NCBI GenBank assembly: GCA_022747635.1
Contig: JAKTNV010000004.1
Location: 22,108,469 to 22,172,468, forward strand
Direction: 5' to 3'
Origin: Hetaerina americana
Lineage: Eukaryota; Arthropoda; Insecta; Odonata; Calopterygidae
Length of the DNA stretch: 64,000 nucleotides
The first letter of the stretch is position 1. Each line of letters opens with the position of its first letter. The notes under the pieces were generated by a model. The model was not told the origin of the DNA. It ran no database searches and was given only the letters and a program-made list of their open reading frames with translations. The position numbers and the translations under genes were made by a program. Below are positions 1 to 64,000 of the stretch, in pieces.

Positions 1-3000
1 AGATGATATTGGATTTCGGTTATTAGCGTCAATTTTGCCAGAGTAGCACAGCAGGGAACAAGAAAGATGTTGCAGGTATTCACCTGAACATGCTATATCC
101 TTTTGAGTTTCCTTTTTCCTAAGTGAATTGATGCACGTATTACTCCTTTATGTTTGATGAAATTGACATATTTCTCGGGAAAGTTTAGAAAATCCACTCC
201 GTGAAAAAATCCCTGAATTAACAAGCCATAAGCCGCTTTGGAAATTAATGCTTACTATTAAGGTTAAAGCGAAATATGCAGCAGGCAGAAATTATTTTCT
301 ATGAGTTCAAACTCAGATTTCAGGGCTAAAAACTTGTCTTCTAGAACAAAAGTAATATATCTTACCGTTGCACCAATCTTTTGTACCACAGATAAAGGCA
401 CCCGTTTCATTCATTCATTTGCATAAACCGAGATATTCGACGGGCACTTTTTCTAAAAATTACAAGGACTACCTGATGCCGTTAAGACTGACAACGGAAT
501 ACGCCTGAAAAATATGTATTTACGTACTTCGGCTAAAAACAGCACCATAGGCTAAAAATCCACCAAAGAAATCAAAATCAAACTCAAATCCAATCAAAGA
601 GGACAGTTTTAGACATTCAGTCCATTAATCAGAGTGCGTCAATAAAACCAAAATTATAAGCAGGAGTTTGGTGTTTTGCGAATACATACCTAGTAGAGTA
701 ATATGCCGTTGATTACCAATATTGTTCAAAGTGTCCTTTGATTCACTCCATTGAGTTGTAAAATCATTACGCATGTTCAGTCACCATTCGTCCGTTTTGA
801 GGATTCATTGAAAATGCATAAAATCATAGGTTTTTCGGTGGAATTGCTTACTAAGTCACCAATGACAAATTTACGAATTTAAGTTTATTCCCATGGATCT
901 TAAAAATAGTTCTTAGCAAATAAAATTAGTCATTATGGAGACGGAGATGCTTTCTATGCAGAGTTAACCTGGTGCATTCATTTTCAAAAACCACGGCAAC
1001 TGGGAAGAGGGATAACCAGTTATCAAGAAAATACGTATAAAAACCCTTCAAAAATCAAATAGAATTTCTTGCCTCATAAAAGGAAACAAATGAGATTGAC
1101 CGTATGTCTCGCAGCTCTTGATGCAGATAGATAATTCTGTTAGTTGTTTTGTTGCTAAGAGTTGTATTTAGATGCAATCAAAACAATATAATAGCCAGGA
1201 ATCTTCATTTAATGGGGTATGGACATTTTCTTGTAAAAGATAAAGTTTACCTCTTTACCAGAAGTTATTTAGCATCCTCGGAGTTTAGATGACGAAACAT
1301 CTTCATGCACTAAAGAAAACTTTGTAAACCCCTTTACTAATTACAGAAGAAGAAGGCGTTTTAAAATTGTAATGTTTAATTTTATAAAATAAAATCAAGA
1401 GAATACTGTAGAGACTTCTGCGTTAACTCATTATTCAAATTTGTAAATTTTATACCCCGTGAAAAGCATACTATACATTTTTCATTGAGTGATTCGGTCT
1501 CAGTTTCTTATCGTCGACCCTCTTGATGCAATTATACTCGTTTATTAATTAAATGATTTATACTTATTTATTAATAAGTGAACATTGCATTCAAAAATTA
1601 TGATTTTTGGCAAATTAAGTTTTCAAAAATACTTAAATATTTTGGAAACTAATGGAAAACTATAGCAAACTTTTTTTACATAAAAGAAATGTTATTTAAT
1701 TCAAATTCACCCAAAATTATGCTTGAAAATGTATTAATGGAATTAATAACACCGGAATATCTTCAACCTCCGACGGCTAGAGAGAGAATTACATAGAGGC
1801 AATCTGGATAACGGTGAACATGAATGGTCCAGTAAGAATAGACACACGCAAAAGTAACATTGGCAGTCAATCATGCTTGGAAACTTTGTTAATTGAGGAA
1901 TAGTAAACTAGCAACAGAATAATCCTTTGAAATCAAACAGCTGGAATTCGGCGCGCATGATTCTCATTTCTTCTCAAGCCGTGAATTATATCACAGGAAT
2001 CTTGCATAACAAGCAAGTGTACTATTAATTAAAGGTACCTTATCCAAAACTTGTAGTCAAGCAACTGAACATTAAAATTTAGGTAATTCTGAACTTCAAA
2101 GATTGAAATTTTAAATTTCTTTAATTTATTATTTGGGGATAAGGGCTTAAGAAGGTGGAAAGGGCGTTAACTGGAATAAGTAGATATATACTGAGAATTA
2201 AAACTACTATACCTTATTAAAAAAATACTATACCTTATTTACACCCTCAGATAAGGAAACGTGTTGAAACATAACTCCACAAATGTCATGTTTTATCAAT
2301 AAAAAAAGCTATATAGGTTAGCATATCGGCATTCATTCCTGTAAAAAAGTTTATCATTTAATTTAAAAAGAAGTTGCTTAAAAATATCTATTGTAAACTT
2401 TAATTTGACAATTATTTCCCCCTTTATAACAACGCAAGTGTTTTCATCCGCGTGATTTTTTCGCGTAATCATTGTCACTATTTTTTAAGTTAATAACTCT
2501 TAGTTTCTCTCCTATTAGAGTTTTACTAAAACAGAGAAAAGTAACAATACAGGAACGTGCTATAAAATCAAATCCCCTCATTCTGGGATGATAGATTTTG
2601 TCACATGGAAAAAGTGTTCTTGGAGCAAACAGTGCCGGCAACACACACATCGCTGACGTAACTTACGTGTAGTTTCCACCCACGTACCGGCAAGCCACTC
2701 TTAATGCACCCATTTCTGACTTTACCGTTTTGTCAAACAACAACACCTGTGGAACAAATAGCCTTGAATAGCGGCACAGAATGGTATAGAAAACCGTGCC
2801 GACACTCTCGACCCGCGCAGGTAACCCATGTGCATGGAAAACGGAACTTTTAAAAGTAAAATTCTGCCCACGCCCTTGCGCATTTAATACCTCACTTCTC
2901 TTCCTTGCCTTCAGGTGCCACACTTGTGACTGAATTGTTCTCTCCGAGGGATAGGGAGGGAAATTGTGACAAAAAATATCACGATCGTTGTCTGAGGCAG

Positions 3001-3040
3001 TCCCAAGCCCTTAGTCGTTTTAACGCATTCTGGTCAACCG
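1..3040. other. Unassigned AT-rich DNA
   Basis: I see no coding region, RNA gene, terminal repeat or long tandem array here. Open frames are under 90 codons, have no recognisable motif and look like chance frames in AT-rich DNA. An intron or intergenic spacer of a host gene is possible but nothing in the sequence shows it. Confidence 0.5.
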
Positions 3041-3620
3041 GGAAGTGTGGGAACACGTAGGGCGAGCGCCTCCTCATCAACCATGCGGGTTGCGGCCATA
3101 TATGCGGCCGCGGTGGGCTGGAAGCCCACCTAATACGGCTGAAAACAGAAAGAGAGAAAAATTAAAGAGAGGCGCGAAGTTGCGTTTACCCTCGCAGTGA
3201 AGAATCGCGGCGACTGCGGGGGCGGTAAGGGTCAGACAGTGGATTACGTGCCGTGCGGGGGAGGAAAGAGTGTGCGTGGGAGAGGGTTTGTTGGGTCGGA
3301 TTTCTGTTATCCTTTCCCTCGGCAGGTACGAGTATTAGCTTTTTGCGAGATGAAATGTATAAAGAATGGGCCGTGGGCTGAAAGTGGGTCCCTCTGGAGG
3401 AGGAAGGATGGATATATTATGGGAGGCACCGTGGGAGTAGGAGTGAGAAGGGAGAAAGTCAGAGAGAGAGAGAGTAGTAAATCGAGATGAGTGAGAACGA
3501 GATATAGTCAGAAGTTTTCCCCTCGGGTTTGGAGAATATAGGGTGTGGGGGATAAAATGGGAAGACTTAATTAGTAGCGTGGTGGTTTCGGGGAAAAGGG
3601 AGCACGGCGTGTCCAGATTA
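3041..3620. other. GC-rich, CpG-containing block
   Basis: Base composition changes sharply from AT-rich flanks to a GC-rich stretch with many CpG dinucleotides (3060-3260), then a G/A-rich tract to about 3620. A 97-codon plus-strand frame (3197-3490) crosses it, but it is dominated by Gly, Arg and Lys from the purine bias and shows no domain. It could be a promoter or CpG island of a neighbouring host gene, or an unrecognised repeat. Confidence 0.35.
3112..3130. repeat. Short GC hairpin
   Basis: An 8-bp perfect inverted repeat (3112-3119 with 3123-3130) around a 3-base loop, inside the GC-rich block. Function is unknown. Confidence 0.6.
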
Positions 3621-3968
3621 ATCAAAATATCAGTATTGTTTGGCTTTTAAAAAATAACACCAAGACAAACAGTTCACATTTTTCTTCTGAAAAAGTAAGT
3701 TATAACGTTTCAAAAGACATATTAACTTAAATAATGGGATTCCCTTCGTGGTTTAAGACTTATTGACGGCTTAAATATCGTCAAGGTGTACGGATTCTTT
3801 TGGCCAAACGTTTCTCAAGTTTTTCACACATCGGATGAAAGAGGTTTAAATGGTTAAAATTGGCCCTCAGCACCGCTTCATTAACTACATTATCCAGTAC
3901 TTTGTAGATTTAGAAAGTAATTTTTCCACCTATAGACTCGTCAAATCAAATTATAAACTTTCGCAATG
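3621..3968. other. Unassigned spacer left of mariner
   Basis: AT-rich DNA without recognised features. It ends at the TA target dinucleotide (3969-3970) of the mariner insertion. Confidence 0.5.
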
Positions 3969-3970
3969 TA

Positions 3971-5304
3971 CGAGGGTCATCCGGAAAGTAGTACCCGTTC
4001 GTGAAATAAAGACACAAAAGTAAATATTAACAAACATAAAAAATTTTATTTGAAAGAGGATACTTTAAACTACTTCTCAACATAATCTCCAAGCAAATTA
4101 AGGCATTTGTCATAACGTGTGACAAGTTTCTGTATTCCTGCTGCATAGTCCTTCGCCGCCAGCTCATTGAGATACAGGGTCACTCCTTCTTTAAGTTCTT
4201 CATCGCTGTCAAATCTTTTTCCTGCCAAAAAGTCTTTAAGCTTTGTAAAGAGATGAAAATCTGAAGGGGCCAAGTCCGGGCTATACGGTGGATGGTCGAA
4301 AGTTTCCCATTTGAATTGCTGCAAAAGTTTTTGTGTTATCCCAGCTGCATGAGGCCTGGCATTGTCATGAACGAGAATGACACCAGTAGACAATAGACCT
4401 CGCCGCCGATTTTGTATTTCCCGCCGTAATTTCTTTAATGTTTCACAATACGCATTGGCATTAATAGTGTCTCCACGGGCCATAAAATCAATAAGCAATA
4501 CACCTCGTCGATCCCAGAAAATGGTTGCCATGAGTTTCCTGGTGGACAGAACTGTCTTGAATTTTTTTGGTTTGTTTGGTGAATGAGCATGATGCCACTC
4601 CATTGACTGTCGTTTACTCTCAGGTGATGCATAACAAACCCATGTTTCGTCACCAGTAATTATGCGAGTCAAGAAAGAGTCTCCTTCATCAGAATAACGT
4701 CCCAAAAACGTCAGTGCTGCAGCCATACGCTTGGTTTTGTGCTCATCTGTAAGCTTGCGAGGGACCCATCTTGCACAAATTTTTGCATAATGCAGATGGT
4801 GTTTAACAATTTCATGAACAATTGTTCGAGAAACATTGGGAAAATGCTCACAGATGTCATCAATTGTGACGCGCCGATCGTTCCTCACGAATTCGTCAAC
4901 TGAGCTCACCAGTTGGTCTGTAATGACAGACGGTCTCTCCGAACGCTCATCGTCGTGTGTGTTCCCCCTCCCCATGTTGAAGTTGCGACACCACCGCCGA
5001 ACAGACGACTCGTCCATTACATTGTCTCCATACACCTCCTTTAATTGGCGATGAATATCACATGGGCGAACGTTTCTTGCATTGAGGAATTTAATCACTG
5101 CCCTCACTTCACAACTGGCGGCGTTCTCAATTTTTTTAAACATTGTAAACAATCACAGAAACAACACAGGCAATGCTAGCGTCACGCAACTTGGCTCAGA
5201 GAAGGCAGACAAGCCACTGAAGCTATCTGACCTCGTCCAGCGGCTACTCGCGTCGTCAGCACTTCATGCGGCACGAACGGGTACTACTTTCCGGATGACC
5301 CTCG
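3971..5304 (-). mobile_element. Complete mariner transposon
   Basis: A full mariner/Tc1-superfamily element of 1334 bp. The ends are perfect 33-bp terminal inverted repeats (3971-4003 and 5272-5304, starting cgagggtcatccggaaagta). It is flanked by the TA duplication expected of this family (3969-3970 and 5305-5306). The only gene is a minus-strand transposase. The perfect repeats, clean TA duplication and undamaged gene point to a young insertion. An internally deleted sister lies at 34458-35210 and differs at only 4 of 753 shared positions. Confidence 0.97.
4070..5152 (-). CDS. Mariner transposase, intact, 360 aa
   Basis: A cut-and-paste transposase that binds the terminal repeats and excises and inserts the element at TA. 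About residues 1-125 form the paired helix-turn-helix DNA-binding region. The linker signature WVPRKL is at 129-134. The catalytic triad is complete: D168 in TGDETW, D263 in VHDNARPH and D298 in SPDLAPSD, with exactly 34 residues between the last two, the D,D34D spacing that defines mariner. It ends GDYVEK. The 360-residue length is close to the usual 340-360. Met1 and Met4 are both possible starts; I kept the first. A minus-strand AATAAA lies 20 bases past the stop (4045-4050). No stop, frameshift or missing key residue is visible, so it may encode active enzyme. Insect genome annotations often label such genes SETMAR-like. Confidence 0.95.
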   Translation of the reverse strand: MFTMFKKIENAASCEVRAVIKFLNARNVRPCDIHRQLKEVYGDNVMDESSVRRWCRNFNMGRGNTHDDERSERPSVITDQLVSSVDEFVRNDRRVTIDDICEHFPNVSRTIVHEIVKHHLHYAKICARWVPRKLTDEHKTKRMAAALTFLGRYSDEGDSFLTRIITGDETWVCYASPESKRQSMEWHHAHSPNKPKKFKTVLSTRKLMATIFWDRRGVLLIDFMARGDTINANAYCETLKKLRREIQNRRRGLLSTGVILVHDNARPHAAGITQKLLQQFKWETFDHPPYSPDLAPSDFHLFTKLKDFLAGKRFDSDEELKEGVTLYLNELAAKDYAAGIQKLVTRYDKCLNLLGDYVEK

Positions 5305-5306
5305 TA

Positions 5307-8277
5307 TTTTGAAATAATCTCACGTTTCGGCTACGTAAAGGTGAGAGAGTATTTGGCCATTTTTCACAAATGTCTATTGCAGAGCGCATATTATCAAATT
5401 GAAATTGCTTATTGTAATTTTTAATCTATCTCTTTTTCCTCACTTTTAGAACCTGGTGACACTCTGTTTTTGGTAATTTTACCAACGATTCCATATATGC
5501 TCTTGTTATGAGCCGTGGTACATCTACATAATACCCCGCCGGACGCTCCAGGGTCGTGAGGCGGGGGACATTAGGTCACTACCCGTAGACAAAATAAACC
5601 CACATGCAAAATCAACATATTTTCGCAAACGTACACCTACATAGGCGAATATATTAATGTGCAAACCTTTTTAACTTACACGCATGCAAATACATACCAT
5701 TTACTATCAACTAACATGCACATGCACCTACAAATGTTGTAAAAAATCTATCCAATAACGTGCAAATTAGAATTGAAAAGTAAGAAGGAGGGATTCTACT
5801 ATCACAAGGACTTGCCACTCATGGTCTCCACCCCCAGAGATACAGGTAAGGAACGTGACACACCACAGTAGACAGGCAGCGGAGACGTCCCTTCCACAGG
5901 GAAAAACGAGGGATGGAAGGGGGAACTTGAAAACAAACAAAGCAGGGCAAGCAATACTGTAACGAGCGCTACATTTTTAAGTGACAGTCCCATGTGATCA
6001 TGTGAGAGGGGTTTTGACAACAAAACACACGGGATTAGCGAAGTACATGCATTTGAGTGAAACTAATTAGTCCCTAATCCCTAGTCCCTAGTTCCTAATC
6101 CCACTGGGATTGGGATTGGGATTTTTGCCATCTATAATCCTGAAGTTGCTATCCCGTATTGTTTGTGGGAAGAAGGAGATGAATAAGGCTGATGAGTTGT
6201 AGAGGAATGGGTGAATAAGTCTGCCTCTTTTGGGAGGTGTCGGTAATTACGAGGAGACAGGATTTCAGAGAGGGGAGGAAGGTTGGAATGAAACCTTTAG
6301 CCTCTAATTAATCACTTTCATACTATATAAGATGGGCTACAAAGAGTTCGAAATATCATTCCGACAAAAGAAGTATGTCTAATGTCTGAGGCAAACACCG
6401 TACGAAAGAGAAATTATGGAATTGTCTTATTATTTTCCTCTCGATGCCACCGTGGTAACTCGAAGAGTATAAATTAGATCAAACAGTATAACATAAGTGG
6501 GCGTTTACAAACTTCGTTATATTGATATACTTTTATAACCAAAAACCAAATCCTAACTATGAGGTTGCAATGGAATGCCAATACGGCAATCAGAAGTATT
6601 GATAGAGCGATATTTATATTGAGTTATTTTGAATTAATAGGCAAATTTCTTTCTTTTTAAATTGTTAAATAGGCTGCGACTGCGTTTTTAAAGTAATCCA
6701 CAAAGAAATTCTATGTTCTCAATATTTTGGGTCCTCTTAAGCCATTCAAAGAATACTTCGCAGTGCGGTTGAAGGTAGGTTTTATAAATTCGTCTATAAT
6801 AAATGGAAAGTTATGCAATTTTGATTTAAAGATGTAAGTAAACCGGAATTTCGTATAAAACGGACGAGATTGAACTATAACCTCTAGTACACTCAGACCT
6901 TAAGCCTTACTTAGATGCATGCATTAGATGAAAATACAAGAACACATTTCAGAAACTTGAATAAAACTGACTGTTGGAGGGCAGTGGTAGATCCAAGGAG
7001 AGTGAAACAAAGGGAAGGGAAACTTCGTCTCCATTTGGTTTTGAGTGAAGAGAAAGTTCGTAAAAGGAATATCTCACAAACTGTGCCTAGGATAGAAACT
7101 GAGCTAGTAAACTTAAATAAGTTTGTTAATAGCTTACCGCACTGGTTGCTGTAAAATATTAGCAGAGTGTGTAATACATAAAATTAATTTGAAATGTGAA
7201 GGGATAATATTTCAACTACACTATTCCCCAAAAATTACTTTTGTGCAATAGAAAATGTTTACATTTAACCGCAAGGTGACTCATGCAGTGTGTAACTAAA
7301 AGGGGAACCTTAGATTCAGGCCTATGTGTACTTACTTACGCACTTCACGGAATTTTTAATTCTTTTTTGAAGTGAAAAACCGCTCACGGAATTATTGGAA
7401 ATTTTTAATTTATTAACCCTTTAGGCATGTCTCATAAAACCACTCCCCTAAGGGCGTTGGTGAATACATATTTTCGGTACTTGGTGTAAATCGCCATCAG
7501 TAAAGGGATTAATGAATGTTAGTCACGAATCCTTCAAGTCAAGCAGCGCCGTATAAAATTCCGGAAGATATACCTCCGAGGAAATTGCTCACCATAACCT
7601 CATCCACGGGGGATTTTATAAAATTGTTCCTAACTGAGAGACAAGAATCGACTTGTCGTGCGACTGAATACGCATATTTAAAGGTTTCAAGTATTTGAGA
7701 AATATTTTCGATTAAATTTCATTGAACCTTGCATGTTAAATGACATCCTGTGGCATTAATAATTTTAAAGCTATTTTTTATTACCTCATTCAGACTTTTC
7801 TTCTTAGAATATATATTTACCGGAAATCATGTAACCACCGGTCGTAAAGATGAGCCTTTGTCACATTAATTTGGCCGAAAAGTAAAATTTACGAGTTAAA
7901 TTGTCATTACATTTTTTGCGCGAGTTAATATTTACACTGTTTAGTCTACTTGGTGATATATGCAATCTCTTCTTATTGGGGCTACTTATCAGTATGTTCG
8001 ACAATCCTGTGCAATTTACCATGGGTGTTATAATTTAAATTATGAGATGACCACCGCGCACTTGTAAGTCATCCTTTACTATTGTTGCGATTGCCATATC
8101 CCCGTGGAAGACTGGGATGACCCCTCGTCAAGAAAGCGGCGCATTGGGAAAGTACAAGTAATTAAACTGATCAATAAAATAATAAATATGGTAAAAAAGA
8201 TATCCCATCGCCAGCTATGCCCAAAGAGAACGAGAACATTTAGACAGAAAAAATTACGAAAACAAAGACGATATATT
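5307..8277. other. Unassigned AT-rich DNA
   Basis: Apart from the interspersed repeat at 5525-5660 I see no feature. Near 6065-6125 there are imperfect heptamer-like repeats of ccctaat type, too irregular to call a telomeric array. The frame at 6915-7154 (79 codons) has no recognisable motif. Confidence 0.45.
5525..5660. repeat. Interspersed repeat, copy 1 (unknown family)
   Basis: This stretch resembles 47975-48070: a GC-rich block with a gcggggg run and a ggtcac/accc core, followed by an AT-rich part sharing the block aaatcaacatatt. The second copy interrupts a PLE reverse transcriptase, so it behaves as a mobile sequence. Family and boundaries are unknown. Confidence 0.45.
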
Positions 8278-8292
8278 AATGTATATATATAC

Positions 8293-8375
<83 letters not shown>

Positions 8376-8405
8376 CATATATATATATACATACATATAT
8401 ATAGA
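8278..8405. repeat. (TA)n microsatellite with TACA interruptions
   Basis: A long alternating TA array with a few tacata interruptions. It lies directly to the left of the hammerhead-carrying repeat at 8409-8531. The long Ile/Tyr frames across it on both strands are artefacts of the repeat. Confidence 0.95.
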
Positions 8406-8408
8406 TAA

Positions 8409-8531
8409 ATTTCTTCGAAATGGAACGCTTATCGGATTCTGATGACGACGGTCGAGCCGTCGAAACGTAAAACTACATATGTGAGTGTCCTTTCTTTGTG
8501 TTTCTATGTTTTAAAAATCTACCTCTATTTT
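8409..8531 (+). mobile_element. PLE-terminus-like repeat between TA arrays
   Basis: Sequence shared with the palindrome near 38.4 kb. The left part (cttcgaaatggaacgc) reappears inverted at about 38616-38632. The right part (tgtgagtgtcctttctttgt and the following taaaaatctac) reappears at about 38538-38582. Both copies are bounded by TA arrays. A hammerhead-like motif (8439-8469) lies between the two parts. I infer a short non-autonomous Penelope-like terminus; no coding sequence is present. Confidence 0.55.
8439..8469 (+). ncRNA. Hammerhead-like motif
   Basis: The conserved box CUGAUGA (8439-8445) is followed by one extra C, then a 5-bp helix (8447-8451 with 8457-8461), GAAA (8462-8465) and CGUA. 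This is the order of a hammerhead ribozyme core (box, helix II, GAAA, cleavage triplet ending in H). The unpaired base before helix II departs from the canonical core, so activity is uncertain. PLEs are known to carry hammerhead motifs in their terminal repeats. Confidence 0.5.
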
Positions 8532-8532
8532 T

Positions 8533-8587
8533 TATACATATATGTATATATATGTATGTATAAAATATATATATACATATATGTATG

Positions 8588-8630
<43 letters not shown>

Positions 8631-8635
8631 TATAC
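8533..8635. repeat. (TA)n microsatellite
   Basis: An interrupted TA/TATG array immediately right of the PLE-like terminus. Confidence 0.95.
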
Positions 8636-8748
8636 CCTGAAATGAGAATTGAATTTCACACGCCGTCAGGCTTAGTAGTGGATGAACTCTACCATCACCT
8701 ACCAAACTGGCCTTTAGGTTGATTACTGTGGTTATGGTTATACAGGTT

Positions 8749-8758
8749 ACACACACAC

Positions 8759-8844
<86 letters not shown>
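8749..8844. repeat. (AC)n-(TA)n compound microsatellite
   Basis: About eleven AC units (8749-8770) followed by a TA array to 8844. Frames across it are artefacts. Confidence 0.95.
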
Positions 8845-8845
<1 letters not shown>

Positions 8846-8847
<2 letters not shown>

Positions 8848-9889
8848 AGACATGATACTCAGTATTTCTTGTTCAACCACGCACGAACTAGTCCAATGCA
8901 CAAGAACAATCGACTGAAAAGTTGGTTTGTCTGGCAGTTGGTTCACTTGGCCCAAGGGCGTGTGACTTTATACATCCTGGCCAGATCGTTTCCCTGTACC
9001 CCGGCGTTTCTCCTGGAAGATCCGGTGTCCTAAAAAGCAGCACCCCGCTTGGCTAAATCTGCAGGTGTGTGTAGTCACCCATACCCTCCGGTCGGTATTG
9101 CAGGGCATTGCGTAGATGTATATGTTGGTAGCCTATTGCTGTAACTGAGTACCAGGCTTGCAATTTGCGTTTCAACTTATAGTTTCTTGAATCTATTTCC
9201 CAAATTCTATATTCATGTCCCCCTTCCATATGTTTTCCGAGTTTTTGAAATCATAGATCTTTCAAGGTTGGAGGAACATTTTAAAGTTTTTATGTAGTCA
9301 TAAAGGTGAAGTAGAAAGGAAAATGGCATTGATGAAGCTTAGAAATGAGTAGGAATGAGATTGTGGAAAAAAGAGAATAAAAATCACCTTCCAATCGTCG
9401 TGGCATTGAAAAATAACCTGCCATGCTTTTTTGGGTAGTTTCAGAGTCATAACTTCTCAGCTGAGGTGGGCAGAGCTAGATATTTTTATTGTTTTATTCC
9501 TAGGTCTCTTCCAAAAATGTTACTCTGAGAAAAATGTGCTTCTTTGTATATCGACGCTTGCGAGGTAGCGACGCGTAAAGGATACCCCATGACACACATA
9601 ATGACGATGGAGTGAATTTTTAACCTCTTGCTGGAATGAGGAAACTTTCTGATGAAGCGGCGGCAGCAACTTCATCAGCTATTTTACCAGAGACCAATGT
9701 GGCGGTCTTTGGGTTGGCGGACTGTAAATAAGGGCGGAAGAAGGGCCTCTAGTCATTCTGCCCATATCTCCTTTATCTCTTCAGGTTCAATTAAAACCTT
9801 ACCCAATGATGGGTGAAAGAGAAAGGATTTATCTCTCTTACGCCCTGATTTCGTTTTTATTTTTCTGCACATCGTGATTATGTAACGCT
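8846..9889. other. Unassigned DNA
   Basis: Moderate GC, with no recognised motif, repeat or coding signal. Confidence 0.45.
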
Positions 9890-10195
9890 GTCTCTTAAAT
9901 CTCTTGATAGATAGAAGAGTAGATACATGCAGTGCATTTTGATTGGCAATTGAAGGCTAAAGAAGGTGATGCAGAAGAAAACGTTAGGCAAGGGAGGAAG
10001 AGGTTGGAATAGGATAGGTATGTTGGAAGACACGAAGGGAGGAAGAGAATAAGCTGAATTTAAGAGGGGATTATTATTGATTTGGATGTCAGGTAGTGTT
10101 TTTTTCAAAGAGAGGCAAGTAAATGAATTGTTGTACAATAGTAAAGGCTGTATCCATACAAACCGCCTTACCGTAATCGGCAGATTACAAAAAAT
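9890..10195 (+). pseudogene. LINE 3' end relic
   Basis: The plus strand matches the 3' part of the LINE family seen at 53.5, 58.6 and 62.5 kb. Shared blocks are aacgttaggcaagggagg, a ggaataggatagg stretch and the repeated gaagggaggaag. The terminal segment has the form accttaccgta/cggcagattac, comparable with accttaaccggtagattac at 54.5 kb. No frame is open across it. It is a 5'-truncated, old copy carrying only the end of the reverse transcriptase ORF and the 3' untranslated tail. Confidence 0.6.
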
Positions 10196-13100
10196 AATTT
10201 ATGACTAGAGTAAAGATCCATTATAAACATAATAAACTGCAATGGTTCCTCATCAATTTTAACGTGACAAAGTGGTTCAAAATAAGATCTAGAGGGGGGC
10301 CACCAAATCACGTAGTGGAGATGACAGAGGGTCACCGGAATGAATCATACTTGACTTGAAATGAAGGATAGGTCATATGACTCAAAGGATTCCTTATTTC
10401 GTCTATACGAGAAAATAATCCTTTTACAATTCTATGGGATGACAGAAGACATATGTTTGTTTTGGCTGCGAACACAATAGTTGGAATCAGGAAAAATGCG
10501 AGGGTGAAAGATATAAAAATCAAGGGATCACTATTCAGGAAATCTGAAGACATTTTGCTTGTTGTCGCTGGATGATAATAAAAAGTTTGAGCTGCTTTTT
10601 CTCAACCAAAAACGGACTATGGAGGGAAATGTGCAATGACTAATTAATTAATGACTGGCGTCTAAACACAATTGTTGCCAAGAAAGATGAGATAGCTGAG
10701 TAAAATCTAGTGTAAGAGATCTAGATATTAAATCTATATTTGAATTTTAAGCAATTTTAATAGGAGTAAAAAGTTTAGAATATGACCTAAGGATTGGTGG
10801 TAGAATGGATGTCCAAAGGACGGATGGAACTTGTTTATTAGTCACCTCCTGTTGTTAATTCTGAGTGGTTATTTGAAAGACTTGGATAAGAACTGGTAAC
10901 GCCTATCAGGTAAAAACAGACTCCAGACCAAATATTCATTCAACCAAAGGTTAAATGAATATTTTTTGCACTGATTTCCGATAAATTTTATGGGGACCTC
11001 CAAAAATACTCGGAAAATAGCTCCGATATTTTAGCGTTTTTATGAGAAGGATTATTGTGCTTGGGAACAGAGGGATGGATGACAGTTTCAGGCTGTAGAA
11101 CAAAACAAAAAAATGAAATTTTAGCCATTTAATGATAAAAAATTACAAGTTATTTTTATATTTTTCAAAATGTGTAGTCTGTGAGGATGTTTCTGTGCTG
11201 GTGGGCTGATTTTTAAATTTAATTCAAACTCTTTCACTTAGTTACAACGAAAACAAATTTTTGCCACCATTAGATTTCATGATTTACACTTGAGTTCTGT
11301 AATTTAAACTTAGAAACCTGATTCCAAGAAATTGTGGTAGATGCTGCAACATTAAATTTTCACGGATTCATCCACTGAATTTGCATTATTAAGGTATCCG
11401 TTTATGGTTAAAGAATTCCGTTGTTTGAAATATACCGCCCTCGATAGACGAATAAATGGTGGATTTGTGTTTTAATTTCCAAAAATTGCAAAGGCGGGAG
11501 ATTACCCATTTCATTAAATTTTTCGTGGATGATACCAATTCAATTTGGCAACTTCCGCTCACATGCGAAATCATTTTCCGAAGAAATCGCTATTTTCAGC
11601 CAATCAAAATGAGCATACAAAGTTTTGCCGATTTTTAACGGTGAGTCATACTCCTTGTTCTTTGATTGGGTCTAAATGAGACTCATGGGTCGCACACGCA
11701 GGCTTTAATGGGCGGATGGCTGATTTTTAGACAATCGTTCAGTGATGCATACCATTTTTATTGTCCTATCCCTTTCCTGATCATTTCTTGATTCCCTGAC
11801 TCCCCAAAGTTACAAAATTAATGAATGGCGTCTTAAATGCTCAGCTAATATTTCCTCGTAGTTGTTCGCGCGGTATAATGTACACATATTATATCAGAGG
11901 AAAGTAAGAACAGGACTTTATCTTTCGTATCACATAAGGAATAGTTAATAAACTTTTCACGAGCAACCGGACATGGAGAATGTAATTAATGATTAAGCTA
12001 AAAATACCCATTTCATTTCTAATTTTGAATATTGAATCTAAAACAATTAACTAATAAAAAATGTCGGCATTTCTGCTTATTTTATCTTGGACTTATCCAT
12101 GAACTCATGAAGGAAATTTAAAAAAAAGGAGTAGTTGACGAACATAAGGTGATTCAATTTCAATCTTACAACTGTGAAGGTAAAAGATGAAATAAAATGC
12201 GATCACTTATCCGTTTGGAATGAATCACTAATCAGATGGCGAAGACGTAGCATTCCTCATCAAAGATTTATCAATGCAAAGATGACATTTGCGTAACATA
12301 GCATTTTATAACTTGAAACTTCGAGCTAAATTGCCTAGAAATATTAGGAAGATATCTGCTTAAGCTGTACGATTGATCAGAGAGAAGTTTTATGATTAAA
12401 TTACAAAGTATTGCTAACGTAAATCTTACGACAGGAATAAAAGAAAAGAGGATGTTTGCTTTCAATTATCAAATATTTAATCATATCTCCCTGAAGATAA
12501 GGCATTTTGAGGAGATTACCTTCCTCCTTGATTTTAATATCCAAACTGCCCTTTGGAGGTAGCAACAAATTCCTCTTCGTTGATTTAAATAAATACTTGA
12601 ATATGATATCCACTATTGTAGCGCACAATATTAAAATGGGATTATCCGGAATCAATTAACAGTACTAGCCATTCAAAATAATCTACCTTATCGAGGGGAA
12701 AATTACTGAATTACGAATTACGAATTTTTCATCATTTTGATTCTCATCACGTTTCTCACTCAGAGTATTGTCGTTTGAGAGTTTTGACAATACTTGAGAA
12801 ATTCAGCAAATATTAAATACCTGGCTCGCTACAGACTGAATTCAACGCTGACTCCAAAGTCTGAATTATCTTCCTTTTCATTTTGAATGCATACAATATA
12901 TCAAATGGGTGTCATGTCTACTTGCCATCGAACTCGTTCCTTCGCTATCGGTGTTTTTCTTGCATACATATTTGGAAAATACTATTTCATATATGTTCAA
13001 AATGGGAAAAAAATGATTATCAGATTAGTACCGAGTTTTGACGCGGTTATGTAAAAATGTAATTTATGATTTTTTCTCAAACTCTGGCTAATCGTTCAAA

Positions 13101-14332
13101 CGTCCCATTTAAAATAAAAATGCAACATTTAGATAATTCATTAAATTATGAAATTTCTGTCTCTAAGGAAATGGGAAATAACTCACACGAAATTTTCATG
13201 CAAGCAGTCCTCACCAGTTATAATAGTTACACTAACTCACAGGGTTGACAGAAAAAGGGTAAAATGTTTTCAGATGTACTTTTATAGAGATACAAACCTC
13301 TATATATTTATCTAAAGCTTCAGTTCGGACAACAAATTGCATGCCAATGAAAAAGTTTTCCAATTTTTAGACACCCCACTAATATTTTGTTTCAAAACCG
13401 CTGAGTAACTAGTTATCCCTCGTACGAGTTCTCCCTTATTTGCATAATTGTAACTTTAATTACACAATTAGTTTAGTTATAGAATTTTAAGTTGGTAATA
13501 TGTGACTAGTCAGAATTCATGAACCATTTATGACCACGTAATGTCCCAGGAACAAAATTGTCTCTACATGCCAGAAGAAACTTTGCAGCCGAGGATAAAA
13601 ACATAATTCCCAGCATTAAACCATGGTGAGCAACTGAGCCAAAAATGAGGGCTTGAAAAGCGTTCATCTTGTATTTGATTGAGTTATCAAATCTAGCGTT
13701 CGCTCTTTTTCCTGATGGCAGATCGTTCGCATTTGAACTGAATGAAGGAAATGATTCAAGGTGCAACGACTCCAAATACGTGAGCTGAATCCTGGAGTAT
13801 ATATTTATGCTAGCTGTAATATGTAGTTAAGAATTAACCGGGATCAGCCGCAGCAATATCTGTCTTTTGTCTTTCTATCCAATATGTCGTGGGTGGAAAA
13901 TTATGCAGCCTTGAGTATCAAATGGAAAACCATCCAATAGTGCTATTGTGAGAGTGAACTAAAATAAATATTATTCCAATAATAGATTTTTTCTCGTTAA
14001 AATCATTTGTCTTTCTAATACAAATGACTATACCTTCATCCTTTTTTTCTAGGGGTTATTTTCTCCCTATTTTACTTCCCGCCACATTAGAGTACGCTAC
14101 ACAATGGCTGAAGTGAGTTTTCCGTTGAAAATTAATGACTATACCGTTAACCTGATAGCGATGAACCAAAACTGGCAAAAGATGACGGCAAGTATAAAAA
14201 TATACCCTTGTGTTATAAGTCTAGATGGCTTTGCTGATTTCATTTAACATTGCATGAAAAACTCTTTAAATGCATACTAGCTTTGCGAATATATTCTATT
14301 GTTTCAGGCTTCACTTCGTGGAAGTATTTAAT
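10196..14332. other. Unassigned AT-rich DNA
   Basis: Nothing recognised apart from the small hairpin at 10931-10963. Frames are short and without motifs; the longest, an 89-codon minus frame at 13506-13775, is not recognisable. Confidence 0.45.
10931..10963. repeat. 15-bp hairpin
   Basis: An inverted repeat of 15 bp with one mismatch (10931-10945 with 10949-10963) and a 3-base loop. It may be a chance hairpin in AT-rich DNA. Confidence 0.6.
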
Positions 14333-14432
14333 ATCCATTACTAAAAAGCAAGAAAGACTCGTACTTTTCCACAGATTTTTTCCATAAAATCTGTGGAAAA
14401 GTACGAGTCTTTCTTGCTTTTTAGCAATGGAT
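14333..14432. repeat. Long hairpin, 47-bp arms
   Basis: Two 47-bp arms (14333-14379 and 14386-14432) match as reverse complements with one mismatch, around a 6-base loop. The arms contain tacttttccacagatttt. Unlike the palindromes at 28.0, 38.4, 49.0 and 58.7 kb, the centre has no hammerhead-like box, and I find no clear target duplication. It could be a short foldback element or the decayed centre of a similar one. Confidence 0.8.
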
Positions 14433-17400
14433 CTTTAAATGCAATTTAAAAGTATACGACTTTTATTGGAGAGAATATAGTAAGATAGGTTGTTGACCTA
14501 CTTACAACTTGAAACTCACAAGAGCACCGGATCTTTGTAAAATATTAGTTTCATGCTAGTCGAAATGTAAGAAAGAACATCCTCAAATAATAACGATTCT
14601 CAAATTTATGGTATTAATTCATACAAAGCAATTTAAATGGAACTTTGTCCAAATCCTTGAATTCTAGTGGAAAAAATAAATAAATTTTCATTAGATTTTC
14701 AATGGAACAATGTTGTTCATACATTATTTTCGGGCAGCCTAATGCATGGAAGCAGAATTTGAACGATCCATGAAATATATGTAAGAGCCAGAAACCGCTA
14801 AGTGCTCTTCCCTTCTTCACCTGTTCAAAGATTCTACTCGCCCCCTACTGTCTACAATATCTTCCCTCCTCTTTCATCTTTCGATCTTGCCTGTTATTAT
14901 TCCTACTAACGAACTCATCAGCACTCTGCTATCTCGCGAATTCTCGTCCTATTTTTCCTACCACCTTTAATAGCTACCATCCATTTAGAACGTCGCTATA
15001 AACCATGAACTACCAGTACATCGAGAGTTTATAATCGTTACTGTCGATTCACACATCTCATAATCCTTCAGCTTGCCAAAACAATAACTCCTCTTTGAAA
15101 ATCACCTTTCCGAAAAATAAGTTGTTACTTTGAATATTAAAAACTACACCGGTTATATTTTGCAACATTTAAAACAGTTACATGATCATCTAATGTAACC
15201 GTTAATCATCCAGTAAAATTTCTACTAGAGAATGGGGTTAACAAGTTAACATCTTCTTTAATTTGGGTTAACCTGTGGGCGAGGGTAACGAGTTCTGGTG
15301 ACAATCTTTTAATAATAATCTCTGAACTTAGGTAATATTCAATAATATAGTAGCAGAACCTTAAAAACATGATAATTTTCAAAAAGCTGTTTGGGAAATT
15401 GATATTATGACCAATTTTTACAGGCGATATGATTCGCTGCTGGGGAGGTAGAGCAGGCTGGAACAATAGACCTTGAATGCAGCAGAAGTCATAGAGCAAC
15501 CCCTAGCCTTATATGTCGAGATCGAAGTGACCGAAAGTGATATAAAGTAGACAGAAGTAACTTCCAAATGAAAACTAATGATGTTGGTATTAAATAGGAC
15601 CTCCGGGGAAGTGCTTAAAAAGTTTCAAGGATTATACCAGGAAATACTTGACTGAGTACATATCCCAATCTTACATGCAGAATGTGGGGCATTTTTTTAG
15701 TTCACCTTTTCAATCTCGATAGCAGCTAACAAGGTCTGGGCGCAGATGCCAGCGATAAGTGTATCTAGAGGAGACATTTTTGCTCACAGACACAGGTTTT
15801 CTTGAATTGGAGAAGATTTTGCGCTCCCTGACCGCCTTTAAGAGTTCGTCAACCCCGCAAAAAGAGAACGCAAACGAGCGTATATTGTGAATTCGATCCC
15901 CAGAGAAATTGCTTGAGCGAGGTTAGAAAGATGGGAGGAGAAAGAAAAGACCGCACACAGAGTGAGATTGTTTATGGCTTATAAATCACCACCCAACCAC
16001 CACGGCGAACCATTGAGGAAAAACTTCCCCCATGACTTAAAGCAGAATGTATTTCCACCCTTAGCTTCACTTTCATGATTTACGCTCCCCCCCTCACTTC
16101 ATTATAGCTTCCCACACACAGGCGTGCATACATCTTTTAGCCGAGGGCGAGCTTTTTGAATGCTCCCGGGGGTTCCTTTTGGCCGATGCGGAATATGAAG
16201 GTGAGGGAGCTTAAGCGAGGGAGGGAAAGGGCGGGGACATCTATCGCCCTAAAGCGGGAGCGACCGACTCCTGAGGGCGTGTGTTGTTTATCAAAGTGGA
16301 CGAAAACGGCCTAAACGGTGGGAAAAGGGGCGCGAAGGGACGGACGGAGACATTGCTGGAGGTAGGCGAGAAATGAAAAACATGTGGACATTTTTGGAGC
16401 GTACCATTGAAGGCTCGACAGTGCCGCCATGGAGATAACTTTTCTCCTTTAGAAAAAGAAAATAAAAATAATGACGTTGGCTCTCGCTTAGGAAACGCTC
16501 CAGGTCGCGTTGCCTCCGCTATCTTCGCGGTCCAAATGTTTTTGCGCGTGGAGCTGGCCATGTACAGTGGCGCGATTGAGGAAGCAGGAGGTGAACGGGG
16601 AGGAGGTGGAGATTGACTCCCGGAGTGGATAGGGGAAGTACGCGCATGGAAGGAATGTTTTCATTTTCCCCAAGACGAATTTAAGGTTTCAAATTAGGAA
16701 CTTTGGTACATAAATTAACCGGCCGCTCCCTTATCAAAAAACATTGTGAAGACAACAAACCAATCATTAAATATCCACAGTAACCGTAAAGGAGTAAAAT
16801 CGACGAAAGATCCTTCCGTTCATACTTGACATAGACAATTCCCTAGAGTGAAGTATACTGATTGGGCTATTAGCTCTCAAAAAAGATACAATTCTATTAA
16901 GCAAACAATATAATGGAAAAGTACGAAACAGTTTTGGTCTCTATGGAAAGAGCACCAGGTACAATTATCCCAGTATTAGTTCTGACGGCATTTTTAACAT
17001 GTATTACTTGATATAATTGTGCATGCACTGATACCGAAAAGAACCGGTAATAAAAATGTATAACCTTTCTTTTTAACTATCCCAGTTCAATATCAAACAG
17101 TGACAGGTATCTTTCACTTCTTCAGAATTTCAAGCAGGGAAGGTAGTAAAAAAACAATAATCCAGACCAAAACGAAATATTAATGATCCACTTATGTTGA
17201 GTACATAGGGATAATCAAAGATAGACTCAGTGTATTGAAATTTTTCTGAGCGTTGAGTGGAAATTCATTTTAGAGAGAAAAAACTTCACCCCGTTTAATG
17301 AGAAATTAACCCAACTGCCAACTTGGACTCGAATTAGAAACAAATGTGCCCGAGGAAAACACAACAAAAAATAATAATTGGTGAGCAGAAAACGTGATGG

Positions 17401-18735
17401 AAAATTCCATAAATGAAATGCAGCTTTGGAAAGTGGTGAATCATTTTCACGGCTTGATGAGCTCACGTCAAATAGTTCGTTGTTTCTCTGGCCCGGAGGG
17501 CGTCGCTTTGATGCCAATTCTCTCTCAAAAAAGTCGCTCAAATGGTATCCACTAAAGTTCAGTCTGAGCGAAACGCGTTCTGTTGCCCTTGTGCACCAAA
17601 TCCGATGTGACATTGATACATAAATTTAAAGGAAAATTATCGTAAAATTTATGTATATCTCTATAATGAACATCAGTCTCATAAAAATTCCAGCTTTGTT
17701 CGCAATAATGACAAAACAAAATCATAAAACTCTTAAACGCAAAGAGAAAATATTTGCGCCAAGTACAAGGTGGTGGCATCTAATTCTTAAAATGGAAAGA
17801 TGAAGATATTATGAAATGTTAAAGACCGATGCTTTAACTGGACGGAGTACTTTTTATGAAATAGATAGTCAAGTATCTGCGTTGAGAAATAATATCGATT
17901 TTAGTGATCCCCACTTCAAACAGAGATTAATTTAAAAAATGATGACTCACTCCGACGGAATTGACGCAGCCACGAGTGAGCGCCCGGGTAATGATTTCCA
18001 AATTAACGCCCGGATTAGCTATGCTAATTCAATGGTTCTACAGTTATGAAAAAAGTGGAAAGCTTCCAAATCGTTATTTTCACGTTTGTGGAATCCAAAT
18101 TTTAAAAGTAACAATAAGATACAATGAATATTGGTAATAAGTCAACAGGGTCGGATTATCTTTGCTTATGAAGGATGTATTTCCCCAAAAGCTTCAAGTT
18201 ATATACACCAACATGTCAACTGATAAATAATGCTCGTAACTATTTTTGTTCATTTTTCTATTTTCAATCACGTTGTATTGAAAAATGAACTAATGAAATG
18301 GATTAAAGGAGTGTTTTGATTTCCTGTTGCAGTGGTAAACCATTTTTCACGTACAATTATACATATAATCCTGTTTGATCTGCAGGAAAATAATGCGATC
18401 ATCATACTGATGGTGTAAAAATAGTGATAATACTTTAGTCTCACGAATAAATTCTGTGCAATATTTAATTTTATGCTGCATTATTAGCTTGATGCATATG
18501 TGATACAAATTCCATTGATTTAATATAATTGTTCATTATTTAATATTACTCGATGAAAACGAGTAAATTTTAAAGTTCAATTTAAAATCAAAAGGATTAA
18601 AAAACATGTCAGTGAAGAACCCGACGTTAACAGCACACATAATACCACGAAACACAGTTTTGAACAAGAAATGAACAATTTCAAATCAATATGGTTCATA
18701 TTGTTCCTTTTAGGCTCCCAAAATTTCCAAATGTA
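14433..18735. other. Unassigned DNA with a GC-rich patch
   Basis: Mostly AT-rich without features. The part 16160-16640 is GC- and CpG-rich with purine runs, and short overlapping frames on both strands follow this composition without any domain. It may be a CpG island or promoter-like patch. The 128-codon minus frame at 17227-17613 is not recognisable. Confidence 0.4.
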
Positions 18736-18910
18736 AAACAATGGTAGCTTAACTGGCTAAAGCACTCGGCAGGATACCGAGGGGTCTAGGTGTGAATCCC
18801 GGACAAGGAGAATGATTCTTACTATGAAAGGGTTCCATTGAAATACCAAAATATTATTAATGACCCTTGGTAACTTACTAGAAGTTTACAGTTGGGTTAA
18901 ATGTTTCCTA
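18736..18910 (+). mobile_element. tRNA-derived SINE-like sequence
   Basis: A Pol III type-2 promoter is visible: box A tagcttaactgg at 18745-18756 and a box-B-like ggtgtgaatcc at 18789-18799, spaced as in a tRNA. The region also folds partly like a tRNA, with a D-stem GCTT/AAGC and an anticodon-type stem CTCGG/CCGAG around a 7-base loop. The acceptor ends do not pair and the T-stem is damaged, so a functional tRNA gene is unlikely. The 3' boundary is approximate. Confidence 0.5.
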
Positions 18911-20287
18911 ATTTTTTCATTTAATTCCCCGGAGAAAAAATTAAAACTTACTGGGAGTAAAGTTAGTATTTGGAAAAATTCAAATAATCTGCGGGAAATG
19001 ACGTAAAGGTAAGTTGGGTGGAGTCATCCACTTTGAAAATTTCCTCAGGGGAGAAATCATTCGAGTAGATCGAGGATTAACTGCTGAAGCTCTCGCTCGG
19101 CATTCAAAGCTGCCATATTCAGATCTCCGTCTTTACTATTGATTTTTTGTGCTGCATATGTATAGCACAATACGATATATGTGCGTATTGTACAAATAAG
19201 TATATATGCGTATTCCCAATGCATTACATGTGCTTTAAATGGGAGCTTAGAACCTTGGAAAACCTAAAAACACTGTAGGATCGAGGTATTTCTTCATCAT
19301 ACATGCACATAGATGTGACCCTAAACCGACCTTAAAAATTTGATTCTAGGCAAAGACTTATGCGAATTATCTCGGCACATGTACTATAACATTTGGTTAC
19401 TCAAATTATTATTAATAGAGACTTGCTACTTAAAGGTGTCATATTAAACTATTTAATTTGATATAGATAGTTGTCATATCTTTGATAATTATAATTGGAA
19501 TTAATACTTATCAAAGCCCTTCGCTATATTTGTCAATAAAAGCTACGAATGAACCCATATTAAATATTCCCTCCCCTTCTGCCTAAACTAAAATATAATT
19601 GTAAAGTTCATAGAGTTTAAATTTAGATAAACCTACCAGTTTGATCTCTTCTATTTTATTAATAATATTCGTATTCTCGCAATAGAAGATCAAATTTATC
19701 ATCCCCGCCATTTTCTCTATTTCAAAATTAATCATTTACCATGCAGCCCTTATATGCATTGCGTCCATATCTCCATTATCTCTTGAGCTTCGATAAAAGC
19801 TTTTTCCATATTTTATAGTGAGAAATGTTTTTCTTTCTTACTTCAGAGCATCCTTTTCATTTATATGCAGTTCACTCATTGAATCCTGTCTCTTAAATCT
19901 CCCCATATACTTGTATTTGCACTGCAATATCTAGCAGCTTAACTCAGCTCAATTCATGTCTCACCTGAGTTTATGATCAACAATTTCTTCGCTTCTCACA
20001 AATCATATCCTTTCCCCTAAATTCCTAGGAAGCAAGACTATGGTCTTGCCACTTTTTTTTTTCTCAAGTGAAATTTCACCAAAAACAGGTACCAGCAGCA
20101 GTAACTGTCGCTCCTTCGATGGAGTCATGTCAGTGACGGAGTGAGAGTATTATTGTCCACCAGGAGGGGGTGCTCAAAATAGTCGTCCAAGATTCTTTTC
20201 TACGCGGCTTTAGGATCACTAGAATAAAATCTATTCTGAGTATAGAGCTAAGGACTACAAGTTATATTATCTGGAATATGTGATACA
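18911..20287. other. Unassigned AT-rich DNA
   Basis: No recognised features. Confidence 0.45.
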
Positions 20288-20324
20288 CAGGGTTCGTCCG
20301 GAAAATAAGTGTACTGACTCCTGG

Positions 20325-20354
20325 GCTGGGCGCGCCGCTCCAGGCGCGCCCAGC
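20325..20354. repeat. GC-rich 12-bp hairpin in the mariner leader
   Basis: Two 12-bp arms (20325-20336 and 20343-20354) are perfect reverse complements around a 6-base loop and contain the sequence ggcgcgcc. The hairpin lies just inside the left terminal repeat and upstream of the transposase start. Confidence 0.8.
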
Positions 20355-20491
20355 ACCGCTCTGACAGGCTGCGATTGGAGGGGGGTATATTGGCAAGCGA
20401 CGCTGAAAAAGGCAGTCGGCTCTGAGCTGTGGTGTAGTGAGGAGCTCTGTTAACGCGAACCTCCACGCTTCGACCCACGTCACGGAACGCG

Positions 20492-20774
20492 ATGCCGAAG
20501 TTTTTGGAGCAGCATTATTCCATCAAATTTGCGGTAAAGCTTGGGAAATCGTCTACCAAAACTGTCGGTATGATTAACCAGGCTTACGGGGAGTCAGCCA
20601 TGTCCAGAAACATGATCTTTCGGTGGCACAAGATGTTCGTGGAGGGCAGAGAAGAGGTCGACGACGAGTCTTCGAGAGGTTCCCGATGATGCCTTCGCGG
20701 GAGCGCTCCAGGAATGGGAACGCCGCTGGAACAAGTGTATCGACTCACAAGGGTCCTATTTTGAGGAATATTAG
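20492..20774 (+). pseudogene. Mariner transposase remnant (N- and C-terminal ends)
   Basis: The start at 20492 opens 65 codons that match the N-terminal helix-turn-helix part of a mariner transposase (begins MPKFLEQHYSIKF, ends GREEVDDESSRG) and then meets a stop at 20687-20689. Immediately after, in another frame, about 29 codons give the family's C-terminus (EWERRWNKCIDSQGSYFEE) to a stop at 20772-20774. The middle, with all three catalytic aspartates, is deleted. It cannot encode an active enzyme. Confidence 0.85.
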
Positions 20775-20845
20775 CTTAAGATATGTAAAAGTGTAATAAA
20801 TTTTTTTTTCTGAGCTCAGTACACTTATTTTCCGGACGAACCCTG

Positions 20846-21146
20846 TACTACCGAATTTCTTTTAAATAAAGTTTGAATAAATAATTCAAATGCTACGCCA
20901 TGAAATCTCAACTTTGTTGACTCATGGATTGTGCAATATATTATTCCCGAAAGCAAAACGTACCCTAATTGCATTAAAAAAGAAATTGACTAAGTAGCAG
21001 AGGTGGGACTCCGAAAAAAGGCACACAAATTTTCAATAATTTCGTGGTCCAAATCACCCCTTCCCATATGTTTAATGCAAATATGTTTATTGTGTGTATA
21101 TATACATAATATATATACATGTATGATATACATATACATGTCTAAA

Positions 21147-21148
<2 letters not shown>
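20846..21148. other. Unassigned spacer
   Basis: Nothing recognised before the TA array. Confidence 0.45.
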
Positions 21149-21245
<97 letters not shown>

Positions 21246-21259
21246 TTATTTATATTTAT
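21149..21259. repeat. (TA)n microsatellite
   Basis: A long pure TA array to about 21241, then a short TTTA-type tail. The 128-codon frame across it is an artefact. Confidence 0.95.
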
Positions 21260-21484
21260 ATATTTATTCTTACATTGTTTCAATCATACAATTCCCTTTC
21301 TGGACCTTAAAATATCCGTTTTTCTGGACGCGAAAGCTTTTAAGGCCAAATCCAGCCACAACTTTTTCGATCTTACTCCATCCTTTTAGGCTGATTACTC
21401 TTCTCTTTTAATATGGAGATTGACGGAGAATTGACTTGGCGGAATTATGAATTGTAAATTAATAATTTTCAAATATTCCACTTT

Positions 21485-21765
21485 AATTTTGTAATGTGGT
21501 AAATAATGGAGAAATGTTTGGACAGAGAGAAAGATAAGGGCAGCGGTTTTGAGTAAAGTGGGCTAAGAGAGGATTTTTTTGCAGGAATTCGAAAATTTTG
21601 GAAAGTGGGAAGAGGTGGTGGAATTTGGAGAGCCATAATAGGAGGGAGAATGAGGGTAATTGGGATAAAAGAAGGAAGAGAGTATACTTTTTGTGCAGCA
21701 TGAAGGTAGAAAAGAGTTACGAAGAAATGGAACAGGAAATAAAGCTGGGCGAGTAATACTGTTCT
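21485..21765 (+). pseudogene. Possible LINE 3' relic
   Basis: The G/A-rich stretch has weak, colinear resemblance to the end of the local LINE family: gggctaagagagga compared with agccaagagagggg, and aggagggagaatgagggt compared with gaagggagaatgttaggc. The match is poor and purine bias could produce it. Confidence 0.3.
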
Positions 21766-24699
21766 ACCGTGGTACTTAAATGATAGATTTCAGAGAACGC
21801 CCAACATTTACCTTCATAAATTTACCTTGAATGAATGATTCCAGTTATGCATTATCTCTTGATAAACAAAGGCAAAGCCCATTTCATTCGTTCTTGTGAA
21901 TAAGTGAAGGGAAGGGTTACTAGAAGTCAATTCGTGATACTTCCTAAGATTCCTTAACGTAAACACACAGGAAGCTTAGAGAAAACATGTCATCAAAATT
22001 AATTATTTCAAATTAATGATTAACTGCCTTTCAATAATCAGTGTGTGGGTTGAAATAATACTAAAAATGAATTCTTAACTTGGCCAATAAATAATTAATT
22101 CAAACGATCTTCATCGCAGTTATTCCTGGAAATGAAGAGGCCTCATTTTCCTTAAAAAAGGTGGAACATGTTATACCTTTTTAGGCTTCAAAATAAAAAT
22201 TAATTCACACATTATTGGTATGTTAGTTTGGCGTAATTTATTGGAATTCAAGCCTAAAATGGTAGATATTTACAAAAAGTAGGTAGATTCGTGCGTTTTA
22301 CTGGCAAAATATCATATTTTATTACATGAATGTCGAAGGTCTAAGATAGTATCCCAGCAGAGTATTAAGTGGACCCTTTAATTATGTCGATGTATTACTT
22401 CCTAGATTAAGCTTGAATTTTTATGAAATTTTAATTTTATTAACCTATGAAATGGTAAAAAATTATCATATTTCAAATATACGTGCATGAACAAGAATTT
22501 CTGGAATATTTACTTCCTCATCCACGTTGTTCACTGAGCTTGCGAAATCTTTAAATGAATCCGTTCTCCTCTTTTCAGTGCAAAAATTGAACCTAGGAAT
22601 GATGCCTGACGAGAAACTTTAAAAAAATATTTTGTTGAAATTATGTAGAAAAAAAATTATAGCTAACCTGTTGTTTAACTTGGCCTTCTGAAGACGTTGA
22701 ATCTTTAATGCACACGAAAATCCAGGAATGAAGCCGAATATGGTACGAAATATGTTAATGAGTTTTTTCTTTCTGGATATTATATGTTGCGTGTTAAGGT
22801 AATGTAGAAAGGGAAAGATATAAAAAGCCAAATTATTAATGTATCGTAATTATTTCATGCTCAATCCACGGTAGAAAAATTAATTTTATCCCAATTGAAT
22901 GCAATATTGCATATATCATTCGTGAGATGGTAAATGTTGAACGAAGGCTATAGTAGGATAGATTATTGCGAAAATGATGGTGTAATATCTGGTTTCGGGA
23001 CCCTATTTACAGATCAAAGTTCAGTTTCAATATATCATAATCATAAGGTATCCTTACGTCTCTCTCCGCAGTAATATGAGACCTTCAATTGTGTCTACAG
23101 TCAACCTCAAGCGACCATGTTTGCAATACTACTTACCCAATGGAAAATATTGAACCGCCTGTTTCAATAAATACAGTTCGTCAACGTTATCGCTAAAAGA
23201 AAAGAAAATATTAACATTTTAATTCTCTCTTGTTTATTAATATCAATCCAAACTTTGTTCTTGATAAACATGTATCCTTAAGAATAGTTAAATTAAGTGT
23301 GAAAACGCACGCACACGTATATGCATGGTGTGGGAAAATAGCCTCCAGTTCAATATAATGGTTCACAACTTACGCAAGCTATTTTAGGCCATAGGGTATT
23401 TTATTTTTTGCTGGGACCTCCGTAATATTTACTCCCTCGCAAACATTGTTCCAGTGAGTTGGTGAAAACTTTAAATGAGTTCACCTTCCTCTGAATTCCC
23501 GGCATGCTAAATATCTGCAAAATTTCTGACTACTCCCCGGCACAAGAAAATGTGTTCAAGGACCATTTCCAATGGGTAAAGAAGTGGTACTTATTTTATT
23601 TCATCACATATTCCGTTGCTCTGTGCAATGCAAAATTTTTACACCACAAGAGAAAGAACATTTCCAGAATCGTCGTTGGAAATCCTTTTGGAGGAAATGT
23701 GTGGGGGTACTAATAAATGAATTCGCTTGAAGTCTGTTCCTTATCTCTTACACATTTTTCCAAAATATAAATTCAGCATATTGAATTCTATGATAGCTTC
23801 ATTCTAAATTCCTTGCATTTTTATAATTGTTAAAAATCAGTCCGCATTGTTTTTATCGGCTCCCTAAAAATATATTCAGCGCATTGTCATGAAATTCGAA
23901 AATATTTCAGCGGAATTGAACGCTGAACACCATACTGAACTGGATGAACATACTGGCTGAACACCAGTAAATTAACATAATAATAGCATTAATTTAATTG
24001 TATTACTCTTCCCTCACCAATATTTGAAATAATTCAAATATTCCAAGGAAATTATGATAACGCATCCAAAGGAAAAAAAAGATTTCTTGGTCATAACATA
24101 GTACATGAGTGCACAGTACTTTTATTATGCGATTAGTTAATGTAAATGTCAAACCTTTTACTCACCAAAAATAAAAATAGAAATAGTTTTTCAACGCATT
24201 AGACACGAAAATGTTTATAAACAAATGTAAATGTTAGACTATTTTTGCTCTGCAGAAATTTTTATGTAACTTTACTCATTTATTTTCTAGCCATCCTAAA
24301 ATATTCATATTGATCATGATTGAAAATAATATAGATATCAGCAGTTCCTTTTCAAAATACTGATTAATACACTATTACAATTCAATGGGAAATATAAAAA
24401 TTATTCAAGTTGTCCTCATTAATCAGTTGTAAACGGCTTAGATCGAGAAAAATATGTTGTAAAGAAATTTAATTTGGAAACTGGAAAAAATTAATTGATG
24501 GATGAAGAAATGTAAGTTTATAAATATTCACCTTAAGGTGCAATATTGAAATCGATGTAAAAGAATCGGTCTCCAAATACCATTATTGAATATAGGTGTT
24601 TTATATTCGGACACGGCTTACGCCATGAAAAACAATTTAATGATTTTTTTCCATATGCTTGTTTACCGTTTAAGAAGTACTTAGGGTGGAAACAGGCTG
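21766..24699. other. Unassigned AT-rich DNA
   Basis: No recognised features. A 10-bp inverted repeat near 24018-24041 (aatatttgaa and its complement) is the only small structure noticed. Confidence 0.45.
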
Positions 24700-25118
24700 A
24701 AAACGTTTCTTTTTTGTGCCGTTCTCTTCACCGAGACCAACATGCATTCCATTTGAATCTTACCTCCCTTCATTCTGTCCAACATTCCTACCCTTGAAAT
24801 TCCTCTACATTGCTTGCCTAACATCATCTCTCCTCTACCACCTTCAGAATTAGATAACCAATCAAAATTCTTTACAACCACGTTTCTTTTTTTCTTAGGA
24901 TATCTCACAGAAGCCCTCTTTTTCCACCTTAATACGTGGTACATCATTTAGTTTTCTTTCTGTTCAATTTCACGTTTTACATCCTTTTCCACACCCGCTT
25001 CTCAAAAGCCTTTAATATATCTATCCGTCAGTCATCTGGCTTCAACGAGCAAGTTTCGGAGCCATAAAAAAGCACACTTCAAAACAGTTTTCACGTGTTT
25101 TCTTAACCTCTTGGCATA
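24700..25118 (-). pseudogene. LINE 3' relic
   Basis: The minus strand translates in pieces to the C-terminal region of the local LINE ORF. Near 25100-24960 it reads like the DVKKRLVKTLIW / EAFEMWVWRRMEK segment with stops, and at 24852-24750 a GRGEMMLGKQ / GMLDRMKGGK segment corresponds to the GRNRIGMLDGMKGGR end of other copies. It is degenerate. Its far end abuts the mariner relic beginning at 25122. Confidence 0.6.
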
Positions 25119-25121
25119 ATA

Positions 25122-25495
25122 CGAGGGTAATCCCAGAAGTACCCAACCAAACAAAGAAAAAACAAAGATTTTGGAAAAAAAAAGTATTTAATTTCAACAT
25201 AATCTCCTTTAAGCTCTATACACTTTTCCCAGCAATGCTCAATAAGTGCGATACCTTTTTAAAATAAGACTTGTTTTGCCTGACAAAATAGCCATTAACT
25301 GCTGACATCACTTCTCCACGGTTGGAAAATCTTTGATAACGAGCCATTTTTACAAGTTTGCAAAGAGAAAATAATCCGAGAGGCTTAATCTGGAGAATAT
25401 GGTGCATGAGATAGCAATTCCAACTTTAATTCATGAGTTTTGGCCATTGCAATGACGAATTTGTGCGCTGGTGCATCAATTATGGGCTCGTAAGC
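25122..25495 (-). pseudogene. Truncated mariner relic
   Basis: The left end carries a mariner-type terminal sequence (cgagggtaatcccagaagta) next to a TA at 25120-25121. Reading the minus strand from 25495, pieces of the catalytic half appear in order: a DAPAHKFVIAMAK segment (from HDNAPAH), then LLSHAPYSPD followed by a stop and frame change, then FSNRGEVMSAVNGYFV and finally EHCWEKCIELKGDYVE near 25200. The N-terminal half and the other terminal repeat are missing. It is a different mariner lineage from the intact one. Confidence 0.8.
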
Positions 25496-27978
25496 TAAAC
25501 TTAGTTTTAAATTTATTTTTCAAGACGGCTGATCATTTCATATTCCTTTGTTTTAAAATAGTCATTATATGTTTTCATGTCTAATTTTTCTCTGACACTC
25601 TTAGTGTTTAATTTTGTTTTCAAGGTTCTATTCAGCACAATATCAGAGGTAGAATATACTCACTCATGATCTTCTCCAAGAACTCCATCGGTTTATTTCC
25701 CTCCTGTAACCTAGTTGCGGCAATTGTCTCTCCAAAAAACGGAAACAGCAAAAAACGTCACTTTTTGATTTACATACTTTGATTTTTTTATTTGATTTTG
25801 ATTAACAATAGTTTTAATTAAACAATACACCTAATTGTAGGTATTTTAGATTTTAAATAGGCTGACTGTAGCATTTAAATCTAAACATGTCTTTCTCGAT
25901 TACAATTACAAATTAGGAACAACGAAATAAAAGTTTTTTTTTTAAAGTATTGGGAAGAAATTTATCCTGACGTGACTGCACGTTGCAGGCTCGATGGCGG
26001 GGGGTCTTACCATAAACACGCGCGGTCATTTTTTGCCCAGGTGTGATAATTAAGCGGTTATTACGTAGCATTGTGTTACCATGAAATTCCATAAAAATAT
26101 TAAATGACTCCGGAGTTACTGTTCAAATTTTGATAGACAAACTTGTAATAAAAGAAATTTAGGGAATAAATAAATCCATGAACAATAGAAAAGAGTAGTT
26201 TTCTAAAAACATAAAATATGTGTTGCTATTGAATTTTGCATCGACTTATGCTGTAAATACGCAAAATTAGAGTGTATTTTTTACGCAGGGGCTCAAGTTT
26301 ATTGTTTCACAAAGAGTATGCCATGAATATTATCCCTCATCAAGCTCAAACCTATGACAAGACGTGGTGGCTGACCTAAAGTAGCATGAGAGAGAACATT
26401 GAACTGGTCAGATTGAAGAACAAGACAATTACATGCGGCAAAATATTCCTGCATTGTAGACGAATTATTATGGAGCAAAACCAGAAATTCCCGGTGCTGG
26501 AGCTAATATCGCGACTATAGACCTATTTACCTCCGGTTCGTGGGTTAATGAGTCATCAAGAGACTTCCGCTAAGTTGGCCTACATGCGACCGCACTCAAC
26601 ATCCCGCTGCGCTACTCCGCGAAAATTTGTCAATGACTCTGCCCGCCATCTCCCGCATGGAGGAGAACAGAAAAAATAAAGACTCTGCTCGCCAAACATC
26701 GTAATATCGCACGGCTGCTCCATTGAGGGGTGGAGGGTTGCTGCAAACTTTGATAAATAGACCAATTAATGAAACAACTGCAAATTTTAGATATGGAATT
26801 AAAACCATTCCCTTTAGAACCTCTGAGATCGGTTAGAGATTGGTTTCTTGGAAATTTTATTCTCAATGGCTTCCGTACAATTTTCTCCTTTCCAAATCAT
26901 CTCTCATTCAATACTCTCCCATCTCTTTCCTACTCAACTTCATCGCTTCTATTCTCTCCCTCTCTCCACCCTCATATTCCCCCGCACTCCTACTTCCGCA
27001 CGCTACATTCATTTTCTTTCCCTTTCGCTAATTATTTATTTTTCGCCCGTCTCATACTCCCATCCTGTCTCCCTTCCAACCTCCAGCCTGCCTCCTCCCT
27101 TCTCTTAAACCTCATTACCGGCATTCCCCGTCGTTTCGCGAACATTGACCTCCTCCTTTCCCTCTCTCTCCATTCAATCCAAAAAGTGTCGGAAACAGCA
27201 CAAGCAAAATCTACCCGTTTTCATTTCCTGCCTTTAATGCAATGAAAACAGGGGAAATACTCGGAATGAAAAAAGGTTGGGAGGATGGGGGAAGGTGAGA
27301 TGAAATTATAGGGGCGACCTGTGATTTCTCTCTCTGCTTTTCTATTAGCGTTGGCGCGGAGCGGCCTCAATGATGGTCGGTAAATGCCCAATGGTAAAAC
27401 GATCATCGCGAATTAAAAGTGGGTTGGGTAAGCAAGTTGCGATGGGGATTCGTTGCCTCGCCGATGGGAACCCTTACTTGAGCCGTTAATTGGTCGTATC
27501 ATTCATTCAAAGGCACTTGGGCCTCTGTCGGACTGCTGAATACTGCGAAAGACCTATTTTTCAGATTTTTGAGCCGAAGAAAATATTTTCAATTTACTTA
27601 CCCTTTTCCAGCACAATCGAATTTGCTCTCTTTCTCTCTCTCTTGAGGCTGTTATTGGATGGTAAGAACGGGAGTTAATCGAGGAAATCGGATAAGTTCA
27701 TTGAGTAAACCTTGTAATTTAATGAGAAACGGTAGGGATTGAAGGGATTGATGATGAGATAATTCCATTTATATGCATACTTCATTATTTTGGTCTTTCA
27801 GATTATGGTTAACGACGAATCCTAACAATGATTACTGCAGCATTCAAACGAATTTTTATAGTATTTTTGGTAAAATACCAATAGATACGACTCACAAAAT
27901 GGGCTAATAATATTAACTTTTTTCAAGCAGATTCTTCAATTTGTTTCTATAATAGCATAAAATATTACTAAGTTACGA
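25496..27978. other. Unassigned DNA with a pyrimidine-rich tract
   Basis: No recognised gene or element. Between about 26880 and 27180 the plus strand is C/T-rich and opens several overlapping frames (up to 158 codons at 26769-27245) rich in Ser, Leu, Phe and Pro, as expected from composition. Confidence 0.4.
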
Positions 27979-28210
27979 TGAATAACTGATCGCAGCACTT
28001 TTCCACTTGATAAAAATTTTTATTTTACCATCTGGTTTCGAGGTATTACATCATAATCAGGTATGTCATTGACATGATGATGATGATGTAATACATCGGA
28101 ACGCAGTCGTAAAATAAAAAACGTTATCAAGTGGAAAAGTTCTAAGATCAGTTATTCTTTATTATGTTCGACTGCCACCATATTACGCCTGAAGCTACTC
28201 AATTTGTACA
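27979..28210 (+). mobile_element. Palindromic PLE-type insertion, copy 1 (232 bp)
   Basis: A near-palindrome (27980-28157, centre at about 28068) is followed by a non-palindromic tail containing attacgcctgaagc. A candidate 9-bp target duplication aagttacga flanks it (27970-27978 and 28211-28219). Each arm holds a decayed hammerhead-like motif pointing outward: minus strand 28031-28060 (box CUGAUUA) and plus strand from 28077 (box AUGAUGA, helix 28085-28089 with 28093-28097, then GGAA). The tail resembles those of the insertions at 49.0 and 58.7 kb. No coding capacity. Confidence 0.75.
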
Positions 28211-31200
28211 AAGTTACGACTTCAAATTTAACTATCAATTTACTATCAAAAAAGGAGAATCACCTAAAATATGAAAATTTACGAAGGATTCAACATATGC
28301 TGTTATTGTACAAATGTTGCAGAATTAAAGGTCTACTATATATGGTTTTTGGCGAATAACAAAGCGTAAATGTAAACTCACCATTATTTACCGTTTCAAC
28401 AGTATTCGAAAATAGTTATTGCAAAAATCATCTTAATTCTTCTTATGCCTTTCCACATACTTTCCACGCTAAGCCATCTAACATAAGTTGCCCAAAATAA
28501 AGACGACTATAAATCTCTAAACAAATTAAATAATTTTGGGACAATAACACATAAAACCTACAGCCATGTTGTGTATAACATGCTGATGTATCATATCTAA
28601 ACTACTTTCTTAGTTTGAGATTCCAGTTATACATTCTCCTATTTGTTATATTAATGAAATGTTTGTCAGTAATTATACCTGGAATATATTTTCTATGGAT
28701 ATAATATTTAATGGATATTTTCAATCAGAGTTACGTCATTTTAAGTGAAAAGATAGATGTCATGCATTTTATGGGTTACTTCCAATTTGATTTTATCCAA
28801 CTAAATTTTCATCAAATAGACATTGTACCTGTATTTGCATTAATGATCTTATCAATTGTATTGAGCGATTTGAAGGTGCTTGTTTAGAATTTTTAGTAAT
28901 ATGGCAAGATATGCGAGATTTTGAAATTAAATTTGACCTAAACTTTAGGCATCCAATAATTTCAGGAACAGAGGAAGTATTTAAGTCCGAAAATGATTGA
29001 AGAAATATCAAATTAGCCGAAGAAAATATCCTTCATTCTCGAACCGAGACCTTCTTACGTTGACTGAAATTTAAATACCAGTCAATACACGAGTTGCATT
29101 AGTAGTTTTCCGAAATCAACAAAAGTAGCCTGTACTCAGACCACGCCAAGGCGATCTGGGAGTCAGTCCTGTCGTGGTAACAGATGTATTATGAGGATTA
29201 CCATAGGAATGAGGACAGGCAAAAATTGCGAAAACTTTTATATAATTGTAACATTGTTGCATACAATACCCAACTCAATAGTATTTAGTCGAATCATCCG
29301 CAATGAAAAAAATAATTCAAATATTAAAAAATTGCAGATGTTTTTCCCTGATGGGGCAATATGGTAAAAAATAGACAAAATTTGACCTATAGAAGTAAAA
29401 AATATAGGACGGGAAAAAGTGAATGTAATTGGTGTTGTCGACACTGAGAAAATTAATACAATAAGTGTAATACTTACAAGAGATCAAAAGAATGATGCTT
29501 CCAAAATTCATCAAATCTCGTGGGTGAGTTTTGGATTATTGAAAATACCTTTTCAGAATAATGCCATTGGAAATTTTTGTTTCAGTTTTATTTACTGCCA
29601 AGGCCCATTCCATAATGTCACACCTTACATTACTTAATCTCTTGCAAATATTTAGCAAGTTTAATGTTAACACTGAGGGTTGGGGCTTATCGACTCAGAG
29701 ATTTTTAAAAGGTACCTTACGAAAGAGAATGATACACTTTATATTTCATAGCAAGTTAACCACCTATTAAAATTTTTTACAGATGAGGATTCACCGCTGC
29801 ATGCTGCGGTTAATTTATCGATGGTAACATTTACATGCAAGGATCACATCCAAAAAGTTTTTACGGAAACTGTGAGCTAAGTAGCCATTATCAAACGAGC
29901 TAACAACGCGATGTTACCAAATGTCAACTCAACCTACTAATGTAGCTGCTACAAGATATTCATTGATCAACGCAACCATTTCAACGTGTTATATTCTTCG
30001 TTATATTTTGGTCACTTAATAAAAATTACTATAAATATGCATATTGCTTTTTATAATCCATAGGGAATTGGCAACAATTTTTTTTAATTGTATACAAAAT
30101 ATCTTATTTCTCTTCCATGAAATCAATCCTTAACTTTTGATATTTGAATGGGCGTGTTTTCGTAAAAGAAGAACTTAAAATTAATATCTCCTAAGGCACA
30201 AGGGAATGGCAGTTCAGTTTCAAGCAATTGAAGTATTAAGATATACTCCGACAAATTTGCGTGAAGTGGTAATGCAATGGTAACGAGTAGGGTTAACTTA
30301 AATATTCATGTGGGGAGAAGATCTCCTTCCGTCAGTGCCGCAGGATTTCGAGAGAACTTTTGATCCCAAAACTATGGCAATTCGTTATCAACCGTGGAAT
30401 GGCACACACGCAAATGGCACCGCAACGACACCTATTACTAACTCACCACACCACAAGATTATAAATTTCACCCCATAAGCAAGTTTTTAATAGCATCCTC
30501 TTAAAATATTCATGGAATATAAAACTTTCCGTCCAAAACTTTCTTAGATGCCTCGCAGGAGAAGCGTGCTTTCGAAGAAGCCTTGGATTTCGTGGAAGGA
30601 GGAATAAAAATGCCTAAGTTCGCAAGACCAGCATCTGAATTTTTGACACGGCGCGTATGACGCAACCTGAAGTGTTATCTATCCTTCTTACTTCCAAAGC
30701 GACCCTTGAGTTCTATTCAAATTCTGCCTATTTTTTTGACAAAGGTCTTCCATGCATGAAAAATGTCTCTAGAGTTTTCGCTCGCACATAATTGTCAATC
30801 ATAAAGGAAAGGTTCTTTGCTCAATGTGCTCTATTAATGATATATTACGTACGCCAGATTAAAAAGTTTCCGTAAAAACTTTCTTGAATCATTTAACTGT
30901 CCTTTGTTGTGTACATACATGTGTAATGCGAGATACTAGTAGATAATTTTTATCTTTAGGAATTTTTGCCATTATTGCAGCACATCAAATATTCAACCCC
31001 TTAGAATAATCATAAAACCACTGTTATTGAGCAAGCGTACACCCATATTAGAGCATAAAAATATCAATGGATTTTATGAATCAATCAAGCAAACCTTCAC
31101 TGAACGAAATCAGAATTCTTGTTATATAATAAAATGCTCTGAGCTGACAATTCGGGACTACTGCCATCCAAAGTCATTAGTTTAAAGCTGAGGTGGCTGA

Positions 31201-33539
31201 TAATATGTATAGATGTTTATTAATTATTATTATTATAGGTATCTACTGTTTAAGGTAGCTTGCTGATGGACACAAGCGACCCAATGGTACTACGAAAATT
31301 CTCTTGTCTCTCTTCAAAAAACATAACCCGAAATTCAACCTGACAATAAGCCCCTCTTCAATTTATACATTGATAGTGATTACAGATTCCATTAGCCATC
31401 ACAATACAGCTTTCAATGAATATGAAAGTGGATACTTAGGTAGTTAAACTTTTTATACACTCTTAGAAGCAAATAAATACATGCTAACAGTAAATGAGGC
31501 TTACATTTTTCGACGTGACGAGCATGATTTTTTTGTTGAAGAAAGTATTTCTGAGATAACTCAAGCTCTGCATCTATTATATATTCTTTGATGGCATTTG
31601 AATTCGGGAATAATGCTTGCTGAGAATGCAAGCAACGGCATAGTGATTGAAATTTATCTTAACAATATATTCCCTAAAATACAAAAACTTTGAAGCGTAC
31701 TTTATGAAATAGAGGCGGCACACTTATACTTTATTTTTAAACACAGCAAAAGTGTATTTACAAATTAGCCACAGTGTCATCTACTTTGAGTTCAAATTAT
31801 TTTACATTTAAATATTTATTAAACAAGAGATCTTGAACAACTTTCCTTTGTTTCATATTAACCTTGTTAAAGAGAATTTATGAACATTTATGCAATTTTT
31901 AAAAGTACGAGAACTTAGTGCGTGCAAAAATATGAATTAAATTACGAATTGAGTAGCGCCACTGCATATATTCTCATCGATTTGCAAATAAGACTAGTGA
32001 TCTTAAAAATTCAATTGAAAGATTTGTTAAAGCCCCCTACCTTCTTCTACCAAAAATGACGCAAAAGGGAAGAGTTGATCGAGTCTAAACAAGAATATAG
32101 AAATATTTCCCAGTGAACAATAACGATATCTTATTTCATTGATTACATTTCTTGATACGTTGATTTGTTCTTATGCTTTGAAGAAGGAGGGACATAATAA
32201 TGATTTACTGTTCAATTTTTTAAATAAACACCCTAATATGCTGAAAATGGGTCATTAGCGGTTGCAGGCTTGTTATAAGTAGACTTTTGTTTGCTCCTTA
32301 CAATTACATTTACATTACAGTTTCTTTCAGTGAATTACAGTTTCTTTCGGCCTAAGCCGATAAAGATGTCTCTCGAGATTATTCATGCATTTTTCCTCCT
32401 TCGATTCGCTCAAAATACCTTCTCTCTTCTTTCTAACTTCCTACTTACCTGACATTTGCACTATGACAACTCTAACGTTTCCCCTTCTAATATCTCCTCA
32501 ATCAACTTTTCCTGTCCTCTTCAAATTTAATCCAAAAATCTCTTCTCGTCCCTCGGCATTTTAAAAATTCTGTTCTCTTTCCAACATTTAAAATCCATTA
32601 ATCAAAGATGATCCTATTTCCTCAACTAACTTATGAAGGCATATAATTATTTTGTCTACGTACAAAGCAACACTACTCTTTCGTGGGAAGAAGGTACCAA
32701 AAGTAAAATATTCTACACCTGACTGCGCTCAACTATGAGTTGCATAGTAAGAGATACAAAAGTAAATGAATAATAATTTAACTGGCATAACTTGAAGTTG
32801 AAATGATATTAGATTACTACTGTCTTGAAAGGTTTTAAATTATTCACTTTAGTTATCCTTGGGCTAAACCCAGAGAATTTTGCTTTGACGAGAAATATTC
32901 TCATGGATAAATAAAACCGGTTGTTTTACCCACTGAAAATGCTTTCAATTATTTCTTCTGAATAATTCATTTTAAATAACCTTTTTAAACAGTATTACAA
33001 GGCACATTGGCGAAAATTCACATTTCGTTTTTCCGTTGATTTTTTTCAAAGTTTCGTCTTACCTAAAGTTGAGGGCTATCCCATCCTTTCGGAGTTCATT
33101 AATAATATTTTCTTCCCACAACTTTCAATGATTGGTTTATTATAATTTAAAGCGATCAGAGAAAGCTAAATTGATCTCAGTATTTTTTGCTGTAACTTTT
33201 CCTTCTTAAAACGTTAATTGTCCTCCTCGATATAATATTTAACGATATGATATGAAAAGCGTATTTTAAAGTTATAACCATCACCGAAATAAGGTGTCTG
33301 CAAATGAGCACGCGAACTAATTTCTGATTAATATTATGCACAGGGTGTATATCTATATCGATTTAATTATGTTGATCTGTTAAACGTAGTCCTGCATATA
33401 CTTTCGTGAGGCATGATGTCTTTTAATTTACATATCGGTTTAAATAAGTGACCAATTAAGAATAAATGTTTCATAACCTCTCAAAAATTTTAATACATTT
33501 TGACTTCAAAAGAAGAAGTTTTAGTATGAATACACAATA
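28211..33539. other. Unassigned AT-rich DNA
   Basis: No recognised gene. At 32313-32348 the block attacagtttctttc occurs twice about 21 bases apart, next to a small cggc/gccg hairpin; its origin is unknown. Other frames are short and without motifs. Confidence 0.45.
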
Positions 33540-33895
33540 CTCCCTCTACTACGATAAACTCTTATCCTATTTCTTCCTCTGTTTTGCTTGCCTGAAATTC
33601 TCACCTCGAAAACAATCTTCAACTTTACATCCCCAATTAAAATGCTCTGCATTAAACTTTTCTGCCTCATTTGGATTTTGGTCTATATACCTATTGGTTT
33701 GCTTAACTTTCAGTCAAAATTACCATTTTTTCCAATGTCTAAAATAACATTGCAAACACTGCCAATCCTGACCATGTAATCTTGCTTCAAGGACTAAGTT
33801 TCTTCGTCGTACAAAACCATTCACTCCTCGACATCAACTCCCACTTCCCTGTAAAAACTTCTTTGCCGAACGCAATTATTTTTACTACATTGAAA
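33540..33895 (-). pseudogene. LINE 3' relic
   Basis: On the minus strand this matches, colinearly and with many changes, the 3' third of the LINE at 62.5-63.0 kb. The plus-strand blocks gcctgaaattctcacctc and aacttctttgccgaacgcaa correspond to gcctaaaattctcccctc and gtctctttgcctagcacaa there. No frame is open. It is an old, truncated copy. Confidence 0.5.
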
Positions 33896-34455
33896 ACGAA
33901 CACGTAGCAATGGACAATTTAAGGAAACATTTTATTCGTTGTCTGTTAGATCCTATATTGTTCATGCTGCGAGAATTGTGTAGACATATTCATTTGAACA
34001 CTTACCGAATTGTATTCACATTCTAGTATGCATAAATTGTTATAATTGACATGTAGGTGAAACATCAACCAAAAGGTATAATAATAATAAATGAAATGTT
34101 TTTGTGGACATTATGAGATTCCAAAAAATAGAGGCAAGTGTACTTTAGAAAAATACCAAGGGAGAAGAAAATAACAACTTGCGGGGGTAAAATAATTTTT
34201 GCGGAAAAACATTGGCATAATTTAAAGTATACCCTCACAGTTGTTCCCTTTTCCAAACAAAATTAAGATATAAGTATCTCGTCATTTTAATAAAATTATT
34301 TTCGATTGACTTTTTTAATACTGTTTATTGCTGCGGGTGAGTCTTTGAAATACAAAAAAATATTTCTAACCTAAACATCCCTGGTCGCTCCTCCGTTGTA
34401 ATGACAAAATTTTGAAGTTGGTTGAGTCCGTATACTACTTTATATAATCCGCAAG
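33896..34455. other. Unassigned AT-rich DNA
   Basis: Nothing recognised. It ends at the TA (34456-34457) of the deleted mariner. Confidence 0.45.
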
Positions 34456-34457
34456 TA

Positions 34458-35210
34458 CGAGGGTCATCCGGAAAGTAGTACCCGTTCGTGAAATAAAGAC
34501 ACAAAAGTAAATATTAACAAACATAAAAAATTTTATTTGAAAGAGGATACTTTAAACTACTTCTCAACATAATCTCCAAGCAAATTAAGGCATTTGTCAT
34601 AACGTGTGACAAGTTTCTGTATTCCTGCTGCATAGTCCTTCGCCGCCAGCTCATTGAGATACGCGAGGGACCCATCTTGCACAAATTTTTGCATAATGCA
34701 GATGGTGTTTAACAATTTCATGAACAATTGTTCGAGAAACATTGGGAAAATGCTCACAGATGTCATCAATTGTGACGCGCCGATCGTTCCTCACGAATTC
34801 GTCAACTGAGCTCACCAGTTGGTCTGTAATGACAGACGGTCTCTCCGAACGCTCATCGTCGTGTGTGTTCCCCCTCCCCATGTTGAAGTTGCGACACCAC
34901 CGCCGAACAGACGACTCGTCCATTACATTGTCTCCATACACCTCCTTTAATTGGCGATGAATATCACATGGGCGAACGTTTCTTGCATTGAGGAATTTAA
35001 TCACTGCCCTCACTTCACAACTGGCGGCGTTCTCAATTTTTTTAAACATTGTAAACAATCACAGAAACAACACAGGCAATTCTAGCGTCACGCAACTTGG
35101 CCCAGAGAAGGCAGACAAGCCACTGAAGCTATCTGACCTCGTCCAGCAGCTACTCGCGTCGTCAGCACTTCATGCGGCACGAACGGGTACTACCTTCCGG
35201 ATGACCCTCG
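34458..35210 (-). mobile_element. Internally deleted sister of the intact mariner (753 bp)
   Basis: Same family as 3971-5304. It has 33-bp terminal repeats (one mismatch in the right one) and TA duplications at 34456-34457 and 35211-35212. Alignment by eye shows one clean 581-bp deletion that joins the equivalents of 4175 and 4757, with no microhomology at the junction. Elsewhere only four substitutions separate the copies, all in the leader or right terminal repeat, which implies recent common origin. With both ends intact it should be mobilisable by transposase made elsewhere. Confidence 0.96.
34651..35058 (-). pseudogene. Mariner transposase fragment: DNA-binding half only
   Basis: An open frame of 135 codons whose first 132 residues are identical to the intact transposase up to WVPR, followed by three new residues and a stop created by the 581-bp deletion (not a multiple of three). 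It keeps the whole helix-turn-helix region and loses all three catalytic aspartates. The old C-terminal codons (YLNELAAKDYAAG to GDYVEK) survive out of frame near 34557-34660. If expressed, it could bind transposon ends without cutting; this is inference. Confidence 0.9.
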
Positions 35211-35212
35211 TA

Positions 35213-37221
35213 CTTCATGATGAGTAGCTAATTAAAAAGATACCGATAGTTGCCCAAAGACGCGCTTGTAGAAGTACACGTCATCGCCTTTCAGAGCAGT
35301 AGCTGTCCCACTTTCCCCCTTCACCAACTCAATCGGCTACGCATGGAGTGGCATTAGGACCCAGGCGTCCTCCCAGGACAAGGCGCCAGAGGCCAGCGGG
35401 GAGGAAAAGGACGTGGAGTGAGTTTCCCATTGTTCGTCACCCTTCTACCGAAAAGGACCGCTCTCGCGCTTTCCTTCCACATGCCTCACTAAAATAATCG
35501 TTAGAAATGCAGTATGGCAGAAGGAAGTTGTTATCAAATGATTAACGTGATTCCAGAAACCTTTCACTTGAAATAATGCCTTTCCCCAATATCAGAGCCT
35601 TGTTTAACGATCAAGTCTCCGTGGCGGGTTATGGTTTTAAGTAAAGGAAGGACTAAATGACGCTCTTCGCACTTGCTTCGTCAATTCCCGGGGAATGTAA
35701 ATCTTTCAGTTGTAGATTTAGTACGCTTCCTTTCACTCGTATTAGGTGTCCGCACATTATTCATATCTCAGTAGGTTTCGCAAGCTGTTAACCACCCATT
35801 TTCCGTGTGGGTATTTCCATGGAGTGGGATTTTACGTTAGGCATACCAATTTGTGGGTACAATATTTTATAACACCCAATTTTGTCCCAGGCGAGCGTTA
35901 CTTTTATTTATTATTATTTTAATACGTTTTAGTACGTATCTAAACGTCTAATTTCTTTCTTGCAATGATTGATGAGCTATTTATGCTTTTAAATGACTTG
36001 GGGTTAGATGTAAGAAGGGATTATCTAGTCTCAATCACGTCCCAAAAGAGACGTTTTATTATGATTACTGTCATCACACGTTGGATTTGTTCCGGAGAAG
36101 AATCCGTACAAGTATTAGGTAATCAGCTGAAACAATTCCAGGAAAAGTGCACTTAGTGCTTACTGAATGGACGTATCGACATCAAACCCTAGCAATCGCG
36201 AATAAAGGGTTAGTTCGTCGTCATACAGTGGGATGTATGGTTTTGTGTGACGCTATCCGGAAACTATCCTGCGTGCGTGCGTGACCGCAAGAAGAAAGTA
36301 CCTATAGGGGCACATTGTGGAAATGGATGAGAGTGCATTTGGAGGTCGCAAGTACAAACGCAGTCGGGTGACGAAACCTAAATAAGGGTATCGACAGGGA
36401 TATGCGGGAGACTTTCCCTGTGTGGCTGGGGAATGGGACGCACAAACCATACTGGGGAAAACACCCAGTTTTTCGAAAAAGGGACTATGGTGAAAACAGA
36501 TATGTGGAAAGACTGCGTGAAATTAAAGTTATTGGAGTCACTTTATGGTACCGTCCATCACTTGATCAATTTCGTCACGCCCGGAAATAAGATGAAAAAT
36601 ACGCAAAAAACTGAAAATCTTTAGTCGGTACGAAAAAGGGAATTACCATGGGGTTGTTCAAAGACTACTTTGTGGAACATATACGGAGGAGTAGTACCCT
36701 TTTGGAGAGAGAGCTCGTTGCAGTAGCGAGTTCATTTTACATACACGTGTGGAAATATAATTGGAGGGGAGCGCTGACAAAGCTTATAACTGCTATTTAA
36801 AAGGTCTTTTCAGAACTGACATCGATACTGGTTTTGTTGGCCTTAAATTCTTGGTCATAAAAATTGATGCTAGCAAAAGACTTCAAAATATTCTAAAACG
36901 TCAAATTACGCCATTTTACTACGAGATATACTTCGTTACCACATTCCTAATGAAGTGGTCTGAAGAAATTATAATATATTTAAAAAATTCTTATGAAATC
37001 TACCGTTCCTATCCAGGCTTCTCTATGTCGATTCGACCAAGATTTATTTCCTTCAATATTTCTTTTTATTATTGTTTCAAGTGAGTAGTGCTACTTGGGG
37101 CAAATGCTGAGGCATAAGTGTTTAAACAATAGTGTGGGGGAATTCAGAATGAACGAAAAAGTAAGCTTCTTTGGGAGTCATCCATTATATCATAAAAAAT
37201 TTAATGTAGTTAATACTAATT
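35213..37221. other. Unassigned DNA
   Basis: A GC-richer segment at about 35270-35480 and the following AT-rich DNA show no motif I recognise. The 107-codon plus frame at 36761-37084 has no known domain and no support as a gene. Confidence 0.4.
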
Positions 37222-37822
37222 AGAGAAGAGAAAGCTAAGCTTAACATTAAAATAAATGGGCAAAACCTAGAGCAAGTGGATAATTTTACGTATCTCGGAA
37301 GTATTTTGGACGAATATGGTCAAAGTAGTAGGGACGTAAGGTGAAGTAACATACTTGGCAAACAGGCTTTCACAAAGAAGAGGGAGTCGATGACAGGGAC
37401 GTTCAGTAAGGATGTTAAGAAAACACCCGTTAAAATTTTGATTTGGAGCACCGCTATGTATGACCCAGAAACGTGCTCACTGAAGCAGGAGGACAGACGT
37501 ATATTGGAGGATTTTGAAATGTGGGTGTGGAGAAGGATGGAGAAGGTGAAAGGAAAACAACTGAGAAAGTGCTAGGTTCTGTATGGTGGGAAAAGAGAGG
37601 GGGTTGTTGGGAGAAATCATGAGGCAGGAAAAAAGGACGAAAAGCATATTGACTGACAGAGAGATGTTGAAAACTGTGATAGAGGAGAGAATGTTAGGCA
37701 AATGAGGAAAAGGCCGGAAAAGGACAGGGGTTTTGGATGGAATGATGGGCGCTAGGAAGTACAAAGAGATGAAGAGGGACTTGCTGTTCAATAGGATGCT
37801 GGGTTGTGTTTCGTTAGGTGAA
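37222..37822 (+). pseudogene. 5'-truncated LINE copy (C-terminal part)
   Basis: The copy starts inside the ORF at the region just after the RT domain and runs to the 3' untranslated end. Frames give segments for YLGSILDEYGQSSRDVR, then 37390-37575 for VKKTPVKILIWSTAMY and RRILEDFEMWVWRRMEKVK, and then the RxxLGK/RNRIG-type end in shifted frames. Stops and frameshifts break it. A SINE adjoins its 3' end. Confidence 0.8.
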
Positions 37823-37825
37823 ACA

Positions 37826-38075
37826 AAAGAGCGGTAGTCCAGGGGGTAGAGAGATGGATTACTATTTCTATTTTAGAGATGGGGGGATGGGATGGGGAGG
37901 AAAAGGGATAGGAACACACACAAAGGACAAACACAGGAGAGGTGGGGAAGGCGGAATCCAGCAGATCACGAATGTAAAAATATTTCCTAGACTGGGATTT
38001 GAACTCCGGATCTTTCCACTTGCCGGGCGGAGGCTCTCAACCACATATGTGTGTTCCTATCCTTAGAGCAGTTTC
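37826..38075 (-). mobile_element. tRNA-derived SINE, minus strand
   Basis: On the minus strand a box-B-like ggagttcaaatcccag (37992-38007) follows a box-A-like tgtggttgagag (38034-38045) at tRNA-like spacing. The rest (G/A-rich on the plus strand, 37850-37960) would be the SINE body. It begins next to the 3' end of the LINE, so the pair may have inserted together or the SINE may have landed beside it. Confidence 0.5.
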
Positions 38076-38346
38076 TTGCAAGGGCTCTTGCGTAGCCCTT
38101 ACACTGCGCCTTTCCAGCCTCCAAGGCTACTAAGGCGGGAAGATTTCTTCTGCGTTGTCAGTCGTTTGATTTATTCCCGCTCAGAGCAGCCTTGGCTTCT
38201 TCTTTGCCGGAAGGGTGTCTTGCTCGTCTTGGGATGCTATATTTATATATGCTTTCGTAGACGTAACACGGAAGTGCCGAATAGTACAATACACAGTAAC
38301 ACAAAATATAGAAACACAAAAAAAGAAGAACACTCACACGTATTTT

Positions 38347-38348
<2 letters not shown>

Positions 38349-38397
<49 letters not shown>
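38349..38397. repeat. (TA)n microsatellite
   Basis: A TA array directly left of the palindrome at 38398. A stretch just before it (38295-38347) resembles, in inverted orientation, the tgtgagtgtcctttctttgt block of the palindrome. Confidence 0.95.
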
Positions 38398-38401
<4 letters not shown>

Positions 38402-38591
38402 ACGGATGTAGATTTTTAGAGTATAGAGACACAAAGAAAGGACACTCAAAATTTGTTATTTGACGTTTCGACAGCACGGCTGTCGTCTTCAGACAGTCTG
38501 AAAACGACAGCGTGCTGTCGAAACGTCAAATAACAAATTGTGAGTGTCCTTTCTTTGTGTCTCTATATTCTAAAAATCTACATCTGTGTTT
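38398..38591. mobile_element. Palindromic PLE-type element between TA arrays
   Basis: Arms 38398-38478 and 38511-38591 are reverse complements over 81 bp with a few mismatches, and the central 32 bases continue the symmetry with a one-base offset. A hammerhead-like motif lies in each half, pointing outward. The sequence right of the arms (to about 38635) includes the complement of the left part of the 8.4-kb copy. TA arrays on both sides hide any target duplication. Confidence 0.8.
38462..38492 (-). ncRNA. Hammerhead-like motif, best conserved core
   Basis: On the minus strand: box CUGAAGA (38486-38492), one extra C, a perfect 6-bp helix (38479-38484 with 38470-38475) with a 3-base loop, GAAA (38466-38469) and CGUC (38462-38465). 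All conserved core positions are present apart from the extra base before helix II. Helix III is minimal, as in hammerheads thought to work as dimers. The partner on the plus strand (38498-38527) has box CUGAAAA and is damaged. Confidence 0.55.
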
Positions 38592-38632
38592 TTATATATT
38601 TGTGCGTCGCCGAAGAGCGTTCCATTTCGAAG

Positions 38633-38635
<3 letters not shown>

Positions 38636-38694
<59 letters not shown>
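38636..38694. repeat. (TA)n microsatellite
   Basis: A TA array to the right of the palindromic element. Confidence 0.95.
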
Positions 38695-38697
<3 letters not shown>

Positions 38698-38699
38698 GA

Positions 38700-40499
38700 G
38701 AAAACCCACCATAGGGCGAGTAACTTTATGGCCTATATATACTATTCAAAAATATACTACCCTATATTTTATAAATTACTAGAACATACTTGAAATGAAA
38801 TGGTGGTCAATATGAATCTGGCTAACCTAAGTATTACACATTTTTCAATTTTCTTGAATGTAGAATTCGCGCAAGTCGCTTGGTAAAACACTGGCATTCC
38901 CCACGCGCTCGATTGCACATGCTACTGAAAAATAAACACTAATTCGGTGTCTCGGAGACGCTCCAGGTGGGGTGCACCTGTAAGAAAAACGAGCAATATA
39001 ATAAAGCGGGTACCCATGCAAATGATGTAAGTGGTATCATGTGCTAATAACGCGGACGTCAATTCCGCTGTCTCAGGCCCTTAAAACGTACGTATTTTAC
39101 CTCTTGCGATAATGAACCGTGCCTTTGCATTAGGAACGTACACCTCGGAGTAGGGAATGGGGGTCGAGCAGGATGGAGGAAATAGTGTTAAAGGAGGAAA
39201 AACACATTGGAATTTTTATTTTCACTAATGTCGTTTGCTCATACGTATCCGCTCCACGAGGCCTTAGTTTGTCATTTCATTTTTGAAATCATGTATTGGT
39301 TTATTTCGAAGACATTTTCAGACATTTTCAGCCAGTGCAACATAGCCGACTTAGCTCTAATACTACATTAAATTTTACATAAAATTTGTCCATTTTTGTC
39401 GACTTTTTGGAAGCCTCAAGAGTTCCTGCCCAGAATATTCTCAAGAACTAATGACTATGACTAGGAATCCAAAACGCGGTGATGACGTCAAACCTTGACG
39501 CACCAAAAAGCACGTCATCAGATAGGGATGTCATTACTCGGTGAAGAATTGTCGTTTTTAGGGGAAAGGTTACTTTCATGTTAAGCATCGTATTTCTATG
39601 CTCATCCTTTTTCATACGCAAGAGTTTGCTTGATGATTTGTACATATTAGTAAACATGAGCAAGGATCACGGAATTGGTATTAAAAACTTCACAGAGAGA
39701 AACAAAGGAACCAAAAAAAATTTTAAATCATTATTTTGGAAATTGGGTGGAAGAAAAATGACTAACATTGGCAACCAAAGAATTTTGTATGGTGAACTTG
39801 AAGTCTTACTCTCTCTCTGAAAAGAATTTCAAATCGCTGAAGAAAATACTCTCAAATAGTATGAAAGTTTTCCCTGTACTCTTTTATAATTCGGTTTCAT
39901 ACACTCAAACTTCCGTCAAAATTTCTTTTCCTTTGCCTCGAAAATTCCCTCTTCGAATAAAACCTTCCGATTCCCTTAATCTCTCTACGTGGGATTATGC
40001 TATTTACTTAAATTTCCCTTTCCAGCTTATTTTCACCTCATCCGCATGGAATACATTCTCCACTCCGCCGTATTCACTCTATCTCTCTCATTACTCAGAT
40101 ACCTTCCCCATTCCATTCCACTCTAATCCTCTTTCCACAGAAAAAAAGTTTTTATGCACCGTATTATGCCACCCACCGTATTTAAGTATTCACTTATCCT
40201 CTTAACTTCTCCAGTCAAATTCTCTGCTATTCATTCCCTCATCTACGTCTCTGTTTCTTTTGCCAAAGTACAGTGATTATTCTCTAAATCTCCTTACAAC
40301 AATACCGATTTACACTAAAATATTTGTTCCCAAAAGCTTGAATTTTTTACAAATGCTCTATATTCATAATGACAAGGGCATACTTACTTTTTGAGAAGAA
40401 TGTTGCATCCTGCTGTACGAGGACAGATGGAAGGATAGCGAGGATAATTGAAGTGATAGTGATAGTGTAATATACAGCGGAGGGGACGAGAGCCAGCAA
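38700..40499. other. Unassigned DNA
   Basis: No recognised feature. The 145-codon frame at 39768-40205 runs through pyrimidine-rich sequence and has no domain. Confidence 0.45.
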
Positions 40500-41290
40500 A
40501 GGTAGCATTCATATTGAATTAAAAGGTGGGAAGAAGTATTGAAAGCATAGAACAAGCGACTGTTAGAATGTTATTGACGGAAATAAAATCAAAACCAACA
40601 CACTTGGTCATTATTCAGGAATACATGCCACCAGGGAATAATAGGGAGGAAAAAGTTGATAGCGTATACGATCAGTTCAAAGACACCATCGTGGGTGTTC
40701 CTGGAGGGAAATATTTGATAGTGGGGGCTTTTGAAGGTGATCGTAAGCGAAGGAAGGTATGAAGTGAACCAATGGAATAGAACGGGACGAGTAATGACCG
40801 CGGGGTGAAAGCAATACAGTTATTCAGGAGACAGGGGTAAATCATAACGAATAATTTGTTTAGACACCTCAAAAGGCGAAGAAAATCACTCGGAAATTCA
40901 GGAAGTTGCATCAGTTACACTGTATTGCGGTTAGGCACAGATTTAGGAACAACGTGGTTAATTTACGCGGTTTCCCGGGTGCGGACTTGGATAATAGTTT
41001 AGTAAAAATGAATTGTATCGCCCGATTCAAAAAGATAATACATGATAGACGGTTTAGCAAATTAAATTTGGAACGATTAACCGGAATGACAAAAAGGTGT
41101 AGCCGCAGATTATAGAGAAAATTATGAGTGAGGACAGAGAGCTGAGTACGATACATGACAAATGCGAGCAAATAAAAATAGGGATATCAAAAGCCTAAAA
41201 AGAAAAAAAATTGGAAAAGTATATAAGAAAATGAATGACATGGACATTGGGGGGGAAATGGGAGGAGGTATTTAAAAAAATAGACGAGCA
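40500..41290 (+). pseudogene. LINE endonuclease-domain fragment
   Basis: The plus strand encodes parts of an APE-type endonuclease of a non-LTR retrotransposon. At 40526-40762 the segment THLVIIQEYMPPGNN, then VYDQF and GKYLIVGAFEGD, corresponds to the family pattern of a VYMPT core and VMGDFNAKVG; the GDFN catalytic motif is degraded to GAFEGD. Further on are NLFRHLKRRR and, at 40906-41115, HRFRNNVVNLRGFPGADLD (the family's usual SDH is lost). Several frameshifts and stops. Probably the same or a sister family of the LINEs at 53-64 kb. Confidence 0.7.
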
Positions 41291-42779
41291 AAGAAAACGT
41301 ATTAACTCTATACATCTTACTCCGTACGCTGCCGGTGCGTTTTTCTATTTCCTTTACTCGTTTATTTTTCTAATCATCCTTTCCCTAACCCATAGTTTCC
41401 ATGTAATTTTCCTACACACATACTTTTCCAATATTCTCTTTTGGAGCTTTTGATGTCCCTGTTTTTATTTGTTCGCATTTATCATCAATCGTACTCAGAT
41501 TTCTGTTCTCATTCATAATTTTCTCTAAAATATGCTGATAATTTATAAAAATTGGGACAATGTGAGTCTCTCACTCAATTAAATCCTCTATTAATGTGTT
41601 TTTTCTTTTTAATTCCACTGTGTCATAAGTTTTAATACATTTATTATCAATTACTTACTTCTTAGTAAAATTTGAAAAACGAGAGCTTTTAACTTTATTT
41701 TTCTCTGCCTTGAAGAAATTTCTTCTTAAAAACTCAAGGGAACATGATTTAAAAATGTACTATCTATTTTCCCTGTATCCTAGAGTAATACAATAGTGAT
41801 ATTACTTACTCCTACTTCTTTACCTGTTTTTCAGCTTACATCTTTATTCTCTCAAGTAATATTTTTTACATGGAGACAATATAGACCACATTTAAAGTCC
41901 TCAATTTAAAAATAAACGCATGGATCCTTAAAACTTTTATACTTTTTTCTGTATTCAGATGCCCATCATCATGGTTAAAACGCTTACTCATTAAGCTCGG
42001 TTAATTAGTTTTCGTCTTTATTCATGAATGCCTTTTACCTTTTTACTTTTATTGCATGAACAATTTCCATTTTAATGATTAAATGTTTATGTAATTTCCA
42101 TCCTTATAAAATGTTCACAATTAGCTCCTCCTAATTTAAATCTATTCTCATGTTACTTCCTTCATTTATTTTTCTCTTTCACCTTGTAATCTCATGCGAG
42201 CAATTTTTTAATGGATGTATCCTAACAGTCTCCGTAGACACCGTAGCTGGTCCTATTTCCTCTTGTTATCATTGTCAAGATCTTGCCTTTCTCCTGTAAT
42301 TTTGAGATTATTTTATCTTTGATGAGATCTTCTTGCCTTATCCCATCTCTTTTCATCCATTATTCCTCGCAGGACGCTTTTTCAAATGATGCATTAGCAT
42401 TCCTTCTTATAATGTTAATAAAAGCTTCTCCTTTGGGACGATTCAGACCTTCCTTCCCGTATTCATACTATTTAAATTTAGGTACAATACACCTCTAACT
42501 AATGAATAATTACCAACATTGGCCTCAACTCTCGGATTACATATTTTTTTCCTACATTTGCGTTCAATTTTAAGAGTAACAAATCAAAGGAAAACTGCTA
42601 TATCCGTAATAATTTAGCACCACTCGTCCCGCAAATAACGCTAAATTTGTTGTGATGGTTTGTAGGAAAAGAAATTTACGACAGTAACCAACCACAACTT
42701 CCCAACCAGAATACCCTTCTGTAGTAGTTTGCAGGAATGTGACTTCCTCCTTATTGACCGACTGCAGACATACACACAC
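41291..42779. other. Unassigned AT-rich DNA
   Basis: T-rich sequence with no recognisable gene or element. Confidence 0.45.
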
Positions 42780-43034
42780 TCAACCTAATTGGGATCCTTT
42801 ACAGGGTAAAAGGAACTCCGTTAAGGATACCTGGGTTTATGATCACACAAACACTATCCATGACTGTTTATGGGAATAAATTCCCCTCCAGGGACAACTA
42901 TGGAGCTGACACACTCACAAGTCCTTAGGAAAACACTCACTCACACATTAAAAAATGGCCTAACTACTGGGAGAATATTACTCATATTGAGCAAAGTCAA
43001 TAGATACCTACAAACAGCGAAAGACGAGGGTGTG

Positions 43035-43081
43035 GCTCGGATACGTGTATTTCGGCCATAAAGTGGCCGTCCTCGGCGAAC
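43035..43081 (-). ncRNA. Hammerhead-like motif with three helices
   Basis: On the minus strand: helix I (43077-43081 with 43035-43039, 5 bp including one G-U), box CCGAGGA (43070-43076, one change from CUGANGA), one extra C, helix II (43064-43068 with 43054-43058), GAAA (43050-43053), helix III (43047-43050 with 43041-43044, 4 bp) and a C at 43040 as cleavage nucleotide. This is the only copy here in which helices I, II and III can all be drawn. The U-to-C change in the box should impair cleavage. Confidence 0.5.
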
Positions 43082-43347
43082 TGAAGGAAAATAGGCATTT
43101 GTAACAAAAGGTTATATGTGAATCAGGATAAGGACCAACTTTCAATAAGTACACTAAGCTTACGTAGGGGAGGAAAAGAAACAATCAGAGTAACCAATGA
43201 CGGAAAAAGGAAGTGGGGGGGGTTGAAAGGAAGTGAGGTGAGGTAAGAGGAAAACTTGCAAAAAATGAACGTTAGAGAATCCGAAATACTTATTTTAAAA
43301 TGGAGAAAATGGATGAGTAAGGAATAGAATTTTTGTAAAAAGAGACT

Positions 43348-43596
43348 TTAGTAAGCGTCAAGTGTTTGTTTGATGAGATGAATCTTGTTTTCTGAGGTTT
43401 CGCGTTCTGTGTTAAGTAAGTTTTGAGCAATGCTGGATTTTACCGGTCTATTAAGTTTAAAATGGGCCATGTGTTCCTTGAATCTAATGTTAATGTTTCC
43501 ACGTGTTTGTCCCGCGTAGGGAACATCGCATGATGAACAAGAATGGTTGATTGACTTATTGACTGTGTCAATCTTATCTTTCGTGTAGTACAACAA
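43348..43596 (-). pseudogene. PLE GIY-YIG endonuclease domain fragment
   Basis: Open for 82 codons. It has a CSSC cysteine pair followed by PYAGQT, then RFKEHMAHF and a KSSIAQNLL segment. This is the layout of the GIY-YIG endonuclease that PLEs use for target cleavage: a cysteine pair, the YxGQT half of the motif, then R..EH. The GIY half is not recognisable and the RT part upstream is broken, so it is a fragment rather than a working gene. Confidence 0.8.
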
Positions 43597-44085
43597 ATTA
43601 TAAAGTTTGTGATTATTACTGAAATAAATATTTTATTAACTCTTTTTAATATCTTTTCTAGACCTTAAGTTAAATGAGGATGGTAAGGAAGTCTAATGTA
43701 GCGGAGGGGCTCGTCTTTAGTGTTGGGTTGTAGTTCTTTTTAAGTCTCTTAAAGATGTGCTCTTAAATAATATTATCTATTATAGATGCATTTAGGCCTT
43801 TCTGTATGGCGTTGCGTTTAATAGTCTATGACTCTTTCATATAATTTCCGATATGAAGTGGGATATTAACCAGTGTTTGGAATAGAGCATGAAAATAAGC
43901 GAGATTGTTACTGCTTTGTACAAAGGATTCACGGTGAATGTTGTTTTCTGTGTGTGTAGGTTTATCGTATTCGTCATTGGAGATTTTGCTTTTATTCCCA
44001 GAAGATAAAAAAAGGGAGTTGGTTACTACATTCTATTTTGTGTGAATTTAACGGAAGGACATACATTTTTTTAAACACAAAGAAA

Positions 44086-44720
44086 ATACTATGGGAAAAA
44101 TCAACCCCAGTCGTACTCTTAATAGTGGGCAAAGAGTATGAATAGGGGAATTAGAGAGAAATAATAAGTAAAAATAAATTAAAAAAGGAAATGATAAAGG
44201 GGGTTTAAACAGAACGAAAGATTTCACCAAATTACGGCTACAAAAACGCTCTGGCTAAGGTGTACTAGATATCACTGACCCTTGCCCTTATCAAGACTGC
44301 ACTCCGACTGAGCTGCGAGAGATTTGTCCATGCGCCAGTGGCCCACCAATCACTCCCTTCCTTGGGTATGTGTAAACGACTTAACCCTTGCAAATCTCAT
44401 TCATGGAAACAGGTCTTCGGTGGAATCTCTTCCGAAGTTAGTCCTGTAACTCGCACTTTGGGAAAGGTAAGGGAGGTGCCCAGAAACTGACAACAGTGTT
44501 TCGACTGCCAAGCAGTCCTCTTCAGAGAAGGAATGGTGCCATCTCGTGTAAGATGTCGTATATATACTAGGTGTATTGTAACGGTCAAAGGTAGCGGGAG
44601 GAGGAGTTGTTGGGAAATGTCGCGCGGAAGGGGAAGATATGGGCAATGGTTATGGTGGAAAGGAAGGGGGCTGGGGTTTGAAGCCGTTGCGCGGATTATT
44701 GTCAAATAAATACAATGTAA
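44086..44720 (-). repeat. PLE 1 pseudo-LTR, downstream copy
   Basis: The part 44086-44348 is a direct repeat of 47154-47459 with the same orientation. Shared blocks are atcaacccca, the (c)gctctggctaaggtg region, tatcaag, gcgagagattt and tgcgccag.ggcccacc. Together they bracket the PLE 1 coding region, as the terminal repeats of PLEs do. The remaining part to about 44720 has a hammerhead-like motif and a GC-richer tail. The right limit is approximate. Confidence 0.75.
44489..44525 (-). ncRNA. Hammerhead-like motif in PLE pseudo-LTR
   Basis: On the minus strand: box CUGAAGA (44519-44525), one extra G, a perfect 6-bp helix II around a UUG loop (44503-44517), GAAA, then a 3-bp helix III (ACA/UGU) with a 4-base loop and a final C (44489). 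Helix I cannot be drawn beyond 2 bp. Confidence 0.5.
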
Positions 44721-47153
44721 GCCTTGTCATTAATGGTGATTATTTTGAGGTGGGTAATTCTGGTGTTTCGCTAGGGAGGGTAGGGATGATAAGATAGGGC
44801 CCTGGTCATGGTTCATGAGTTAATTTTTGAAGCAGTGGCCGTGGATGCTTTCATGGTAGTCCAATAAGCGGTTTGGTTCTGTGCTAATGAGTTTTAAATT
44901 TTTCAAAGCAATTCCATGTGTTTGTTGATGCACTTATTGCGCAACTGCCGATCTTTCAGTATAAACTAATCCGTAGCAAGCCATGTGTTCATTAAATCGT
45001 GTGAGAATATTTCTACATGTTTGTCAAATATACGACTGGTCACATTAGGGACAACTTATCTCGGATATGCCTGATTTTTTGGGTAAATCAATGGGATCTT
45101 TTGGGTTTCTTATAAGTGTTTTGAGTTTGTTGTTGGCGACGAATATAGGTGTTCTACCATATGTTTTGAAAATCAGAGCGAGTCCTTTAGACAGTGTGGG
45201 GTGGAAAGGTAATTTAAGTTATTTCTTTTCATCAGTGGGTAAATATTTGTGCCGTCTTGAATTAGTTTTTTATGTTTTTGTTTCTTGAGTATCTTATCGA
45301 TGATGTTTCGGTTGTAGCCATTTAGAGCGGCGGTTCATTTTATATAATCCAATTCTGATAGAAATTTTGCTTTGCTCAATTGGACGTTAACAAGTCTATG
45401 GACTAGGAAATGTAAAGCCGCGTATTTAAGTGAATTATTTTCAAAAGATGACTGATGTACATATATGTAGTCGTTTGTGCGTGTGGAATTTCTGTAAATG
45501 TCGAAGGAAAGTTCATCTGTAATAGTCCAGTTTTCTCTGTTATCTCGGAACGGGATAGATTAATTGGTTTCTATTTCACGCGTGAAGTTAAAGGTAGCGT
45601 ATTGGCTATTGAGTTTTTCCAAAATATGTGCAAGAGGGGCTTGGTTGGTATCAAAAGTTGCAAAAACATCATCGAAGTATCTTAGCCAAGTGACGGGGAT
45701 ATAGCCCATAGTGGCTTTACAGTTACCTTCAAATTTGGTCATGAACAGGTTCGTAAGAAAACAGGAAAATGAATTGCTCATTGTAGCACCCATTTTTTGC
45801 TTGTATACCTTTTTGTTGAGAATTAAGTAGTTCTGATTCATTTCCAGATTTTTCAATAGCACATAGTACTCTTCAAAATTTTGCTGGGGATATGTTTGGA
45901 ATGGAGCCAATTTTCCAAGAAGGTTATTGTGTCTGGGATAAGAACACTAGGGAATAAGGACTCGACATCAAAGGAAACTATGTTACCGGAAATTCTAGTT
46001 TGATGTCTTTGACAATATGAATAAACTCGAGGCTGTTTTTAACATTCAACTTACTCTGGAATCGAATGTTGGCGAACTGTTGAGTGAGTCATTGCAAAAT
46101 ATTGTATGTGGGAGAGATGATCGCGGAAACGATGGGACGCATTGGACAATCTTTTTTGTGTACCTTGAGAATACCATAAGACGTGGGAGGATTGGATTAA
46201 ATGTGGCCAGTTTAAACTAAAGTGCCTTGTCGAAAAAGAGCTTTCAAAATGCGATTACGGATTTTGTATCTTGAACCATTTTGTTGACTGGATTTTTACA
46301 GAGATTGGTGTACGGTCCATTCTCAATGAGAGTGTTCATTTTTTGAGAGTAGGTGTCCTTGCAAATAATTACACATGTATTTCCTTTATCAGACTTTAAG
46401 TAAAAGCAATCGTGGGTTCGTAGGGAGCGTATAAATGTGAAGTAGAAGGAATCCGTATTTTTGTTGAGTTGGATTTAGGTAAGGTTGGAATTGATGACGC
46501 TTTCGAAGTTTTGACGGACTTGGGGTTTTGAATCGATGTCCTGGAATTAAATGGAATGTTCTATCTGGGAAATAAGGACTTTTACTGGTAAGCTGTTCGG
46601 ACAGATGTTGAAATTGATTCCGCGATTCAATAGAGGTTATTCATTTTTCGAAAAATTGTAGGTGGCCATGTTGATGACAAACTGAAAAGAGTTTCACCGG
46701 GAGAAGTAAATTCCTCATTTTGACAATTTTTCTTGGACTACTCTAGAATGGCAATGATTTTTTATGATATTTATGCTTTGTTACAACATGCACTTTCCTT
46801 TCAAATTCCAGCCAATTTGGAAATTCCCGGTTGTTAAGCACTTTTGTTACTTTCAAGTTTAGTTGGTAGCATTCCAGTTCTATTTTGGCTCTTTTTGAGT
46901 AGGGGGAATGGATTTCCAACCAAGAATCAGTAACTTAAACTTAGCATCGTATCATTTGATTTAATTCTTAAAAGTTTTTGCTGAAGCGATTAATTTTGGC
47001 AGAATATCAAATTTTATGGCAAAGTTTGAAGAAAGGTTACATATAAGAAAATCAAGCTGATGTTAGTTTTGAGACGATGAAAGCAATTCCGTTCTGTTGA
47101 ATTGGAAGTTAGACTATGATTAAAAAGGAACTTAACTAACTATGGCCGTATGA
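44721..47153 (-). pseudogene. Penelope-like element 1: RT plus GIY-YIG endonuclease, degenerate
   Basis: Almost complete PLE protein in broken frames on the minus strand. In order: LNRGINFNICP (about 46629-46597), LKSDKGNTCVII (near 46395), [19 protein letters not shown] (46180-46123), RT motif A FDVESLFPSV (45980-45949), motif B GATMSNSFSCFLTNLFM (45791-45740), motif C WLRYFDDVF (45685-45664, both aspartates kept), thumb segments SFDIYRNSTRTNDY and AALNGYNRNIIDKILKK, then a cysteine pair SCPxC and the GIY-YIG-type QTCRNILTRFNEHM (about 45025-44980). The longest open piece is 45560-45910. Stops and frameshifts interrupt it. PLEs copy themselves with this RT and prime at a nick made by the endonuclease. 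Confidence 0.88.
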
Positions 47154-47228
47154 ATATAATGGGAAGTATCAACCCCAACCGTACTCTAAATAATGTGCAA
47201 AAGATATGGTGATGGAAATTAGAGAGGC

Positions 47229-47263
<35 letters not shown>

Positions 47264-47459
47264 ATATATATATATATGTATATATATTAAAATACATCAA
47301 AAATAAAATGATATAGGGGGTTAGCATAGAGCAAACGATTTAACTAAAATACGATAGCAAACACATTCTGGCTAAGGTGATAGTATTGACCCTCACCCCT
47401 ATCAAGCACTCACCCGGACAGGGTTGCGAGAGATTTCTACCTGCGCCAGGGGCCCACCC
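47154..47459 (-). repeat. PLE 1 pseudo-LTR, upstream copy (truncated)
   Basis: Direct repeat of 44086-44348. It contains an AAAT/TA microsatellite absent from the other copy. Similarity stops abruptly after the shared ggcccacc, so the hammerhead-bearing part of the repeat is missing here, as expected of a 5'-truncated PLE copy. Confidence 0.75.
47229..47286. repeat. (AAAT)n-(TA)n microsatellite
   Basis: About eight AAAT units followed by a short TA array inside the upstream pseudo-LTR. Confidence 0.95.
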
Positions 47460-47517
47460 ATCTCAGGTAATAGAATAAATGCAAACTAATCACGCACTCT
47501 CTAGCTTGGATGTACCG

Positions 47518-47572
47518 AATAGCATGCACTAAATAGCACGTGTGAAATAGCATGTACTAAATAGCATTCATC
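47518..47572. repeat. 14-bp minisatellite, four units
   Basis: Four tandem units of about 14 bp with consensus aaatagcatgtact lie between the PLE 1 pseudo-LTR and the PLE 3 reverse transcriptase relic. The first unit is one base shorter. Confidence 0.85.
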
Positions 47573-47974
47573 AAATTTTAATTCACAAAGATAATTTTAA
47601 TATCATAGTTGTGAGTATCGGATATGGCAATCCATGCATCTTAAACACAGCAGGGGAGTAACTGTATTCTCGCTTGAAGGTATTTTGAAAACGGATCATG
47701 AAAATATTGGCCAAGAACCGGGATGGAGAGTTACCCATAGATGGGCCAAATTCCTATTCGTATAATTTACCTTGAGCAACGAAGAAAGGATGGTTCACGA
47801 ATAAGTTTGTTAGTCTGGCGTATTCGTGAATAAATGTGTCCTCGAGATTTACAGAAATCCACCAATTCTCAAATTAATCAAGGGCTATGTCAACCCGTAC
47901 ATTTAAGAATAAACTTGATACATCGAAATATACCATAAATCCTCCTTTTACATCTAAGCATACATAATATTGCA

Positions 47975-48070
47975 TATGCCGCCGCAAGGGCGTATTGCGG
48001 GGGGTGCTCGGTCACCACCCCTAAATGAGAAAAAAATCACATGCCAAATCAACATATTAATGGAAACTTA
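47975..48070. repeat. Interspersed repeat, copy 2 (unknown family)
   Basis: Resembles 5525-5660 (a gcggggg block, ggtcaccacccc, then ccaaatcaacatatt). It lies between RT motifs of PLE 3, so it appears to have inserted there. Confidence 0.45.
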
Positions 48071-49012
48071 CACCATAAGATAAATTTATGGATTTCAGTT
48101 TCGTAAATGAAATCCAACATTTTTTTAGTCAAATGGTAGCTTGGAAAATTTAAGTTAGTGGATTGAATCACAAGCCAATTGAACACGAGATAAATGAAAG
48201 GGTTGCTCCCGAAAACTATGGGTCTCGTATGACAGCCGTTTTTGTGTTTTTAGGTAGGCAATAAAATAAAAAAGGCAATAAAAATGGTAATACCGGATCG
48301 GACACTGAAAATGTAAATTCAGTCGTCTTATCAATTAGGCGGGGCAATGATTACAATTTCAAAAACACTTTGTGTAATGTAGGTAATTGAGAACATTTAT
48401 AAGGGAGCGTGAGTGACTAATTTGTTGAGGGCTTTTTCAAATTTTTATTTCTATATATTGCCCTGATTATGCAAGTAGTTTTTTTCTCGTAAATATTATA
48501 CAAATAGTGCCTTTATCCACTTTCATATGAAAGCAATTATAGAGTTTGAAAGAAATACGATACAATTAAAGTTGGTTTTTCTATTAAATCTCGGAGGGAT
48601 GTTGAAATAATTCTGATTATTGCTAATCTGCTTATCACAAGGTCTACAAACAATTCTATGGTGGAATTATCAAATAGTCTGATGGAACCATCTATGCGGG
48701 CGATTATATCCTCCATGTTGCTAGATTTTGGTTGCATAATAACGTTGAAACCATAATTAAGTAATTTTAATTCTTGAGGAGCGAAATTCCATCAGAAAAC
48801 TTACAAGCATTAGTTAAATCACTCTTGTCAACACTAGAAAAATGGCACTCACCGAATAGCTTAAAAAATTTACGATTGATACAAATTCATTTGGAACACT
48901 GAGTGGATTCTCCTGTCAGTTTCTAGCAAAATCTGAAAACCTTGGTCTGATAAGTTTTTTGCAAGTTTAAAATGCAATTTGTAAATTAATAATTCTAAAT
49001 AACGTCTTATAG

Positions 49013-49224
49013 TTTGAAATGTAATGAAATAATTGACTTTGTAATTCCACACACTTTATTTAAAAACACACGACCCAGGTTTCGACGTTGAACGTCATCA
49101 TCTGGGTCTGGGGAAACCTGGGTCGTGTGTTTTTAAATAAAGTGTGTGGAATTACAAAGTCAATTATTTCATTACATTTCAATATGTTATGCAAATTCCA
49201 CAAAGTTACGCCTGAGACAACAAA
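49013..49224 (+). mobile_element. Palindromic PLE-type insertion, copy 2 (212 bp)
   Basis: Two perfect 70-bp inverted arms (49014-49083 and 49113-49182) with a 29-base centre, then a tail with ccacaaagttacgcctgaga. A 12-bp target duplication aacgtcttatag flanks it (49001-49012 and 49225-49236). On the minus strand a hammerhead-like motif (49072-49104) spans the left arm end and centre: box CAGAUGA, an extra U, a 5-bp helix, GAAA, a 3-bp helix III and a final C. Its mirror copy is incomplete. The perfect arms suggest a young insertion. It sits in the 5' part of PLE 3. Confidence 0.85.
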
Positions 49225-49300
49225 AACGTCTTATAGCATAAAGGGAGACTCCGATGAGCATGGAACATTAATTATAATAGACTCGTCAATCTGGGGATTT

Positions 49301-49954
49301 CTCTTTCAATACGGAACGAGAGACCTAATAAAGTTAGGATGTGCTCCTAAAAAAACAGTTGTCCTCGGCAATAGTGCTGAATTTTGTTTTCAGTTGGTGG
49401 TATTTATTATCCTAGGATCAAGAACTTATAGATGAAAAACCTAATGAGTTGTTGAGAGGTAGAGATAGATTGAAGCTTACCATAACAGATAAAATACAAA
49501 GAATATGGGGAAAAGAAAGTCAAAGATTAGGCATTTTGGCCCTAATAAAAACAATAGAAATCACGATAACATAAAAGAGCCATTGAAGTAAGTGCAGATT
49601 TTCAGAAACCAAATCATATGAGTACGGTAGAATAACCTCGGTAATAACGGACGAAAAATGGGTATCCAATTCCTTCAATTAACTACATTAAAAGAGGTGA
49701 TATTTCCGATTAGAATTATAGTTTAAAAGAAACCATCATTGAATCCTGGAGAATTGTTCCTTTCCAGATTTTTTCTTCATTTTATTTGCTGCTTTCATTC
49801 TCAAAATCTGAAGCAATAGCAATGAAAAATATTTTGCGGTCGTCCCGATGTAAATATTGGAAATCATCTATTCTTCTTCCGGTCCTTCTTCCACTCCGTG
49901 ATTGTTTTGCATATATTTATGGGCCCTTCATTAACAAACTTTCAAATTTTTTGC
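49301..49954. other. Unassigned AT-rich DNA
   Basis: No recognised feature. It could include more decayed PLE 5' sequence. Confidence 0.4.
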
Positions 49955-50310
49955 GTCATACATATGCTCATTGTCAACATTTTTATTATCCCTTTCATAG
50001 CGATACAAATTAGATGCTATTAACTTGCTCCGTCTTTTTTCCAGTCTTCAAAGACATTCTGGAAGCCATTTTTGATTGGTCCTATAATTTCACCTCAGTA
50101 ACTTTTATCATTGCTTTTGATGATGAAAAAACTAGACGAAGGCATTTCTTCACATGTGGGAACAGAAAAAAGTCATATGAGCCTAGGTCTGGACCAAAGG
50201 GAGGAAGATAAATTTTTTTCACATCGGATTTTGCAAGGTATTCACAAGCAACACTTATTGTGTGCATTCTTGCAATACCATGCCAAAGGATTCAGCCTGT
50301 TGCTTTGAAA
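49955..50310 (-). pseudogene. Mariner transposase relic, catalytic C-terminal half
   Basis: Minus-strand translation from 50267 downward gives LPPFGPDLGSYDFFLFPHVKK (third catalytic Asp region; the family pattern is PPYSPDLAPCDFFLF), then FSSSKAMIKVTEV and, after a frame change, GFQNVFEDWKKRR and a degraded SNGDYFEGDN-type end. Upstream (to about 50730) a 135-codon frame may hold a very decayed middle part (YPESDRLSSAWK), but I am not sure of it. No terminal repeats were found. Confidence 0.7.
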
Positions 50311-51294
50311 TGAGTCCTTTTACAATTGATATGACTCTGTAGAATTTTCAGTACTTCCCTTTGATGGGAGGTATTGAATTAATCCTCCTTTATTTGATGA
50401 ATGTGCCGACATGGCATACTTATACTCAATTTCCTTAGCATGGAAAATTGATATGACCAGCATAGTGGTATTGCCAAATGGTATTTGACAATATTTGATA
50501 CACTTGACACTTTGATATTTTTGGCGTTGGTCATATCTTAGATTTTTCCATGCAGAGCTTAGACGGTCGCTCTCCGGATAAAAACGCCTAGTTTCATAAC
50601 TTCGCCTAGTGATAAACTCCAAAAGAAACCCCTCATCCTCCTGTAATATCAACTTTAACGGCAGGCAACTTCTGCTTGCAAAAATTCTGTGGTTCAGGTA
50701 TGAACATTCTCGAAACTCAGTAAACATAAAGTCTCACGTGAAATTTTTCCTGCTTCAAACGCGTGAGTGGCACCCAAAGACTTACTCAATATTTCCGATA
50801 GTGCTCTATAGGTCATTCGACGATCTTCTCTCACGATGGCAACAGAGGTATTTATGGCTATTTCCGTGAGAGCAGTGACTGAAGCTCTGCGCTAGTCTCC
50901 TTTGAAGTTGGTTGCATTGCTACTATGAACATTTAAAACCTCTATCTGGCAGAATTTCGCTACAGGAGACCTTATTTTTGACCTCACATGATATTCTCAA
51001 ATAATGTATCCCGTTTCCAAAATTTTTGCATTTTCAGAATTGAACAATTTTTTAAGAATAAAAATGAATTTCTCAAGATGGATTCTTGCGAAGTGCTGGA
51101 GGATTAATGTCTAATTTCTATCGTTCTTCACATGGCTCATAGGTTGAAGTTTCTCCTTTTTAAATTTCGTTTCTGTGAAAAAATGTTATCGTAGAAAGGA
51201 TTCACACAATATCTTAAAGACGAAATATTATTAATTGAAATAGCGAAGTTCTATCTCTGAATTTGTGCTTTTGTTGCTGTCTTCTGAGAAACAA
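50311..51294. other. Unassigned DNA
   Basis: May begin with decayed mariner sequence (to about 50730); otherwise nothing recognised. Confidence 0.35.
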
Positions 51295-51620
51295 AATACT
51301 ACGGTGACAAAGGTACTGGCTTTCCTGACCAAGGGATTGGGTTCGAATCCCCGTGGTTAGTCTTAACTCTACTTCGGGTGCCATGTTAAGAGAGCCTTAG
51401 TTGAGTACGGCCCCCATTGAATGGGGTGTTAAATTGTGGACCACTCGGCACCTTAAATTAATAGTAGGCCAATGCCGACGCCAGGTTTCTCTCAACCCTT
51501 CATCCATTCTCTGAATATCCTAACCTTACCATATTACCCTCTATCCCTTCTAGCGCATATTACCTCTGTTGTCAGTCGACTTCCCCAAAAACTGCTACTG
51601 CCTCGTATTTGATGGAGATG
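51295..51620 (+). mobile_element. tRNA-derived SINE
   Basis: A perfect Pol III box B, ggttcgaatcc (51340-51350), sits in a tRNA-like T-arm (GGG/CCC stem). It is preceded by a tRNA-like 5' half with no clear box A and followed by a non-tRNA body with repeated C/T-rich blocks. Its tail resembles that of the SINE-like sequence at 61.5 kb. The ends are approximate. Confidence 0.6.
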
Positions 51621-53492
51621 AAAGGTTTTCCTTATCTGTACTCTTTAAGAAAAACTAATTTTTCCACATTAAATACATATATGAGCTAAAATTCATTTTG
51701 ATATTTTGTTGATTTCCGATAGAGTGCACAAAAACGCCTAACAATTCAATTTTATCATCTGATGTTTGTCTAATAACTCGTGTACAAAGAGCGATGGACC
51801 TGTATTTTGAGGCCCCTGGTACTACCGAATTTTTTACAGCTCAATTATCACCTCTCTCATGTTTATCTAACAAGGATATGAAATATTCCAAACAAATTTT
51901 TGGAAATATTTGCATATTCTTGGTTAAACACAATGATGATAAATTATTTATCTAAAATTTACAACATTGTACCAAAAAATCACATTCTATTGAATTACTT
52001 CTCATACAAGCGTATATCGTTTAGAATATTCGGTGGGCACTTATTAACGGTCATCGCAGTTTGAATAATTGGGAGGTTTTGGATAAAGGATGCTTTTAGC
52101 GATATGTTATTTAAAACCATATGCATAGAGCAGTCAACGCTTAGACTGCCAAAACAGCGAATGTGCAAAAGATGTTATTTTTGGCTTGTGGAAATAACGC
52201 ATTGTAAATGAATTATGAGGTGATCCATTTATAAAAGGAGTGGAGAGTGAATTTAATCAAAACTTTTGCCGCGTAATTACTCTGTTATTACCTATTTAAT
52301 AGAGGACTGAAACTTCTTCTGAAGCATTGGATACATTACGGTATCCATTCTGATACGGTATAAATTTTCCATGCCAAAAATTATGCTCATAATCAATCAG
52401 TGAATAAAATTTCATTCCAAATAGAATTGATAAAATTGATTTTTTAAAGTAAAAAATGTCTTTAAAATAATGCGTAGTACATCGAAACTTGTAACAATGA
52501 AAAACGATAAAACATTTCAATTTCAATGTTAACAAAATACATATCCACATGTTATTGATTTCTTATTGACCTCAATTCCCATTCCAAAATCTCTTGCATA
52601 TGGAAAAAAGCGGAAAATCATGATAAAAGGGTGGTTACTAGAGGTGACTTTAGGCTACTGAGTTAGTGGTTAGGTTTTTGTTACTTTTGCATTTTAAGAA
52701 TAATTTTGTTTGGTTTACTAATAAATCTTTAAAAAATAATTCTATATAATTTCATGTTTTTAACATAATAGTAAATAGGAGGGTAATCATTAGCCTTAAA
52801 TATATTTGAATTTATAAATGTATATATACCTTTTAATAATAAACTTTGAGATGTTTGTCTCCAAGATATTTTTAGATTTAATTGTATTTCTAATTGATTT
52901 TAAAATTGTTTGAATAAGAGAAGTTGATTGTTTTAAATATAACCGCACTTTATTTCCATAGTTATTATCCTCATAACAATACTCTACGTAGTTTATTCAC
53001 TGTTTACTTTTTTAATCAAGATAAATCGCATTAAATTTTAAATCAAGATATTCCCGAGGACATATTATCCACATTTCATATCACTAATGGCCGAAGCGGA
53101 ACTGTAATAAACATAGCGCTTTTAAGGCTAATATTTATTTATATTGTTTTTTAATCTTAGATTTCATTAAGTTTAATGAAAATTAAAAGTATTGCTTTAT
53201 GAAGTACGAATAACTGAGTAAGCTTATTTATATTACTGGCGTTCAATTTCTCCTTCGTATAAAATCTCGTTCAAAATCATTTTTTCAAATGTTGCATTGA
53301 TATTAATATGTCTTTATATTAAATGAAATGTAGAAATTTTACTAAAGAAATAAGGCTTTGCACGTTGTTCTTTTTTTAATTAGCATCATCAGCCTTTTAA
53401 TTCTTCTCTTTTCAGTGTTAATTCTGTCACCCATTGTTTGACGTCTTTCTGAATTTTTCCTATGGACTTGTCTCTTCTCGATTACTCTCGAT
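51621..53492. other. Unassigned AT-rich DNA
   Basis: No recognised feature. Confidence 0.45.
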
Positions 53493-54548
53493 GAATCGAG
53501 AGGAATATAGAACACAACCAGGAGGTATTTGCCTGTTTCGTTTATTTCGAAAAAGCGTTTCATAGAGTGAATTGGGAAAAAGTAATGAGTATATTGCAGA
53601 AAATTGGAATAGATTGGAGGGAAAGGAGGCTAATCAGCAACCTGTACATGTCTCAGACTGCTCAGGTGCGAGTGGTGAGCGGGCCCATTATCACCGTTGC
53701 TGTTCAACTTGTATGCAGAGGAAATGATTACAGAGGCATGGGAAGAACAGGAGGTAGGAATGAATGTGGGTGGGGTATTCGTAAAATCAGTTAGGTTTGC
53801 TGATGGCCAAGCTTTAGTTCGTCAGTCAGCCAAGGGGTTGCAAGCATTGCTGAGTGAATTGGAAATTCAGTGCGACAGGTATGGGATGAGAATCAATATT
53901 AATAAAACAAAGGTCATGCGATTTTCTAGAAAGAAAGCAGGTAGAACAGTTTATGTATCTCTGTAGTGTCTTGGACCAACACGGTCAAAGTAGTAGGGAC
54001 GTAAGGAGAAGAATTGCGCTAGGCAAAGAGACTTTCACAAGGAGGAGGGAATTGATGACAGGGACGTTGAGTAAGGAGTTTAAGAAAAGACTCGTAAAAA
54101 CTTTGATATGGAGCTATGTACGGCGCGGAAACGTGGTCATTGAAGCAGGAGGATAGACGTAGACTGGAGGCTTTTGAAATGTGGGTGTGAAGAAGAATGG
54201 AGAAAGTGAACTGGACAGAGAAGAAAAAAAAGAGGAAATACTTGGCATGATAAGCCAAGAGAGGGGTTTGTTGGGAGCAATCCTATTGAGGCAGGAAAAG
54301 TGGATGATGGGGGTATTGACCGGCAGCAGGATGTTGAAAACTGTAATTGAAGGGAGAATGTTAGGCAAACGAGGAAAGGGAAGGAACAGGATAGGGATGT
54401 TGGACGGGATGAAGGGAGGAAGGAAGTAGTCAGAGTTGAAGAGGGACCTGATGTAGAGTAGGATGTTGTGTTTTGCTAGGGGTCACAAATTATTTAATTA
54501 GAAATTATGTCAATCCAAAAACCTACCTTAACCGGTAGATTACCTAAT
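53493..54548 (+). pseudogene. LINE copy: RT domain to 3' end, with short deletions
   Basis: 5'-truncated non-LTR retrotransposon on the plus strand, colinear with 62465-63550. It reads FRKSVS, VNWEKVMSILQKIGIDW, MSQTAQVRV, then (after loss of about 44 bp including the GRGVRQSCPL motif) LFNLYAEEMITEAW, VRFADGQALVRQ (motif C, see findings) and YGMRININKTKVM. A second loss of about 41 bp follows, then LCSVLDQHGQSSRDVRRRIALGKETF, FKKRLVKTLIWS and, in later frames, MISQERGLLGAILLRQEKW and GRNRIGMLDGMKGGR. The two small deletions and stops make it non-functional. It ends with the family's accttaaccggtagattac tail. RTE-like by general appearance; the clade is not certain. Confidence 0.85.
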
Positions 54549-54559
54549 AATAACTTGTC

Positions 54560-55570
54560 TCTTGCTCTTGCTCGCGGAATCTTCTCTTCTATTTTCCCTC
54601 CTATTATGTTCTCAACTTATCTATTATGCCTTCACATATTATGCTCCACATAACCTATTATGGCTGAATCCATATAGTTCTCCTTTGACATAGGGTTCTC
54701 CATATAGCCCGTTCCTCATAGGCTCATCTATACACTTCTTCGATCCTCACTATTTACGTATACCCATTTAATCTTCAACACTCTCCTCCAGAATCATGTT
54801 TCAAAGGCTTCTATTAGACACACGTCCTCTTTGCCACAGTTTCATTCCTATGCACTTGTACAGTGGAACTCCATACAAAATTTTTGCCTCGTTGACTAGA
54901 ACCCAATAGTTGTCATATCTTGTACTATCATAATAGTTGTCTCTCCATCAAGGGACCCTTCTTTTCTTGAACTATATTTCACTTGATGTTGATCCAACTT
55001 TTTCCATCCAAAGTTATAATGCTACCTATGAAGATAAATAATTCCATCTGATCTATTTTAACTTCTCATTTTTTTTACATTTGCCTTCAGTTGCTCTCTT
55101 CTTCACACAAAGACTAATTTTTTCCTGTTAAGTTTTATATTTAAGTCCTGAAGTACAACGTCCATAGCATTTGAATTTATTTCAAAATCTGCTCGCATTT
55201 TCGTGATTACTGGTATGCCATCTGCAAACTGCATGTCATTGCTTCCTTATTCACCTTGACTCCTTTGATGCCCAATGTTTATTATTTTTATATCACCTCT
55301 TCTAGACAAACGCATGAATTTTGTTGTCAGAGGTTGAATCCTTGTGTAACTCCTTTGTTTATTTTATGTTTCTATTTCGCTCCGTTTTTTATTTACAAGG
55401 TTGCTATCTGATTCTTGCAGATTGATTCATTATTCTTCAGTCATCGTAGTCCATCATCCAAGTTTCTTAGAAAATCTTGTTCCATTCAACGTTGTAGAAG
55501 GCCTTCTCGAATTACCCGAGTATCACATTTAGTGGCTTGTTTATATGCACTAGGTTTTGGGTTAGAACCC
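54560..55570 (-). pseudogene. Second LINE family, RT relic
   Basis: The minus strand holds degenerate RT pieces: FEKAFYNVEWNKIF (motif A region, about 55520-55480), a KGVTQGFNL-type motif B near 55350, MQFADGIPVITKMRADFE (motif C, 55234-55180) followed by NAMDVVLQDLNIKLNRKK, with stops between. The protein differs from the neighbouring LINE, so it is another family or an older subfamily. C-terminal pieces become unreadable toward 54560. Confidence 0.6.
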
Positions 55571-55779
55571 ATAAGCTGAGTATTACGTTCCTCAACCATA
55601 TCAGTATGTTTTAATTAAAAAATAAATTTATTGAAAATACATGGGTGTCAACTTAATTTACAGAGCCATATCTCTCAGCGAAATACAAAAAGGTAATTAA
55701 AATAAGTAGTTTGAGTAATTTAATGATATCACAGTAATAGTAGGAAATCCAGAAAAGCTAGATGTTCATTTTGCATTGA
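55571..55779. other. Unassigned AT-rich DNA
   Basis: Nothing recognised. Confidence 0.4.
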
Positions 55780-56284
55780 GTGAATTGTACTTAAGGGATA
55801 TAAGAAAATGATCAAAATAAAGAGGACTATGCTAAAGAGGGAATACTATATATAGGAAGATATTTAAGTAAAGGATGAGATATTAGAGTAAGTAGAATCT
55901 CTCACCTACCTCGGCAATACCATAGCATAAGAGAAATATTATGTGCAAAATAGCTCTGGTTGAAAAGATGTCAGCCTAGTGATATTCTATCGTCAAAGAA
56001 TGTAAGTTCACACACAAGAAATTTGAAATGTTTGAAAATATTGGTAAAAAGGTTGGATAGCATTCTATGAATTGCAGACGTTGGAAAAAAATACCTGATA
56101 CGAGGGACATTGGAGAAATACACAAAATAAAAAAAAAACAATGTGGAAAAAATGGTATGAGATAAGCAAAATAGTTTAGGTGCAGTTTGAAATAGGATTG
56201 CTTGGAAAATATTAAAAAGATTCCCACGAAGAAGAATAATGAACACGTGTGCAGATCAAGTAAAATGGGGTGAATAACGGAAGG
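55780..56284 (+). pseudogene. Possible LINE C-terminal relic
   Basis: On the plus strand VESLTYLGNTIA (about 55890-55925) resembles the FxYLGSxIT motif that follows the RT domain in RTE-like LINEs, with a purine-rich, stop-filled continuation. The mariner at 56287 begins at its end, so the mariner may have landed in it. Confidence 0.35.
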
Positions 56285-56286
56285 TA

Positions 56287-57620
56287 CTACCTTGATCAAA
56301 AAGTTCCCGGAATTTATTCAGAAAATTAAAAATACAAGTTTATTCATCTAAATCTATATTGTCCCCTTCAAAGTAATCCCCATCGACTGCAACACACTTA
56401 TGCCAGCGCTTGATCCAATCCTCGAAACATTTTTTATATTCGGTTTTCGGTATGTCCATCAGTGCTTCCTGCGATTTTTCCATTACTTCCTCTCGGCTGC
56501 TAAAACGCGTTCCCCGTAATGGTTTTTTAACTCGATTGAACAGAAAGAAGTCACAGGGAGCCAAATCAGGTGAATTCGGTGGCTGTTGGATGGTATTTGT
56601 TGCATTTTTCGTCAAAAAATTACGAATAATGATAGCACTGTGCGACGGTGCGTTATCATGGTGCAAAATCCACGAGTTTTCTGCCCACATTTCTGGTCTC
56701 TTTCGGCGAATTGCTTCACGCAAACGTCTCATAACGCCCAAATAATACTCTTTGTTTACTGTCTGGCCTTCTGGCAAAAATTCATGATGCACTACACCGT
56801 TGTAATCCATGAAAACCGTCAGCATTGCCTTCTTTTTTGACTGAAAACGACGTGGTTTTTTTGGTCTCGGCTCATTTGGTGAACGCCATTCACTTGCCTG
56901 ATGTCTGGATTGCGTGTCGTACTCATAAACCCACGTCTCGTCTCCAGTAATGATCCTTTTGATGAATGTGGGATCGGATTCAGCCTCGCAAATCATGTCT
57001 TTTGCGACGTCAACACGGTCTCTTTTTTTGCATGAAATTGAGGTCTTTTGGCACCAACTTTGCTGCTACACGACGGAAACCCAAATCATTAACCACAATG
57101 TCTTGGGCGGATCCATAGGCAATGTTCAAGTCCTCCGCTATTTCTCTGATGGTTAATTTGCGGTTATTGACCAACATTTCTTTTACTTTATCAATTTTTT
57201 CACCGACTTTCGATGTCGATGGTCTGCCACTGCGTTCATCATCTTCGATTGACTCACGACCACTTCTGAACCGCTCGTGCCACTGGTAAACGACCGTTTT
57301 TTTTAGAGAATCGTTGCCGAAACACTTTTCCAACATTTCCAACGTCCGTGCGCCACTAAATCCGTTTTTTACGCAAAATTTAATACAAGTTCGTTGTTGC
57401 AAATTTAAATCCATTTCTGCAATTGTAAAAAATCGCCAACACACACAGAGATAGATGTACTCTTGGCTACTTAACTTTTGCAAATGTCAAGTTATGACAC
57501 TAAGATTTAAAGGGAATATCAACAACAGATGTACCAATTTAACAAAAAAAAACAGAACTCAAATCGGAACGATGGGAGCGCCACACGGTGGTTATTCCGG
57601 GAACTTTTTGATCAAGGTAG
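56287..57620 (-). mobile_element. Mariner transposon, second family, complete ends
   Basis: A 1334-bp element with perfect 27-bp terminal inverted repeats (56287-56313 and 57594-57620, starting ctaccttgatcaaaaagttc) and TA duplications (56285-56286 and 57621-57622). It carries one minus-strand transposase gene broken by a single frameshift. The ends and protein differ from those of the mariner at 3971, so two unrelated mariner lineages have near-complete copies in this window. Confidence 0.93.
56340..57414 (-). pseudogene. Mariner transposase, one frameshift
   Basis: N-terminal part: the likely start is the Met at 57414 (MDLNLQQRTCIKFCV); the frame is open upstream to 57483 but the family starts here. 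The helix-turn-helix region (VVYQWHERFRSGRESIEDDE) runs to VPKDLNFMQKK. There a run of seven A on the minus strand (57023-57029) shifts the frame; one base fewer would restore it. The C-terminal part (from 56996) has TGDETW, HHDNAPSHS and SPDLAPCDFF with 34 residues between the last two aspartates, and WIKRWHKCVAVDGDYFEGDN at the end. Otherwise no stop. This is either a real inactivation or an assembly error in a homopolymer. Confidence 0.92.
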
Positions 57621-57622
57621 TA

Positions 57623-58572
57623 TATCAGGATGATCGGGATTAGCATTAAAAGTGCAGATTATAGGGCTAAAATCCATCCACCAATCTTTGGATCAAAACA
57701 CAGGTGGTAGGAATACAATAAATTTAAATTTTGGTGGGATCAATTAGTTTCATTATCATGATCCCCTTTGAAGCTGCAGTCTTATACTAAAAACTCATTG
57801 ATACTTAAATGCAACGACGCATTGTTTCCTTTAATGGTCGAAAGGCACTTTGGCTTTGTATTTTTATGCTTGAATTATCTCTACCGCTGGACTATTGAAC
57901 CGTTACTCGCAACGAAAATCAAAGCCATGCATAATACCACTAATGAATACCTTCACTGGCGGTGAGTTTATGCATTAAAGTCTCTCCAACAGGCATTTCA
58001 AATGAGCATAGGTGGCAAATGAGTGGACGCGGCTACCTTAACAAGAAGGTTTGCGGGATGGAACATTTTCTAATACCCTATTCGTAATCAAAGCAAGCGG
58101 TTGTAATCAAACAAACGCATTTGATGTTTTTGGGTGCTGCGGCTGGGAGGGCAGGATTATGTACTATTAGTCTGATTTGCGGGATAAATTCACGCCGGGA
58201 CGCAAGTAATCCTACGATGTTTGACTGTCCTCCGCTTTCCATCAATCAATGCTTTATCCTCAAATATTTACGATTGGAAGGCTAAAAAATGTCCACCTAG
58301 GATTAGAGGAAAAGGGAAAAGATTACCACGCGAAGGAAAATACCATTTACGCAAACTTGAAAAATATTTCAGAGAAAATGTGAGTGATTTTGACATGCAG
58401 AGAAATACATTGGATTCTTATCTTTGCCACTGAATTTGAACAATGTTTACATGGGGGTTATTAGCCACCTCTTTCATTTAGAATACATTTAGAAGACATT
58501 TTATCATTTGACTAATGTAAATAACATCTTCGGGTGAAATAATTCGAGTTTTTAATTTTTGGTGCATATATA
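57623..58572. other. Unassigned DNA
   Basis: No recognised feature. Confidence 0.45.
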
Positions 58573-59540
58573 GACAGCATTAATAAAACAAAGTTATGCG
58601 ATTTTCCAAAAAGAAAAAGGCTAAGCTAAACATTAAAATTGGAAGGCAAAAACTAGAGCAGGTAGAACAGTTTACGTATCTCGGTTGTAACTTAGGCAAA
58701 ATAATATTATCTTTGCTTTCTACAGAATAAACTTTATTCGTCGACTAGTTTCGTTTACACTGTAACATCATCAGGACTAGTGACTCACTAGTCCTGATGA
58801 TGTTACAGTGTAAACGAAACTAGTCGACGAATAAAGTTTATTTTGTAGAAAGCAAAGATAATATTATTTTTCCTAAGTTAAAAATGGAATTCTACAAAGT
58901 TAAGGCCTCAACCATTCAGTGTATCTCGGTAGTGTTTTGGACCAACACGGTCAAAGCAGTAGGGACGTAAGGAGAAGAATTGCGCTAGGCAGAGAGGCTT
59001 TCACAAGGCGGAGGAAGTTGATGACAGGGACTTTGAGTAAGGATGTTAAGAAAAGACTCGTAAAAACTTTGGTATGGAGCGTAGCTATGTACGGCGCGGA
59101 AACGTGGTTATTAAAGTAGGAGGATAGACGTAGACTGGAGGCTTTTGAAATGTGGGTGTGGAGAAGAATAAAGAAGGTGAAATGGACGGACAAGAAAACA
59201 AATGAGGAAGTACATGGTATGGTGAACGAAGAGAGAGGTTTATTGAGAGAAATCCTATGGAAGCAGTAAACATGCATGATGGGCGAATTGACTGGCAATG
59301 GGATGCTAAAAACTGAAATAGAGGGGAAAATATTGGGCAAACGATGAAAGGGCTGGAACAGGATAGGGATGTTAAACGGGATGAAGGGAGGAAGGAAGTA
59401 GTCAGAGATGAGGAGGAACCTGATGTTAAGTAGGTTACTGGATTGAATTTTGTTTTGTTAGGAGTCACAAAATATTTATTTGGTACTTGTGTCCATTCAA
59501 AAACCTACCTTAAGCAGTAGATTACCTTATAATAATAGTA
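58573..59540 (+). pseudogene. LINE 3' copy split by a palindromic insertion
   Basis: 5'-truncated LINE of the same family as 53493-54548. It starts at the NKTKVMRFSKK region, runs to VYLGS and is interrupted at 58686-58920. It then continues with LGSVLDQHGQSSRDVRRR, FTRRRKLMTGTLSKDVKKR and LVKTLVWSVAMYGAETW, where a stop replaces the next glutamine, then broken frames to the 3' tail (accttaagcagtagattac). Not coding. Confidence 0.85.
58686..58920 (+). mobile_element. Palindromic PLE-type insertion, copy 3 (235 bp)
   Basis: Inserted in the LINE, with a 10-bp target duplication gtatctcggt (58676-58685 and 58921-58930). The core is a 191-bp palindrome (58689-58879) centred on base 58784; the two 95-bp arms differ at two positions. 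Each arm has a hammerhead-like motif facing outward: plus 58794-58825 (box CUGAUGA, extra U, helix with a bulge, GAAA, CUAGUC) and minus 58743-58774. A tail with ggaattctacaaagttaagg follows. Because the LINE reading resumes exactly after the duplication, the element boundaries are certain. Confidence 0.93.
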
Positions 59541-61479
59541 TAGACAGCGGTAGATGGTTGATTAGTGTTGTAAGTTTTGCGTTTGAGTGGGGCGTTTTCT
59601 TTCTAATAGTTTGTAATAATTCCGTATTTAGTGGTTAATTAATTAGTTTCCAGCCATGCAAAACACTATCTATGGTATACAAGTTAATGCTATCATACTT
59701 ATCCTATCGTGAATAATGCTATTTTTGTTCCAAGGGTTACTAAGTAACAAGATCCCTATCTAAATCGATAGCAACCCAAAACATATTGCGGCGCGCCTTT
59801 TCATAGATAAAGTTATCAAAATCAAGACTTCAGATTATCGCCCATAAAATATTAATTGCTTTCTATTTGATAGTGTTATTTCGCATAATGGGAAAGTAAT
59901 TGTAAATATTAAGTAATTTTCACTTTGAGTAGTACACAAATGTAATGAATATAAGTTTACAGACACTTTTCTCAGGCTGCTTTTTACGTGGCGGACTCAG
60001 GCCTTTGACATTTGGTCGAATTCTACTTCTAGATAGTTGAATAACATATACTTGTGACTTCAGCTTACGATGTAAAATGTATTTCTCTTTACCCCTTAAA
60101 GTCGAATGAAACGGTGCAACACGGGAGTTAACAAATGAACCGACAAACGAAAGGACATTATAGAGCGTATAGAGCTAATATATATTAATAATAGCACCTA
60201 AATTGGCTAAACCACCAACAAATATTTGAAAACGTTACGAGACCGAAATTAACTATTGAAAAATATATCAATCTAAACTTTTATAATTTTAAATCTAGCA
60301 CCTCTTAGTTTCAATAAATAATATACATAAGAATGTTATTGGTTACTTTAAAATTGGATTTTGTGAATGTTTGATAGTTGGAATATGTAATGAAAATTTC
60401 TTCAGATCACAAAAAAGAAATCTAGTTCGATGCCTCTTTCGTCTTTTCATTTATTATTCACAATCGTATCCGGCTACTCTTTGCCAAGGCAAATTATTGC
60501 CAATAAATATTTACCGGCGCAAAATAGAATTAAAAATTCAAATTATGCACTAAAATTTCATTAAGCCCTTCCCCTAGGGTTTATTTCCTTGTTGCGTTTA
60601 CAGCATCGAATTAGACAGATCTTTACCTTGCAGTAAAAATGTATCTACACACGAAATACAGCTGACGAAGTTTCGATTCGATATAATTGCTATTGTGGAT
60701 ATGGCGTTAATGTAAAAGGTGTTGATGATGGTGGCGGTCCAAATGGCTTGCAGAATTCCAGAGCAACAAAAACACAAGACTTAGAAAACAGCCGTAGGTC
60801 AATAAGAATGAGAGCACAATTAAAAATGAACGCCAAAGCGAAAAACAACGAACATGTTAGGGAATCAACTCACTAGCCTATTGAATTATTTTTGAAGGAA
60901 CCTAGGATAATGGACATGAACAATTTCAGACACAAATAGAGCAAGTAAGGAATGGCTCACGATTGACGTCAGTACTGTTGTAACTACTCACCGTCAAACT
61001 TAACCATTAACCCTAATACTGGTTTTCACCAGCCTCCAAGCAATATTCTTGCATACCCAACATTTCACATATATTCATTTATTTCACCGATCAGTTTTTC
61101 CCGACGTTCCTTCAGTTCACTTTTCCTTCATCAAGTTTCTCCGGTTAGCCCTGGTGTCCTATCATTATGGGTCTAGAATGCCTACAATATCACGTGCCTG
61201 GATATCACGTGAAAAGAAATGACAGAAATAAAAATCAACGATATCTCCTTCACTGCTTAAAATTTAGAAACAGTCTTAATTTTATCGGAACTAATGGTGA
61301 TAGGTGATATTATATTTAAAATTTGAAGCCTACAAAAAATCAATGATTGGGGGACGGTTACGAGATGCTCCCCTTTAATCCCCAAAATATTTTACAAAAT
61401 ATACCACGATTATGAAAAATATCATATTTATTTTATTGTATCCTATTCACAAATGAATTAAGGAAGTTTATTCTGATAG
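59541..61479. other. Unassigned AT-rich DNA
   Basis: No recognised feature. Confidence 0.45.
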
Positions 61480-61870
61480 ACTCAGAATGACACGGTGGCT
61501 TGTGCACTCACATCCCACTCCCGGAAGCTTGGTTCGATCCCGAAGGCGGGAAGTTTCTCAGTGGTATTCCAATTCATTATTTTGGTGCCAGTTGGAGACA
61601 TTTTGAAGTGGAATACGCCGTCCGTCCAATTATACGTAAAGTTTTGGATCCTTGGGCAAATTCGCGTTAAGAGCACGCTAATACTAAGATTCAATTCACC
61701 CCCTCTCCATTCCCAGAACATCCTATCCAAAAAAACCTACCCACCGATGCCTGGATGTACATATGTCCCCAGCTGTAGGTTAGCTTCCCTAATTGCTACC
61801 ACTAATAAGTTTTTACTGCTTGTTAATGCCGTTAGAAGACACACGTCGGCTGTTGTCTCATTGCTCTTCG
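61480..61870 (+). mobile_element. tRNA-derived SINE
   Basis: A box-A-like ggtggcttgtgcactc (about 61493-61508) and a near-perfect box B ggttcgatccc (61531-61541) at tRNA-like spacing, followed by a body of non-tRNA sequence ending with C/T-rich blocks. Overlapping open frames on both strands (61482-61730 minus, 61495-61875 plus) are chance frames. The 3' end is approximate. Confidence 0.6.
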
Positions 61871-62237
61871 AGTAGTACTTAAATTACCATTATGCAGCAG
61901 GCAAAGAGGAATAAAGGAAAAAATTAACACGCGTGTCACTTGAAAATCTTAAATTTTTCTTGGAAGTGCTCGCCCTTACGACAGAATTTTGTCTGACACG
62001 CATCACTGGGATCAGGTTCACGAGGCTATCACCCCTATCGACATTTTTAAGCGAAATATGAAATGGCGCCTTGCGGCATCAACACCTTCGCGATAACGAT
62101 AACGATCAGGGAGGGACGAACCCCACCCAGACGATGATGGTGAAGAGGCAGTAGAGAAAAGGGAGTGGCGGAGGGGTGGTTCGTTATACTATATCGCTTA
62201 TGTAGAAGCCCTAACGAGAGCAATATAACACAAACAC

Positions 62238-62238
<1 letters not shown>
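61871..62238. other. Unassigned DNA
   Basis: Nothing recognised before the TA array. Confidence 0.45.

Positions 62239-62296
<58 letters not shown>
62239..62296. repeat. (TA)n microsatellite
   Basis: A TA array of about 29 units. An imperfect inverted repeat of about 15 bp follows (62326-62340 with 62364-62378). Confidence 0.95.
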
Positions 62297-62299
<3 letters not shown>

Positions 62300-62464
62300 T
62301 ACTTAGTTTGCCATGCCACTACCCTCCTCCCTGATTTCTGTGAGCCTTTCAAAGGAATTTTCGCAGAAAGTAGGGAGGAGGAGCAATACATATGCATGTA
62401 TATGCATAAATGTGTACATAATACACATATAATACATAATATACATATTTACTAATAAAATATG

Positions 62465-64000
62465 ATACATAATTACTAATTAAATAATTTGTGACCCCTA
62501 ACAAAACACAACATCCTACTTTACATCAGGTCTCTCTTCAGCTCTAAGTACTTTCTTCCTCCCTTCATCCCGTCCAAAATCCCTATCCTGTTCCTTCCCT
62601 TTCCTAGTTTGCCTAAAATTCTCCCCTCAATTACAGTCTTCAATTTCCCGCTGCCGGTCAATACCCCCTTCATCCACCTTTCCTGCCTCCGTAGGATTGC
62701 TCCCAACAAACCCCTCTCTTCGCCAACCATACCAAGTACTTCCCCATTTGTTTTCTCCTCTGTCCATTTCACCTTCTCCATTCTTCTCCACACCCACATT
62801 TCAAAAGCCTCCAGTATACATCTATCCTCCTGCATCAATGACCACGTTTCCGCGCCGTACATAGCTACGCTCCATATCAAAGTTTTTACGAGTCTTTTCT
62901 TAACATCCTTACTCAACGTCCCCGTAATCAACCCTCCTCCTTGTGAAAGTCTCTTTGCCTAGCACAATTCTTTTCCTTACGTCCTTACTACTTTGACCGT
63001 GTTGGTCCAAAACACTACAGAGATAAGTAAACTGTTCTACCTGCTCTAGTTTTTGCCCTCCTATTTTAATGTTAAGGTTAGCCTTTTTCTTCCTAGAAAA
63101 TTGCACAACCTTTGTTTTATTAATATTGATTCTCATCCCATACCTGTCGCACTGAATTTCCAATCCACTAAGCAATGCTTGCAGCTCCTTGGCTGACTGA
63201 CAAACTAAAGCTTGGCCATCAGCAAACCTAACTGGTTTTAAGAATTCCCCGCCCACTTTCATTCCTACCTCGAGTTCTTCCCATGCCTCTTTGATCATTT
63301 CCTCTGGATACAGTTTGAACAGCAACGGTGACAATGGGCAACTCTGCCTTACACCCCTTCCTAACACTGCCCAACCGGACTTCCCGTTCCCTAATCGCAC
63401 CTGAGTAGTCTGAGACATGTACAGGTTGCGGATTAGCCTCCTTTCCCTCCAATCTAATCCTATTTTCTGCAATATACTCATTAGTTTTCCCGATTCACTC
63501 TCTCAAACGCTTTTTCGAAATCTAGGAAACAGGCAAATACCTCCAGGTTGTGTTCTATATTCCTCTCGATTAATAATCTCGTTACTGCAATGGCATCTCG
63601 CGTACCTCTCCCCTTCCTAAACCCAACTGATCCTCCCCTAAGTAATCATTTGCCCTACTCTCTATCCTTTTGTTTATGATTCTGAGAACAACTTTAGCTG
63701 CGTGGGATAACAAGATTATCGTCCTGTAGTCCTCACATGATGTAGCCTTTAACTTTTTCGGAATAGGAACTAAAACTGATCTCACAAAGTCTTCCGGCCA
63801 GATTCCTTCTTCATAAATACTAATAATCAGCCCATATAGCCTCTTCCTCCCAAAATTTCCTTAACATTTCAATAGTTCCGCGGGAATGTTATCCAACCCC
63901 ACGGCCTTATTAAGTTTCATCTCCCTAAATGTCCTCTCTATCTCATTGCCTAGTATGCCTGGACCTAAGCTGTCTTCCTCTACGTCATATTCTTTTTCAA
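62465..64000 (-). pseudogene. LINE copy: RT domain to 3' end, runs off the window
   Basis: The best-preserved copy of the local LINE, on the minus strand. From the right edge: EIERTFREMKLNKAVG, then EDFVRSVLVPIPKKLKAT and DYRTIILLSHAAKVV (63785 down), a stop-containing stretch, then 63481 down: MSILQKIGLDWRERRLI, GRGVRQSCPLSPLLFKLY, VRFADGQALVCQSAKE, YGMRININKTKVVQFSRKK and FTYLCSVLDQHGQSS. Then 62931-62521: KRLVKTLIWSVAMYGAETWS, EAFEMWVWRRMEKVKW and RNRIGILDGMKGGRK. RT motifs are present but motif C reads FADG. At least two frameshifts separate the pieces. The 3' end is near 62465; the 5' part, including any endonuclease, lies beyond 64000. Confidence 0.88.

Follow-up and report, generated by a model that had tools for sequence, protein, structure and literature searches.

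Palindromic insertions with hammerhead-like motifs in Hetaerina americana as probable scars of Penelope-like element insertion

Short palindromic insertions, each with one tail, recur in a 64-kb stretch of DNA (the window, analysed over its whole length) and across the 1.63-Gb genome of Hetaerina americana. As far as the sequences tell, they derive from Penelope-like elements (PLEs), and each palindrome is probably the scar of a single PLE insertion, in which both cut target strands primed on the 5' end of one RNA. The inverted pLTRs, the tails and two-strand priming are already in print. No description of palindromic PLE products lacking an ORF, or of the rules that they follow, was found in the open-licence PMC literature with the terms tried.

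A palindrome scan of the whole window, with (AT)n repeats set aside, returned five palindromes, at 14.3, 28.0, 38.4, 49.0 and 58.7 kb. The three insertions listed in the first-pass annotation (28.0, 49.0 and 58.7 kb) were present at their claimed positions, each with its tail, and the window holds beyond these the 38.4- and 14.3-kb palindromes, the latter (14333-14432) absent from that annotation, and an asymmetric relative at 8.4 kb. These features and the remains of a putative PLE are as follows.

8407-8530, + strand: 8.4-kb asymmetric relative; inverted short tail piece at about 8407-8435, hammerhead motif at 8439-8466.
14263-14443, - strand: 14.3-kb insertion in reverse orientation; tail at about 14275-14332 (tail likeness by eye), arms 14333-14379 and 14386-14432, ending short of any hammerhead; exact 12-bp target duplications at 14263-14274 and 14432-14443.
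27966-28219, + strand: 28.0-kb insertion with target duplications; arms 27980-28059 and 28078-28157, tail 28158-28206; 13-bp duplications (one mismatch allowed) at 27966-27978 and 28207-28219.
38390-38638, + strand: 38.4-kb insertion; arms 38390-38478 and 38511-38599, tail to about 38638, hammerhead motif at 38465-38492 (- strand); it sits in an (AT)n repeat that masks any target duplication.
44498-45946, - strand: putative PLE remains; reverse transcriptase fragment 45563-45946 (RVT_1, E 0.00097, below the Pfam cut-off) and, downstream of it and likewise on the - strand, a hammerhead motif at 44498-44525, preceded by a TATA box at a distance of 41 nt.
48998-49236, + strand: 49.0-kb insertion with target duplications; tailless arm 49013-49083, centre 49084-49112 (box of the tailed arm lost), tailed arm 49113-49182, tail 49183-49224; exact 12-bp duplications at 49001-49012 and 49225-49236.
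58676-58933, + strand: 58.7-kb insertion with target duplications; tailless arm 58689-58783, centre at 58784, tailed arm 58785-58883, tail 58884-58920, both arms with the hammerhead motif; 13-bp duplications (one mismatch allowed) at 58676-58688 and 58921-58933.

The arms are 100% complementary at 49.0 kb (49014-49083 against 49113-49182), 97% at 58.7 kb (58685-58783 against 58785-58883) and 83% at 28.0 kb (27980-28059 against 28078-28157); with these diverged arms and a mutated hammerhead box, the 28.0-kb insertion is an older copy. The duplication lengths of 9, 12 and 10 bp given previously held for the 49.0-kb insertion (12 bp) and were replaced by 13 bp, one mismatch allowed, at 28.0 and 58.7 kb, so that lengths in the window (12-13 bp) are less variable than had been claimed. 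In the 8.4-kb relative, which belongs with the 38.4-kb family by a likeness read by eye, the inverted tail piece abuts a tailless hammerhead unit directly.

The strict motif CTGANGA-N4-25-GAAAC occurs five times in the window, at 8439(+), 38465(-), 44498(-) and in both 58.7-kb arms, against a mean of 0.62 in shuffled sequences, of which 0/100 reached five. It is absent from the 28.0- and 49.0-kb copies, where the boxes are mutated or missing. The first-pass description of hammerhead-like cores at the palindrome centres is upheld. None of the 44 matches of an Rfam search at E<=5 was to a hammerhead family, and the name hammerhead is therefore used on the strength of the motif and of published work. 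Single-sequence folds were no better than those of shuffled sequences.

The link to PLEs is provided by a genomic copy (L031) with a PLE-type reverse transcriptase piece (RVT_1, E 5.7e-10), which terminates in the 58.7-kb unit and matches the tailed arm of that insertion over 135 nt at 98.5% identity. No GIY-YIG family was found in the whole L031 piece at E<=0.01, and an excerpt gave a weak match (E 0.011, 16.4 bits vs a cut-off of 22.6). RVT_1, PF26215 and GIY-YIG were found together in one protein in five among 120 listed relatives. The pLTR with hammerhead motif and tail is common to the PLE copy and the palindromes, and the palindrome unit also occurs in full pLTRs with a TATA box. The derivation from PLEs proposed in the first-pass annotation is therefore upheld, the arms and tail being matched by a PLE-type coding copy. 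Its separate non-autonomous class is not supported, since such arms would be expected from any PLE transcript copied at its 5' end, which makes a special short RNA unnecessary.

Genome-wide, the head-to-head hammerhead-pair pattern gave 9,000 matches, vs 35 for a reversed control, corresponding to about 4,500 or more places. This search and the collected copies agree with the earlier view of a recurring class. Each solo palindrome is a single head-to-head pair and lacks an ORF. When arm and tail alone served as the query, a similarity search found no matches, probably because the words of the query were too common, and genome copies were then sought by exact patterns. The first copy sets, in which 40/958 and 40/404 candidates were scored, are biased towards their queries; the tails were examined at 59 loci of one family, chosen without its centre as query.

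Exactly one tail was present in 20/20 copies picked by the centre, and no second tail was found in 39 copies picked by the tail. The outer ends were fixed in 30 copies of the 49.0 family and 20 copies of the 58.7 family. The target duplication measured exactly 12 bp in 20/45 copies and 11-13 bp in 34/45; duplications of at least 8 bp flanked 39/45 copies, compared with 3.1% for flanks of different copies. The duplications are thus observed, and the insertions would have arisen by target-primed reverse transcription. Arm and tail could pair in a stem (UGUGGAAUU/AAUUCCACA; UGUAGAA/UUCUACA; UGUGGAACU/GGUUCCAUA), seen in three families with paired changes; this candidate was picked by eye, without a control, and most other sites examined lack a stem there.

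The first-pass annotation had described a constant geometry built around the hammerhead. The distance from centre to hammerhead box differs from one family to the next, being mostly -3 to 0 for 49.0 and -8/-7 for 58.7, and in both of these families, the two in which TATA distances were measured, the centre tracks the TATA box and not the hammerhead. Arms end at TATA+30 to +32 in 77/100 arms of the 49.0 family and at TATA+29 to +31 in 37/56 arms of the 58.7 family, in a fit restricted to palindromes with both boxes intact, so that no ends downstream of the box could be seen. As most arm ends lie 29-32 nt after their own TATA box, the centre would mark the 5' end of the RNA, and TATA+30 may be the true transcription start. 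Among 36 hammerhead sites scanned, 12 non-palindromic ones had no TATA box in the scanned stretch. A second and commoner class of arm ends in the 49.0 family (positions 46-52; 292 palindromes, compared with 133 with intact boxes) is not accounted for by transcription start. Hammerhead cleavage as the source of the RNA 5' end was ruled out for both classes, because arms of one class contain the core, and those of the other stop 14-17 nt beyond the predicted cut (32/33).

The centres themselves vary, with 23/28 distinct in one set and 30/50 among those listed in another. No filler was present in 26/50 listed centres, and simple joins recur; fillers were arm-templated in 14/19 and 18/23 cases, compared with shuffled means of 2.2 and 4.2. 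Rare variants were common to both arms in nine cases vs 0.61 expected, with 0/20,000 permutations as close, and the end class was the same for both arms in 24/26 pairs. The shared variants indicate one source sequence, not one molecule.

In the mechanism that we favour, a PLE nuclease would make cuts about 12 bp apart in the two target strands. Reverse transcription would begin at start site 1 from one target 3' end and at start site 2, which lies about 40 nt further 3', from the other, the tail being the stretch of RNA between the two sites. Each cDNA would cross the hammerhead core on its way to the 5' end of the RNA; for one class of copies this end would be the transcription start ~30 nt after the pLTR TATA box. 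Joining of the two cDNA ends, at junctions with little microhomology or none, or through fillers that copy arm sequence, would then give a head-to-head palindrome. Both arms would thus stem from one RNA molecule, a double enzyme would use one start per strand, and the joining of cDNA ends may be polymerase-theta-like. Purified PLE protein has been reported to cut and extend both strands, with internal starts at two adjacent sites, which supports this proposal; in the same in-vitro work, in the part drawn on here, the start site was the same for both strands, which counts against one site per strand (PMC11167929).

Snap-back, in which a tail-started cDNA reaches the RNA 5' end, folds back, self-primes and copies its own arm, had been put forward in the first-pass annotation, and self-priming on an antisense template was proposed for rotifer Penelope (PMC3846280). 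Such self-priming predicts palindromes at the inverted junction and variants shared between arms, and it is the interpretation in print (PMC3846280, in the portion used here). A copied arm cannot, however, exceed its template at the centre, yet the tailless arm reached further in 12 of 26 pairs (tailed arm longer in 10, equal in 4). Where the difference was at least 4 nt, the tailless arm was the longer in 7 pairs and the tailed arm in 2, the 7 including one with an internal deletion (L137) and one with an odd 214-nt insert (L135); in a query-biased set the tailless arm was longer in 24/30. The fixed tailless outer end, with one tail per insertion, would moreover require copying to stop at one place each time, and at 8.4 kb the tail piece lies on the arm that does not hold the full unit. 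We consider snap-back, in either form, unlikely.

Slightly less probable still is priming of the two strands on two independent RNAs, with either start site used at random. Extension of both strands is possible in vitro (PMC11167929, as far as that source is used here), but random use of the sites would give two-tailed and tailless palindromes, of which there were 0/20, and the arms share both rare variants and, in 24/26 pairs, their end class. A self-propagating foldback element or MITE, moving as a palindrome, would fit the high copy number, the inverted symmetry and a target duplication nearly fixed at about 12 bp, the last being one of the signs by which the first-pass annotation would have recognised ordinary MITEs; the other, PLEs without these arms or tails, was contradicted by the PLE copy that shares both. 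The one-sided tail breaks the symmetry of the termini, the differing centres speak against an element copied whole, and the same unit is found at the end of a PLE-type coding copy and of full pLTRs that carry TATA. We regard this origin as very improbable.

Returning to two-strand priming on one RNA, we tentatively extend it, at somewhat less than even chances, to an insertion mode proper to PLEs, in which a double RNP on one RNA would use a fixed start site for each of the two target strands. The RNA 5' end, where the cDNAs would run off, would lie only 2-8 nt ahead of the hammerhead core, and the gap would be closed by host end joining. One-tail palindromes would arise where priming uses the start sites closest to the 5' end of the RNA, and full elements with inverted pLTRs would come from the same reaction on a longer RNA; the commoner short palindromes would record RNAs shortened at the 5' side as far as the arm-tail stem.

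Adineta vaga PLEs, in the part of the account used here (PMC3846280), share with the palindromes the inverted pLTR, palindromes at the inverted junction, an optional 31-bp tail on one of the inverted pLTRs and, in the pLTR, a TATA box, listed there with an initiator-like TCACT. They differ in their target duplications (8-10 bp, about 12 bp here), in pLTRs that mostly flank an ORF or captured sequence, whereas ORF-less head-to-head pairs are abundant here, and in the proposed self-priming, the present data favouring priming from both strands. For PAc (Poseidon) of Anolis carolinensis in vitro, the tail lies between two adjacent internal start sites, as proposed here, and the hammerhead cut falls 26 bp after the start codon; the core ATG of the 49.0 family lies 26 nt before the predicted cut. 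Palindromic genomic products, a joining step and strand asymmetry of the start sites are not described in the part of that account cited here (PMC11167929).

The palindromes bear on how PLEs insert and on their frequent inverted terminal repeats with an optional tail. Thousands of minimal products in one genome yield quantitative rules (a single tail, starts that are fixed, arm ends close to TATA+30 and end-joined centres), which agree with and extend the in-vitro work on PLEs and lend themselves to bench tests. If the start point is true, the hammerhead core begins a few nt into the transcript, with stem I cut short; this would suggest a reason for the minimal look of PLE ribozymes and for their possible dependence on read-through or tandem RNA.

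Metazoan retrozymes, in the excerpted description (PMC7229834), are likewise short ORF-less hammerhead repeats, in genomes that also hold PLEs with minimal hammerheads; they differ in their head-to-tail tandem copies, canonical type I ribozymes and circRNA intermediates. The solo palindromes are head-to-head. Tandem units were seen only in L141, a 326-bp tandem derivative that resembles the retrozymes as an array and has its units arranged as two opposed blocks.

Three palindromic insertions, reported by the first-pass annotation at 28.0, 49.0 and 58.7 kb of the window, are present as described: two arms meet head to head, and one of them (the tailed arm) continues into a tail of ~40 nt, the other being tailless. 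Target duplications flank all three; their lengths, given as 9, 12 and 10 bp, were found to be 13, 12 and 13 bp with one mismatch allowed. The same plan was observed at 38.4 kb, within an AT repeat, and at 14.3 kb, where the insertion has the opposite orientation, a target duplication of 12 bp and arms that end before reaching any hammerhead. At 8.4 kb, as read by eye, a tailless hammerhead unit is directly joined to a short inverted tail piece. The hammerhead-like motifs ascribed to the family were only partly borne out: the strict motif occurs five times in the window (shuffled mean 0.62), but it is absent from the 28.0-kb and 49.0-kb copies, and none of the 44 matches in an Rfam search of the window (E ≤ 5) was to a hammerhead family. 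The window also contains ORFs that we take to be mariner-type transposase-like, at 4070-5152, 34651-35058 and 56340-57486 (-). A second, broken PLE-like RT stretch (47643-47843 (-)) lies close to the RT stretch at 45563-45946.

The palindromic insertions are real and of Penelope-like element (PLE) origin. For the family of the 58.7-kb insertion, this is seen in a coding copy, L031, which ends in a PLE pseudo-LTR (pLTR):

Contig C1, 1164400-1174399: L031, PLE copy with an RT piece, a GIY-YIG-like piece, then a pLTR

The last 135 nt of this pLTR are 98.5% identical to the tailed arm at 58.7 kb, in line with the origin initially proposed. The RT piece matches RVT_1 (E 5.7e-10); the GIY-YIG-like motif lies in another frame, an excerpt reached E 0.011, below the Pfam cut-off, and the whole piece matched no Pfam family at E 0.01. 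Among the 120 listed of the 199 relatives of the RT piece, at least five combine RVT_1, PF26215 and GIY-YIG in one protein, and nearly all hosts named in the listed matches are animals. The link through a coding copy covers the 58.7 family; the 49.0 family is known from full pLTRs with a TATA. Its hammerhead core contains an ATG opening a frame through the unit, as PMC11167929 describes for PAc. The 58.7-kb palindrome (window 58600-59000) and L031 have similar flanks, apparently of one LINE family, possibly through chance and possibly through target preference.

The claim of a recurring class was confirmed across the genome (1.63 Gb), in which exact-pattern counts are lower bounds. CTGANGA-N4-25-GAAAC gave 64,492 matches, compared to 12,723 for the backwards-read pattern, and the head-to-head pair GTTTC-N12-25-TCNTCAG-N0-30-CTGANGA gave 9,000, compared to 35. 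Since the same intact palindrome may be counted once per strand, the latter correspond to about 4,500 or more places; judged from the 100 rows listed, they span many families. The 49.0 tailed arm has 972 exact matches, and its family includes 133 palindromes with both boxes (CTGANGA) intact and 292 with short arms (28 and 8, respectively, in the 58.7 family).

The geometry had been described as centred on the hammerhead. However, the distance to the box differs between the two families, and therefore the centre follows the promoter. Measured from their own TATA, 49.0-family arms end at +30 in 21, +31 in 38, +32 in 18 and +33 (the box itself) in 18 of 100 cases, and 58.7-family arms at +29 in 16, +30 in 16 and +31 in 5 of 56; as intact boxes were required, this count was blind to later arm ends. 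The 49.0 pLTR has its TATA at -33, and L031 at -37. Among 36 hammerhead sites, not all independent, a TATA was found at -35 to -41 in 12, with one further site, within an AT repeat, left uncounted; it was present neither in the 11 palindromic sites (eight flagged earlier, plus L033, L037 and L048 from the head-to-head pair list) nor in 12 other, non-palindromic ones. PMC3846280 describes a TATA and an initiator-like TCACT in a rotifer Penelope pLTR.

The outer ends follow fixed rules. The tailless arm has a single fixed end, which the tailed arm overshoots by ~37-42 nt; this held for the 30 copies examined in the 49.0 family and the 20 in the 58.7 family. Because these copies had been found using window copies as queries, two further 49.0-family sets were drawn: (i) the first 41 exact tail-arm matches in the contig C1 listing, minus two palindromes that had already been scored, leaving 39, and (ii) 20 short-arm palindromes, comprising all 12 on contigs C1 and C2 without an exact tail-list match and eight further along C2, where the tail list ends. 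Exactly one tail (at least 28 of 41 letters) was present in 59/59 loci. The range of the tail list takes in 29 short-arm palindromes; near the 17 of these outside set (ii), the lists place at least one exact tail. The tailless arm was unscored in 13 of the 39 loci of set (i): six are full pLTRs leaving the fetched stretch (L103, L107, L111, L114, L129, L139), and the others are L104, where a short tailless arm is visible by eye, L106, L108, L116, L122, L127 and L132. Target duplications, scored in 45 of the 59 loci, were exactly 12 bp in 20, 11-13 bp in 34 and at least 8 bp in 39, the last length occurring in 3.1% of controls pairing flanks of different copies.

The two arms of one copy differ by 0.61 in 36 nt and those of different copies by 0.90 (66 copies, from 89 loci given); a difference as low was obtained in 0/20,000 permutations. 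Nine variants are shared between arms (0.61 expected) and 40 are private. Of 26 pairs, 24 have arms of matching end class (8 near TATA+30, 16 at a second point), one is mixed and one is long. Shared variants and end class fit one RNA read twice but prove no more than a single source sequence, and the arms may also owe some of their likeness to subfamily structure. The snap-back of a self-priming cDNA, suggested at first, is replaced by a model in which both target strands would prime reverse transcription of the 5' end of a single PLE RNA. In its boldest form, a double RNP would use one RNA and two fixed start sites, one per strand, with runoff near the core and end joining. We place this reading slightly short of an even chance, because the start site seen in vitro (PMC11167929) shows no strand difference. 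Separate parts of the two-strand mechanism are already in print; the abundant ORF-less palindrome class and its rules were not found in the open-licence PMC literature searched.

Distinct centres number 23/28 in the 58.7 family and 30 of the 50 listed (of 133) in the 49.0 family, and simple joins recur, as filler is absent from 26 of these 50. When the arms of each of the 26 pairs are compared, the tailless one extends deeper into the centre in 12 and the tailed one in 10, with 4 ties; leads of at least 4 nt number 7 and 2, respectively, the 7 including two odd cases, L135 (214-nt insert) and L137 (internal deletion). The query-biased set of 30 gave 24, 5 and 1. Among fillers of at least 8 nt, 14/19 and 18/23 include 7 nt or more from the unit (shuffled means 2.2 and 4.2), which looks like templated end joining, presumably with polymerase theta as candidate enzyme.

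A second arm-end class lies at positions 46-52, 14-20 nt beyond the predicted hammerhead cut and directly ahead of what may be an arm-tail stem; eight 58.7-family palindromes look similar, as does the 14.3-kb copy. Our guess is that the second class represents cleaved RNA trimmed up to a bound stem. AATAAA occurs in the 49.0 and 58.7 units just 3' of the predicted cut, beside this class. At L116, the 5' end of a 49.0-family unit is joined to foreign sequence with a terminal run of about 23 A, resembling a template jump, as if the enzyme had moved to a polyadenylated RNA. Finally, one locus carries a tandem array:

Contig C2, about 16.8238-16.8284 Mb: L141, 326-bp units in tandem, with TATA, hammerhead core and tail

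Six units lie on one strand and nine on the other, and the two blocks meet head to head.
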